A stretch of 64,000 nt of DNA from the NCBI GenBank assembly GCA_014904985.1, contig MU129157.1, forward strand, positions 7,106 through 71,105, read 5' to 3'. The notes under the pieces were generated by a model. The model saw only the letters and a program-made list of their open reading frames with translations. It searched no databases and was not told where the DNA came from. A program made the translations under genes and the position numbers. The DNA is from Hydnum rufescens UP504 (Eukaryota; Basidiomycota; Agaricomycetes; Cantharellales; Hydnaceae). Of this stretch, positions 1 through 64,000 are shown one piece after another (the first letter of the stretch is position 1; every line of letters starts with the position of its first letter).

Positions 1-871
1 AGCTCATGGAGTCAGCTGGAAGGTACTCAGACTGTAGTCCGGAGTAGAACAGAAATCCTGAGTTTAACATTAAGGGAATAGGTACAGTGAGGGCTAACCT
101 GTAGTCTGGAGTAGAAGCGAAAGAAGTTTGACAGGCTCATGAGCTGCTCCAGTCGTTTTGGCAATGGGACCAGAAACAACACTAGGATGAGCAATGATCC
201 TATGAGAACCACTAATGGGTCCACCAGGACCACTGGCAATCATTGTTCCAGAACCAGTTACACAACTTGGATTGCCATGAGAAACGCTGAGTGAATCAAG
301 ATTATAAGAATAAGGATAACTCTCTAGGGGTGAGATGTTAATGTACAATTAAAACCTCATCCCACAGCTCATCTAGCACCAAGAGGGGGAAGTGGAATCA
401 TAGTATGTGTGCCTGATGCACAGCACTGCTGTGAATTTTCCCTCCAATCATCATCCACAGGTGCCCTTTGGGTCATGTGCCAACCTTCTCCCTCCTGAAA
501 ACACTGGTCACTCATCCCTCTGCATTGGACATGCCCAATTGTGTGCATGAGGATATGCATTGTCCCAATGAGGATGAGACCCAGGCGAATGGGAATGGGG
601 ATCATGGTCGCATGGCCTATACTGGTCTTCATGTGGAACATGGTGAGACGCATTGAAGCCTGTACTAAGCTGGGAACAAGGGGGGGAGCGAGGAGGTGAA
701 CACAAATGCAAATGATGAGAATGGTAACAAGAATGAGAATGAGAACAGGGACAGGGATGGGGACCAGGCCCAGGACCAGAATGAGAGGGTGAATAAGATC
801 ATGTAGAAGGATGTGAATAAGTCTTAGTCTGAAATTGGCTGATGTGGTTCACAGGTGAAGTCCGTTGCCCA
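1..871. other. No convincing gene; low-complexity DNA
   Basis: Only short open frames occur here (for example 94-348 and 508-711 on the minus strand, the latter histidine- and proline-rich). None has a recognisable motif. Bases about 700-800 are purine-rich repeats of GAGAATG/GGGACAGG type. This may be the decayed 3' continuation of the family A pseudogene that follows, but nothing proves it. Confidence 0.4.
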
Positions 872-3240
872 TCAAGAACACTGGGGGAAACCTGTGAGGC
901 AAAGAATTTTGAATGGTAGGAACAATGACAGATTTAGTCTGAGCTCCCCCCCCATGTCCTCCAGCTCCAAAAAGTAAGAATTGGGTGACAGAGAGACTAT
1001 AAGGGAGGGGGAATGAAGGGGCTCTTTCTGAGCAATTGGAGCTGGCGTAGATGGGGGAAGTGCAGACTCACATAAAAAGAATTCTTGTGGACTGGACTCA
1101 GGAGTGGGCTCGCAAGGTGCAGGCTCAGGGGTGGGCTCGTGAGGTGTGGGCTCAGGGGTGGGCTCATGAGGTGTGGGCTCGGGAGTGGGCTTGCGAGGTG
1201 CAGGCTCAGGGGTGGGCTTGCAAGGTGTGGGCTCAGGGGTGGGCTCACAAGGTGCAGGCTCTGGAGTGGGCTTGTGAGGTGTGGGCTTGGGGGTGGGCTT
1301 GCAAGGCAGGGGCTTGTGAGTGGGCTGGGAAGTGGGCTTGTGAGGCACAGGCTCAGGAGGAGTGGACTCCAGGGGTGTGGGTCCAGGTGAAGTGATGTGA
1401 GTCAGTAAGGTTGAAGCAGGCTGAGGGGGGACAATGGGGGGAGGCAGTTGGGGGGCTTCTGGTGGAGGTTGAGAACTTGAAGACAACCCTAACCCAGAGC
1501 CACTGGTGACCTCAGTGGCCTCGGCAGTTTTGTAGGCAGTGAAGCATCTGCAACATTTTGCTTCATTCCTTGCTGTGTTATCCCTGCCAGGAACTCTCCA
1601 CTCCACTACAATACATGCATTGAACTCACTTAACTTCTGCTTCTTCATCCCAATGGCTCCATGCAGCATATGTTTCACCTTGTCTAGAGCAAATGTATTG
1701 CCATCCTTTGCTTGCTGCATTAAGTCACGAGCATCTCTTGCAGCAACAGCCATCTGCTCGTCTGCTGTGACTTTTGCTCACCTTAGCTTGTCGAACCCAG
1801 CCTTGCACTGTGCCAGATAATCTTTGTATGGCTCGCCTCTGATTGGCTGGACATAATCAGGTAGCCTTTCTTCTTCTTCTTCTTCTTCTTCTTCCTCATC
1901 ATCATCTTCTCCTCCATTCCAGAATGCATCCATTTGCTCTACAGTGGGCAGAGGCTCTGTGAACAACCCAGGCCACAAAGGGGGATGCATATCCCCCCCA
2001 AATGCGTCTGGTGGTGGTGATGGTGAGGAGGTGACTGGAGAACTGAGAAGAGAATCCTGTGATGAGTGTGATGACATGTGATGGTGACAGCAGAGGTGAA
2101 TGTGAACCCAGACATGATGATGTGTGTGAAGGTGATGGTGATGGCAGAGGTGAATGTGAACCCAGATGTGATGAATAAAGTGGAGGGGGAGTGAAGGGCC
2201 CAGCACCAAATATTTGACAAAGAGAAGTATACATGTGAGAGGAAGGGGATGTTGGACCATTGGAGAAAAGCACATTGAAAACTGTATCTTCCATACTCGT
2301 GCCAAGAGGTACCCCAGGATAGGAGGTTGGAGTGATAAACCAAGGAGAGGGGCAATCATGCTCTATGATGAGCTGCACGCAAAGATCATGATAGGCTATG
2401 TTGTTGCCTTTCTTCTCCAGAGTAGCCTCCAGCTCCTCTCGACTGAAGTGATCACCCAACTGTTGAGTGGCCTTGACATCCATCGAGCAATCTCTGAACC
2501 AAATGCCCCACAATGGTAATCCATGCAATACAAAATTCATGAGCCAGGGCCCCGTTGCTGAATGCAGATACATTGTTCCAATGAGGTTGTCATTGACCCC
2601 AAAATGAGGACAAGGGTGGTGAAGCACAGAAACAAATATGATCAATACACATGTGCATAATCATATGGGCCAAAGCACCATATTCGTACATGGCACACAG
2701 AAATCGTTGACTAATTGGCCCATAGCCTCACGATTATTCATTGTAGATGACAACAGATCGACAGTAAATGGAGAGTTGGCCAGGATTTGGGCCCCATGGG
2801 GTGGACAATATTAGACATTTCTTTGTCAAGGTCCATCTTTGGGCAACCAACCACCAGTTCTTGTACCAAGTATGCCTATCACTGATAAAACCCTCAAAAT
2901 GTTGTTGACAGGAGTTGGTCAGTTGGACACCATCGGAAACCTGCTCAACCTCCACATCATGAGCCATGACTGGATCATCGAGAGTACGCGAGATGTAGCC
3001 AAGGTACAGCATTTGTGACAAATACATGGTGGGAATCCATGTGTAATCTAATGGATAAAGGGTGCCCACATCCCAGTTTGTGAACCACGAGCGAGAGATA
3101 GAAGACTGATCCTGGTCATAAATGATGGAGTCCACATTGGGAGGACACTGCCATGTGTATTGGAAAGGACGATGACTATTCGAAAACAAAACACTCCATT
3201 CAATCCATCAGATAATGGGGACTGGCTTGCTATCGTCATA
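872..3240 (-). pseudogene. Family A unrecognised gene, copy A1, frameshifted
   Basis: Read from 3240 to 872, this stretch is a broken homologue of the gene at 48012-45985. Shared landmarks in the same order are a Trp-rich block (WYKNWWLVAQRW, near 2850), FGVNDNLIG with HGLPLWGIW (2590-2500), a PSPWFI block (near 2340), an acidic Glu run (near 1890) and [17 protein letters not shown] leading to CIVVEW (1770-1600). The matching blocks sit in different frames, for instance a shift just before FGVN near 2590-2620, so the copy is not translatable as it stands. After 1500 the frame becomes a proline-rich repeat absent from the sister copy. I do not recognise the family or any catalytic motif. Its position upstream of, and opposite in strand to, KDZ-1 parallels copy A2 and KDZ-2. 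Confidence 0.6.
1083..1390. repeat. 27-bp proline-rich coding minisatellite
   Basis: A run of about eleven imperfect 27-bp units encodes, on the minus strand, repeated nonapeptides of the type EPTPEPTPH. It lies inside the 3' part of the family A1 pseudogene. All frames on both strands stay open because of the repeat, so the plus-strand frames here are shadows. Confidence 0.75.
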
Positions 3241-4289
3241 CATCCTCTGATCTAGCATAAAATCTAAAGCTTTTGGTCAGAAAACTTGTCCCAACCCAAT
3301 GATTTTCCATACAACTTACCATCTTGGCAATGACGAGACCAAGTTTCATAGTCATTAACAGTCATGTATGGGCCCCCAAATGAATAGAATTGGCTGGAAG
3401 ATCCTGAATCGATCCATCTGCATCTGCCCACATTACTGGTTGATGTTTCTGGGAGTTCTCACCTGCCACCATGCTAGAGGAAAATGACAGGTGAATAACC
3501 TTGGCCATACTGAGAGCCTAGAGTCAACAGATGCAGCAGATCACTAGGGTAAATGCCCCTCACCATGCTAATGACAGTGACAGACATACTGCACAGTGGC
3601 TGATTGTGCGAAGTTTCCATAGGCAGATAATTCTGTGGAACTTTCCAGGGCAGCCTTGTTCAAAACTCCAACACTCACTCTTCACTGACAAGTCCATTGT
3701 GTCTGACAGTGTACTGTAGCTCTCACCTACAGTGTGTCTCAGCCAAATACATCTGGAATCTGCATCTTCAAAATGCCTAGTACCTCACAGCTGTGATACA
3801 TCAACAATGTTCTTGTCTGTCACTGTCTGTACAACCCCTTACCTTGTACATTTTGACACCTTCTTCACATCCATCCGAGTTTGCTAATCCCTGTCCTAGC
3901 CCACCATTTCCACTTGCACCAGGAGAGGTCAATGGGAAGAGGCTTTTTCAAGTGTTCAAAGGAACCTTTTGGATGCAAGTTCTGGGGTGAGTGATCCCAC
4001 ACAATCGTAGGCATGTAGCAACTAACATTCTATTAGTGTGGTCAGGTGAGGATGATCCCGATCTTGTACAATCCAATCTGATCCCAATGCGCCCTCATCC
4101 AATTTCATCCCCAATGCGTCCCCATCCAATTTCATCCCCAATGCATCCCCATCCAATTCAACCTCCAATGTGTCTCTGTCCTATTCTCAACCTTCTGGCA
4201 CCTCTGGCATGACCCTTGTCGACTTGCTTCAAAGTGAAATCAGGGGTTTGTGTAATGAGCTTCATCAGCTCTGCAATGAACTTGATGAA
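3241..4289. other. No recognisable gene; small 27-bp tandem repeat
   Basis: I see no supported gene. Bases 4087-4180 hold about three and a half copies of a 27-bp unit (ATGCGTCCCCATCCAATTTC plus CATCCCCA-like ending). Downstream, about 4212-4310, a plus-strand frame reads CNELDERCWREKSLPHR. A similar CWRDKSLHHR occurs on the plus strand near 34370, so both may be the tail of a lost gene adjoining repeat X. Confidence 0.4.
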
Positions 4290-5830
4290 CGGTGTTGGAG
4301 GGAAAAATCCCTACCACATAGAGTTCCATTTCAGCATTGAATTTTCTGATGAACAAGTTAAAAATGTACCAATATGTCATTCCAATATCAAGTCTTTCGT
4401 CTGTTCATGGATGAGCATGAATTCCATATGTCTGAAAAGATGTAAATGGAATGCTCATTTCCTTGTACACGAGTCAATCTCCCAGGGTCTTCAACAGGCC
4501 ACAGGGACTGTATTCATTTATGCCCTACCATAAGCCATGAGATGGTGGACCCGGCAATTCAACTTGCCCTTCTGTATATCGTCTTGAATTCTCCTTCAAT
4601 CTACTCATACGGATCTTGCTGCCTTAAGGGTGATCCTAACGAATGGTGATTATGTAATACGATGGATTACACACCCGGGCCTTCATTCCTACTTGCGGAT
4701 GCATTACATAATCAAATAGGGGCAAATGCGGCACTCTCAAGGAGTATTTTTCGAATTTCTCCGTCATTTTTGATCGGATCGGCTCGGGAAAGTAGCGCCC
4801 AGAAAGATACGATTCATACCTATCCGAAGATACCAAGTACGAGTCAATCCGATGAAAACTGCACGTTCCAGAACGATTTTACTATGGAATCCATGCTCTC
4901 AAGGAGTATTTTCCGCTTTTCAAAGTCAATTCGTATCCGATCGACTCGTAAATATAGCGCCCTGAAAGCTGTGATCAATACCTATCGAATGATACCGATT
5001 ACGTGTTCATCGGATCAGAACTGAGGCTTCTGGAACGATTTCACCTGCTCATTCATAATAAGAAGGTGTATTTTTCGAATTTCTCTGTCAGTTTTGATCG
5101 GATTTGCATGAAACGACCGCGCCTAGAAAGGTATTGAAAATGCCCATCCAGTGGTATGAAGGGCGTCACGAACGAAGAAGAACTCGGTGTTCTACATACG
5201 AATTTCCCCCTTGTCTCAGGAGAACATCATTCCCCCTTCCAATTTTCAAATATTGAATATTGTCCGGCAGCCTTATATCCAAAGGATAGGACGTTCAGGA
5301 CGACTCATTCCACCATTCCTCAAGGGAATCTGTCCAAAAGGGAACGAGAAATAGTCATTTTATGCTCTATCCTATCCCCAGACTTGTAAATTGAATATCT
5401 CTGTCAGTTTTGAAGCTTTTGACTTGATTCCTTTTTCTACATATTTCCCCTATCCCCCTGCTTCCATCGGATATTTGATCTCATAGCCGGGTTGTATATT
5501 AAGCGAATTGTGTTGAAAATTCCATTGTCTTCCCCCTCCCCAGTCTGAAGCACTGAAGTATTGCTGCTGGATTCCCAGGCGAATTCCATCTGAGGACATT
5601 GCTACTACTACACTTTGTCTAAGGCCACAAGACTAGGACCTTGGAGTGTGGGATTTGTGGCATAATTTCCCCTTTATTCATCTGCTTGGGCAACTACTGC
5701 TGACAGCGGATTATCTTCTATCCTAAAGACCCTCCTACACTCGGACCTGAACATTCAGATTATTTTGGTGGCCCCCGTTCTTTGTTCTCGATTCCATATC
5801 GCAGACTGTGGCAGAGATTCCCCCATTTCT
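4290..5830. repeat. Dispersed repeat X, copy 1
   Basis: This 1.5-kb stretch is colinear with 34370-35731. Shared landmarks include a GGAGGGA..AAATCCCTAC start, a GCAATTCAACTTGCC block, TGCCTTAAGGG followed by GTGATTATGTAA, two or three CpG-rich units of about 165 bp, a block ending AAGGGAACTTGTCC-like, TTTTGAAG..TTGACTTGATT, and CACTCGGACCTGAAC near the end. Neither copy has a long frame. It may be a regulatory or terminal part of a larger mobile element, since copy 2 lies inside the nested 22-kb element. Confidence 0.65.
4735..5150. repeat. CpG-rich ~165-bp tandem units (R165), 3 copies
   Basis: Three units spaced by about 163 bp start with a GGAGTATTTTTCGAATTTCT-like sequence, continue through CGTCAGTTTTGATCGGATCG and AGAAAGATACGA, and end in GGTACCAA-like sequence. 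The same unit recurs near 34805, 40845 and 44505. They are much richer in CpG than the surrounding DNA. Short open frames cross them on both strands but show no codon logic. Confidence 0.75.
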
Positions 5831-6208
5831 CTTGCTTACAATGGGATGGAGATTTGAGGCTGGCTAACAAGAGGCACCAAGACCTGGTTGCCAACTTGGA
5901 GAAATTGCTCACTAGTTCTTGATTTTTTTTGTCCAAATTGTACAAATCTGCCAATCCTCTCAATTCATGTGCTCACTGGAATGATTGCAATACTCATTGA
6001 TTTAAGGTGACAAAGAGTAAATTTGGTGACACAAATAGAATAATTATACTGGCTGTGCAGTCTCCTCAGTGAGACTGATATAATATATGGTACCCTCACT
6101 GGTATTCCATCCATCACTGTTAATACAGTCTGTGCTGCATGTAGTAAAAAGGTTTAGGGGCCATAAGTACCCACACTCAAACAGTCAGCTGTCATAGAGT
6201 AATTAAAA
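5831..6208. other. No feature recognised
   Basis: AT-rich sequence with no supported gene or repeat. Confidence 0.4.
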
Positions 6209-6580
6209 GTACTATATATATCTATTTTCAGCAACAAAATTTTGGTACTGCAGAGCTTGCAAATGAAAATCCCACTAGTAAAAATGGGCTCACCACTACA
6301 TGTGACACATGCAGTGTGGTTGTACACCTGAATGCTATCACTCCCTAAAATTGAATAACTTCAAACTTTGCCCAACCTGTTATGCCAATGGTCACTTTTC
6401 TTCCAAGATGTTTAGTGGGGACTTCATCTGGCTTGTATCTGCAAGTGAATTCAAGTATGCAGATGGCATCCACACAGACAATTGGACCAATGCTGAGACC
6501 CTCCTTTTGCTCAAAGGTATTGAGATGTTTGAAAACAATTGGGGTACAGTTAGCAAGCATGACCCTAGTGACCACTGAAT
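6209..6580 (+). pseudogene. SWI3/RSC8 (SMARCC-type) ZZ-finger and SANT fragment
   Basis: A plus-strand fragment carries the ZZ-type zinc finger of SWI3/RSC8/SMARCC chromatin-remodelling subunits followed by the start of its SANT domain. The finger begins TTCDTC (frame of 6297), shifts frame, then continues as CTPECYHSLKLNNF, LCPTCYANG and KMFSGDF (6320-6425). The SANT start reads WTNAETLLLLKGIEMF then NNWGTVSKH (6482-6560). In the intact family this is where WTxQETLLLLEGLEMF..DW occurs. The SWIRM domain, the rest of SANT and the C-terminus are absent and at least one frameshift lies near 6315. It is therefore a captured or relic piece of a nuclear SWI/SNF-RSC gene, not a working copy. It follows a splice-acceptor-like CTATTTTCAG at 6223-6232. 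Confidence 0.8.
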
Positions 6581-6729
6581 ACATTCATGAATTCAAGCAC
6601 TGGGATAGGAGAAGCCACTAATGTTGATGATGATTCATCTGAAAACAAGGATTAATTCTATATGGGATACAAGGGCCATGGTCATATAAGTATGAAGTAC
6701 TATAATACTATTTCAGGGACCCCCATATT

Positions 6730-6990
6730 AAAAGTACCATAAACACTATTTTCAGCAACAAATTTTCTTCTCAACCATGACTTCTGATCATTCTACTACT
6801 ACAAAGCGCCATGGTCGACCTTGGAAGTATGATACCTCAGAGCTTCAAAGAGAGGCCTGAAATGCTCAGAGACGGGCTCGGTATGCACAAGTACGAAAAA
6901 AGTGAATTAGTATTAGGGTGTTATGGACAGCTAAACTAACTACATTCATGAATTAAAGCTCTGGGATAGGACAGCCCACCAATGCTAATA
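6730..6990 (+). pseudogene. Second captured module with AT-hook-like fragment
   Basis: This module repeats the borders of the SWI3 module. CTATTTTCAGCAACAAA recurs (6223 and about 6746), and TACATTCATGAATT followed by CTGGGATAGG recurs (6579 and 6943). Between the borders is a different payload. ATG at 6779 opens TSDHSTTTKRHGRPWKYDTS, a basic GRP-type AT-hook-like motif, followed by a stop at 6860 and an Arg-rich tail (NAQRRARYAQVRKK). I cannot assign the source gene. The shared borders with different payloads are the notable point. Confidence 0.5.
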
Positions 6991-7097
6991 GCCACAACAA
7001 ATATGGTACAAAAGAAGATGAAGTAAAGGGTGTCCATGAGGACTATGAGAGTAATGACGACAGTGGTAAAGAGGATCATGAACAGGATGGCAAGGAG

Positions 7098-7313
7098 ATG
7101 GGGGATGCAATTGACGAGGGTGAGGATGAAATTGGAATATCACATCATGGGGTGAAGACACTCCAAACTGAGGAGGGTTTAATGTTGTGGAAGGCAGAGA
7201 GGGAAATTAAAGCATTGCAAGAGAAATGGACATCCGCATTGGAGCTGATAGATGTGTTGGAGAAAGCAAATACTGATCTTAGAGAAGAGTTGCAGGAGTG
7301 GAGGGCAAGATAA
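7098..7313 (+). CDS. Short acidic coiled-coil ORF, unassigned
   Basis: A 71-residue frame is acidic at its start (EGEDEI) and then has heptad-like Leu spacing (ALQEKWTSALELIDVLEKAN), consistent with a coiled coil. The frame is open upstream from about 7005 with an acidic run (EDYESNDDSGKEDHEQDG), so it may be the last exon of the gene remnants at 6.7-7.0 kb. No family is recognised. Confidence 0.35.
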   Translation: MGDAIDEGEDEIGISHHGVKTLQTEEGLMLWKAEREIKALQEKWTSALELIDVLEKANTDLREELQEWRAR

Positions 7314-8845
7314 ATTATATACTACATGGTCAATGCATACCTCTGATTCAGGCCTAGTAAAATTCAACAACCAAGCCAGAACCAGCATTTGGCAAGGACA
7401 CGCCTGCCCTGGACAATTTGTGCATGAGGAGTAAGGTGTAGACTCCCGGCACCCCAGGTACCAGCACTAAGTGTGGCCGAGCCAATGCTGGGTTTGGCTA
7501 TGGGGCAGGGACAAGCAGAAGAGTGCTTTCATCGTGCATGACAGTATCTTTGTCTGGATTGGCAGTACCCTCAGCCAGGTCATTTGCACCCACTTTCTGA
7601 CATTTCTGGAATCATAGGTAGCGACATGGGCTAGTTTTGCATTTGTTTGTCTCTGTGGCAGAGCCAGAGGAGGCAATAGAAGGTGTGGTGGTAGACAGTG
7701 CAATGTTAGATGGCATGATGGTAGATGGCACAACAGTAGATGGTGCAATGGTAGGCAAGGAAGCAGTAGATGAGGCAGGGATGGTATACCACCATTGGGG
7801 TGTCTCCTTGTACTGCAGAATGGAAGGAAGATGAAGAGGTGGGGACACAATGGGCTTCATTTTATTCAAAGTCAAGTGAAAGTGTTTGCGATAATCGCCT
7901 GGCAGGGTGGTAATGGGAGACAAGCCTCTGCAGATTACAACTGATAACTTGCAGAAACCTATCCTTAGCAAGAGTCAGTGATTAGTGGACATACCTGTGG
8001 ACTGAACCACATACCTTCTGTTTTGGCATGCTGGTCAGTCTCAAAACTACAAGGGAGGATCTGAATGATGCAGGCACAGTTCTCTAGATCAACACTGTCA
8101 ATCATGATATCATTGATATTATAACATCCAATCATTGGGGATGCATTGCAGAGAGTCTGCAGTAGGTAGAGCTGCAACTTTTGAGGGATCTCAAATCAAG
8201 CATGAATAAAGCCTGAGAATGAATAAACCTACCCAGGGATGCCACCAGATGCAATAAATGCACATTTCAAGGCGACAACAGAAGGCAATGAGATGAGCTA
8301 ACCCATACAGCCAGAGAAGACTGAGAGATTGGTTCCATGAGCATGCATGAAAGTTTTCAGAAATACTGGGTATTCCATCAATGAAGACATATTGCTTCCT
8401 GGAGAAAAATGAGAATGAGAGGATGGGTGACTTGATGAGAAGTACCTGGTCACATTGGAGGACATGATCGGCCAAGGCTAACACTTGGCGACCACACCCC
8501 CACTATGAAAGATGCAACAAGGCATCTAAAAATAGAGGATATCAGTGAACAAGGTACTTAGAAGGCAAAGGTATGGAGGGCTATGAACTGGTAATTCCTG
8601 TAGGGAGTGTCAAATTTTTGACAGTGGGAATTTCTGAATGCCGCTCCACATCAGCAGAGACTTGCATCGCGGCTTTGCCTGCATTTGTGTGCCTTCTCAA
8701 CAGACTTCTTTCTCAGCATCCACAAATTCACCTGCTGCAGAGACATACATCTAGGTTTGTGATGATTTCAGACTGTTATTTTAACTACTCATCTCTTGCC
8801 CTAAAGAAACACTGCCTACTGAGATCTGTTCATTAAAATCTCTTT
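7314..8845. other. Unassigned minus-strand ORF fragments
   Basis: Minus-strand frames occur at 8484-8191, 8177-7965 and 7971-7612. The last is Ser/Thr/Pro-rich with repeats of the form APSTVVPSTIMPS from a 12-15 bp degenerate repeat at about 7680-7760. Possible splice sites exist but no conserved domain can be seen, and the pieces cannot be joined with confidence. Bases 8485-8845 hold nothing recognisable. Confidence 0.35.
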
Positions 8846-9315
8846 TTGTCCCATGGTGACGAAGGACATGCTTGGCAGCTGAGTCTGTGTTGTGTGCCTT
8901 CTAGACCTGTTTATCACACCCTCTTTTCAATGCATGGTGGTGAAGGACATGCTCAATGGCTGAGTCTGTGTTGTGCACCTTCTAGGCCTGTTTATCATGC
9001 CCTCTTCTCAATGCAAGGTGGTGAAGGACATGCTCAATGGCCAAGTCTGTGTTGTGCACCTTCTAGACCTGTTTATCACACCCTCTTTTCAATGCAAGGT
9101 GGTGAAGGACGTGCTCAACGGCCAAGTCTGTGTTGTGCACCTTCTAGACCTGTTCATCACACCCTCTTTTTAGTGCATGGGGGTGAAGGACATGCTCAAC
9201 AGCCAAGTCTGTGTTGTGCACCTTCTAGACCTGTTCATCATGCCCTCTTTTCAATGCATGGTGGCAGAGGACGTGTCTAGCAGCCGAGTCTGTGTTGTAC
9301 ACCTTCCAGATGTGT
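8846..9315. repeat. 84-bp minisatellite, about 5.5 copies
   Basis: Five and a half units of 84 bp, with landmarks GTGGTGAAGGACATGCTCAA, AAGTCTGTGTTGTGCACCTT and CTAGACCTGTTTATCA. Because 84 is a multiple of three, one plus-strand frame (8846-9280) stays open with 28-residue repeats. That frame has no other sign of coding. The array lies just upstream of KDZ-1. Confidence 0.85.
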
Positions 9316-9389
9316 TCCTTTGTCACTAAACTCGGTAGTCCTATAATCACCAAATCCCTTGCAGCACAATGAACGCAACCACGAAGTGA

Positions 9390-12300
9390 TTGATTCACAA
9401 ACAAAGCTCTACTTCATTGCCATCATCCTCACAGCTCTCTGTCAATCCCTCCATATCCATGGCACCGACTACTCATCCCAGGCACCCTTGTTCCAAATTC
9501 CTGAATGCTGAAGTTGTGGGTGAAGCACCCAGTGGGGTGATCACCAGTCTCTCAAGCAGGAAGCAGTCCACTGCCAAACCATCTACTCGGTCAACATATA
9601 TTGAATCATATCCTCTAAATCTTGACTTTGAGCCAGACATGGCCCTGGCCCCCATTCATCTTGAGCCAGACAAGCTCTCCTGTCATGCACGACGGAAGCA
9701 TGCACAGGCTCACCAGTGGGGTAACGATGTCCTCCCATCTCTCATTCATCCATTTATGAGTTTCCAAAGAGAGTGGAATGCTGGGGCCCAGGTTGATTTG
9801 ACAACCGATCACTGTCTGTGTCCAGAACATCATCGCTTGCTGAAATTGGTTTGTGTCCATATGGAATATCTGGAGGATATCGAGTTGGTTATTTGCTCTC
9901 GTCACCCTGCAGGAATCCAGCTTGTTCATCAGGGGTTCTTCCCTTGCTCTCTGTTAGCTCCAACTTTGGCTGTGAGCTTGGATATGCTTGAGTTTGTGTC
10001 GGATCTGTTTGTAAATATGGCACCTAATGAACAAGCATGGGCAGCAGCCCTTACAAAATATCTCAAGGCTCACGGGCATGAATTTGCCACTGGGGATTCC
10101 CTTTGTTGATGATTTGCCAATGCTCTTGCTCATTACCAAGTTCTTGTTCGACTGGTGAAGGCAGAAATGACCAAAATTACCAACTTCTGTGAATCATTGA
10201 ACTCCACTGTTCCCATGGTCCCAAGATGTTCCTCCCCTCTTGTGCCTCTGCTTGACGAAAGAACCCCAGTCCTAGCTTGAGTATATGCAAACGCCCATAA
10301 TTCCACTGGACCTACCAAAGTTGATGGTGCCCCAGAGTGTCCAAGCCCATATTTGCAATCTCGCTGTGCTCTTTGTTTTGGAGGGAGGCATGCAACCGAT
10401 CTCCAAGCCAGTGTCATCATCTGCATAGATGCAAATTTTCAACTCAAATGCAATCATGGCAAGGACAGAAGGAAAGGTTTTGAGGGTCAGACAGGCAGCA
10501 GGGATCTGGAGATATACTCTCCAAGGATGGTGGAGCTCCCGCAGGCAGAGCTTGATGCAATGGCTGCTAGGATCAATGAGATCTGACTGACAAGGAGGGC
10601 CACAGCTGGAGCAGGCAGGAAGTGGAAGGCCAATGAGCTGGTAGAGGATGACAGAGGTGAACCAGGTGATGATGATGCTGTTGAACTGGGAATGAATGTA
10701 CCAAATTCTGTTCTTGATATCTGTGGTGACTTGTTCATTGTGGCAGACAGTGATTGCATTAAGGCCTCTACTCAACACTTTGATGACACTGGGCTGATGG
10801 CTATGCTTTGTTGGCATGATATTCCAATCTACATTGCCAATATGTGTACTGCAGGTGAGAAGCAGTTCTATGCCTTTGCCCTCATCTCCGCCCTCCTCAG
10901 GGATCTACCTAGTGATTGGACAGTTGGGCTGCTGTATGACATAGCCTGTCAAATCCATTGTAGTCTCCTCAAGTGGAACATCATGCCTGAATGGACAGGA
11001 CACATTGAGTTTGGTGTATCAGTTTTCCATGCATACAGCCACCAATGGACTTGCCAGCTTTGGTACCACCCCAGGAAGTCAGAAAAATGGGGGCTGTCTG
11101 ACAGTGAAGGTTGTGAGAGATTCTGGAGTGAGCTCAGGTGACTTATTCCTGGTCTGCAGGTCACTGGGGTGTGTACATTCACTTGCTAAGCCAGTATTAA
11201 TAAGATATACTGATTATTGGTATTCTTAGTATCACAGACAACTGTTCATAATTGATCTCCAAGTGGAGCATATAGATGAGCTCAAACAGGAGGCTGCAGG
11301 GAAGTGGCTTCATGATCATGTGTTGCGCACCATGGGACATGAGGCCATGGCTGAGGAAAAACTTGGTGAAGACTCAATTGACTATCTCTTGGACCAGTTC
11401 AAGGAGCAGTGCACTTTTCAAAGTAGGCCAATCCCTCAGTAGTCAAAGACAAAGGGATTGCATGTGATAGAACACATTCTGTCTATGTCCCAATCTGCAG
11501 ACTCACTCAGGGTACATCTAAGGGAGCTTACTGATGAGCTTGCAGGCCTTGTGACAGATACTGGAACAGTTGCATTGGAGGATGAGCTGCAGTTGAAGAT
11601 TACTGAGATAAGGGCTAGTGTGCAGCATCTTGAGAGTAATATTGCAAAAAAGACAGAGGAGCTTCATCTTTCTGATCAAAAGTCCCACAAGGAGTTGGAG
11701 TGGTTAAAGACCAACAAGTGGATAAACCTCCAACTGAATATCAGGGTTGTGAGGGACCAGCTCCTGATGAAGCTTAGAGCATGTAAATTTGAGCTTGTGG
11801 GGCTAGAGCATGCAGACACAAGTCGCCAGCTGGACCACAAGACTAAGGAGCATGTGGAAAAGGCAATGAAAGGTCATGTCTCTGGGATTCAAGCAACACT
11901 TAAATGCTATGAAGATATCTGAAAACAGATGATGAAGCTTAGAGGGAAAGGGAATGTTGAAAGGGATGCATATATCCCTCCAGAAATTTCATCATCAGTG
12001 TACAAGCTTGATGTAGATGAAGATATTTGGCAAGTGCCCCATCATGAGGATATGGCAAATTTTCCAGGTGGGAAGGTACCTGCATGGCTTGCAGACAAGG
12101 AAGTCCATGGTGGCATCCAGGCATGCTCAGGAGCTGGTGAACTGCCATGAGGAGCTTAGATGCTGTAAGGCAGAACTCTCCAACCTAAGGTCTTGGTTTT
12201 CAATGCAATGTGTTGCTACCCAGTGCACTGTTGATCTCTGCAATGGTGTGTGGTCCTTCTGACTTGACTAAATTATTGTAAACTAACAGCTGCTGGGATT

Positions 12301-12645
12301 TTAACAGATGAAGATGTTAAATTTTTTGCCTTGATAGAGCTACACTGGTTGCATGACCTTGTTGATACCTGGCAACATCACACTACTGGGCTTGCTGGTA
12401 GTGATGGGCAGCTGGATTGGGGGAGCATTCCAGACCAGCCACCTCCTTTAAGGAAGGCATGGGTCTGCTGGCAAGGGAGAGTACAAGCAGAGAAGGATTT
12501 ATCCCCTGGGGAAGGGGAAGAGGGGGATCTGGGAGCAAGTTCTGATGATGATGATGAAAATGGCAAGTTAGAGGAGCAACCTGAGCTAGAAGATCTCACA
12601 TTCTTAACCTCTCTTGATCTTGTTCTTGGACATGAGGATTAACCC
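9390..12645 (+). pseudogene. KDZ transposase, copy KDZ-1, multiple stops
   Basis: This is a decayed KDZ (Kyakuja-Dileera-Zisupton) DNA transposase. In order it has a basic linker (HARRKHAQAHQWGNDVLPSL), a CxC1-type cysteine cluster (C at LCPEHH, VICSRHPAGIQL, GFFPCSLLAPTLAVSLDMLEF; 9800-9990), the RNase H-fold start CIDANFQLK (about 10420-10445), and the core WTVGLLYDIACQIH, WHD-type HAYSHQWTCQLWYHPRK and GLSDSEGCERFWSEL (10918-11140). A long helical region and an acidic SSDDDDE tail follow. The frame is broken by stops, including a TGA-TGA pair at 10107-10112, TAG near 10278, and TGA or TAG near 10584, 11139, 11440 and 11920. Introns probably lie around 11141-11233 and 12150-12330. Such enzymes excise and integrate DNA. 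This copy cannot be active. Confidence 0.9.
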
Positions 12646-12983
12646 TTTCATACTTGACATAATGTACCATTCACATTAGACACTAAAAATGAAGGTTTCA
12701 GCCAGTATACTGCAATATACTATGTTCAGAAAACAAAATTTTGAAAGGTCATGTAGTGGGGCCCCAAGTGATGTGGAAAATATGAAAGAGCATCAAGGGC
12801 ACATTTTGGGGCCACAATGGGGCCCCATTGGGGTGCAATGGGGCCCCACTTACTCTCATTTTCTGGTATTGAATACCAATTGGCACCCCCATGGCACCTC
12901 ATTGTTGCTAGACCTAACTAGGTATCAAATATTGCCTGATATATGATACCTATCATAGGTAGGAAATATGGTTGACCAGCCTG
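12646..12983 (+). repeat. KDZ-1 3' terminal region
   Basis: Downstream of the KDZ-1 stop lie several GGGGCCCC-type blocks (12758, 12830, 12842), an AT-rich stretch with CTAACTAGGTATCAAATAT, and the end motif ATATGGTTGACCAGCCTG at 12966-12983. The reverse complement of that motif matches the ends of the other two KDZ copies (31412-31430 and 55353-55371). It is probably the element's terminal inverted repeat. Most of it is copied again at 16200-16403. Confidence 0.65.
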
Positions 12984-13211
12984 CCCCAATGGAACCAGAC
13001 CTGGGCGTGGTTTAGGTTTAAACCCAGGTTCTCAAGGTTTAAACCTGAACCTAAGCATCCATACTTATGAAAGACTGATATATAGGTCTTTAAGCAACAT
13101 GAAGTCCCCTAGCCAAAATAAACCTGATAGCAGCAATATTCAATGATTCTTTCCACTTCTCAACTGAAATGCTAGGTACATGTTCCAAATCCCTGAAACC
13201 CCTGGGATCTT

Positions 13212-14710
13212 CTACTCACACACTGGTTGTCTACATTGTGCCCAGTCTTGACCACACTTAAGGTGCTGAAAATCGATCTGGGTACTGTTGGGATCTCCCA
13301 TAGGATTATGAGGCTCCTCCAGGGATGTGCGGTAGGCTGCAGGGACCCAGACAATAAGCTCATTATTGGGTCCCAAAATCCATCCATCATCAAATTGAAA
13401 GGGGGATGGTGGGGGTGGGAATAGGTTGCTAGGGTACTGGAGGCTGTGTGTGGAGTCTGCAGGAATGACTGGGGAATTTTGTGAGTGTTGTCCCAGAGCC
13501 AGGAGCAATCTACTTGCCATCAGGTGAGAAAGCACTAGTTGAGGTGGAACCATGCCCTTCCATTGGCTGGCCAATGCTCACCCCTGCATCAATCTCCACA
13601 TTCCAGAGCCGGATGAACTTGTCCCAGGAACCAGAAACAATCTTCTTGCCATCAGGTGAGAAAGCAATGGATAAGATGCCATCATTATGGCCCTCCATTG
13701 GCTGGTCCATGCTTTCATATGTCTCCACATTCCAGAGTCGGATGGTCTTATCCCAGGAACCAGAAGCAATCTGCTTGCCATCAGGTGAGAAAGCAATGGA
13801 CACAATGGCCTTGCAATGCCCATTCATGGGTTGACCCATGCTTTCAGTTGTCTCCACATTCCAGAGTCGGATGGTCATATCATCAGAGCCAGAAGCAATC
13901 TGCTTGCCATCAGGTGAGAAGGCAATGCACTTAATGCCACCAGCATGCCCCTTCATCAGCTGGCCAATCCTCACCCCCTTCTGCACTTTCCAAAGTTGTA
14001 TGGTCTGATCCACAGAGCCAGAAGCAATCTTCTTGCCATCAGGTGAGAAGGCCATGCACCAGATGACATCATCTCCTTCCATTGGCTGGCCAATGCTGGC
14101 ACCTGTCTCTGCATCCCAGAGTAGTATGGTCTTCCCTGAGGCAGCAGAAGCAATTGCCTTGCCATGAGATGAGAAAGCAACACACTGGATGGGATAGTCA
14201 TGCTCCATTGCCTGGCCAATCCCTTCACCTGTCCCTGTACTCCAGAGTTGTGTGGTCTTGTCTCTGGAGCCAGAAACAATCTGCTTGGCATCAGGTGAGA
14301 AAGCAATAGATGAGACAGCAAGTTTATGCCCCTTCATCTGGCCAATGGGTGCACCTGTCTCCACATTCCAAAGTCGTATGGTGTTGTCCTCAGAACCAGA
14401 AGCAACCTGCTTGCCATCAGGTGAGAAAGCAACAGATAGTACACCTTTCCGATGTCCTTCCAAGATCAGGATGATCTTTGGCCAGTCCTGAAGTTGTCCC
14501 TGCACAAGTTTTGCAACTCCTGGAAATTCACTTTGCCACCTCTGATATAGGAGAGATGATGTAGGAGCAAATGTCAGACCAGAGAGGTAGATGTGAGGCA
14601 TGCTGGTTGTGATAGCAGTGGCAAACATGGAGATGAATTGCCTGGCATCCTGCTGTAGTCTAATAAGGTCTGTGGTAAGTCTGGGGGCAGCATGTGTTAA
14701 GTATCAGCCT
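13212..14710 (-). pseudogene. WD40 half and C-terminal tail of NLR-like gene (first copy)
   Basis: Read from 14628 down, this has the linker HIYLSGLTFAPTSS, then seven complete WD40 repeats with the usual GH..V.SVAFSPDGK..ASGS.D.TIRLWN pattern. An eighth repeat ends at an in-frame TAG after SPDGK (13510). Past the stop, in a shifted frame, comes the tail typical of agaricomycete NLRs: DDGWILGPNNELIVWVP and WAQCRQP (about 13390-13220). A 66-bp intron equivalent to the one at 18992-19057 precedes the linker but is damaged here. WD40 propellers of this class act as ligand-sensing repeats of STAND ATPases. This is the most complete WD40 part in the window and probably belongs to the same gene as 18395-22009. 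Confidence 0.85.
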
Positions 14711-15012
14711 GCAGCTTCTATGTGTACTCAAATTGGAGCCCATCTTACATGGGCAGTATCTAAGGGTGATAATTGCAACTTGAGGCGATGCTCTCCATGA
14801 GGCTCATCACTTCCAACCAAGGTAGAATCCTTCAGAAAGAATGGACTTCAAGGGTTCTGAGCGAAAACTTGCCACTTGATGGTGCAGATACATGGAAGCC
14901 CCAGGATCAAACAGTAGATAGATCGATAAGGGATTGTATTTTCCAGGAGATCCTTAGGTTGCGGATGTCGACATTGGCGAACGTACGACGACCGGAATTT
15001 GACAGATTATTG

Positions 15013-16199
15013 ACTCAAATTTGAGCTAGCCACATAGAAGCTGTGTCAGGCCTGAATAACTTAGGACATCATGCTTGCCCAAGATTACCAGCAGACCTCC
15101 ATATTATATTAGCACTACAGCAAGAACGAAATGCCAGGCACATCCATCACAAGGTTTGCCACTGCTATCAAACCAGCAAGTGCCTCACATCTACCTCTTC
15201 CTATGGTCTGACAATTTGCTCTCATCTTGGTCACTCACATCCTCTCCTATTTTACTCAGAGGTGGCAAAAAGTCGAATTTCCAGGAGTTGCAAAGAATAC
15301 TATGATGTCAATCAGGACAATTCAGAGTTCTATGGCCAGCAAGATCCATCCCTGATCTTGGAAGGACATCGAAATTGGGTACCTATCTGTTGCTTTCTCA
15401 CCTGATGGACACAGCAGTTGCTTCTTGGTTCTGAAGAGAACAAACCCATACGACTATATTCTGGCAATGTGGAGACCAGAGTGCCACCCATTGGAAAAGA
15501 CGAATGTGATGAACGGAGCCAGATAAACTTGCCACATGTCTCAACTACTTGGTTTCTCACTCTCTATTCTGGTCAATGCCAAGCAGTTGTTTCTGGCTCC
15601 AGGAACAAGACCACACAACTCGGACTTACAGTGACAGGGTGGAAGGGATTTGGCCAGGCAATGGGCACTGACTATCCGCATCCAGTGTGCTTGCTTTCTC
15701 ATTCATGGCAAGGCAATTGTTCTGCGCCTCAGGGAGACCATACTTACTCTGGGATGCAGAGACAGGTGCCAGCATTGGCACCAAATGGAATGGAGATGAG
15801 TTGGTCATCTATGGCCCACTCCTCTTCACCTGATCGCAAGGAAGATTGCTTCTGGCTCTGTGATCAGACGCATACAAACTTTTGGAAATGCAGAAGGGGG
15901 GTTGGAGGATTGCGCCAGCTGATGAAAGGGCGATGCTGGTGCCATTAATGCATTTCCTTCTAACCTGATGGCAGGCAGATTGCTTCTGGCTCTGGATGAG
16001 TATGACCATCCGACTCTGGAATGTGGAGACATACGAAAGCATGGGATCAACCCGATGGAGGCCATATGCAAGGGCCATCTGTGTCCATTGCTTTCTCACT
16101 GGATGCCAACCAGAGTTGTCTTCTGGTTCCTGGATAAAGACGTTCATCCGAGCTCTGGAATGTGGAGACATATGAAGAGCATGGACAGCCAATGGAGGG
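15013..16199 (+). other. Inverted, indel-riddled copy of the WD40 region
   Basis: The plus strand here resembles the minus strand of 14735-13650. The linker is readable as HIYLFLWSDNLL and FQELQR, then LILEGHRNWVP, LWDAETGA-like and WKCRRG-like pieces appear in all three frames. Single-base insertions, deletions and substitutions occur every 10-15 bases, far more than between the direct copies. The switch points are at about 15013 (next to a TCAAATTTGA palindrome) and 16199. Confidence 0.75.
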
Positions 16200-17239
16200 A
16201 ATATGAAAGAGCATCAAGGGCACATTTTGGGGCCACAATGGGGCCCCATTGGGGTGCAATGGGGCCCCACTTACTCTCATTTTCTGGTATTGAATACCAA
16301 TTGGCACCCCCATGGCACCTCATTGTTGCTAGACCTAACTAGGTATCAAATATTGCCTGATATATGATACCTATCATAGGTAGGAAATATGGTTGACCAG
16401 CCTGCCCCAATGGAACCAGACCTGGGCGTGGTTTAGGTTTAAACCCAGGTTCTCAAGGTTTAAACCTGAACCTAAGCATCCATACTTATGAAAGACTGAT
16501 ATATAGGTCTTTAAGCAACATGAAGTCCCCTAGCCAAAATAAACCTGATAGCAGCAATATTCAATGATTCTTTCCACTTCTCAACTGAAATGCTAGGTAC
16601 ATGTTCCAAATCCCTGAAACCCCTGGGATCTTCTACTCACACACTGGTTGTCTACATTGTGCCCAGTCTTGACCACACTTAAGGTGCTGAAAATCGATCT
16701 GGGTACTGTTGGGATCTCCCATAGGATTATGAGGCTCCTCCAGGGATGTGCGGTAGGCTGCAGGGACCCAGACAATAAGCTCATTATTGGGTCCCAAAAT
16801 CCATCCATCATCAAATTGAAAGGGGGATGGTGGGGGTGGGAATAGGTTGCTAGGGTACTGGAGGCTGTGTGTGGAGTCTGCAGGAATGACTGGGGAATTT
16901 TGTGAGTGTTGTCCCCAGAGCCAGGAGCAATCTACTTGCCATCAGGTGAGAAAGCACTAGTTGAGGTGGAACCATGCCCTTCCATTGGCTGGCCAATGCT
17001 CACCCCTGCATCAATCTCCACATTCCAGAGCCGGATGAACTTGTCCCAGGAACCAGAAACAATCTTCTTGCCATCAGGTGAGAAAGCAATGGATAAGATG
17101 CCATCATTATGGTGCAGGCCATTGTGTCCATTGCTTTCTCACCTGATGGCAAGCAGATTGCTTCTGGTTCCTGGGATAAGACCATCCGACTCTGGAATGT
17201 GGAGACATATGAAAGCATGGACCAGCCAATGGAGGGCCA

Positions 17240-17975
17240 NNNNNNNNNNNNNNNNNNNNNNNNNNNNNNNNNNNNNNNNNNNNNNNNNNNNNNNNNNNNN
17301 NNNNNNNNNNNNNNNNNNNNNNNNNNNNNNNNNNNNNNNNNNNNNNNNNNNNNNNNNNNNNNNNNNNNNNNNNNNNNNNNNNNNNNNNNNNNNNNNNNNN
17401 NNNNNNNNNNNNNNNNNNNNNNNNNNNNNNNNNNNNNNNNNNNNNNNNNNNNNNNNNNNNNNNNNNNNNNNNNNNNNNNNNNNNNNNNNNNNNNNNNNNN
17501 NNNNNNNNNNNNNNNNNNNNNNNNNNNNNNNNNNNNNNNNNNNNNNNNNNNNNNNNNNNNNNNNNNNNNNNNNNNNNNNNNNNNNNNNNNNNNNNNNNNN
17601 NNNNNNNNNNNNNNNNNNNNNNNNNNNNNNNNNNNNNNNNNNNNNNNNNNNNNNNNNNNNNNNNNNNNNNNNNNNNNNNNNNNNNNNNNNNNNNNNNNNN
17701 NNNNNNNNNNNNNNNNNNNNNNNNNNNNNNNNNNNNNNNNNNNNNNNNNNNNNNNNNNNNNNNNNNNNNNNNNNNNNNNNNNNNNNNNNNNNNNNNNNNN
17801 NNNNNNNNNNNNNNNNNNNNNNNNNNNNNNNNNNNNNNNNNNNNNNNNNNNNNNNNNNNNNNNNNNNNNNNNNNNNNNNNNNNNNNNNNNNNNNNNNNNN
17901 NNNNNNNNNNNNNNNNNNNNNNNNNNNNNNNNNNNNNNNNNNNNNNNNNNNNNNNNNNNNNNNNNNNNNNNNNNN
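17240..17975. other. Assembly gap (736 Ns)
   Basis: Unresolved bases. Flanking sequence on both sides is WD40-coding in plus orientation, opposite to the gene on either side. Any frame crossing the gap is meaningless. Confidence 1.
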
Positions 17976-18290
17976 CCAATGGAAGGAAGATGGTCATCTG
18001 GTGCATGGCCTTCTCACCTGATGGCAAGAAATTGCTTCTGGCTCTGTGGATCAGACCATACAACTTTGGAAAGTGCAGAAAGGTGAGGATTGGCCAGCTG
18101 AGGGCATGCTGGTGGCATTAAGTGCATTGCCTTCTCACCTGATGGCAAGCAGATTGCTTCTGGCTCTGATGATATGACCATCCGACTCTGGAATGTGGAG
18201 ACAACTGAAAGCATGGGTCAACCCATGAATGGGCATTGCAAGGCCATTGTGTCCATTGCTTTCTCACCTGATGGCAAGCAGATTGCTTCT

Positions 18291-18394
18291 GTTGCCTTGG
18301 GCAATGAACGAACGACTTGGCTCAGTCGCAATACTTCTCCCTGTTGTTAGATTTCTTGCCCTTGCCCCATTATAAGTGTGTTGTTTTGGGGTGT
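18291..18394. other. Unmatched filler between WD40 copies
   Basis: About 104 bp (from GTTGCCTTGGGCAATGAACG to TTTTGGGGTGTGG) match nothing else in the window. They join an inverted WD40 piece to a direct one. They could be a chimera junction or real insertion filler. Confidence 0.6.
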
Positions 18395-21300
18395 GGGCTG
18401 GCCAATGCTGGCACCTGTCTCTGCATCCCAGAGTAGTATGGTCTTCCCTGAGGCAGCAGAAGCAATTGCCTTGCCATGAGATGAGAAAGCAACACACTGG
18501 ATGGGATAGTCATGCTCCATTGCCTGGCCAATCCCTTCACCTGTCCCTGTACTCCAGAGTTGTGTGGTCTTGTCTCTGGAGCCAGAAACAATCTGCTTGG
18601 CATCAGGTGAGAAAGCAATAGATGAGACAGCAAGTTTATGCCCCTTCATCTGGCCAATGGGTGCACCTGTCTCCACATTCCAAAGTCGTATGGTGTTGTC
18701 CTCAGAACCAGAAGCAACCTGCTTGCCATCAGGTGAGAAAGCAACAGATAGTACACCTTTCCGATGTCCTTCCAAGATCAGGATGATCTTTGGCCAGTCC
18801 TGAAGTTGTCCCTGCACAAGTTTTGCAACTCCTGGAAATTCACTTTGCCACCTCTGATATAGGAGAGATGATGTAGGAGCAAATGTCAGACCAGAGAGGT
18901 AGATGTGAGGCATGCTGGTTGTGATAGCAGTGGCAAACATGGAGATGAATTGCCTGGCATCCTGCTGTAGTCTAATAAGGTCTGTGGTAATCTGGGCAGC
19001 ATGTGTTAAGTATCAGCCTGCAGCTTCTATGTGTACTCAAATTGGAGCCATGCTTACATGGGCAGTATCAAGGGTGGATAATGCAACTTGAGGGGAGCTC
19101 TCCATGAGGCTCATCACTTCCAACCAAGGTAGGAAATCCTTCAGAAAGAATGACTTCAAGGGTTTCTGAGCAAACTTGCCACTTGATGGTGCAGATACAT
19201 GGAAGCCCCAGGATCGACAAGCATAGGATAGATGATAAGGGATGTATTTTTCCAGGAGATCCTTAAGGTTGCGGATGTCGACATTGCGAACGTACGACGA
19301 CGGAATTTGACAGATATTGAATGTCAAGGTCTGGTCCATAATACGGAAACACGCCAGGGCCACATGCTGATTTGCTTCAGCTTCATCAATGTAGAAATCT
19401 TTGTTATGCTCCTTGCTACACAAGAAATCGCGATAAGACGAGTGGAGAGGCACAATCGGCTCATCGTCACTGTGAGTACCACTGAGGACCGAGGCAAGAG
19501 CCTTCACAATCCCTCGTTGTATCTCTAGGTCATCTGGGTCATCTGGAGTGACGATAGAATTGGGTGGAACTAGGTGCACAAGGGTACGAAGTGATAGAGG
19601 CTCCCGGGCACTTATGATTCGGCCTAGGAGTGATTTGACTCGTTGTACTGCCCTCCCATTGGATGGATCATAGTGCTCTCTCATGACGGTGATGTAGAGC
19701 GCATACAGCCCATGATCAATATCCAGTATCTTCCGAAGAAGACCCCATGGGTCCACACCAGCATAAGGGACGAGAATGAAGCGACAGGCAGTAGCAGCCC
19801 ACTGAAAGGATGTTCCAGCTCTCCGGATGAGTTCACGCAGCAGCACCTGGTGCTGCGCCTCTCGGAACCCATTCACGTCACTGAGTGTATAGTGTATATA
19901 GGCCTCAATATCGCGCGCGGTCTGGGAGTGCGGGATGTCATCCACAAGGATGAGACTAATCCCAGGTGGCAGCGGAGACTGCAGTGCTTCTTGAATATCG
20001 CGCTCATATCTTGAAGTGATTACGATTCGAAGACCTGGAGGTAAATCTAACGCTCGCTTCGTTAGAATAGCGAGTGCGTCGGCACGAGCCACAGCGTCCC
20101 CAGATTCGTCAAACGCGTCAATAAACACGACCGTCGTCCCCAGGGCCTGATCATCCTCAAATGGTGCAATGATCAAGTGCTGGAACTGCCATTTGGAGTT
20201 ACGGGTTCTTCGTGTCGCGGTGTCATTCTTGAGAGTATCGACAAGGCGCTGCTTCCGGGATTTATCAAGGTCGGCGAGGTCTCGAGCGATCGTACCGAAC
20301 AGGTTGGTGAGGTTGGCAAGGGGTGTATATTTGTCAAAGCCATAGTATGACCCCATGCGTTCAAGTTCACGAACGCGTTTTGCACATGAGCGAAGGATTG
20401 ACGATTTCCCGCACCCGCCATGCCACACAACCAAAGCACACGAGACGATTCGTTGGAGTCCAAGGTTATTCGGTTGCTCGGATCAGACGACGGCGTATCC
20501 GCTTCAAGAGCCCAACACACTATAGCATCGATAGTCTCGGTACGTGTGCCTGGCAAGCACCCACTATCCAGATCGTGATGCGCCTCCGGGGCATAGGGTA
20601 GTTCGCTGAGCACACCGATGTCCCCTGTGGACCATCTTAGAATACTGATTTTGACCGAAGACATACAAGGGGGTACTTACGAACATCTCTCACGACATCT
20701 AAGACGCGATGAATAATAATGGAGCTTTGTATGTTGGCATGATCGATCAGATTCCGTCGGAGAGTCTCAAGCGCCCCCTTGTAGGTATTGATCCGTTCGT
20801 CCACGAGAGGACCAATGTACTTCGCAGTGCGCTTGACTGCGGCCCACACTCATCAGTCTTGAAGCAAAAGATGTAAGATCCCACATACCGAAGGGCTTAT
20901 CCCTGTAATAGTCCCGAATAAAATACGCACACTCCATTACTTGATGCAATATTTGGTTGATGATGTCTTGATCCGTTTTCAAGCGTTTCTTCAACTCCTC
21001 ACCTTCGTAGGCAAAGGAGCAGCTATCCTCCATAGTCTGGAGTAAACCCCTTACTCGCGCATCTCGGTCACTCTGGGTGATAGCGATCTAATGGAACACC
21101 GGTCAGAGGGCATACCGATAAAAAAAACTTGACTCTAGTCTTACTTTAGACACTGCTGAGACAACTCCCCATGCTAACTTGATCCAGGGGTGAAGCTGTT
21201 TGTAAATACTTCTCAGTGATCGTGGGGCACAGGCAATTCGGAATGCGACGTGCCTCGGCGACTGCATCACCAAGTTTCACAAGTGCGGTGAGGCGATCCA

Positions 21301-22009
21301 ACAACGGCTGCCAAGCATTGGACTGGTCACTGATTGCTGCTGCAAGTGTGGTGCCAGCTTGAATGGCGTCGTTGGCCTCGGCTACTCCGGGACCTGGCTC
21401 CTGGGCAGCCCGGTTGGCGCTGTTGACAGCCTCACGAATGGGTGTGAGAGAGGATGCCACACATATTGTCAATTCGCCTAATGTGTCGTTTGCGCCGGTT
21501 TTTAAATCGAGGCGTATCTCTGCAGGGCAATAGAATGCATGAGCAAGGCACTCTCCTCATACAAACATGGGCACGTTCACCTTTGTCTGTTGCAGAGGAG
21601 AGATCCAAAGTACACGACGCGACGGACCGCCCTCGGCGTCCAAAACGACCCTCGAGCAACTCTATAATCACTCTGCAATCAATAAGTGTTGGAGTCACCA
21701 TGCTGTCGAGAGAATGTGAACGAAGTGCGACGAAGTACGTGGGCGTGAAGGAGACCTACAACTCATCCCCCAAGGGATCGCTCCATGTCGCAGCACCAGG
21801 CGTTGTTGGCTTGATGTACTCCGATTTTCGGGAACGAGGTCCAATGACGGTAGCAGGAGGCTGAATGGTGAAGTGAAGACGATATCGTCGTGACGTACTT
21901 AGGCGAGAACTGTCACATCTGGCCTCTGTCGTGAGGGCCAAACAGGTTGGGTCGATGTGATTGCTGGTCAGTATGTGGACGGCTTACCTGAAATATATAC
22001 TTTGTGCAT
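18395..22009 (-). CDS. NLR-like STAND protein: C2-like, NACHT, WD40
   Basis: A nine-exon model reads 22009-21988, 21925-21760, 21702-21581, 21519-21254, 21195-21145, 21087-20889, 20848-20681, 20644-19058, then 18991 onward into WD40. Introns are 36-66 bp. The start MHKVYIS at 22009 is the one whose phase fits intron 1. The N-terminus is C2-like (RYRLHFTIQ..TWSDPLGDEF..VIIELLEGRF). A helical region has LHPWIKLAWGVVSAVSK. NACHT follows: CLPGTRTETIDAI, the P-loop GMAGAG, Walker B TVVFIDAFDES, and LRIVITSRYE. WD40 repeats 1-3 then run into the scrambled zone, so the C-terminus must be taken from 13212-14628. Two defects are a one-base loss in the P-loop and a phase mismatch at the 20645-20680 intron. 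Fungal NLRs of this kind are thought to sense non-self. The N-terminal part is CpG-rich and the WD40 part CpG-poor. Confidence 0.85.
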
Positions 22010-25000
22010 GTCCGCTGGTTGGGGGGGTCTTTGGATGCCATGATGTGGGAGGCAGCGCTCTAACTGACGGATTGCCCAGACGTTGAAGACGATAGACGGT
22101 GATGTGATGGACTAGCCCGCGGGTGGCGAAGAGGCGGAGATCAATTTGCGACCACTAGGCAGCCGATCGCGAGAAGCCTGTCAGGGTTTAGGGTTATCCC
22201 ATAAAATTGGGCAGTATTCCTCTTTCAGAAATGGCAGTGCCACCGGTGTCGCTCAGACCTCGTTCGAAAAGGCCAAAGAGGCATTTTCTGAGCGACCTGA
22301 CACTTGGGCCCATGGTAAGGAAGTTGCTGGCATAATGATGTGGCCTGAATGGCTAATGGCTAATGTCGCCAATGATCGAGGTTTGTCATTGGACTTGGAA
22401 TCTGTCCTTTGCACTGTTCAGATTTGATATCTGCCTCTTCACTTCTCCCGAGCTGTAGCGCTCCCCGATAAATGTGGATCCTGTGATGATGGGAGTAGAT
22501 AACAAGGGTTGATCGCGATTGGGATCGACATTTTTTCATCCTTCTGGCAGGCATCGCCAGCTCCTCCAGTTGCCTCCGTTTCGGTAGGAATGATGCTCTC
22601 AGACTGTGAGCTCCCCGTGATTGGTTTCGGAACGGCACATCTCAGCCGTCTGGAGTTCTAAAGTGCGGTCCCATCGTACGTACATGCGCATCCCGATGCC
22701 TCCGAGGAGGTTGAATTCGTGGTATTTGATCCATCTACAGGATGCGTGTCCCACCGCTTATTTACATGAAAAATATACACATCGAGGAGTTTATGGCGAT
22801 CATTCCAATGAGTAGACTGCCTTGCTTGACAAGTGCCTATTACCTGCCTCTCTGACTTCGGGAGCCCAGGGTATGAATTCATATCTGTGCAAACCACAGA
22901 TGTCCGAGCTCTATGACGAGGGCCGCAGCAACCGCATTAAAGATCCGAAGTGCTGCTCCCTGTAAACGAATCCGATATGAACGGCATCAGAGGTCGTGTC
23001 GGGAATATATCGTTCACGGATACTTGTTTTGGACCTGTTTGCAAGGGCAAAATTCGGCAGGGGATGTTGTGTCTATGAAACTTTGGATCACTTGGTAGAG
23101 ATAAATTGAGACTCCCAGTACTGTACACCATTCTATGTTGTTATGTGCATTAGGATGATCCTTGTGAAATCATTCTATTTCCTGGCGGTTTGAGCTTCAG
23201 CATTCTAGGTTGGGGTCCAAAATCGACAAATTTCCCCAGCGGATGCGCTACTTGTCAACGTAAGTGTCAGAGGTCCCACGGCTTTCAATAGGAATGGTGC
23301 GAGTTCCCTATCAATATGAGCATACGAGCATGAGGTTCACTAAGAAAGTAACATCTCGCAGCCCAAATCGCTCATTACTCTGCGCTCTTCGGTTCCTTCT
23401 AGTTGCATTCAGATCCACATTTGCCAAAGGGGAATCTGAAGGCGACGGGATGTTCTGAGGGCTTACGTGCGTCTCTTATACGCCTAGAGGGGGCCAACAC
23501 AGTAAACCTTTGTATTTGCCCCAACCGCTGGAATATCCAGAATATAGAACTGTTATCACAGCAGTAAGATAGATATTTCAGCGAAACAGAGTGTTCCCTA
23601 GAAACGGAACAGGAGTGGACGTATCCGATGATACGCATCCACAAAAAAGGCCGATGCCTAGTGATCGCCACCGTTGCACCCATGGCGGTTGGGATTTTGA
23701 CAAATGGTGATGCTTGGATTGCTCAAAGCGAGCGGGAATCGCAGCACAATATCAGGCCATAGAGATCCCCAACGAAATCATACTGCTGACGGGACATCCA
23801 TCCATTACGAGGAACGTTTAGCGCCTCAGGAACGAGAGTTCCAGCCCGGAAGCAAAAAAAGTGGTATTTTGGCACCTCAACTATTTTACACAACACGGTC
23901 GCACTCCTTCAAACGAGTTGGAATTGACTTCTCCATCCGAGGAAGATACCTCCGGTGGTATTGATACCGGTTTTACTTCAAATTCCAGTGAGATTCGACT
24001 CGATCTAGTCCATTCTGACGAAGCCAACCTCGGGAATCAACTTTGGCGAACAAAGCGGGAGGCTTCATTTTCAAAGTTTATCTCATAAAGCACACATGTA
24101 CAATCAAATGGACACCAAGACGAAAGTCAATACCAACTTATTCGCATCCACCATTCCTTGCTATGATTGTGGCGGTGAGGAGGCAAGCGGTGTACCACTC
24201 TGCCATTGGGATCAAGAGACTTTGAGGTATCTGCAATTGTTTGTTTCTATACACATGCTCTGTGTGCAGCAAAACGTGCTCTGACTTGATATGAATAAGT
24301 ACGACAAATTAGGAATTACAATAATTCGCACTCGCGACAATCCGGCTTTGGAAGCAAGAGCCGGGAGCTACAGAACAAAATCATCTACTGCAGACACGTT
24401 CGACTTATTGATTCGATTGCGTATTAGGCACATGTAAGGTGTTGAAATGTGATTGGGTATACAGAGGATCCCAACAGCCGCTGTGCGTACACCTATGAAA
24501 GAGAATGTCCCATCACTACAAATGCTTTCAATTAACAAATTCCGGCAAATAACCAGCTGACAGCAGGAAGCCTGCAGACGCAATATGCGCAGAATATGAT
24601 GGGAGGTTGCTATTCTTAACCTGAGGGGCACAGTATTGCTACTATTGGGGTGCATGTGGTTTGGCTTGATGTATTGTTACACGCAGCGTTGTGTAGTTTT
24701 TGGGTGGACACATAATGCAGTGGATTCCATTGGGCCTGACTTTGACAGGAGAATCACACCAGCATCGCGACACGTAACCCCTCAAAATGAAATGCGTTCA
24801 GGCGAGGCGGAGTCCACACTCCGAACGACGGTTCTGGGAGCGATGAGGTTTAATCCGGGCACACCGATACTTTTGAGGGTGTGACGCCTTCATGGGGTAC
24901 GTGCTGTGAGCTGGAAAGGCTATTTTGAATATTTGGGGGCTTTGGCTTCGGAATTCCCCGATACTTTGAAATCAGTGGCCTATTTCTGGCTTTCTTTTGG

Positions 25001-25064
25001 TTTACCCTAGGACCGGTAGGTTTCAGGTGCTCACATCCTTTTTGGTATCTCCCACTGAGTTGAC
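22010..25064. other. CpG-rich intergenic DNA, no gene recognised
   Basis: Upstream of the NLR gene (which starts at 22009) and of the PIG-B remnant (25065), this 3-kb stretch has only short frames (for example 22146-22427, 23704-23964, 23861-24088), none with a known motif. Its CpG content is like that of host coding DNA. It probably contains the divergent promoters of both neighbours. Small unrecognised exons cannot be ruled out. Confidence 0.5.
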
Positions 25065-26040
25065 ATGACATTGCCGACCCCTGCCATCGCCCCCTCCATT
25101 GTGGATCTTGAAAAACAGCAGCGAGGCTGGGAAATGCGCATCGTCCTGTGGCTGCCGATTGTGATCAGACTTGTCCTCTCCTTGCTCACTAGGACTTTTT
25201 TTGCGCCTGATGAATTCTATCAGTCTCTGGAGCCCGCGCACCATGCTGTCTTCGGTTATGGCTACCTGACCTGGGAATGGGTGTCATCGTCTCCAATCCG
25301 CTCGTTCACCTATCCGGCATTATTTGTCCCATTCTATCACACACTCCGTCTTCTTTGCCTTGATCATACCTACACCCTGGTATGTTATCCTGATCTCTAG
25401 AGACATCCACACCTTATCCTGAAATATATTAGATGTGGGCACCCAAGCTGCTGCATGGATCATTCGCTGCCCTCACTGATATATCTACTTTCCTCCTTGC
25501 TGAGAAGACCATTGGCCCTAATTATGCTTTCACTGCTGTGAGTCTTCACAGTGTTGACAAAGATGAAACCTAGCTGACACCCAGTGCAGTTGTTTCTGTC
25601 CCTGACATCATTTTACAATGTCCTGGTGTTGTTGAGGCATCAGCAACTCATTCAAGACCATGTTAATGGTTTCTGTGTTGTGTTTCTGGCCCTTGGCTCA
25701 GTCGTCGCTTTCCATGTATGTGGGCAGTGCTGTGGGACCATGGCTTCCTCTCATGAATTTCCATCCAAGTTGTGAATTATGAATATCTGTCATTCTTGCA
25801 GCCTTTGCATGTCTCATGAGGCCTACAAATGCTGTCATATGGATGATTTTGGGCATCAATTTGTTATTGAGCAATCAGTGTATGGCACCTTTGATCCTTG
25901 TGAATGTTGTTCCAATAGGGTCAGTGCCCCTTCTATACACAGTCTACTAATGACCACATTGATTTTAGCTTGATTGGCATAGCAACAAATACACTCACAC
26001 AAGACCTGCAAAACCTTTCCATCATGTCACTATCAATGTG
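25065..26040 (+). pseudogene. GPI10: GPI mannosyltransferase 3 (PIG-B/GPI10) 5' remnant
   Basis: Five exon-like pieces: 25065-25379, 25433-25537, 25590-25771, about 25802-25919, and a short one from 25969. The first holds the GT22 signature with FFAPDEFYQSLEPAHH, then FGYGYLTWEW and RSFTYPALF. The DE pair near residue 50 is the family's catalytic-loop motif. Then come APKLLHGSFAALTDI and LFLSLTSFYNVL. Near 25639 a frameshift displaces the conserved SNSFKTMLMVSVLCFWP. The fourth piece reads ACLMRPTNAVIWMIL. The family adds the third mannose to GPI anchors in the ER membrane and is about 500-600 residues with many membrane segments. Here everything after about residue 200 is missing, replaced by a copia remnant. 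It is a dead 5' fragment, and a functional copy presumably exists elsewhere. Confidence 0.85.
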
Positions 26041-26414
26041 ACCCATTACTGATGCACCCCCCCCCCCTTTTTTGTTCTAGCAGCTGCTTGGACAGCTGGC
26101 CTACTCTGTGAGTCTCATATCAATGTGACTCTAATGGTAAGTATGACTCTTTGGTCTACTCACTGACTCCACTCTCTCTCCCTAGATAGTTGTTACACCC
26201 CTTGGCTAACAACTACTTACTTGCCTTCATCATCCCCCTCTCCCCTCACACTCTTTTCTCCTGGACTCAGAGTGAAGCAAGTGCCTAGCTCTGTGCCCAG
26301 TTCCCCTGCTCAAGGCTAGTGCTGAGAGTAGTAGGAATTCTACTCTTCTCAATCCCCTTCTTTTGCCCATCAACTCCACCTTGTCTAATGATGACTATTG
26401 CATACATTCGCAGT
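26041..26414. other. No gene; decayed junction
   Basis: The sequence holds a C11/T6 run at 26057-26073 and pyrimidine-rich DNA. It separates the PIG-B remnant from the copia remnant. No LTR is seen. Confidence 0.4.
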
Positions 26415-28512
26415 CAAACAACATGCTATTACACAATCTAATTGATGACATTAAAGAGTTTTCCTGCAATTCTTGCAAGTATGCCAAAGCCACATGAAAG
26501 GCAATCAAGAAAGAGTGCACAGCCCCACTTGCTTCCTCATTTGGCAAGGAAATTCATATGGATGTTTGGGGGCCATCACCCTAAACTCATTGGGTGGATG
26601 TTTGTATTACATCACCTTTACTGATGATGCAACATGATATACAAGGCTTCAACTATTATGTATGAAGGACAATGCACTTGATGCTTATAAATATTTTGCC
26701 ACATGGGTGAAGACACAGCACAGAGTCCAAATTAAATGGCTTTGGTCAGACTGAAGAGGCAAATATACAAGTAATGCCTTCACAAAATTCCTAGGGGAGC
26801 AGGGCACAGAACATCAATTGACTGCCCATGATATCCCCCAGGACAATGGAGTCACTGAATCATTGAATTGGTGGATTCTCAAATGAACTTGTGCTATGCT
26901 GCATCAATCCCAGTTGCCAAAAAACCTCTGGGGCAAGGCTGTGAATTGGGCTGTCTGGCTCAAAAACTGTACTTCTACTCATGTCTTAGGCCACTGATGC
27001 CACTTGAATGGCTTACAAAGGAGAAGCCAAACCTCACAAATGTCCCTATCTGGGGACAAAGAGTCTGGGTCCACAACAACTCTGGATCAAAACTGGATGA
27101 ACATGCAAACAAGGCTTTCTGGGTGGGCTATGACAACAAGAGCCCCCATGCACACAGGATATATTGGAAAGGCAAGAGTAAAATATCTGTTGAACAAAAT
27201 ATTAAATTTGTGTCACCAACAATCAACATTTCCCTTGATATGCCAAATCTGAGCTCAAGACAGAACACACTAGGTGAACAGCTGCCACTGACCACCCTGC
27301 ACATGATGCCAGACCCAGAACTCAACCCCAATAATTCCAATGATGACAAGAGCATGATATCCAGGCCAACTACACCCATCCAACCACCCTGTTCCCTCAA
27401 AACCCCTTCTGCCCCAAAAAAGGCTCTGCCCCAAAAAAGGCTCAGCCCACTGAACCTGAATGATGATCTACACATGCACCCAAACCCTCCCAATACATAC
27501 AATGCCTCATGCAAGGCAAAGGAACAGTACATGGCTATATGCACTCAAAGCCCAACTCTCAGATCCCCAGCATCAGGGGAAGCAATGTTGATGAGAATTC
27601 CACTTCTCTCATAAATGACACCATCTATCATATAGAATGTAATGATGCAGCTTTTGTGATTCAAGATATTGACAGTGATCTGAAATCCCTGGAAGAGGCC
27701 AAGTCACAAATGGATTGGCCACAATGGAAAGAAGCCATCAATATCAAGCTCAAGACTGTTGAAGATGCCAGAACTTGGGAAGAAGTCCCAAGACCACCCA
27801 ACAAAAACATTGTTGATTGTAAACTTGTTTTCAAAATCAAATGGAAAGCCAATGGCAACATTCTTAAATACAAGGCATGTTTAGTTGCCTGTGGTTTTAC
27901 CCAAATTTACAGTGTTGACTACTATGAAATGTATTCCCCTGTTGCGCAACTTGCAAGTTTTCGGACAATCATTGCACTTGCTGCCTGAGATGATTGGGAT
28001 ATTGACTCTTTTGATTTCAATGGCACATACCTCAATGGTGAACTCAACAACAACAAAGAAATCCATATGCATTTTCCTCCTGAGTACAAACCCTGGGGGA
28101 ACAACACAATTCTATGACTATGGAAGACTCTATATGGTCTCAAACAGGCTGGACAGCACTGGTACAACTCCCTCTCATGTGCCCTTAAGTTTCAGGGCTG
28201 GCCATGCCAATCCAGGTGTGTTCCATACCCAAGTGAATGGGGAGGAACTTATTCTCACAATTCATCTTGATGATTGCACATTCATGGGCCTGTTGAGGGC
28301 ATTGCTTGACAAATACAAGCAAAAGATCAACAATAAATATCTGATTACCAACTTAGGCCCACTCCACTGGCTACTTGGGATTAAAATTGAGTGAGACCAT
28401 GAATTACAGATGATACAACTATTGCGAAAATTGTACATTGATTTGATTGTAGCCCAATTCTCTTTGGGTGACTCAAAATCTGTCAATACACCAATGGAAC
28501 CTGGTGTAATAA
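26415..28512 (+). pseudogene. Ty1/copia retrotransposon pol remnant
   Basis: In order: a GAG-pre-integrase zinc-knuckle-like CNSCKYAKA; integrase pieces (IHMDVWGPS, FTDDAT, SDRGKYTS-like with an inserted stop, DNGVTESLN); the integrase C-terminal region (FWVGYDNKSPHAHRIYW); a Pro/Ser-rich linker; and reverse transcriptase beginning WKEAINIKL, KLVFKIKWK, WDIDSFDFNGTYLNGEL and LWKTLYGLKQAGQHWY. Stops and frameshifts are frequent (for example TGA at 27986-27988 before DDWDID). Gag, protease and RNase H are missing and no LTR pair is visible. The 3' end stops abruptly at about 28512, where a different repeat begins. Confidence 0.9.
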
Positions 28513-29640
28513 TGTGGCTCTCGACTTTGAGGAGCTGCGGTATTTGTTGTTGTTAGATGAGGTGGATTCGACAGATCTGTGAATAGAAGAGAAAGGATAA
28601 TCCAACTGTTCTAAGCACTGGCTTTGAATGGGAGGGCCATGAACAAAGCTAAGCACTGGCTTTGCTTTGGGTGTGGGAGAAATGTGGGGAGAGGAGAGGA
28701 TGGGGGAAGGGGAAGTGGTAGTAACTGGCCAAAGGGCTCAGTTACTATCCAAGGATGAAGTGGTGGGTTAGCTAACCAACTGTATGTGGGCACTTACTTA
28801 GTAGAGTCGTGCTCATATGCGACTCTCCCATATCCATCTCTGCCCCATGCTCTATGGCAACAGATCACATGTCTTAGTACAGTCAGATCATCATGCGACC
28901 TGGTTGTGGGGTAGTGGCATGGCTGCATTAGTTTCACAGGTCTCACAAGAGCAAAGAGGTCTGGGCAGAAAGATGATTTGATTCCAGTGTGACAGGGACT
29001 TAGAATCCTCACAGCCATGCTATTATGTAAGATACAATAGGAGATGGGCTACTATGTACATATGTAGTATGGCCCTATATTACAGTGCCCCCCAGCATGG
29101 CATTAGGAGTCTAAAGGGAGAATGCCCATATCCTTGAGATCTAGATTGTCTAGCATGATCTCATAGTGCTCAAACCATCCATTCCACCAAAATTGTTCAC
29201 CAGCATATGTGCCATGAGCGGTAAGGGAAGTGGGGTCGACTCCCAGGGTAGTTTGAGCAAGCCATTCGAGCATTGTTCAGTGGGGGCCCCCATAAGGTAT
29301 CTGGACATTGAACTTGACTGGGTCCTGATAGGATAGGTGCCTTCTAAGCAGGGTGTCCAATTTTTGCATGGCTTTGAGCAGTTCCCTTGCATTGAAGGCA
29401 GGGAGTCAGCCTAGGTACTTGATTTGCTTGGCCAGGAATGTCAGGAGCTCCTGAGGAGTGAGCAGATACCTGGACATTAAACTTTGAGACAACCCCTGAA
29501 CCCATGGGGGACCTTTGGGATGGAATAGTGTAGCCAGGTTGACAGACTTGAAGCTCGTGTTTGGGGGTTGCAAGGGGCTGCCTTTTATCAGGATGGGCTG
29601 GGGCACCTTGGTCAGTCATCTAAGCCTACCTAGTTAGGTA
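28513..29640 (-). other. LTR-like region and unassigned minus ORFs
   Basis: The copia remnant is cut at TGTGGCTCTCGACTTTGAGG (28513), a TG-start typical of an LTR. Minus-strand frames at 29619-29344 and 29392-29150 (FLAKQIKYLG, LLKAMQKLDTLL-like, WWNGWFEHYE in alternating frames) look like a degraded gag or capsid-like helical protein but cannot be assigned. No second LTR or primer-binding site was found. Confidence 0.3.
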
Positions 29641-29689
29641 CCACTTCTGGGGCAGATAATGGTACCTAAGTAGGTCCCATCACTATTCC

Positions 29690-29790
29690 GGCAAAAATGG
29701 CCATTTTTATGACTTCACCTCCTGGCCCAGAATTGGCCAAAAATGGCCAAAAAAATGGCCAAAAAATGGCTGAAACTGGGACTTAGAGAA
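29690..29790. repeat. Clustered TGGCCA palindromes
   Basis: Six TGGCC-containing motifs, several of them the palindrome TGGCCA set in A/T runs (AAAAATGGCCATTTTT and AAAATGGCCAAAAAAATGGC), lie within 100 bp. They resemble a small foldback end. Function unknown. Confidence 0.5.
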
Positions 29791-29939
29791 TCTCAAACTT
29801 GCAGTGGGCCATATGGGCATATTGGGGATAGTTCCATTTATAATTATTTATATTATACAAATACCCTCTATCAGCAGGGTTTCATTTGGTGGTCTTGTTA
29901 TTGACTTGTTTATTTATTGATTTATTTAAAAATTCAATT

Positions 29940-30195
29940 AATATACCACACCTGCCCAAGTGGGTGTGTGGTACTGTCCATACAAATCAAAGAGAAAAAA
30001 AAGTACTACTTAGTAGCACCACACCCACTTGCATGGGTGTGGTACTATCCATACAAATCAAAAAGAAAAAAAAAGTACTACTTAGGAGCACCACACCCAC
30101 TTGGGTGGGTGTGGTACCATCCATACAAATCAAAAAGAAAAAAGTACTACTTAGTAGCACCACAAACCTGCCCTAGTGGGTGTGTGGTACAGGGG
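29940..30195. repeat. ~75-80-bp tandem repeat with CCACACCC hairpins
   Basis: About three and a half units, each with AGTACTACTTAGTAGCACCA, the hairpin CCACACCCACTTGGGTGGGTGTGG-type arm pair, a CCATACAAATCAAA block and an A-rich run. Confidence 0.85.
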
Positions 30196-30239
30196 GCTGG
30201 GCTTGGTGATTCACTGTTGGGTGGGTTGTTCGGATGAGT

Positions 30240-31240
30240 CACAGGTCACTGTTGCAGTGGGTTGTCATTTCGGAAGCTGGATCCTAAAACAATAGCATAC
30301 ATTAGTAGAAAAAAATTCAAGTGACACAAAAGGAGCAGCTTGGGCCGCTCCTTTTGCATCACTGTACATATGGAAATTTTAAAAACATACCTTGTAGTAC
30401 CACACCTGCCAAAGTGGGTGTAGTACTCATTTTTCACCCCAGTCACATACTTTGTACTTGGCTTATGCATGGGGGGGCTGGTCATCACTTTGTTTCAGGG
30501 GTTTCAGTTCAGATCCTAGAATGATAGGGTAGATTAGTAAGAAAATCCAAAATGATGCAAAAGGAGCAGCTTGCACTGCTCCTTTTGAGTCGCTGTACTT
30601 ACAGAAATTTAAAACAAAAAAAAAGCTTGTAGTACTATGCACCCACTGAAGTGGGTGTGTAGTACTCGTTTTTGTACTGCAGTAGCATGGTTTGTACTTG
30701 GTACAGGGGCTGGTCATCATCATTTGGGGGGTTGGTTCACTTCACGAGTTTCAGGTTTTGTGTGGTGGGTGGGCTGCTGTTCTCATGTGCATGTGTTTGG
30801 CCAGGTTATGGGTCTTGATTGGGGTTGTGGGCTTAGATAAAACCCTAGGATAATAAACAATATGTTCGTACAAAATGGAGGAGAAAGAAAGCCATGCAAA
30901 AGGAGCAGTGCATGCTGCTCCCTTTGTGCAATCATACTTATCTTAAAGTTACCACACACCTGCTGAAGTGGGTGTGTGGTACTCCATTTTCACCCCAGTG
31001 GCATACTTGGTACTCAGTTTTGCATATGGGGGGGCTGGTTGTCTTTGGTCTGCAGGTTTCAGTTCAGATCCTGGAGTAATAATGTAGATTAGTAAGAAAT
31101 TTTAAAGTGACACCAAAGGAGCAGCTTGCGCTGCTCCTTTTGCATTGGTGTACACATAAAGATATTTAAAAAAAAACTTGTAAGTACTCACCCACTTTGG
31201 TGGGTGTGGTACTCATTTGTATGGTGGTGGTGGGTTCAGT
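30240..31240. repeat. Long-period hairpin satellite, 4 units
   Basis: Four units of about 215-335 bp each carry the hairpin AAAGGAGCAGC-loop-GCTGCTCCTTT (30327, 30557, 30896, 31114), then an A-rich stretch, a second hairpin CACCCACT..AGTGGGTG, TAGTACTC, TACTTGGTAC-like, GGGGGGGCTGGTCATC and TCAGATCCTAG. Unit-to-unit divergence is high but the hairpin arms are kept. The following 31241-31411 is similar degenerate sequence. Confidence 0.85.
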
Positions 31241-31411
31241 TTTGAGTATGGGCCTGGTTGTCATTTTGGGGGTGGTTTGTTTTGCGGGTTTCTGTTGTTG
31301 TGGGTTTTGTTTGGCGGGTAGGTTGCTGTTCTTGTGTGTTCATTTGGTGGGGTCATGGGTCTTGATAGGGGTTGGTAGGGGCTATGGGTTCAGATGGAAA
31401 CCTAGGAGAAT

Positions 31412-31430
31412 CAGCCTGGTCAGCCATATA
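31412..31430 (-). repeat. Terminal motif of outer KDZ element (KDZ-3)
   Basis: CAGCCTGGTCAGCCATATA lies 216 bp past the KDZ-3 stop codon and matches the ends of KDZ-1 and KDZ-2 elements. It is the likely left end of the outer, interrupted KDZ transposon. Its partner end is not in the window. Confidence 0.65.
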
Positions 31431-31645
31431 GAGGGGCCTTAAAAGGAGGGACATGTTGATGACTTAGATATGCCTAAATGGCTGAAATCATGGTTGATGT
31501 CAAGTGATGATCAAAAAACTGAATCTTGACAATGGGAACCTACAATTTGACAATCTTTTGACATCAATCATTGTCAAGTGCCTCATTTATTGGGACTTGT
31601 GCAAAATCTCAGTCTATCAACCAAATATGGGTTAAGACTATAGTA

Positions 31646-33269
31646 TTACTGAAAGTCTCCTATTACATTGTCTATTAATGTGATAAATCCAAGATCCTCA
31701 GTCTCTATATCTTCCTCTACTTCTCCATCTTGATCATCATCTGAAGATACAGCATCATAATCATCACCATCTACATTAGGCACATGGACTCATATGTGTG
31801 ATGCATGATGTTCCAGTGTCAGAGGGGGAAGAAACTCATCCCAGCTTGGGGCAGTAGGCAGAGTAGGAGCATGGATCATGTTCACCCTCCAGAGTTCTAG
31901 CCACTCATACAATTGATGGAGTCAGTGAAGTGCAAAGAATGATACTTCATCATCCACTTCTTTGACTAGTCTCTTGACTGCCTGATATTCCATGTAGAAC
32001 CATGTTCAAAGGTTACTGCTCTCCACCTTGCACCTCTCCAACTCTTGCTCACAATTAACCACTTCTTGTGCAATGAAAATACCCTTTTTGACCAAAACAT
32101 CCACCAACCACTGAGGAAGAACACCATCAGGAAAGTCTCCAATGTCAGCCTGTGCATCCTCCCATATATCCTGATGCACATCCATCTTGTACAAACCCTC
32201 CTTTAAAAGCAAGGGAGGAATATATGCACTTTTTGATATTGTCCTTGATGTCTGACAATATTCTGCCATCTCCTATATCTTTGCATTGTATTTTTTCATC
32301 ATTGCATCAATCCCAGATGAGCAATGGTGTACCACCTTCTCAACATGCACCTTTGTCTTCTGGTCCAATATCCATGTAGAATGGGCATGATCCAGTGTTG
32401 CAAGTTTGAATTTGTGGGCATGTAACTTCTGCACAAGCTGCTCACAAAGAATGCAAAGATTAAGTTGCATTGTGATCCATCTATCCTTCTTCAGTTGCTC
32501 TAGCTTCCGTGCCACCACCCAATCCCCTAATTTCAGCCCTTCCATCCTTTTCTTGATATTGGACTGAAGTTGACTAATAGCCAGCTTGGTCAAATGAACT
32601 CTTTCCTGCCACTTGACAAGTATGGCTTCACCAGCAGAGTCTTCAGGGATCACATCATTCCCTTCGCTAATCAGTTCCCATAAGTTCTCTTGTTGTGCCT
32701 CTAACATTGACTGCAAGGACAGGATGTGCTCTATTGCATGAGCCCCTTGGGTTTTTGACTGCTGCATGATAGGTTTACTATGATATGCACATTGCTCTTT
32801 GAATTGGTGGAGGAGGTACTTGATTGAAAATGTACTTTCGGCAAGCTTCTCTCTAGCCTCATCCAACCAAGATTGAGCTTGATCAACATGGACCTGCAGC
32901 CATTTTCCAAAGTCCCCCCACTTCTCTTCATCAATGCATTCCACTTGTAGATTGAGAATGAAAAGGCATCGATGATAGCCTGTTACCCTAAGGCATGGAA
33001 TAAGTCAGCAGAGTCCACTCCAAAAACATTCACACCCTTCTCCATCTGAGGGGCCCCAAATTGTGCTCTTTCTTGGATGGTACCAGAGTTGGCACATCCA
33101 CTGGTGGCCATAAGTGTGGAAAATTGAGATGCCCCACTTGAGATGTGGAGACCAGTCAGGCATGAAATTCCATTTCTTCAATGACTGGTCCATTTGGCAG
33201 CCAATATCATACAAAACACCAATTCTCCAGCAACAAGGCAAATGCTTGAAAAGGAAATCAAGAAGAGTG
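31646..33269 (-). pseudogene. KDZ transposase KDZ-3, 3' half (split by insertion)
   Basis: Read from 33269 down, the frame opens in mid-domain at CTLLDFLFKHLPCCWR and continues GVLYDIGCQMDQSLKKW, HTYGHQWMCQLWYHPRK and DGEGCECFWSGL (33200-33005). After an intron-like gap come CLFILNLQVECIDE, long coiled-coil-like helices (32944-32273) and an acidic end SSDDDQDGEVEED before TAA at 31646. The 5' half is at 56852-55372. The two halves join in frame with no residue lost relative to KDZ-1. Stops occur near 33005 (TGA or TAA type) and 32271, and the acidic region has small shifts, so decay had begun. Confidence 0.9.
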
Positions 33270-33367
33270 CAACTCAGTCAGCCACAAATGTAGGTCTAGT
33301 TAGATATTATGAGCCTTGCATTTATATAGGCTAACTAGAGGTTTTGATGCTGGGGCCCCTGGGGCCA
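33270..33367. repeat. Left terminal inverted repeat of nested element
   Basis: The tip is CAACTCAGTCAGCCACAAAT, followed by TCTAGTTAGATAT, TTGCATTTATAT and GGGGCCCCTGGGG. Reverse-complemented, the right end shows the same ordered blocks at similar spacing. The outermost eight bases are poorly conserved relative to CAGGCTGG at the right end. Confidence 0.75.
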
Positions 33368-33604
33368 GCTAACCTGATTTCTGTGGTTCAGGCAGGGGCC
33401 CCCAGGGGCCCCTGTGTGGGACTTCACATATCAAACCAAGCTCCAACTTATAGATCTCAACTAGGACTCTCTCCCATACCACTGTAGTAGAACCAACTTC
33501 TATTATGAGGTGTATGTACAAACTATGGACACAGAGGAGTATTTATACACAGGAGCAGGATTAGAAAACTATAAGACATGATGTAGTTATACACAGGGGT
33601 GGAA

Positions 33605-34204
33605 TTAGAAGAGATTATGGTTATTTGAGTCTTGTGGAAAAAGAAGAGAAGTCCATAGATCGAGTTGATCAGTGGAGATATTGGAGAGATCAAACTGAAT
33701 GGGAGATAGTGACACAGAGCTGGTCATTGAGGTCAGATTGGTAGGATAGACAGGCACACCAGAATGTGTCACTGTAGGCACTGTGTTACTGAAGGTCGAT
33801 GTTGATGGTCTGTACAGGTTTGGATTAGAACCCAGACCCATTGTACTTAAGCCTAAATCGACACCGAGGCCTGAACCTGAACCATCAGAGTTCCAAACAC
33901 CACCTGGACCAACACCAGGGTGCATCATGGCCACAGGATTTGAACTCGATGTCACCAAACAATCCAAATTCGAAGTTGCTGAGATTCCAAATTCGAAGCC
34001 ATTGAATGGTCCAAATTTGAAGTTCCCAAATAATTCAAACTTGAACTCACTGGAGGCTCCAATCTTGAACTTTCTGGAGGATCCAATATTGAACCCGCTG
34101 GAGGACCGATCTTGAACTTGCTGAGGATCAATCTTGAAATGCTGGAGACCTGATCTTGAACTCACTGGAGGATCCAATCTTGAACCCGCTGGAGGACAAT
34201 CCAA
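33605..34204 (-). CDS. Hypothetical protein with short Phe/Asn-rich repeats
   Basis: A 199-residue open frame starts MDCPPAGSRLD and contains degenerate repeats of the type FKIGASSEFKFELFGNFKFG, then a Gly/Ser-rich and Ser/Thr-rich tail. The opposite strand is also open over part of the repeat, so orientation is uncertain. The minus strand is preferred because its stop lies about 330 bp from the left terminus, like KDZ stops relative to their termini. No family is recognised. Confidence 0.4.
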   Translation of the reverse strand: MDCPPAGSRLDPPVSSRSGLQHFKIDPQQVQDRSSSGFNIGSSRKFKIGASSEFKFELFGNFKFGPFNGFEFGISATSNLDCLVTSSSNPVAMMHPGVGPGGVWNSDGSGSGLGVDLGLSTMGLGSNPNLYRPSTSTFSNTVPTVTHSGVPVYPTNLTSMTSSVSLSPIQFDLSNISTDQLDLWTSLLFPQDSNNHNLF

Positions 34205-34369
34205 AGTTCACAACCTGAATGACTTGAAGTTGTGGAAATTCGATCCAAAGCCATTGGTTTTCAAAGTCCAAGAATCAGAGTCAGATTCATCAATGAAGGC
34301 TTTGATTGAATGCGAGAGACTTTCAATGCCCTTGACTTGGCAGCTGACTGGGGCTTTCTGAGATTTCCA

Positions 34370-35731
34370 TTGTTGGAGGGATAAATCCCTACACCATAGA
34401 AATCTCTCATCGAGGCCATTTTCCCTACGAACAAATCAATTATATGTCACCGCACTCATTTAATTTTATTGCCATTCGTTTATTCAAGAAATCAATTGGA
34501 TTCCTACCCCTTTCCAACCCATAATATCGCCTCATTCCTTTACCATGTCCACCAGTCAATTTATTGACTATCCGTCGGACTTCAACAGTCCTCATCAAAA
34601 AGGGGCAGTTTATGCCCTACTTCAAGTCCATTTTCTTTGGACAAGGCAATTCAACTTGCCATCTTTCTTCAAGACTGGGTGACTTGCCTGCTCTTCCAAG
34701 TCATCCTACTGCCTTAAGGGCGACAGATTGTGATTATGTAACGACACGGACCGGGTCTAGTTCCAATTCTGGACTCGCGGATTCGTCACATGATCCAGAT
34801 AGGGGCTGCAGTACTCTAAAGGAGTATTTTTCGAATTTCTCCGTCAGTTTTGATCGGATCGACTCGAAACGACCGCGCCCAGAAAGATACGAATCGTACC
34901 TATCGAACGGTACCAAACACGAAACGAACGGATCAAAAATGCGGTCCCTGTAACAATATCTTACCATGATTCATACTCTGAAGGAGTATTTTTCGAATTT
35001 CTCTGTCAGTTTTGATCGGATCGACTCGAAACGACCATTCCCTGAAAGCTGTTGAAAATGCGCATCGAACGGTACCAAGGGCAAAACGAGCGGACGCGAA
35101 CTCCATTTTTCACAAGACAACTCCCTCCCCATGACTCCCCTTTGCTCCACCATTCAAAATAGCGAATTACTTCCGGCCCTCTTATGTCCAATGGAGAAGA
35201 CCCTCAGGGCGACCTATTCCACTTTTCCTTAAGGGAACTTGTCCAGGTTTGAAGGAGGAATAGCATGTAATGTGTCAATCTCCCCTTTTATCTTGAAATT
35301 GGAATATCTCCATCAGTTTTGAAGATTTTAACTTGATTTCTTTTTCTCTGTGTGTCCCTTAAGTCCGACTTTTTCACTTTCTATTGAGTCGAAGTCTGTA
35401 TTGTATATTAGGTGCAGCTAGCACACAAATTCATGAGTTCTCCCCCTCCTTCCAGTTTGAAGCTCCTTGAACAGCTGCTGGTCCCTGGGTGATTTCTCAC
35501 TACAAAAAGCGAATTCTAACTACACTTTGACTAAGGTCTCAAGAAGAGATTCTTAGGGTGTGGTAATTTGACTGAAAGACACATTCTCACTTAATTGCTT
35601 GGGCTTTGTTGGCTCACTGCAATTTCCCCTGTTCAAAAGACCTTCCCCCACTCGAACCTGAACATCCGGATTAGATCTGTGATCCCCTCTTTCGTCCCCG
35701 GCTCAACATCGTGGAAAGTAGTTGGATTGGT
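34370..35731. repeat. Dispersed repeat X, copy 2
   Basis: Colinear with 4290-5830. Shared order: CWR-KSL coding-like start, GGCAATTCAACTTGCC, TGCCTTAAGGGCGA, GTGATTATGTAA, two R165 units, AAGGGAACTTGTCC, TTTTGAAG..TTGATTTCTTTTTC, and CACTCGAACCTGAAC. It ends against the 3' end of gene C. Confidence 0.65.
34805..35100. repeat. R165 CpG-rich units, 2 copies
   Basis: Two units 168 bp apart, each starting GGAGTATTTTTCGAATTTCT and containing GTCAGTTTTGATCGGATCGA and CGAACGGTACCAA. The first has about 16 CpGs in 120 bp. Confidence 0.8.
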
Positions 35732-38339
35732 TTAATAACCATCTTGCTTACACCGTGAGGTCAGTTTGGGCTGCCTTGTTGAAGTCATGGTTGACTCGGA
35801 TCCGAAGTCCAGCCCTGCATCTTGGACACAGCAGACTGCATTACCATCCCTGTCAATGACCAATGGGACAGCAGTGTCATCATCAGCATCATCCTCACCC
35901 CATCTTTCAAGCTTAATGGGGCAGCTATTCCCCTTTTGGAACTCAGAAACAAGGAATCTCCACTGTCCACCTTCCCAGCTCTTGTTGGTGTGGCTTGGAT
36001 GTGGAGCAGGGCATTCTTCTTCAAGCAGCCACCTAACAAAGTGAATACGATGCCAGCGAAGCAATGCAAGTAATTGGACCCAAGGAACGGAAACCAGAAA
36101 CCAGGCATGGCCATTGGAGATGAACAAGTTCCTCAAATACTTTGAGGTCGCAGAGTAGGCTGAGTCTCTGGTCTAAAGTTCGTGTTCTCACCATACTTTT
36201 TCTGCCTCTTCATGCCACTTTGAAATTCCAGTAGCATCCAGCCACTCATTCATGAGTTTAACGAACAGCTCCTCAAGAGACTTCTTCAGATTAAACTGCT
36301 TCTCGGCAAGCTGTTGGATTTCTGAAGACCCAAAAAGGATGGCATTCTGTGCATGGGCAGCATATGCATCAGGCCAAGAGCAAACAATGAATGCAACAAC
36401 ATGGGCATCAAAAGTGGCCATGTGCTGAATTTCGCCCATGAGAAGCTTCTTTTTCCAATGGATGTATTTGGCGAGCTTGGTGCCACTTGTGACTTGGACA
36501 TCCTTATCCACCTTTGATTGTTGGGTGAGTGATCGCAGGTCATCTAGCCATGCCTCTAGGCCATCAGTGTCCCCATTGAACCATTCTTTCTCCTTGGCAT
36601 ATTTGAGTCGAAGTCCACCTGGAGATACTAAAAGTGGAAGGGGTTTATCAGCATCAACTAAACCATCACAATAAACATGGAGTACTAACGTTTGGGAAGA
36701 CCAGCAAGTTTCTGTTTTTGACTATATCCATTGAATGGATTAGGCAGCCACTTGGAGTGGAAAGAGTCACCATGATTTGCCAGTCGGAGGACTTGATGCA
36801 GCAGGCAGTTATATTTTTTTGGCCATGGCTTCCAAAGTGTGATGAAAGGCCTCAGTAACCCCATGCACTTCATCCACCAGTGCAGTAGGAAAGGGACCCC
36901 TATTGTACTGTGGTTGGTGAGGCTGGCCTTCTCCGTCACTGCTCAATCGGGTGTCATCGATGTCGTCATCATCTTCAATGTCGCTAACACCTGCTTTGAT
37001 ATCTGAGCCCAGATCAGCATCTCGCAACTCCACTTCATCCTCCGAAATTGCTTCCACTCCCTTGCCCTTGCCATAGGGGACCTTGAAGGGTACACGAAGT
37101 TGTTTTCTTTGAGTGGACTTCAAAGTTGGCAAGGTGTGTGCATCAGTCACTGGGAGTTGGATTGATGGCAACACTTGATCCTTGGGACAATGAATGGGCA
37201 GCACAGGAACTGGTGCAGAAGGGTGAGTGCTTGTTATAGCAGGATTCACGGAGGGGTGACTCCCTGACAATGGCAATATGGACGGTTGCGACTCTGGATT
37301 GCTTAGGAGGAAGAAGTTAGATTGTACAAGAAGAACTGAAACCCAATCAAACATACCTTGACTTCTTAAGAGCCTTCACCAACTTCAGGATTTTGATCTC
37401 AAATTGTTCCAGCTTGAGACCACAAGTGTTGGCAAAGAAGGCCAATCCTTCAATGATGCCAAGAGTGCCACATGGACCCTGCCTCATCTCTTTAGCAAGA
37501 CGAGATACATTTATGCCTTGAAAGACACGATTAAGAGTGTGATCAATGAACTCACAGTCTTCACTGGGATCTGCCCCTTGGTCAGGGAGGGACCAGAGTA
37601 GGGTGTTGACCTGGGTAGCATCCCAGACATAGAGAAGATCCCCTGGGCATGCTTCTGGAATGCCAGTAGGCAGATTAAGTGCCAATGTCTGTGCATCATT
37701 GAGCAATTTGCAAGGGTCACCAATTCGTTGTGCTTTGTCCAACAGCTGGTTGGGTGTATCAGATTCTGGCATAGACCCTCCATCATCAGAGGAAATGTCC
37801 ATGACTGAGGACAGTCTGACACGACTGCCAGATAGAAGCACTGTGGGTTCTTTATTGTACCCAAATGTTGAAGATGCATGTTCGGGTTCAGAGCTTTGGA
37901 TGGGTAGGAGAGGAGGATCGTTGGGGTAGTCTACCTGACTGGAAGTAGGAGTTCCATTCAGAAGTGATGCCGATCTCCAAGACTCATGCTGATATTTGAC
38001 TTCAGGGATTTTAGGGTGAGATTCGAGTTGGATATACACCTGATTCTTAGGGGGTTGCAAGGGGGTTGATGCAATGATGTGAAACTTCTTGTTCCTCCAG
38101 TTGCCTCCAGGCAGACCCGATTTTTCCTGCCGTAGACATCATGTAAGAACAGGAGCAGGGATTCTAAGTAGAGGCATACATACCATATTGGCAGTTTCAT
38201 CATTGACTTCATCGTTAGCTTTGTCATCTACCTTGCACCTGCCAATATTGATCTGAGGATATGACAGTTCCTGAGACATCGCATTCTGTTGCGAATAATA
38301 GGTGAGCTCGAACTTGCAAGACAAGAAATCAGGAGACAT
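35732..38339 (-). CDS. Gene C: five-exon hypothetical cargo gene
   Basis: Exons run 38339-38184, 38126-37357, 37301-36690, 36627-36197 and 36139-35732. Introns are 57, 55, 62 and 57 bp, all GT-AG, and phases agree at every junction. The protein begins MSPDFLSCKFELTYY. A Ser/Pro/Asp-rich region follows, then an acidic patch (IEDDDDIDD), then FFANTCGLKLEQFEIKILKL upstream of it. A helical part has WLDDLRSLTQQSK and LAKYIHWKKKLLMGEI, and it ends with an aromatic block NGHAWFLVSVPWVQLLALLR. One flaw exists: an A7 run at about 36814 needs to be A6 to keep frame from AMAKK into YNCLLHQVL. Clean splicing suggests a recently functional gene of roughly 790 residues. I do not recognise the family. It lies inside the nested KDZ element and is read toward the left terminus. 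Confidence 0.7.
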
Positions 38340-38935
38340 ACGATTTTGGATGACTCCTGTGCACCTGAGGATGATGGTTCCTCAGATGGGTCATCAAAGG
38401 CTTTGCATTTGGGGACTCACAGTTGTGATTTTCAGTATGTGACAACTTGGCACATTGCGAAAACACCCTTCACAAATTTTCTGGCCGGGTTGTTGAAGAA
38501 ATAGTTCTAAAACTCCCCAAGCTCAAAAATAACATTTCAGGGTGATATTGGGCAACACTTCCAGTCAGAGACCCAGTGTATGGTGAGATGGGGACAAGGA
38601 GAGTGTAATAGAATTGTAAAGAGAGTGAGCAATGTCTTGGTCTTGAGTTGGAGAAAAATGATGGTGAAGCAAATACCACCCCCCCGCAGTAACAGTTCCC
38701 ACTACTCTATCCAGGAGATTCAAGAAAATATTCAGGAATTTCCCAAGACCAAGCTGTCTGGAATGTGCTGGCTTGCAGTTCAGAGGTGTGACAAATTTAA
38801 TATGATGGTCCCAAAGGAGAGTGGATGATATGCAAACAATCCACCTCTCCAGCTGAGATGCTCAAGAGATAACTCAGGAGCCTCTCAAGCAGAGTGGTTG
38901 GTGCGTTTTTGGTGCATAGTGAGAATGTCTCACTC
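38340..38935. other. Probable gene C upstream region; no gene seen
   Basis: Short frames only. This includes the presumed promoter of gene C. The sequence at 38870-38935 precedes the start of the duplicated block. Confidence 0.4.
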
Positions 38936-39089
38936 GGTATTTGCTGATCTATTCAACACCTCAACGGAATACCAATAAATGCCATTCCCATATGTAGATA
39001 TACATACATCCATACATACATGCAGGATTAAAAAAATGGAGGTGATGGGACAGGGTAGAAGAACAATGAGAGAATAGCAAAAATATTAA

Positions 39090-40253
39090 TCATCTCCCTC
39101 TGCTACAAATGACCTCATTGGGCTTCAGAAAGAGGGTCAGCACTGAACATGAAGAATCCCACTGGATGAACCATTCTTGGGACTCTGTGGACCCAATGGC
39201 TTCCATATGGCATTTGTGTGAGGGGTGAGAATACCTGATGGATGCATCTCCCAGAGCAGCTGAATCTTTTGCCTTCTGGGCAAGCTCACGAACCAAAATA
39301 TCATATGGTCCTCCAGTAATGTAGAGAGGGACCCAGAATGGCACAATATTGTGGTTAAACCGATCCATGTGGGAATTCACAATCATCACTAAATGTCACT
39401 GTACCACATGATCAACCTTGTCCAGAGCTTCCAACAGCCACTTTGTGCTGAAATCCACTCGATCCATAACCTGTGGTGGAGGATAATCACAATCATGTAC
39501 AACTGGAGGATAGTGATAGAAGTCCAGGAAGCAATAGCAAATGTAATGCTGTAAGGAGGCATCTGCGCCAGGAGGCAGAGGAAAGGGGTGTAACTCCCAT
39601 AGGTTGCCAATCTCTCGATGGGGAGGCACATGCTCCAGTAGGGTGGCAAGATCACTCAGGGATGTCTGGTATGAAAAGGACATCTCGACATAATCGGGAT
39701 CCAGCATGTATCAAAATGAAAAAACGGCTTCATGCCGACTGACAGGCACCGAAACAGCCTGTTCAAATTCCCACAGCAAATAATGACCTGAGACAAATTG
39801 CTTGAGAATGAGGTCCTGCCTCCACTGGGATTTAAAGGCCAGCAACACTTTTTGCTTCTTGTGTGCCAGGCCTTTTGCTGTTTTGTTCTTATGAACATGA
39901 ACCCCGAGAAGGCCATCATGCATCAGCAATTGGAAAATTGCCTTGATGTCTATGTCAGCAGTGACACCAAAGAATTTGATGCGATACCAATTGCCGACAA
40001 CAACAAGTGGATCGAGGTCTTCCACCATTTCCCCAGAAGGCTCAAGACCGACTTCATTTGTACCCCCTTGCTCATCACAAGGCGAAAGTGGCGGAGCAAT
40101 TGGCAACACTGCTTGAAAGGGGGGATCCACTGGCATATGGTCCTGAGGAGGGGGTACAGCTTGCTGCACATCCTGCATTTTGGAATCGCCAGGGTCAGGG
40201 GGAGACACCACAGGACACACAGGTGTCTCCTGCTCTTGATGGTTGATTTCCAT
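39090..40253 (-). pseudogene. Gene B (unrecognised), copy 1
   Basis: Read from 40253: MEINHQEQETPVCPVVSP, a Pro/Glu-rich part, then NWYRIKFFGVTADIDIKAIF, then (after an in-frame TGA near 39714) LDPDYVEMSFSYQTSLSDLA, YPPPQVMDRVDFSTKWLLEA and, after a one-base shift near 39400, TFSDDCEFPHGS, IVPFWVPLYITGGPYDILV and ELAQKAKD. A 50-bp GT-AG intron at about 39184-39233 would splice to a C-terminal VPRMVHPVGFFMFSADPLSE. In copy 2 the NHNIVPFW junction is in frame where copy 1 has an extra T, so some breaks are likely sequence errors. Upstream of 40253 the frame runs into a minisatellite, so the true start is uncertain. No known domain is recognised. Confidence 0.5.
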
Positions 40254-40264
40254 CTCTGGACCAT

Positions 40265-40535
40265 ATTGCTGATTGGGGGGGGAATGAGGAGGGGAATGGC
40301 AAGGAGGGGATCGGTGAGGGGATCAGCGAGGAGGGGAATGGCAAGGGGAATGGCAAGGAGGGGAATGGCGAGGAGGGGAATGGCGAGGAGGGGAATGGCG
40401 AGGAGGGGAATGGCAAGAAGGGGAATAGCAAGCAGGGGAACAGTGAGAAGGGGAATAGCAAGAAGGGGAATGGCAAGAAGGGGAACTGTGGGAAGGGGAA
40501 CAGCAAGAAGGGGAACAGAAGCGATGAGGAGAACG
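40265..40535. repeat. 15-bp GGGAATGGCAAGGAG minisatellite
   Basis: About seventeen degenerate 15-bp units (AGGGGAATGGCGAGG type). Both strands stay open in several frames (Leu/Pro/Ile-rich or Gly/Arg-rich), which is a repeat artefact. The copy in the second block is at about 43960-44175. Confidence 0.85.
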
Positions 40536-40844
40536 GAAGCAGGAAGGAGGCAAGCAATGTGAGGGGGAATGAGAATGAGACTGATGGGAAGGGCAACAAG
40601 GAGATGCCGAACGATGGGGGGAGTAATGCAAAGCATGGCAGTAATCACCCTGAGAATATCATTGCAAACCATGCTCACCACTGGGTAAGCAATGGCCAGT
40701 AACTTGAGGTCGATTCTTCTTATGCGGGCATGCCGGTGTGGAAGATAAAAACATCCAGTATCAGAAAACACAAAATCACACCACTCTCAGCCTTTGGACG
40801 ATCACATGACCAATTACAAAATTAATTACGGCTACACGCAGAAA

Positions 40845-41290
40845 TCGAATTCGTTCTATAACTCCGTCAGTTTTGATCGGAGAGGTACGCCCATATAACG
40901 CTTAGAAAGCTACGATTCACACCTTTTGAACGGTACCAAACACAAGTCGAACGGACCAGAAATGCACTCTACAGACCAATATTACTGTCAAAATCCGAGA
41001 TTTTCAGTAAAAAACGAATTTCTCCGTCAGTTCGCATCCAATCCTCTCGGAACAACCACGCCTGGAAAGATATAAAAAATCCGCATCCAACGGTACTGAG
41101 CACGCAAAGAACAGATCAAAACTGAACTCTACAGAACTATATTACTGTCAGAATCAACACCCATCAGTAAAAAACGAATTTCTCTGTCAGTTTACACCGG
41201 ATCTGCTTGGAACCACCGCGCCCAGAAAGCTGTTAAAAATCCGCATCGAATGATACCAAGAACGTCTATTACGGATGTAAACTGTTGTTT
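40845..41290. repeat. R165 CpG-rich units, 3 copies
   Basis: Three units about 165 bp apart contain CGAATTTCTCCGTCAGTT-like starts, (A)GAAAGCTACGATTC and CGAACGGTACCAA. They lie between gene B (minus) and the promoter-like cluster at 41489. The second block repeats them at 44505-44950. Confidence 0.8.
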
Positions 41291-41488
41291 CTACGTCAAA
41301 TCCCATCCCATGCACTTGTCCCCATTATCAACCAGCAACAAAACATCTTAACCACTGGACTACAAACAAATTAATCTCCAGAACTCGGAATATCCTTTGA
41401 TTTCATCTCCATTGCCACAATAACTTCTAGAACCTCACAGATAAGAAAGATAACACCTTCTTAGCAACCCTTTTGTTCTGTTTATGAA

Positions 41489-41717
41489 TGACTCACCCTC
41501 CTTGCAACCACTTTATGAAAGATAACACCTTCTTAGCAACCTTTTGTTCTGTTTATGAATGACTCACCTATCATGCAACCACTTTATGAATGACTCACCT
41601 GTTATGCAACCACTTTATGAATGACTCACCTCCTTGACAACCCTATTGTTCTCACATATGACTCACCTAGGAGTGAGTCATATTCTTTAAACACAGCCAC
41701 CTTCAGAAAGGTATAAA
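41489..41717 (+). promoter_or_regulatory. Six TGASTCA sites before a TATA box
   Basis: TGACTCA occurs at 41489, 41560, 41591, 41622 and 41659, and TGAGTCA at 41674. TATAAA follows at 41712-41717. TGASTCA is the site of Gcn4/AP-1-type bZIP factors. Part of the cluster is built of tandem units (TTTATGAATGACTCACC). About 190 bp downstream of the TATA box a CCAAGGAAAG/GTGAGT donor (41941) could end a first exon. The transcript driven on the plus strand is not identified. Confidence 0.5.
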
Positions 41718-42318
41718 GCTGGTAGATTTTCCTGTATCCCCCCATCATCTTCTCACTACTGGAATATACTACTGTCTACAAATCTGCTTGCATCTTAAGA
41801 GAGTACTGATCTAAAGCCATCTGGAGCTAAGTCACATACAAGGTTGTTAAGACTAAGTCACTGGAAGCCCTCTACGCGAAATACTGAGCCAAGGATAGTT
41901 GCAGGACCTAAGGTTAGAGTTGCTGGACATCCAAGGAAAGGTGAGTAAAAACAAAGTTAAGTCAGAAGAAGAAAGAAACACTTGACATACTAAATCAAGC
42001 TTAAACTAGTCTAGAGTCCTCTTTAGAATCTGCATTTTGACCCAGGAGGACACAAATAGATACCCACAAATAGCAGTAAACAGTTCATACAACACGTATA
42101 AGCCTTTCACAAGCATCCCCACGATAATCATCATTGACTATAGCTAGTCCATACCACAATCTTATCCTCCACTGAATACCATACCTAACTTGTTAGAGAG
42201 TGATCACCATCAGAGCGAACCAAGCCCATTGAATAAAAACAGAATACAGTTCCCACATCTACACACCTGGCTGAACCAGAGTTTGATTTGACAGTCATCG
42301 GAGCTCCCAATCATTCTT

Positions 42319-42529
42319 CTATACCGGCCTTGGATTGAGCATGGCTCGGGACCATCTCTGAAGCACATAAGTCTCCAGGGTGGTGCAGTACACCTTATGC
42401 TTGCTCTGAGCAGCCAGGACCATCAGAAGGATGCCCTCATGGGCATCTGCATTTCCTGCCAATGCCAGACCCAGGTCTGCAGTGACCTGTGCCACAGGGA
42501 TCTTCATTCCAGGCCTTCTCAATCTGGGC
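42319..42529 (-). pseudogene. Family A gene, C-terminal fragment at gap
   Basis: This encodes QVTADLGLALAGNADAHEGI, LLMVLAAQSKHKVY and CTTLETYVLQRW, identical in kind to the C-terminus of A2 at 46195-45985. It is truncated by the N run and is probably the same gene assembled twice. Confidence 0.8.
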
Positions 42530-42554
42530 NNNNNNNNNNNNNNNNNNNNNNNNN
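42530..42554. other. Assembly gap (25 Ns)
   Basis: A placeholder gap between two overlapping-looking blocks. Confidence 1.
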
Positions 42555-42772
42555 AATATGAGAAAAATAAAGGAAGAGATTTATGTGGAGTAAAAAGATG
42601 TTCCTTTCACCTCGGTGTATTTGCTGATCTATTCAACACCTCAACGGAATACCAATAAATGCCATTCCCATATGTAGATATACATACATCCATACATACA
42701 ATGCAGGATTAAAAAAAATGAAGGTGATGGGACAGGGGTAGAAGAACAATGAGAGAATAGCAAAATATTTAA

Positions 42773-43924
42773 TCATCTCCTCCTGCTACAAATGACCTCA
42801 TTGGGCTTCAGAAAGAGGGTCAGCACTGAACATGAAGAATCCACTGGATGAACCATTCTTGGGACTCTGTGGACCCATGCTTTCCATATGGCATTTGTGT
42901 GAGGGTAGAAATCTGATGGATGCATCTCCCAGAGCAGCTGAATCTTTTGCCTTCTGGGCAAGCTCACGAACCAAAATATCATATGGTCTTCCAGTAATGT
43001 AGAGAGGGACCCAGAATGGCACAATATTGTGGTTAACCGATCCATGTGGGAATTCACAATCATCACTAAATGTCACTGTACCACATGATCAACCTTGTCC
43101 AGAGCTTCCAACAGCCACTTTGTGCTGAAATCCACTCGATCCATAACCTGTGGTGGAGGATAATCACAATCATGTACAACTGGAGGATAGTGATAGAAGT
43201 CCAGGAAGCAATAGCAAATGTAATGCTGTAAGGAGGCATCTGCGCCAGGAGGCAGAGGAAAGGGGTGTAACTCCATAGGTTGCCAATCTCTCGATGGGGA
43301 GGCACATGCTCCAGTAGGGTGGCAAGATCACTCAGGGATGTCTGGTATGAAAAGACATCTCGACATAATCGGGATCCAGCATGTATCAAAATGAAAAAAC
43401 GGCTTCATGCCGACTGACAGGCACCGAAACAGCCTGTTCAAATTCCCACAGCAAATAATGACCTGAGACAAATTGCTTGAGAATGAGGTCCTGCCTCCAC
43501 TGGGATTTAAAGGCCAGCAACACTTTTTGCTTCTTGTGTGCCAGGCCTTTTGCTGTTTTTTCTTATGAACATGAACCCCGAGAAGGCCATCATGCATCAG
43601 CAATTGGAAAATTGCCTTGATGTCTATGTCAGCAGTGACACCAAAGAATTGATGCGATACCAATTGCCGACAACAACAAGTGATCGAGGTCTTCCACAAT
43701 TTCCCCAGAAGGCTCAAGACCGACTTCATTTGTACCCCCTTGCTCATCACAAGGCGAAAGTGGCGGAGCAATTGGCAACACTGCTTGAAAGGGGGGATCC
43801 ACTGGCAATAGGTCCTGAGGAGGGGGTAAGCTTGCTGCACATCCTGCATTTTGGAATCGCCAGGGTCAGGGGGAGACACCACAGGACACACAGGTGTCTC
43901 CTGCTCTTGATGGTTGATTTCCAT
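42773..43924 (-). pseudogene. Gene B (unrecognised), copy 2
   Basis: Same gene as at 39090-40253, with different frame breaks. The stretch NHNIVPFWVPLYITG continuing to GFFMFSADPLSEAQ is in better frame here, whereas the central DLDPLVVVGNWYRIK part is disrupted (about 43680). Comparing the two copies gives a better consensus than either alone. Confidence 0.5.
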
Positions 43925-45157
43925 CTCTGGACCATATTGCTGATTGGGGGGGGAATGAGGAGGGGAATGGCAAGGAGGGGATCGGTGAGGGGATCAGCGA
44001 GGAGGGAATGGCAAGGGGAATGGCAAGGAGGGAATGGCGAGGAGGGGAATGGCGAGGAGGGAATGGCGAGGAGGGGAATGGCAAGAAGGGGAATAGCAAG
44101 CAGGGGAACAGTGAGAAGGGGAATAGCAAGAAGGGGAATGGCAAGAAGGGGGAAGTGGGAAGGGGAACAGCAAGAGGGGAACAGAAGCGATGAGGAGAAC
44201 GGAAGCAGGAAGGAGGCAAGCAATGTGAGGGGGAATGAGAATGAGACTGATGGGAAGGGCAACAAGGAGATGCCGAACGATGGGGGAGTAATGCAAAGCA
44301 TGGCAGTAATCACCCTGAGAATATCATTGCAAACCATGCTCACCACTGGGTAAGCAACGGCCAGTAACTTGAGGTCGATTCATTCTTATGCGGGCATGCC
44401 GGTGTGGAAGATAAAAACATCCAGTATCAGAAACACAAAATCACACACTCTCAGCCTTTGGAGCGATCACATGACCAATTACAAAATTAATTACGGCTAC
44501 ACGCAGAAATCGAATTCGTTCTATAACTCCGTCAGTTTGATCGGAGAGGTACGCCCATATAACGCTTAGAAAGCTACGATTCACACCTTTTGAACGGTAC
44601 CAAACACAAGTCGAACGGACCAGAAATGCACTCCTACAGACCAATATTACTGTCAAAATCCGAGATTTTCAGTAAAAAACGAATTTCTCCGTCAGTTCGC
44701 ATCCAATCCTCTTCGGAACAACCGCGCTGGAAAGATATAAAAAATCCGCATCCACGGTACTGAGCAACGCAAAGAACAGATCAAAACTGAACTCTACAGA
44801 ACTATATTACTGTCAGAATCAACACCCATCAGTAAAAACGAATTTCTCTGTCAGTTTACACCGGATCTGCTTGGAACCACCGCGCCCAGAAAGCTGTTAA
44901 AAATCCGCATCGAATGATACCAAGAACGTCTATTACGGATGTAAACTGTTGTTTCTACGTCAAATCCCATCCCATGCACTTGTCCCCATTATCAACCAGC
45001 AACAAAAACATCTTAACCACTGGACTACAAACAAATTAATCTCCAAGAACTCGGAAATATCCTTTGATTTCATCTCCCATTGCCACAAATAACTTCTAGA
45101 ACCTCACAGATAAGAAAGATAACACCTTCTTAGCAACCCTTTTGTTCTGTTTATGAA

Positions 45158-45388
45158 TGACTCACCCTCCTTGCAACCACTTTATGAAAGATAACACCTT
45201 CTTAGCAACCCTTTTGTTCTGTTTATGAATGACTCACCTATCATGCAACCACTTTATGAATGACTCACCTGTTATGCAACCACTTTATGAATGACTCACC
45301 CTCCTTGACAACCCTATTGTTCTCACATATGACTCACCTAGGAGTGAGTCATATTCTTTAAACACAGCCACCTTCAGAAAGGTATAAA
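45158..45388 (+). promoter_or_regulatory. TGASTCA cluster and TATA box, second copy
   Basis: The counterpart of 41489-41717 with the same six sites and TATAAA at 45383. Confidence 0.5.
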
Positions 45389-45984
45389 AGCTGGTAGATT
45401 TTCCTGTATCCCCCATCATCTTCTCACTACTGGAATATACTACTGTCTACAAATCTGCTTGCATCTTAAGAGAGTACTGATCTAAAGCCATCTGGAGCTA
45501 AGTCACATACAAGGTTGTTAAGACTAAGTCACTGGAAGCCCTCTACGCGAAATACTGAGCCAAGGATAGTTGCAGGACCTAAGGTTAGAGTTGCTGGACA
45601 TCCAAGGAAAGGTGAGTAAAACAAAGTTAAGTCAGAAGAAGAAAGAACACATTGACATACTAAATCAAGCTTAAACTAGTCTAGAGTCCTCTTTAGAATC
45701 TGCATTTTGACCAGGAGGACACAAATAGATACCCACAAATAGCAGTAAACAGTTCAATACAACACGTATAAGCCTTTCACAAGCATCCCACGATATATCA
45801 TTGACTATAGCTAGTCCATACCACAATCTTATCCTCCACTGAATACCATACCTAACTTGTTAGAGAGTGATCAACCATCAGAGCGAACCAGCCCATTGAA
45901 TAAAAACAGAAATACAGTCTCCCATCTACACACTGGCTGAACCAGAGTTTGATTTGACAGTCATCGGAGCTCCCAATCCTTCTT

Positions 45985-48012
45985 CTATACCGGCCTTGGA
46001 TTTGAGCATGGCTGGGACCATCTCTGAAGCACATAAGTCTCCAGGGTGGTGCAGTACACCTTATGCTTGCTCTGAGCAGCCAGGACCATCAGAAGGATGC
46101 ACTCATGGGCATCTGCATTTCCTGCCAATGCCAGACCCAGGTCTGCAGTGACCTGTGCCCACAGGGGATCTTCATTCCAGGCCTTCTCAATCTGGGCCAC
46201 AATGCGCACCTTCGCAGCGATCTCCGTGTCATTCAAATGCAGCTCCTCATCATCTTCAACAGACAGATTGGAATCCAAATCATTCCACTCTGGAAGATTG
46301 GTCATGGGATTGACCCAAGGGGTTAGATCCTCATGGTCTAGATTGGGGGGGGTAGGCTCTTCATTGAGATCGATCTCAGCATCAATAGCAATGAGTTCAC
46401 CTTTTCCTTCTGGTGGCGAGGTCCTATGAGATGGCAGTGGCACCACATGGCAAAGGGTGACTGATGAAGGACCAAGGAGATTAGCGAGTGTTGCAGCCAT
46501 AGCACTGTCCACTTCACGAAGGCCGGCGCCAAACAAACTGTTGAAGATGGACCATATAGACTGATTATTATCGGATACAAAGATCAGATACTGGATGTAC
46601 CAAGGTGATGGATGCTTGACCTCTGCTGCTTGAGACATCTTCCAAATTTCCACAAAATCCCCATGTGGCTCAGTATGTTCAGTGACACGTTCAGCAGCCT
46701 AATGGGTCTCCGGGTCAGAAACGGAACTGAAGGAATCTAGAGGACAGACCTCCCTCTCCTCCAAAACCCGAATCCTGTCAAGGGAACACCATGGCACTCC
46801 AACTCGGCGACTGGGACATCCACATTATCCATGATGAAGAAACAACCGATCAATGAGTGATTGACTCCAAAACGAGGCGGCTCCAAACCACAGACAAAGG
46901 CTATATGATTGAGGGTGCAATGCATGAGAAGTCGTGCAGTTGCAAGCATCTCTGCTTCGGTGTCCTCGATGGCCACAACCTCCTTAGTAATTGCATGCTT
47001 AGAGTAGGATGCCTGGGCAGCTTCCGGTAGTTCTCGATCCCTACTCTTGACCAGAAGCATCACCAAGTCGGAGTGGTGGTTGGGTCAGAAGAGTGGCATA
47101 TTGTTGAGGTCCAAAAGGAAAAACTGCGCAGCCTCCAACCACCAGCAGTAACAGTCAAATGTGAATATAAGCTTCCCATGCATTTCACTGATCTAGCAGT
47201 TATTGAGGTACCAATCGTGTGTGAGGTGAACTTTGCCGAATGGTAAGAATGGCATGGTTCGGTGCTGGAGGAGATAGGGATGATGCAGGGCATTGCAATT
47301 GTAAATGTGCCTCACACACAGCTTGTCAATGAATGACCAGGCCGAATGTGGTTGCTGCCAGGATCGAACATTGCAGGGAGACTCGGGCCAATGTCTATGC
47401 AGGGTTTCTCCAGGTAGCATAGAGTTAAGGCCAGAAAACAACAGGTTGAAAGGGGGACGTGCTGGAACAGCACCAGGGTTCTCCAACAGTCCCAATAGTT
47501 CCTCAGACATATCCTTCTCCCAAAGGGTATTGGTGTATTCGAGCACCCAGCCTTGGATACTGACAAAACAGTCATCAGAGATAGGCCATTCACCGATGGC
47601 ATCTTTGAAGACCAAGTTAGTCTTTGGGAACTCCTGATACGAAATTTATATAAATGCACCATGTCGCTTCTGCTTGAAGTGACAGAAGTACCACTTGCAG
47701 ACCTCTCCATATGACTCAAGAATTGAAATGACAACGGGCTTCATGGGGGTGAGAGGTTCGCCTAACCGCCATTGCAATGGCCTGGAATTGTCCCAAGGTG
47801 TCCACGGGTAAAGACTTCTTGGGTTCAACTGTAGAGCTGGTGGTAGAGGCAGGTGTTGAAGTGTTAACTTTCTTTTGGAACTTGGGGAACACCTTCTGTG
47901 AGCTGCCAGACAATGACACTGCAGGGGTAGGAGATGCCAGCATCGAAGAACATTCAGTCATTTGACTCAGTTTCTTGCTCGAGGTCAGTCTTTTTGATGT
48001 AGTTCTCACCAT
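45985..48012 (-). pseudogene. Family A unrecognised gene, copy A2, near-complete
   Basis: Read from 48012: MVRTTSKRLTSSKKLSQMTE and a Ser/Thr-rich start; then LTPMKPVVISILESYGEV and CKWYFCHFKQKRHGAFI; then NLVFKDAIGEWPISDDCF and GWVLEYTNTLWEKDM; then HLTHDWYLNN and FDCYWWWLEAAQFFL; then HCTLNHIAFVCGLEPPRFGV and ECHGVPLTGFGFW; then HPSPWYIQYLIFV; an acidic region; and VTADLGLALAGNAD to the end. Stops or shifts fall near 47645, 47190 and 47095, some possibly unmodelled introns. Copy A1 at 872-3240 shares the order. No enzyme motif is recognised. It lies upstream of KDZ-2 on the opposite strand, about 2.8 kb away. Confidence 0.6.
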
Positions 48013-48619
48013 CTCTCTAACAGACCTGTACGACCCCAGAGCAGACTAACCACTCCAAAGCACAAAGATAAGTTTGAGGGATAACTGAGACTCTGAGAGG
48101 TCAGAAGGAGAGTTAAAGTTGAGAAGATTTGCATCCGCACATTCAATTGAGGATGCTGAATATTTGTGCCAAACGTTATGGGACTTGATACTATTAGCCA
48201 CATTAAAAAGGATACATTGTAATATTATTCCTAGGGCATTATCTATGAGTCTACAGCTGGAGTTGATTGAACTCACTTGAGCCACTTCTGAAAACTAATG
48301 TGGCTCTTTGGGCGATATAGTGTACTTATGGCAGACTAGATAATACGTGTTTTCAGTATTCCATTTAAATCATATACATGTGCCAGTCCCACACGAATCC
48401 GTGATGCGATTTGAACTCTGTATCTAAAATGCAACAGTCCATTTCCATATATATATATATGTTCACACGACTCCATGACAGGATTCAAATGCTGTATCCA
48501 AAATTCCTTAAAATAACAAGCAAGCAGCGACTTGGGATGTGGCATCATACTGATATAATGAGCTCCTGAGTTCTTGGTGAATATTGCTCCAGGATGAGGG
48601 GATCCCATTCATTTTGGAG

Positions 48620-49125
48620 TGTGTGAAGGACAACTGGGATTGAGGTCAGAGTCACTGGACATGGGGACACAGTCTGAGAATCTATCCATCTGGCAATATA
48701 AGCCTGACTAGTTTGAAGAGATGAGTCCACTGAAGGCTTACTGGTTTTTATTTGGATTAAATCCTCTTCCATGAGTCTTCCCCAGTGATTGGATCAGTTC
48801 CATTTTCCAAGATATATTTCTCTATCAAGTGACGCTCGTAAAGGTGTCCTAATTTCGAAGATACAATGGGGATTTAAGGGGGATAACCGGGATTGAGGTG
48901 AGAGTGGCTGGGCATTGGGGCACAGTCTGAGAATCTATCTGCATGGCAATATGAGCCTGGCCACTTTGAGGAGATCAGTCCACTGAAGGCTTACTGGTTT
49001 TGATTGGGATTAAATCCTCTTCCGTGGGCCTTTCCCCAGTCATTGGATCAGTTCCATTTTCCAAGACATAGTTCTCTATGAAGTGATGCTTGTAAAGGTG
49101 TTCTGATTTCGAAGACACTGGGCGT
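48620..49125. repeat. ~250-bp tandem duplication
   Basis: Two adjoining copies (about 48630-48868 and 48878-49121) share CTGGGATTGAGGTCAGAGT-like, ACAGTCTGAGAATCTATC, TCCACTGAAGGCTTACTGG and GGATCAGTTCCATTTTCCAA. Divergence is roughly 10-15 percent. No gene is seen in 48013-48619. Confidence 0.85.
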
Positions 49126-50084
49126 GTCCCCAGACAATGCCATTGGTGTTAACTGGAAACAGCTGCAGCGTTATGACTCATGTCAAAATAGTCACAATAA
49201 TCGAGCATCACGTCACACGATTTGACTTAGGGGCTATACGAGTTGCAGTCCAAGTCTGTATCGGGTACACCTCTTGGATCTATGTGGACAGGCATATTGA
49301 CTGCAGTGTGAATATTCAAAAATATATTGGTCAAAGTCTGACTTGACAAAACAACTGCAAGAGCTCAAGACAGAGCTTCTTAGCCTGAGCCTGTGTGTGC
49401 AAAAGATTGCCTCTCTGTCAGCATCCAAGCTCTCCCAAATGTGTGTCGCACATAGTGATTTTCTCCACTAACAAATGAACATGCCTGTTTCTCCTACACC
49501 TTTAGCTCCACCATTTGCAAATCTATTGCCCATGTTCTGACTGTCACAAACCAAAAAGCATGCCAGAATCTGCAAGAATATTACAAGAACAAGAAGTACC
49601 TTCCTCTGGATGGACCTGCCCATAAAGAAAACCCATGCCATCCACTGTTGATTGACAAGGGTGGGTTACCCCCTTCTTGCTATTCCCCTATCGATGCCCA
49701 ATGTGCCTAATTCTTTTTTCTGGCACCAGCAATCAGGGAAGATGGAAAAGCAACACAAACAGGACATTCACTTCCCTACCAGGAAAGACACTCTTAAGGC
49801 ATGAGGGAGCAAAGTGAAAATCACTCATCAGCTTTGACCTCACTGTCATGTATGTGGAACAATTTTTGACTTGGAGGTCAGGAAACACTGTTGTGCAAGC
49901 GAAAGCAGCCAGTACTGATCAGGCAAGGGTGCAGTTGATATAGCTAGTCTTAGAACATTATTCAATTTTTGATTCATGAACAAATTTGAATTTACTTTGA
50001 GGTGCATGTCTCTCGCTGGGGTGTTGAATCGCTGGTTTTCTGGTTTGCATCTGGAAAGTTCGTTTTGACACTGCTTGTAGCCTT
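49126..50084. other. No gene recognised
   Basis: Only short frames. No repeat or motif stands out in this interval between the tandem duplication and the next array. Confidence 0.4.
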
Positions 50085-50620
50085 ATCGCTTGGAATTGTG
50101 ATTGTAAAATCTGTGGATGGGCATTCTACCCAGTCTGCATGTCCCAGGCTTATGCGATCCAGTTCGACAGACAGAGTCATTGCTTGTGAACAAACATTCT
50201 ACCCAGTCTGGGTTTACGCAACCTGGTTCAACAGCACTGATTACTGCCCACGTATTGGGTCCACTGTTCTGATTGGTGTCACACTTGTCGCTCTTGTAAA
50301 ATCCGTGAATAAGCATTCTACCCAGTCTGCATGTTCCATCACACCACTGCTTGTAGCCTTATCACCTGGAATTGTGATTGTAAAATCTGTGGATGGGCAT
50401 TCTACCCAGTCTGCATGTCCCAGGCTTACACAATCCAGTTCAACAGCTACTGTCAGAGTCATTGCTCATGAATGAACATTCTACCCAGTCTCAACCCGGT
50501 TCGACATTACTGATTACTGCCCATGTATTGGGTCCACTGTTCTGGCTGGCATCACTCTTGTCCTCGTAAAATATGTGAACAAGCATTCTACCCAGTCTGC
50601 ATGTTCCATGTTTAGGTGGT
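50085..50620. repeat. Higher-order repeat with CATTCTACCCAGTCTG motif
   Basis: CATTCTACCCAGTCTG occurs at 50122, 50195, 50314, 50398, 50477 and 50584. Intervals show a repeat of about 276 bp containing three motifs each, duplicated once. A plus-strand frame (50002-50475) and several minus frames stay open across it but repeat the same residues and are not credible genes. It precedes KDZ-2. Confidence 0.8.
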
Positions 50621-50797
50621 TTGTGCGAGTGATGCTTGATTATCTTCCTGGCTCCTACTATTGGTGAGTACAATTCTGTTACTCAGGCCATTGCCCACTA
50701 ATGCTGATATGTTGGCCATAAGGGTTGCGATTAATTCATCCATAGAATTTGCATATGACTGTCCCACCAAACCAACAAGCACCACTGCCCATTCGCC

Positions 50798-53700
50798 ATG
50801 CCTCCCAAACCCTCCAATGTCAACATTCTGATTGATGAGAGTGACCCACAATCCTCTCGTAAGTGTAAACGTCCCTCCAGCAGGCTACAAACCCATCCCT
50901 CCCCACCAACATCTGCCACATACTTGAGTGCATATGAAGATAGTATGAAAATGTTCCAAGCTGTGACCAATTCCATAACTAAATGGAATCCTGCCCATGG
51001 GGCGTCAATGCGAACCTGGGGCCCACATTGGCATTGACGTTTAGAGTGACACCACTCCCCCAATCCAGTACCAAGCATGTATCCACCATGCAAGGTACGA
51101 CTTGGAAACTTGATCCCAATAGCAATATGTTTGTGGCAGTTGTACCAATGAATCGAGGCACTAAGGTGCAATGACCGACTCCCCGAGCCAATATATCTAG
51201 GCCTCGCTATCACCAAAATGCACCATCTTCTGAGCCATCCCATCTTCCTGATCCTGGTGGTCCATCTATGTTTTCTGGTGACATCGAAGAGGAATTGGCA
51301 GCAGGTGGTGGCAATGTTTCTTCTTTAACCTCACCCAAGGCAGTCAAGGAGCCCTTCGTCGTTCAATACCCGCTGTATGCCAGAGATCTTGACCAGATAT
51401 CTGTGGAGCAGAAACTGTCTCAACATGTGTGTCGACAGGCTGCTGCAGTGCAACATTGGAATCGTGATGTCATACCTGGCTTAATTCATCTGTATATGGA
51501 GCACATGCGCAAATCACAGCAAGGCCAGCTGCCTACAAGTCCTGTGCCACACACATGCTCTTGCGATGGCATTGGGGTAATGAAGCAGGTGACTGCAGTA
51601 TACATGGATCGTGAGTACATGCTTGGTTTGATCTTGGTCCAGAAACTGATAATTGTCCATCTAGGCCTCGACTATGTGCAACTACACATATGTCCATGTG
51701 CCCCCGCACCTGTCCAATTGGTAAAGTGGGGTTTGTTCCCCTGCTCGCCAGTGTATCCAGCTCTTGCTGTCAGCCTCGACATGCTGGAGTTTGTGTCCAC
51801 ATTGTTTGTACACTTGGCTCCAAATGAGACAGCATGGGCAGATGCCCTGACCTCATTTTTGGCAAGGCAAGGCCATGTATTCAAAGTGCAGGACTCCCTC
51901 TGCCAACGATTTGTGTCTGCCTTAGGCCAATACCAGGTCCTGGTATGCATTGTTACTGCCGAGATGGATAAACAGATCAGTGTGGCATGGCATGTAGTCC
52001 TCTCGCGAGACCCTGCTGATAGGGGTGATATTCCTCCAGAAACAATAATGTTACCCATAATTGATGACTCCACCCCTATAACAAATCGTTTGTACATCAG
52101 TGCACTGAGTCCTGACAGTCAGTCTGTTCACCAGCCCTCTACTTCCACCACAGAGAATTCTTCTCGGTCTCATGCAATTGCTCCACCTGTGCCCAACCCC
52201 AACCTCCATACTTGTTCTAACACCCGTTCTGTACTGTCTGATTACCTTCATTCTTGGTGTCCATTGTGCTTCGGAGGTGATGTATCAGGAGGGGGTAAAC
52301 TGTGAGTATTTTGCAATTTATCCTCATGTCTCTTGCTAATTTAGTGACATCTTTTGCAGGCCTGACTTTTTCTTATGCCTTGATGCCTGCTTCACCATCA
52401 GGAGGAACAAAGACTATGATCAGTGGCCAGGCCACAAAAAGCAACTGGGCATTCAGGACCCTTGCATTGTTCCACCTGGAACCTGCGAATTGCCCTGAAG
52501 TTTTCTGGAGATCTGGAAAGCAAGGGTTGAAGAAGCCCATCCTGGCAATCCAGCTAGGCGAATGTTGAAGAAGGGAGAATATGCCCTGGATGGCCCAGAT
52601 GCTGATGATGACATTATCGAGGCTGGGCTACATGTCCCAAATTCATCGCTAAATATCTGTGGTGAATCCTTCATTGCTGCAGATGGTGACAGGGTAAAGA
52701 CTCCTGGAGAGTGCTTCTCAGACACTGGTGTGATGGCAGGTGTATGTCATCATGATCATGTGGTCATGTGGGTGAATATGTGGACTCCCAGTGAACAGCA
52801 ATCCTATGCATTGGCTCTCATTGATGCAATAATGGCTGAGCTTCCCACGCACTGGCGAGTTGGTATCCTGTATGATATCGGCTGCCAGATTCATCACAGC
52901 ATACTTAAGTGGAATCTGTTGCCTTGGTGGATACCCCAGATTGTGTTTGGAATAAGTGTGTTTCATGCATATTGCCATCAGTGGGTGTGCCAGCTATGGT
53001 ACAATCCTCAGAAGGGGGGTGTCTGGGGCCTCACTGATGGAGAGGGTTGCGAATGCCTTTGGAATGATCTTCAGCACCTCATTCCAAATCTCTGTGTAAC
53101 TGGATTCCATCGACGTTTGTTTGTTTTGGATCTCCAAATTGAACATCTGGACCACTTGAAGATGCAACAGGCAGGTGTCTGGTTGGAGAAGTGTGTGAAA
53201 GCTATGAAGGCTCACCTCATAATTGCTCAGGAGAAGAGAGCCAGAATCCCACTCAGCAATGAGTTCCTGCAGTCTCAATTTGAAGAACAGCGAGCCTACC
53301 AGAGCTGACCTCTCGAGCGACAATCAAAGAAAAAGGTATTCCTTGCTGTTGAGAAGATCCTGGCTGTCCGTCAATGCCTTGATGCAGCTCAGGATCTTGT
53401 TGAGGCCCTCCAGAAGCAACTCATTGCCATACCAGTGTCTGACACCATTGCAACTCGGAACAAGGTTGGGGAGATTACATCTGCCCTTGCTGAACAAGAG
53501 AAAGTTGTCTCATGCTTGTCGAAGCAAGAGGATGATTTAACTGCTATCCTCAAGCTTGGAGGCCTGGTGTCATATGACAACCTCAAGAAAATGAAGGATC
53601 ACCCATGGTTTGAACACCAACTTAATATGCGTGTGCTTAAAGCATGCATTCTTGCCAAGGCATGCCAGAGGAATTTCAAGGCACATAATCTCACTGGTGC

Positions 53701-55088
53701 TTTCAGGAGCAAAGCCTTAGGTGAGTTATTCATAGTTGGAGTTTAACTCGTATTATATCATATTAACATTATTATCCTTGATGATAGATCACAGTACTGT
53801 GGAACACATGAATAAAGCATTCAAATGCTGGTATCAGTCAATCAAGAACCTTGTTACAGACTACAATAAGCGCCGACTCAGTATGATCAAGCTTCGCAGA
53901 TGGCATGGGATTCCCCATAATGCAGTCATCCCTCCTCCCATTGAGATGAAGGGTCTGTTTAGTCTTGATGTGGACAATGATATCTGGCAAGATATTGGAC
54001 TTGCTGATGATGAATTTGGCGGACAGGTCCCTCCTTGGCTAGGGGATGAGGATGTCCGAAATGGGATCCAAATTGTTCAAGAAATCATGAATTGCCATGA
54101 TGAACTATATCTCTGTGAATGTGAACGGTCCTCTTTGCAGCATTGGTTCAATGATGAATTGGCTGCATTGATCACTGTTTTACAGGCTTCCAAAGGTAAG
54201 GGGGTGATATCTGGCAGAAGGGTGTGCTAATTTAGTCTACCTGCAGAGGATGCTGACCTCCAGTTCTTCTTGTGGGAACATGCTCAGTAGCTTATAGATT
54301 TGGGCAAGAGGTGGGGATGCTCCATTGATGCATTAGCCCCCAATGTTGCTCAGTCAGTCAGTCAATCCGAGGTCAGTCAATCCGAGGTTGGTCAATCTGG
54401 GGTTGGTCAATCCAGGGTTGGTCAATCCAGGGTTGGTCAATCCGAGGTTGGTCAATCTGAGGTTGGTCAATCCAAGGTCACTCAATCTGAGGTTGCTCAA
54501 TCTGAGGTTGCTCAATCCGAGGTCACTCAATCCGAGGTTGCTCAATCTGAGGTTGCTCAATCCAAGGTCACTCAATCCGAGGTTGCTCAATCCGAGGTTG
54601 CTCAATCCGAGGTTGCTCAATCCAAGGTTGCTCAATCCAAGGTCACTCAATCCAAGGTCACTCAATCCAAGGTCGCTCAATCCAAGGTCAGTCAATACAA
54701 GGTCGGTCAATCCAAGGTCGGTCAATCCAAGGTTGCTCAATCCGACATGCCTCAATCTGGCATCTCTTGGGCTGATTTCCCTCGATGAGGTGGCAGAACC
54801 TTGACTAGTGAGACCAGGGCTCTGCTTGATTGCAGCATGCCCATCCCACCCCTGTCCAAGTTGGCAGGGTCCTTAGCTGAACAAGCAGCAATCCAAAAGT
54901 TGCCAAGGTCAGACAAATGGACAGTGGGCCCTGGAGAAGGGGAGGTGGATAGCTCAGATGATGATGAAGAATTTGAGCTGGAGCCTTGGCCAGTTATTGC
55001 TGACCCAGTCCTACTTGCAGCTACAGACCTCCTTCATGAGGGTCATTCGGATGATATGGGAAGTGAGACTAGTAGTGATGAAGAATAA
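50798..55088 (+). pseudogene. KDZ transposase KDZ-2, nearly intact
   Basis: The frame starts MPPKPSNVNILIDESDPQ at 50798. A CxC1 cluster lies at 51560-51800 (HTCSCDGIG, HICPCAPAPVQLVKWGLFPC, LAVSLDMLEFV), then CPLCFGG. Intron 52302-52359 follows, then FFLCLDACFTIRR, GVMAGVCHHDHV, RVGILYDIGCQIHHSILKW, HAYCHQWVCQLWYNPQK and DGEGCECLWNDLQHLIP, then long helices. Introns 53721-53787 and 54196-54246 follow, then a pentapeptide minisatellite and the acidic tail SSDDDEEFELE with stop at 55088. Stops are a TGA near 52497 (after GTCELP), a TGA at 53306 (AYQS*PLERQ) and a TAG near 54288. There is also a frame change after TKWNP near 50990. It is the transposase of the nested 22-kb element and lies against its right end. 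Confidence 0.9.
54345..54760. repeat. 15-bp minisatellite in KDZ-2 (about 28 units)
   Basis: Units of GTTGGTCAATCCGAG type encode V-G/A/T/S-Q-S-E/K pentapeptides in the KDZ-2 frame. Neither KDZ-1 nor KDZ-3 has it at the equivalent point before the acidic tail. Both strands are open, but only the plus frame matches the gene. Confidence 0.9.
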
Positions 55089-55274
55089 GTCCATGTTATC
55101 TACATATGTACTTAGCAAAAATAATACAGAAACTGAAACCATTAAGTTAATTGTGGGGGCCCCTAGCTGAACTTAGAAAATACTTGGGTTTGAAATGAGG
55201 CCTTTGGAGGCAGTGCTGAGGGGCCCCTGGATCAGTACTTGAGCCCCCCTGAGCCCATCCAAGTTAGCCCACAG

Positions 55275-55371
55275 GGCCACCAGGGGCCCCATGGCTGTAT
55301 ATCTAATTAGAGCATATAAATGCAACCCTCAAAGTATCTAATTAGATACTGATAATTGGCTGACCAGCCTG
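55275..55371. repeat. Right terminal inverted repeat of nested element
   Basis: Read inward from 55371 on the minus strand: CAGGCTGGTCAGCCAATTAT, TCTAATTAGATAC, TTGCATTTATAT and GGGGCCCCTGG. The outer 19 bases match the ends by KDZ-1 and KDZ-3. Confidence 0.75.
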
Positions 55372-56852
55372 GAAGAGTGCATGCGTAGAACTGTTTTTCA
55401 CCAGCAGTCCACATGCTAGCAATAACTAGGGAATATCGTGGCAGCAGAGCATGGCAAGAACACCAGTATCACTGAAATATTGAGTTGAAGCCTTGACATG
55501 GTCTCCATCTGCAGCAATAAAGGACTCACCACATGCACTATATGTTGAATTCGGCATTTTAAGATTGTCCTCCACCTTGTCTTCATCCTCTACAGCATGT
55601 GCCTCACTTTCCATGGTCTCATTGGCTTTTCACTTCTGCCCAGCTCGGGCTGAGGACTTCTCGGGTCAAAGGTCAAGGATTTTGGCCTCCCACAGTTCCA
55701 AATCTCTCCACAATAGCTCAATTGTTCTTGGTGACACAACAAAGGGATCCTGGGTCCCAGTCTTGCCCTGATGACCAGTGCATCAGTCCAAGTCTTGCTG
55801 ACATTTCAATTGGAAGTTTGCATCGAGGCACACAATAGCATCAACCTTCAAATCCCCATTCTCCGAGCTATTACTACCAAAACATAAGGGACACCATGTC
55901 TGCAGATAGGTACTAGGAATGTTGTGATTGCTCAGGAAGGTTGCAGTGTTCTGTGCATTTGAATACTCTCACCCATTGACTGGGTAGTCTTGTCCAACTG
56001 GGGTGCCACACAATCTTCACCACTAAGGGCTTGCGAACAATCCACCAATTTTTCAACCTCTGCATCAATGAGTCTCACAAGCTGCTGGTAATGAGCAAGT
56101 GTGTTGGCAAAGCAATGGCAAAATGAATCAGCAGTCATGAAGCGGTATCCGTGGGCCTTCAGGTACTTGACTAGCATTGCAGCCCAACCTCTTTCATTGG
56201 GTGCAATGTGGAGGAAGAGCTCAGCAATGAATTCTAGCATATCAAGGCTGACTGCTAGGGTAGGACAAACCGGAGAACATGGGAAAAAACCATATTGCAC
56301 AAGTTGAACTGGGGCAGGTCTGCATTTGCAAATGTCCAGCATAATGTCCTTGACATGTTCCATATGCACACAGACCACCTCAAGTGAGTGGTGTTGGCTG
56401 CCACATTTGCAGATGAACCAACTTTGCTCTTCAGCTTGGTGAGCACCAGAGCGTTCTCTTTGGAATCTCATGTATGGTCGAATAAGAGCAGGCAATACAC
56501 TTGTACTCCAGTGGTGTGCCTGCACATGCCTCCGACGAGCATGTCATGAACGTTGGTCATCAATGACTTGGATGTTCAACAAAATTAAGACATCTGTTGA
56601 GTCATATTGAACATCCAGGTACTCTGAAGTAATGAAATCTGATGCCACAGGACTCTGAGAGTCAAGGAGATCTGGGAAAGAGGGAGATCGAGTACCGGTT
56701 GAGTGCCCACTGGGGATGTGTGTAGCCGACCCCATATTGGCAGCAGACATGGCATTCTGAACCTGTACCTGACTGACCACAGAAGCCCCATTTGAGGAGC
56801 CAGGCCTGCATGCACTTCTTTTCCTGGCATTTCTCATAGCATTGCTGATCAT
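55372..56852 (-). pseudogene. KDZ transposase KDZ-3, 5' half (split by insertion)
   Basis: Read from 56852: an Arg-rich and Ser-rich start, HARRRHVQAHHWSTSVLPAL, the CxC1 cluster (WFICKCGSQHHSLEVVCVHM, DICKCRPAPVQLVQYGFFPC, LAVSLDMLEF), then in a second frame CPLCFGSN and IVCLDANFQLK, PRTIELLWRDLELWEAKI, NSTYSACGESFIAADGDHVK and, after a one-base shift near 55427, SMWTAGEKQFYACTL where it is cut at the element border. Stops include TAG/TGA near 55935 and 55790. Its continuation is 33269-31646. This half and the nested element converge at 55371/55372. Confidence 0.9.
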
Positions 56853-57577
56853 TCTAGAAAGAAGCTAGACACAAATTAGTTATGAGAAGTTTAGAATGAA
56901 ATAAGAAGACAACATACGTTATGCACTTGCCCTTTAGGAATCTAAAACAACCTTGAGAACGACAACTTGATGGCTGGGAAAACAACAAATGTCAAGTAAT
57001 GACAACACATTGCTTAACCCAGAGAACAAAGAGCGAGGCTTTGAGCATACTGGGAAATGGCACTGTCACAATGTGACAGCACACAACTCCACCAGAAATG
57101 TGGCATGAGAGGATTTTGGAAGAATTGGCAAGCAGGCACTACAGACAAGTCATAGTGATCCACCCAACCAATGAAAACCAAAGGGAAAGCTTGAGAGTGC
57201 CAGAAAACAAACAATATCGCAGTGCGACAGTGTTTTGTTTAACTGGACAGCTAGGCAGCAAGGTGCTGGGAACAGTGATTCTCCCGGCTGGAAGCTTTGA
57301 GGTGCTGGGAAATAAACACTACAACAGTGTTGCAGTGCTATACTTCACCACACAGGTACTGGTGACTGAACAGTCATAGTGTTGATTGGAGTTGGCAACA
57401 TTGTGGAGTTAGCTGAATATCAATATTTACTATACAGTGTATACATTGTCTACAAATAAACTATACACAATGGTGATGATTAGATGAAAATAGTAAGGGA
57501 TTAGCAATGAGAAGAACGATATATAGTGGTGAAGTAAAAAAAATAAAAACAAGGGGAGATGACCACACTGAGAAATT
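56853..57577. other. No gene recognised
   Basis: Upstream of KDZ-3 lie short frames only. A GTGCTGGGAA motif recurs at 57264 and 57303, and a TATACAGTGTATA palindrome lies at 57432. Confidence 0.4.
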
Positions 57578-57949
57578 TTAGGACTCAAGGAAGGCATTCC
57601 AATGACTGGAATCAAAATAGTGATGACAGCTGGGGTAATCATCACCAAACCAATCATAGGCAAATCCCTTGACCATTTCTTCCATTTCTGTATCCACACT
57701 TTCCCCCTGCTTATTAGATTCAGCCAGAATATCTAAACAATGCCACTTAATGGGCTCGTCAGCAGGTAGAATTTCGCCAGTCGCAGGTAAAACGGGTGAA
57801 GGATTGGGGGCTGGAATGACTTCTTTGACTCGAATCTTGGAGCTGGCAGGTCGGGGTTCAGGCCATATGTACACATCATGCAGTAATTCCCCAGGAACTG
57901 TTGGATCCAGAACTGTGGGAGTGGGATTCCATTCCCAATCCACAGCATA

Positions 57950-59555
57950 CAGTGACCCACAAAACCATTGCAATGTTTGCCACTTTGACCTTCTTTGGTT
58001 ATTCCTCCCCAGCCAGGCCTTCAAAAATTTTGAAAAAATGTGTCAAAGATATGTATGCTTCTTGTCTACCTATGTGCCAAATTTCATGGCAATCCATCAA
58101 CATTTGACAGAGATATGCCCTCAACAAGTCACCTATGTCATTGCAACAGTTTTGTGGCTGACCTTTCAGATCAGAGAAACATGACATTACTGTCATGTGA
58201 CATTGTTTATACCCAAAGGTACAAACACAGCCAAATAAATAAACATTGGAAAAGCATAAATACCAGCAGTCCCAAGGCTATATGCCCCCCAATCAACCAT
58301 ATGTGCTTTATCAAATGTGCAACTTGACAATGTCCTTCATCTCATTGACTCCAAGCACTCTGCCCACAAAATCTCCTCCATTACTGGTCTCCACACTTCT
58401 ACTATCACCTGTGTCTGGTCCAAACACCACCCCCATGTTTCCAAGTCCTCTGGTGGTTGTCCATCAAAGCTTTCCCCCACTGATGTCTGCCATGCCATCC
58501 ATCTTATCCACACTGGGAAGGCTACCACTGCCACCCAAGTTGCCCATTCCCTCCAATCCATCACCAACCAGTCACTCTCCAATGAAACAGTCCACTTCCA
58601 TCTGAAGAGTGCTGGTTTAAAGGCTGTGGTGAAGAAGAAACATCCCCTGTTCTCCCAGCACCACAAGCGTGAGAGACTGGACTTTGCCCTAAGCCATAAG
58701 GACTGGACTGTGGATGACTGGAAGTGTGTTGTGTGGTCTGATGAGACCAAAATTAATTGCCTGGGCTCTGATGGGTGAAAATGGGTGTGGAAAAAGGCTG
58801 GGGAGGGCCTCTCTGATCATCTGGTGGAAGGGACTCTGAAGTTTGGTGGTGGTTCCTTGATGATGTGGGGGTGTATGACATGGGAGGGGCCTGGATATGC
58901 ATGCAATATTGATGGCAAGATGGATGCCAACCTCTACTGCCAAATTCTGGAGGACGAACTCCAAGGATCCCTCAAATTTTACAACAAATCACCTGGTGAT
59001 GTGGTTTTCCAGCAGGACAATGACCCCAAACACACCAGCAAAATGGCCCAAGCCTGGTTAAAAGACCATGGTTTCAATGTCATGAAGTGGCCTGCCCAGT
59101 CCCCAGACCTCAATCCAATTGAACACCTCTGGCATCACATAAAAACAAAGCTTGGAGGATATGAAGAACCCCCCAAAGGCATCCATGAGCTATGGGAGTG
59201 AGTAGAGGCAGAGTGGGAGAAGATTGAAGCAGGGGTGTGTCAAAATTTGATAGAAAGTATGCCTAGGAGGGTGGAAGCAGTGTGGAAGGCAAAGGGGGGA
59301 TACACAAAATACTGAACTGTAATGATTTGTGTCACAATTTCATGTGCCACAAAACTGTTGCAATGATATAGGTGGCTTGTTAAGGGCATATCTCTGTCAA
59401 ATATTGATGGATTGCTATGAAATTTGGCACATGTGTAGACAAGAAGCATATACATCTTTAACATATTTTTTCAAATTTTTTAAATGGCTGGTTGGGGAGG
59501 TATAAACAAAGAGAGTCAAAAGTGGCAAACATTGCAACGGTTTTGTGGGTCACTG
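57950..59555 (+). mobile_element. Tc1/mariner element, 1606 bp, TA target
   Basis: The element begins CAGTGACCCACAAAAC and ends with its inverse, flanked by TA at 57948-57949 and 59556-59557. Terminal inverted repeats run about 207 bp with roughly 85-90 percent identity, long for this superfamily. The single internal gene is the transposase at 58317-59315. Confidence 0.95.
58317..59315 (+). pseudogene. Tc1/mariner DD34E transposase with two stops
   Basis: The N-terminal helix-turn-helix region (SSITGLHTSTITCVWSKH, KLSPTDVCHAI, TATQVAHSL) is followed by the catalytic core: first Asp in WSDETKIN (58738-58756), second Asp in [12 protein letters not shown], and Glu in [15 protein letters not shown] with 34 residues between the second Asp and the Glu. 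The frame is continuous for 332 codons except TGA at 58776-58778 (GSDG*KWVW) and TGA at 59199-59201 (ELWE*VEAEW). Both fit single base changes. The enzyme would cut and paste the element into TA sites. This copy is inactive unless the stops are read through. Confidence 0.95.
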
Positions 59556-60594
59556 TATGAATGGAACTTGGTCTGCACAGACTTTGAGCACTTGAACAGT
59601 CCCTTGCTCCAGTCGCAGGTGAGGATTATGGAGGAACACCCTTGTTTCTCGGCAGAACTGAGTACCACCCAAGAACCAATACCTTGAGGCATATGTCAAT
59701 ACCCTAAAAATGAAAACAAGGGATGCGTGAGCGAAGGCTCCTCATCTGACCCATGCCAGCACTTACCAGCAGCCTCCAACTCTGATTCATACTTGTACTT
59801 CATACCCAATAGAGTTGTGCACACACCCTTTTTGTCCCAGTCTTCATGATCTCCCACCAATTCCCTCTCAATCCTCACAACTGTTGTCAGGTCCCTGCTA
59901 ATCTGAAGCATGAGGCTAAAAGAATCCTTAAATGGGGTTTGAAGATGTACCCAACTGGAAAACCAATGACATTGCACCAAATGAGAAGCTTCCCAATACC
60001 ATTGACAAGGAGCTGTTCAACATCATCTTTGGAAGCGGTGGCATTGCCCCACAGATAATCTAAGTCCTCAGCTTCAGTATCACTGAGGTTAGGAATTCTG
60101 TGGAGGTAGAAATAAGCCTGCAATGTTTTGTTGAGGGGTGCTTTTTGCTTGGCAGGCATTTTTGAAGCACTAGAGAGGTTAGTGTGGAGCTCAAGCTCAC
60201 ACTAAATGTCCCACAGTGATGGGCTAAATCTCGAACGAGTTTTGACAACCTGGGAAAGACACCACAGAGCTCAAGCTCGGGATGCCCAGTCACCAGAAGC
60301 AAGCTTCTTGAGGGCTTTGTGGACATCAGCACAGAGTGTATGCTCATGCCTGGACCCTACAAGAAGTGGAAGCACGGTTAAGTGTTGAACAAAAAAAGAA
60401 TGGTGAGTTTGGGCAATGTCTGCACATCACGCCAGTGACCAACCACTCCCAATTTTATATATAACCTGTACTTAATTTTGACCATCCATTTGTAGTATCA
60501 ATTACAATATTTCCCCCTAAGCTTGAGCAAAGGACTTAGTTGTAGTGTGGCCTCCACCAAGGTAGTAAGACATAGTGTGAGCCTTCAATAAGTT

Positions 60595-61470
60595 ATAGAT
60601 GAGGGAGAACTGTGCATCCCATCATGGTGACGAATCACTGGACGATATGGATGCCAGTATGCCATGCCATGATTTTTGCTGCGGCAGACCACTTTGACAA
60701 ACAGAAGGATGGAATCCCCAGAGCTAATACAGTGACAGAGAATGTGCAAGCAGTGGTCCATCGCATGGCCAGGCCCATTGCATCCCTGTAAGGACATGTC
60801 ATGTGCAATCGCCTCAACAAGGTTTTGCAGATGAGGGAGAACTGCCCATCCCATCATGGCGGCGAATTGCTGGATGATATGGATGCTGGTATGGCATGCC
60901 ATGATTTTTTGCTGTGGCAGACCACTTTGACAAACAGAAGGATGGAATCCCCAGAGCTGATGCAGTGACAGAGAATGCATGAGCGGTGGTCCATTGCATG
61001 GCCAGACCCATTGCAGCCCCATAAGCACACATATGTGTGATTGCCTTGATGAGATTTCGCAGATGAGGGAGAGCTGTGCATCCCATCATGGCGGCGATTC
61101 ACTGGACGATATGGATGCCAGTATGGCGGACCTGCCATGATTTTTTGCTGCAGCAGACCGCTTTGATGAACAGAAGGATGGAATCTCCAGAGCTGATGCA
61201 GTGACAGCGAACATGTGAGCAGTGGTCCATCACACGGCCAGGCCCATTGCAGCCCTGTAAGCACATGTCATGTGTGATCGCCTTGACGAGATTTTGCAGA
61301 TGAGGGAGAACTGTGCATCCCATCATGGTGGCAATTCACTGGGCAATATGGATGCTGGTATGGCGGACCTGCCATGATCTTTTACCACAGCAGATTGCTT
61401 TGAGGAATGGAAGGATGGTATGCCCAGAGCTGATGCAATGACAGAGAATGTATGAGCTGTTGTGTTGCGG
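60595..61470. repeat. ~235-bp tandem repeat, about 3.7 copies
   Basis: Units start with ATGAGGGAGAACTGTGCATC at about 60600, 60832, 61062 and 61301. Further landmarks are CTGGACGATATGGATGC, CAGAAGGATGGAATCCCCAG and TCCATCGCATGGCCAGGCCC. Minus-strand frames through it (for example 61028-60585) only repeat themselves and show no known domain. Confidence 0.9.
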
Positions 61471-61494
61471 ACTCACTTCAACATGGTCACATAG

Positions 61495-61836
61495 TAGAAA
61501 TCTGTAGACAGCGGGGCTAGAGTCCAAATCATCAATCTGTGAGCTTGAGGAAGTGAGTGCACCCTCTCCATTTGTGACAGAGCCAGGTTCCAACTTGCAA
61601 ATTGGGTTTGAAATTGATGAAGCAAGACTACCCCCCCCACTCGAAACAGCAGGGGTGGCAGCCATTGCAGACATTGCTAGCAAGCTTGAGGAAGCAAAGC
61701 TACTCCCCCCGGAACTGGCAGGGTTAGTAGCCATTGCGTAAGTTGAGATGGTTGAGGAGACTTGAAGTTGGTCGATTTGCTTCTGCAACACTGGATTGCT
61801 GCACCCACAGAAATTGGTTTGCCATTCTGAGCTCAC
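61495..61836 (-). CDS. Unassigned Ser/Ala-rich ORF in inverted repeat arm
   Basis: A minus-strand frame begins MSSEWQTNFCGCSNPVLQKQ and continues with Ser/Ala/Gly-rich sequence (AATPAVSSGGGSLASS, LEPGSVTNGEGALTSS). The same coding-like sequence appears inverted at 63655-63900 (LQKQIDHMPTSW, PAVLSGGGNLASSSSN, LEPGSVTSGEGAL), where it is frameshifted. Similar protein sequence in both arms suggests the arms derive from one gene. Function unknown. Confidence 0.4.
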
Positions 61837-62615
61837 CTTGAGAATGCATAGAACCTTCTTTTTAGATATTCTTGTAGCTAGTTTTGGTTGTTAGCATTGT
61901 TCTGCAATCTTCCAAATTAATACCCAGATTATGTGCACATACTGTACTGTCCTATTTTGACCATAGGGTCAGTCACAGGTCACAGGGACTTGTGAACTGA
62001 ACCCCCCACACATCATGGACCCTGATGAACTATGAAAAGGCACCCTTTGAAATATATTTTCCTGAATTTTTTTTCAGGAGGTTTATAGCCACTGTGGTGC
62101 CTCACTTGTATGAAGCTAAACTTGTATATAAAAACCAAGATAATCAAGTGAAACTATTAATCCCCATCCCACCATTGCCAAAATCTGCCACCTTTCTTCT
62201 TCACGGCCTGCAGTGCAAGGTGTTTCATCATTAATATCCTCCACAACCCAATAGAAGAAGGGGACATTTGGTCACAGCCACAGATGCATTCTCAGTTCTT
62301 TGTGGTCACAGGTCATACAGCAGTTCGAACTGGCCTGATTCTTCTCCCCCTCCTTATTCTTTTGTTTCTTCATTCCTTACCTGCTTTCGCCTCCTTTTCT
62401 CACTCAAAACATGCCTGGTAATTTGGTTTCTGTTACCCCAGAACTAATAATCAGGCACCTGGCCAATTGTTCAGTCATGTGACATCCTAGAGCTGGCTAG
62501 ATGTGATGGGGTCGCTATAGGTTCTAGCGATTTTTTTCCCAGTTGTGATGTGACACTTTGTTAGACTTAGAGCAACTACAGTATTCTAAGGAGATTTGCA
62601 GCCATGATAAAGTGA
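61837..62615. other. No gene recognised
   Basis: AT-rich sequence inside the larger inverted repeat. Only a short frame at 62025-62234. Confidence 0.4.
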
Positions 62616-62626
62616 GGATTTTATGC

Positions 62627-63155
62627 AGACTCCTACCCAGTCATCTGTCACATGTGCCTCATTTCTCTGAGAAACAGCCGAGAAACAAGAAATGAGGCAA
62701 ACCTGACAGATGACTAGCAAACTATGTGTTGTGCTTTATTTGTGCTGGAAATTTATCACCTTGAGGAGACCTGGAGGACTTGGTCTCCTATCTGACTGAT
62801 TGAGAGATATCTGAGTGACAATGGAGATCATCAATGTTATCTGCTAAATCATTCCCATTCCCACTAGGGCAAAGGAGAACCAAGCTCATAGGCTACTTTA
62901 TTTCCTCCTGACAGTGACAGTGTAATATAGAGAAAAACTAGGCATTGGGTTCTAATTACATGGATATGTGAAGGTTAAGAGAAATGATGATGGGGGATCA
63001 CTTCCTCCAGGTCTCCTCAAGGTGATGTATTTTCTGGGACAAATAAAGCACAACACATAGTTTGCCAGTCATCTGTCAGGTTTGCCTCATTTCTCATTTC
63101 TCAGCTGTTTCTCAGAGAAATGAGGCATATGTGACAGATGACTGGGTAGGAGTCT
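62627..63155. mobile_element. Non-autonomous TIR element (MULE-like), 529 bp
   Basis: The ends AGACTCCTACCCAGTCATCT are exact inverse copies, and inverted similarity continues for about 165 bp at around 90 percent. The element is flanked by the perfect 11-bp direct repeat GGATTTTATGC (62616-62626 and 63156-63166). Long TIRs with a target duplication of 8-11 bp are typical of Mutator-like elements. There is no gene inside. The TIR itself contains a shorter palindrome around TGCCTCATTTCT / AGAAATGAGGCA. Confidence 0.8.
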
Positions 63156-63195
63156 GGATTTTATGCTACTGTTTATACTACTATTATAAATAGTA

Positions 63196-63650
63196 TAATT
63201 CTATTTGCCACCTCCCCCATGAGTGTTATCACCCCCTCTGTCAAGCATTACTTGAGGCAGTGCAGGGGCAGAATTTCTGGCATGTGGGGTGGTGCTGAGG
63301 ATCATCCACCCTTAATTGCCGTGCAGCAAAATGCTGAGTCAACCCACAGTATATAATCAACTTAAATTAAAGATACCATGTAACCTGAAATAATGGAAAC
63401 AAAATCTGATTAAGCTGGGCTTCTGCCTCCTGTGGTGAACCAGAAGGACTTACTGGTTCATCACAGGAGGCAGAGATTTTTTATTATTTCAGGTCACATG
63501 ATATCTTTGTTAATACTGCATGTTGACTCAGCATTTTGTTGCACAGATGGGTGGTCTCCAGCACCACCCAAAAATTCCGCCCCTTCACTGCCTCAAATAA
63601 CACTCAACAGAGGGGGTGATAACACCTGGGGGGGGTGGCAAATAGAATTA
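63196..63650. mobile_element. Foldback (palindromic) element, 455 bp
   Basis: Ends TAATTCTATTTGCCACC and its inverse bound a palindrome with arms of about 220 bp. It is centred near 63447 on CTGGTTC/GAACCAG around a 9-base loop. Shared blocks include GTTATCACCCCCTCTG, TGCTGAGTCAAC, ACCTGAAATAAT and CTGCCTCCTGTG. No clear target duplication was found. It is probably a MITE. Confidence 0.75.
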
Positions 63651-63654
63651 TCCA

Positions 63655-63960
63655 CACTATTACAAAAATTTCCAGGACTGCAGAAGCAAATTGACCACAT
63701 GCCTACTTCTTGGGGAGCAGCAGCATCCCTTCCTGCACGTTGTTGATGTCTGTGATGAGTACCAGCCCTGCTGTTTTGAGCGGGGGGGGTAATCTTGCTT
63801 CATCAAGTTCAAATCTGAATCATGAGTTGGAGCCTGGCTCTGTCACAAGTGGAGAGGGTGCACTTGTTCCCTCAAGTTTTCAGATTGATGTTCTCAATAG
63901 AAGGCATGTCTGGAATCTGACAACCAGATGCCACTTCCAATGTCAACGGATCTTCTAGGT
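63655..63960 (+). repeat. Inverted copy of 61495-61800
   Basis: The plus strand here matches the minus strand of 61800-61495 at roughly 75-80 percent (LEPGSVTSGEGAL against LEPGSVTNGEGAL). It forms the right arm of a 2.4-kb inverted repeat that contains the two smaller elements. Confidence 0.7.
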
Positions 63961-64000
63961 TTTCCCTCTCCCAGTGACTGGAAAGTGGCCAACCAAAAAG

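Follow-up and report, generated by a model that had tools for sequence, protein, structure and literature searches.

The stretch of DNA analyzed here (the window) comprises 64,000 nucleotides of Hydnum rufescens UP504, C249:7106-71105 in a genome assembly of 63.2 Mb and 539 contigs. At 33270-55371 it contains a KDZ transposon, hereafter the C249 element, which is inserted in another KDZ transposase gene. Together with its relatives on C144, C374 and C48 it belongs to family I; elements on C90 and C200 belong to family II. The features of the element and its borders, in window coordinates, are as follows.

31976-33269, minus strand: outer KDZ transposase gene, 3' half (joined-flank alignment, tblastn)
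33262-33269, unstranded: target-site duplication GAAGAGTG, left copy (exact match with 55372-55379)
33270-33414, plus strand: left terminus of about 145 bp, conserved among relatives both large and shorter (genome copies)
34371-35753, unstranded: about 1.4 kb of inserted DNA where gene A has its 3' end; C144, C374 and C48 have no insert there (blastn break points)
35747-38315, minus strand: conserved accessory gene A (P0034 and P0043 used as tblastn queries; the NCBI model BS47DRAFT_1400451 covers most of it)
38937-46197, unstranded: probable assembly artefact, 38937-42529 repeated as 42617-46197 over the N gap 42530-42554 (97.7-97.8% identity, ending at the gap)
39093-47943, minus strand: gene B, conserved accessory gene (tblastn with P0014, P0018 and P0027; BS47DRAFT_1400452 covers part of it)
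40733-42326, unstranded: nested insert within gene B, about 1.6 kb long (blastn break points; again at about 44399-45992 through the gap repeat)
48581-49140, minus strand: decayed remnant of the host PRP19 gene, covering its U-box and Prp19 region, as a tandem pair (blastn identity of 81% and 84% with the C8 gene)
50735-54227, plus strand: KDZ transposase with CxC1 cysteine cluster (PF18758 7.5e-42, PF18802 2.5e-7, tblastn)
54302-54826, plus strand: 15-bp tandem repeat array, 3' part of the transposase region (repeat search)
55272-55371, minus strand: right terminus, about 100 bp (genome copies; 80% over 100 bp in family II)
55372-55379, unstranded: target-site duplication GAAGAGTG, right copy (identical to 33262-33269)
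55380-56564, minus strand: outer KDZ transposase gene, 5' half with CxC1 (PF18802 5.9e-11, joined-flank alignment, tblastn)

The original prediction had placed GAAGAGTG at both ends and had joined the two outer KDZ halves in frame, and both statements hold. The duplication is exact, and when the flanks are joined with one copy of it the outer KDZ protein aligns gap-free and in a single frame across the junction between QFYA and CTL. A genome search for the empty outer gene with 500 bp of joined flanks (the best 40 of 155 candidates scored, giving 40 rows) found the uninterrupted site in 18 paralogous places, where the whole query is contiguous at 93-96% identity; further contiguous matches at 74-76% identity are among the matches listed. 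The window's own locus appears in this search as two split rows, query 1-252 and 243-500, whose 10-base overlap consists of the 8-bp duplication and two chance bases. Because the outer gene has its own CxC1 and the joined sequence contains stop codons, it is a broken transposase gene, originally or by now. One could suppose that an assembly error set two unrelated KDZ halves beside the element, and local assembly errors do seem to be present, as a repeat ends at an N gap. However, the common 8-bp duplication, the alignment over the junction and the 18 uninterrupted paralogues all argue against this, and the 25-N gap adjoins neither border of the element, so that we regard misassembly of the halves as extremely improbable. 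The nested insertion of one KDZ element in another KDZ transposase gene is real.

The gap bears on the length of the element, which had been predicted as 22 kb. This 25-N scaffold gap (42530-42554) lies inside the C249 element, and the 3,593 bases at 38937-42529 are 97.7-97.8% identical to 42617-46197. The alignment contains 24 mismatches and 56 indels, and 46 indels fall within runs of at least two of one base (counted without a control run). The match stops at the final base before the gap. Apparently, these are two ends of one sequence that the assembly left unmerged; a repeat ending exactly at the gap suggests an unmerged overlap, and the C249 copy would thus measure about 18.4 kb. The length of 22 kb, inflated by the repeat, is rejected. 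Compared with C144 and C374 by blastn, the C249 copy also has two extra inserts of about 1.4 and 1.6 kb, and its gene B is both broken by the latter and partly repeated by the assembly.

A KDZ transposase near one end of the element had been correctly anticipated and lies near the right end, on the plus strand; on the minus strand follow gene B and then gene A, divergent from it. The predicted complement of at least four unrelated genes did not survive: what the interior holds is the KDZ transposase, genes B and A, a decayed PRP19 fragment and two nested inserts. The long open reading frames taken for several genes are pieces of A and B, partly doubled by the gap repeat, and the NCBI gene models likewise merge or cut A and B (P0026, P0016, P0034). 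P0027 (JGI, 1,218 residues) aligns with the C374 gene B at 35.5% identity over 1,273 columns in one frame, and since this alignment spans two in-frame stops of the C374 copy, gene B is one long gene. One TGA interrupts the KDZ match of the C249 transposase, whose frame is also broken by comparison with the C374 transposase; for the latter the PF18758 match reaches 9.5e-48.

Neither gene A nor gene B matches any Pfam family over the cut-off, and searches of PDB sequences and AlphaFold gave no identity for them; their AlphaFold models are of low confidence, with a mean pLDDT of 45 and 41, respectively. Gene A has a weak resemblance to RFX DNA-binding domains (3 of 20 members, best E 0.021, short of the cut-off), and the C-terminus of gene B may possess an RRM-like pattern, both of which we treat as leads only. 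Protein searches, in which candidates shared exact 5-residue words and the best 8,000 or so were scored each time, returned Hydnum rufescens proteins together with P0019, P0027 and P0057 (JGI) and P0046 (ENA). The gene B match P0014 is recorded from Hydnum rufescens UP504.

Both termini belong to a multicopy family, as a search for further copies confirms: 30-mers allowing up to three mismatches match 205 left ends and 161 right ends in the genome, with no matches for reversed-pattern controls. The original prediction described ordered inverted repeats of about 97 bp. Aligning the two ends confirms that the repeats are real, as the outer 600 bases give an inverted alignment score of 98 against a shuffle maximum of 36 (n=200), but they are imperfect, with 74 identities in the first 100 bases, or 70% with gaps counted. 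Across seven copies that were compared, the terminal inverted repeats are about 70% identical within 100 bp. Eight shorter copies preserve the left terminus at 92-98% identity over 133-155 bp, and that of family II is 79-80% identical to it over 145 bp. Pairing of the first 100 listed matches of each terminus yielded 34 left ends with the nearest right end correctly oriented within 60 kb, and three pairs with the wrong geometry; 23 of the 34 pairs span 3.4-5.6 kb. The shorter copies resemble the C249 element at the ends only, and the open reading frame listing of four of them (C55, C69, C317, C278) holds no stop-free stretch longer than 159 residues. Left ends also occur in left-left pairs, for instance on C201.

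A perfect 8-bp duplication flanks 10 of the 16 end pairs examined, which were 14 of these 34 pairs, the C249 element among them, plus C90 and C200. Of the 14, nine have it, namely two of the six large ones (C249, C144) and seven of the eight shorter ones. The six pairs from which it is absent are C243, C374, C48, C66, C5 (223574) and C200, or five of eight large and one of eight shorter pairs. Long N runs lie within the C243, C66 and C5 (223574) pairs, and some of the pairs that have no duplication may be chance pairings or recombined. The C144 relative is 15,668 bp long and carries the duplication TTGCTAGA; that on C374 is 15,349 bp long. With its size, its 8-bp duplication and two termini conserved in a multicopy family, the element is a large KDZ DNA transposon, as had been proposed.

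In family II, the KDZ proteins of C90 and C200 are 73-77% identical to that of the C249 element, and transposase identity between the two families is 73-80% over all comparisons. Over the longer matches, identity to family I is about 46-50% for gene B and about 44-53% for gene A. The C90 element (C90:6977-25456, 18,480 bp) has A, B and KDZ inside and the duplication GAGCTGTA on both sides; the C200 element is 15,773 bp long and without a duplication. Beyond termini that resemble those of family I at about 80%, C90 and C200 share no further homology. The presence of A, B and KDZ inside such termini in C90 and C200 shows that, in two families, the three genes form part of the mobile unit.

Genes A and B are also associated across the genome. 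Gene A gave 103 rows (all 108 candidates scored), hand-merged into 86 loci, and gene B at least 40 hand-merged clusters (47 of 253 and 44 of 293 candidates scored). Where the two genes are no more than 10 kb apart, B sits upstream of A with both on one strand in 28 pairs and downstream, again on one strand, in two, and no pair has them on opposite strands, against an expectation of 0.27 per arrangement class; 58 of the 86 gene A loci have no upstream same-strand B among the matches listed. When the 86 loci are set against 150 listed KDZ places, KDZ within 20 kb of gene A is upstream and divergent in 11 pairs, upstream on the same strand in seven, downstream and opposite in three and downstream on the same strand in one (2.0 expected per class). 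The Poisson probability of the 11 divergent pairs is 1e-5, or 1e-4 without two family I loci, in a calculation that treats the loci as independent, which they are not entirely; a distance bin of 9-13 kb used in this comparison was picked after inspection of the data. In four of the divergent pairs (C71, C86, C19, C26) the two genes lie 10.1-13.0 kb apart, and gene A there is just 33-37% identical.

Comparison of the two families yields dN/dS values of 0.17 for B (529 codons, C374 versus C286, whose protein matches C200 at 92%), 0.25 for A (254 codons, C144 versus C200), 0.23 for the CxC part (292 codons) and 0.07 for the KDZ part (277 codons), with dS at 1.0 for the CxC part and at 1.7-2.8, near saturation, for B, A and the KDZ part. 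The fixed order and strand of A and B in 28 pairs, their position inside the C90 duplication and their dN/dS of 0.17-0.25 together indicate that they behave as transposon accessory genes. Within family I, dN/dS for the four longest gene open reading frames of C374 is 0.48-0.91, as for dead copies, which implies that the family I copies no longer evolve as genes.

The substitutions in these copies suggest how they decayed. Of 323 changes private to C249, 275 are C>T or G>A, 249 of them at CpG; the corresponding share of C>T and G>A changes at CpG is 164 of 183 in C144, 172 of 196 in C48 and 25 of 36 in C374. In C374, 69 of 120 changes are instead T>C or A>G, an excess that we read as sites of parallel decay in the other three copies. 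The KDZ matches listed contain, as copied by hand, premature stops numbering about 168 TGA, 11 TAG and 5 TAA. This pattern would fit deamination of methylated CpG. The genome has two cytosine methylase matches, and its KDZ matches number at least 154, with the best 150 of 584 candidates scored. PF12851 (TET/JBP) has one genome match, on C5 and sub-threshold for Pfam; the scanned open reading frames of the element gave no Pfam match to TET/JBP, a result that a very distant PE type could escape. The PE type is described, in the part of the source used here, as very distant from known TET/JBP (PMC12730594).

A second KDZ gene lies elsewhere in the window, at 9390-12639, with KDZ-type domains found by Pfam. 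About 6.7 kb upstream of it, and divergent, is an open reading frame that is weakly gene-B-like: single comparisons over about 150 residues gave 25% identity (E 7e-8) and 27% (E 5e-8), and this likeness beside a KDZ gene hints at an older partnership. The next open reading frame upstream (2737-3207) had no similarity to gene B in a single comparison, and 57581-58042, in the right flank of the outer element, gave no match to gene B.

Among the passengers, only the decayed PRP19 fragment is clearly of host origin. In the genome, PF08606 recovers a single complete host PRP19 gene (C8, 108 bits); its other 11 rows are partial and fall at nine places, one of them the fragment in the window (48566-48649), and all nine places are on contigs with a family I gene A or B or right end. 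The host PRP19 exon is 79-84% identical to four element copies, as two tandem pieces with indels, and in C374 and C144 the PF08606 match is split over two frames. None of the rows lies in C90 or C200, which suggests that family I alone may have made the capture.

We consider it very probable that the C249 element is a decayed copy of a multicopy, three-gene KDZ DNA transposon family in which A and B are kept by selection. The original prediction went further and read the element as a giant transposon that moves genes, comparable in style to Starships. On a reading of this kind, A, B and other genes would be captured host genes shuttled around. The size of the element and the captured host PRP19 fragment agree with such a role, but A and B are common to two families and occupy the same place inside the termini, they recur as a fixed pair, and they travel with a KDZ transposase, terminal inverted repeats and 8-bp duplications. 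Moreover, nothing that is clearly a host copy of A or B was noticed among the genome matches (A 108 of 108; B the best 47 of 253 and 44 of 293), and the Pfam matches of 64 different proteins include no tyrosine-recombinase family (for one WD40 open reading frame, the best 25 of 56 families). A cargo role of this kind is therefore very unlikely: apart from the PRP19 fragment, the sole clear host piece, what the element carries is a resident module that both families have conserved. Starship identity is rejected on the KDZ enzyme, the inverted repeats and the A-B module common to two families.

It is also unlikely, if a little less so, that A and B form a separate element, nested in or neighboring the KDZ element and carried by chance. 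Nested elements abound in the genome, and the 86 hand-merged gene A loci outnumber the complete elements found. However, families I and II hold A and B inside KDZ termini in the same order and orientation, the C90 ends are intact with an 8-bp duplication, and the comparison of C144, C374 and C249 has no homology break between A/B and the rest besides the two inserts and the gap repeat.

Under the preferred reading of a three-gene transposon, the family unit (15.3 and 15.7 kb in two copies) would consist of a KDZ/CxC1 transposase and divergent B and A between imperfect inverted repeats. The transposase presumably cuts at both termini and inserts through an 8-bp staggered cut, a chemistry that we infer from the superfamily, and the shorter relatives of 3.4-5.6 kb with the same ends are probably mobilized in trans. 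Selection has kept A and B, most simply in the element's own interest, and their likeliest role would be to assist transposition, to bind DNA or to evade silencing. The family also picked up a piece of host PRP19 that has since decayed, and the C249 copy jumped into another KDZ transposase gene, holds two inserts and has been eroded by CpG mutation.

More tentatively, A and B could be a counter-silencing or transposition-control module that replaces the TET/JBP gene of other KDZ transposons and allows KDZ expansion despite methylation-marked copies and almost no detectable TET/JBP. We think this doubtful.

The C249 element is filed as KDZ at the superfamily level, for which Iyer et al. 2014 is reportedly the source. 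The comparisons that follow rest on the portions of the published accounts cited. KDZ1-3 of Cryptococcus neoformans have KDZ and CxC1, inverted repeats of 139-241 bp and lengths of 9-11 kb, and insert in genes; the target-site duplication is 8 bp in KDZ1 and 4-8 bp in KDZ2 and KDZ3, and mobility was observed (PMC12810828). The C249 family shares with them KDZ plus CxC1, inverted repeats, an 8-bp duplication, large size and insertion in a gene, but the Hydnum unit is 15-18 kb, has two accessory genes and is known from sequence alone; accessory genes like A and B go unmentioned for KDZ1-3 in the cited portions of that account (PMC12810828). Zisupton is described with an 8-bp duplication, inverted repeats and a KDZ domain (PMC12730594), all of which recur in the C249 family. 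Kyakuja-1_LB and -2_LB of Laccaria have 7-bp duplications, no inverted repeats, a TET/JBP gene and CA..TG termini (PMC12730594, in the portion used). The C249 family resembles them in combining KDZ with an accessory gene and in its CA..TG termini, yet differs in having genes A and B instead of TET/JBP; the 7-bp duplication and absence of inverted repeats do not recur in the C249 element, where 8 bp and inverted repeats are found. In Pleurotus, intact KDZ transposons are reported with CxC2 preceding (PMC7641404, in part). Pack-TYPE transposons are described as non-autonomous plant elements with captured host gene fragments (PMC8903248, in part); the C249 family likewise bears a captured fragment, PRP19, but encodes its own transposase. 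Starships, which use a tyrosine recombinase (PMC12134995, in part), are large fungal elements as is the C249 element, which has a different enzyme, inverted repeats and no cargo cluster.

The portions of the literature searched contained no described KDZ element with an A-B-like module and no KDZ elements in Hydnum. The best reading is that the three-gene complement of transposase, B and A is an undescribed variant of the known KDZ superfamily and moderately novel. As far as these portions go, KDZ elements have been described as a transposase, accompanied in some lineages by a TET/JBP dioxygenase. In this genome, a conserved two-gene module without known domains is common to at least two families, amid many KDZ copies and a single sub-threshold TET/JBP match. 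The PRP19 fragment indicates that KDZ elements are able to pick up pieces of host genes, and the A-B module opens the question of whether KDZ elements have more than one way of coping with host silencing.

The Hydnum rufescens UP504 assembly holds at least 154 KDZ matches (the best 150 of 584 candidates were scored), and among the matches listed nearly all premature stops are TGA. A whole-genome profile search returned a single match, below the Pfam cut-off, to TET/JBP, the dioxygenase gene carried by some other KDZ transposons. Copies of the left terminus of the main element occur in facing pairs at C201:98126-100977 and C56:67712-78060, and back to back at C110:59328-59579. Judged from sequence, these pairs may be elements bounded by a left end on both sides, or the ends may be solo.

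The window contains several further features:

1905-2660, -: gene-B-like ORF
9390-12639, +: KDZ-1, the second KDZ gene, with that ORF upstream and divergent
13513-20482: WD40/NACHT-like gene region (Pfam WD40 and NPHP3_N)
17240-17975: 736-N gap inside that region
25059-25397, +: partial Alg9-like mannosyltransferase (PF03901, 2.3e-21)
26859-28391, +: remnant of a Copia-like retrotransposon, with matches to RVT_2 and an SH3-like domain
57984-58158 and 59346-59520: inverted repeats with the following fragment (repeat search)
58779-59198, +: Tc1/mariner-like DDE_3 transposase fragment (DDE_3 match, 2.9e-14)

The Alg9-like part is probably an ordinary host gene amid the elements. Because near-identical repeats (97% over 941 bp) border its gap, the WD40/NACHT-like gene is probably misassembled, as is the main element at its own gap.

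In sequence comparison the ORF upstream of KDZ-1 weakly resembles gene B, the conserved long accessory gene of the main element (E 7e-8 and 5e-8). This resemblance suggests that the layout of the main element, with a divergent gene beside the transposase, is present also in a more distant KDZ family.
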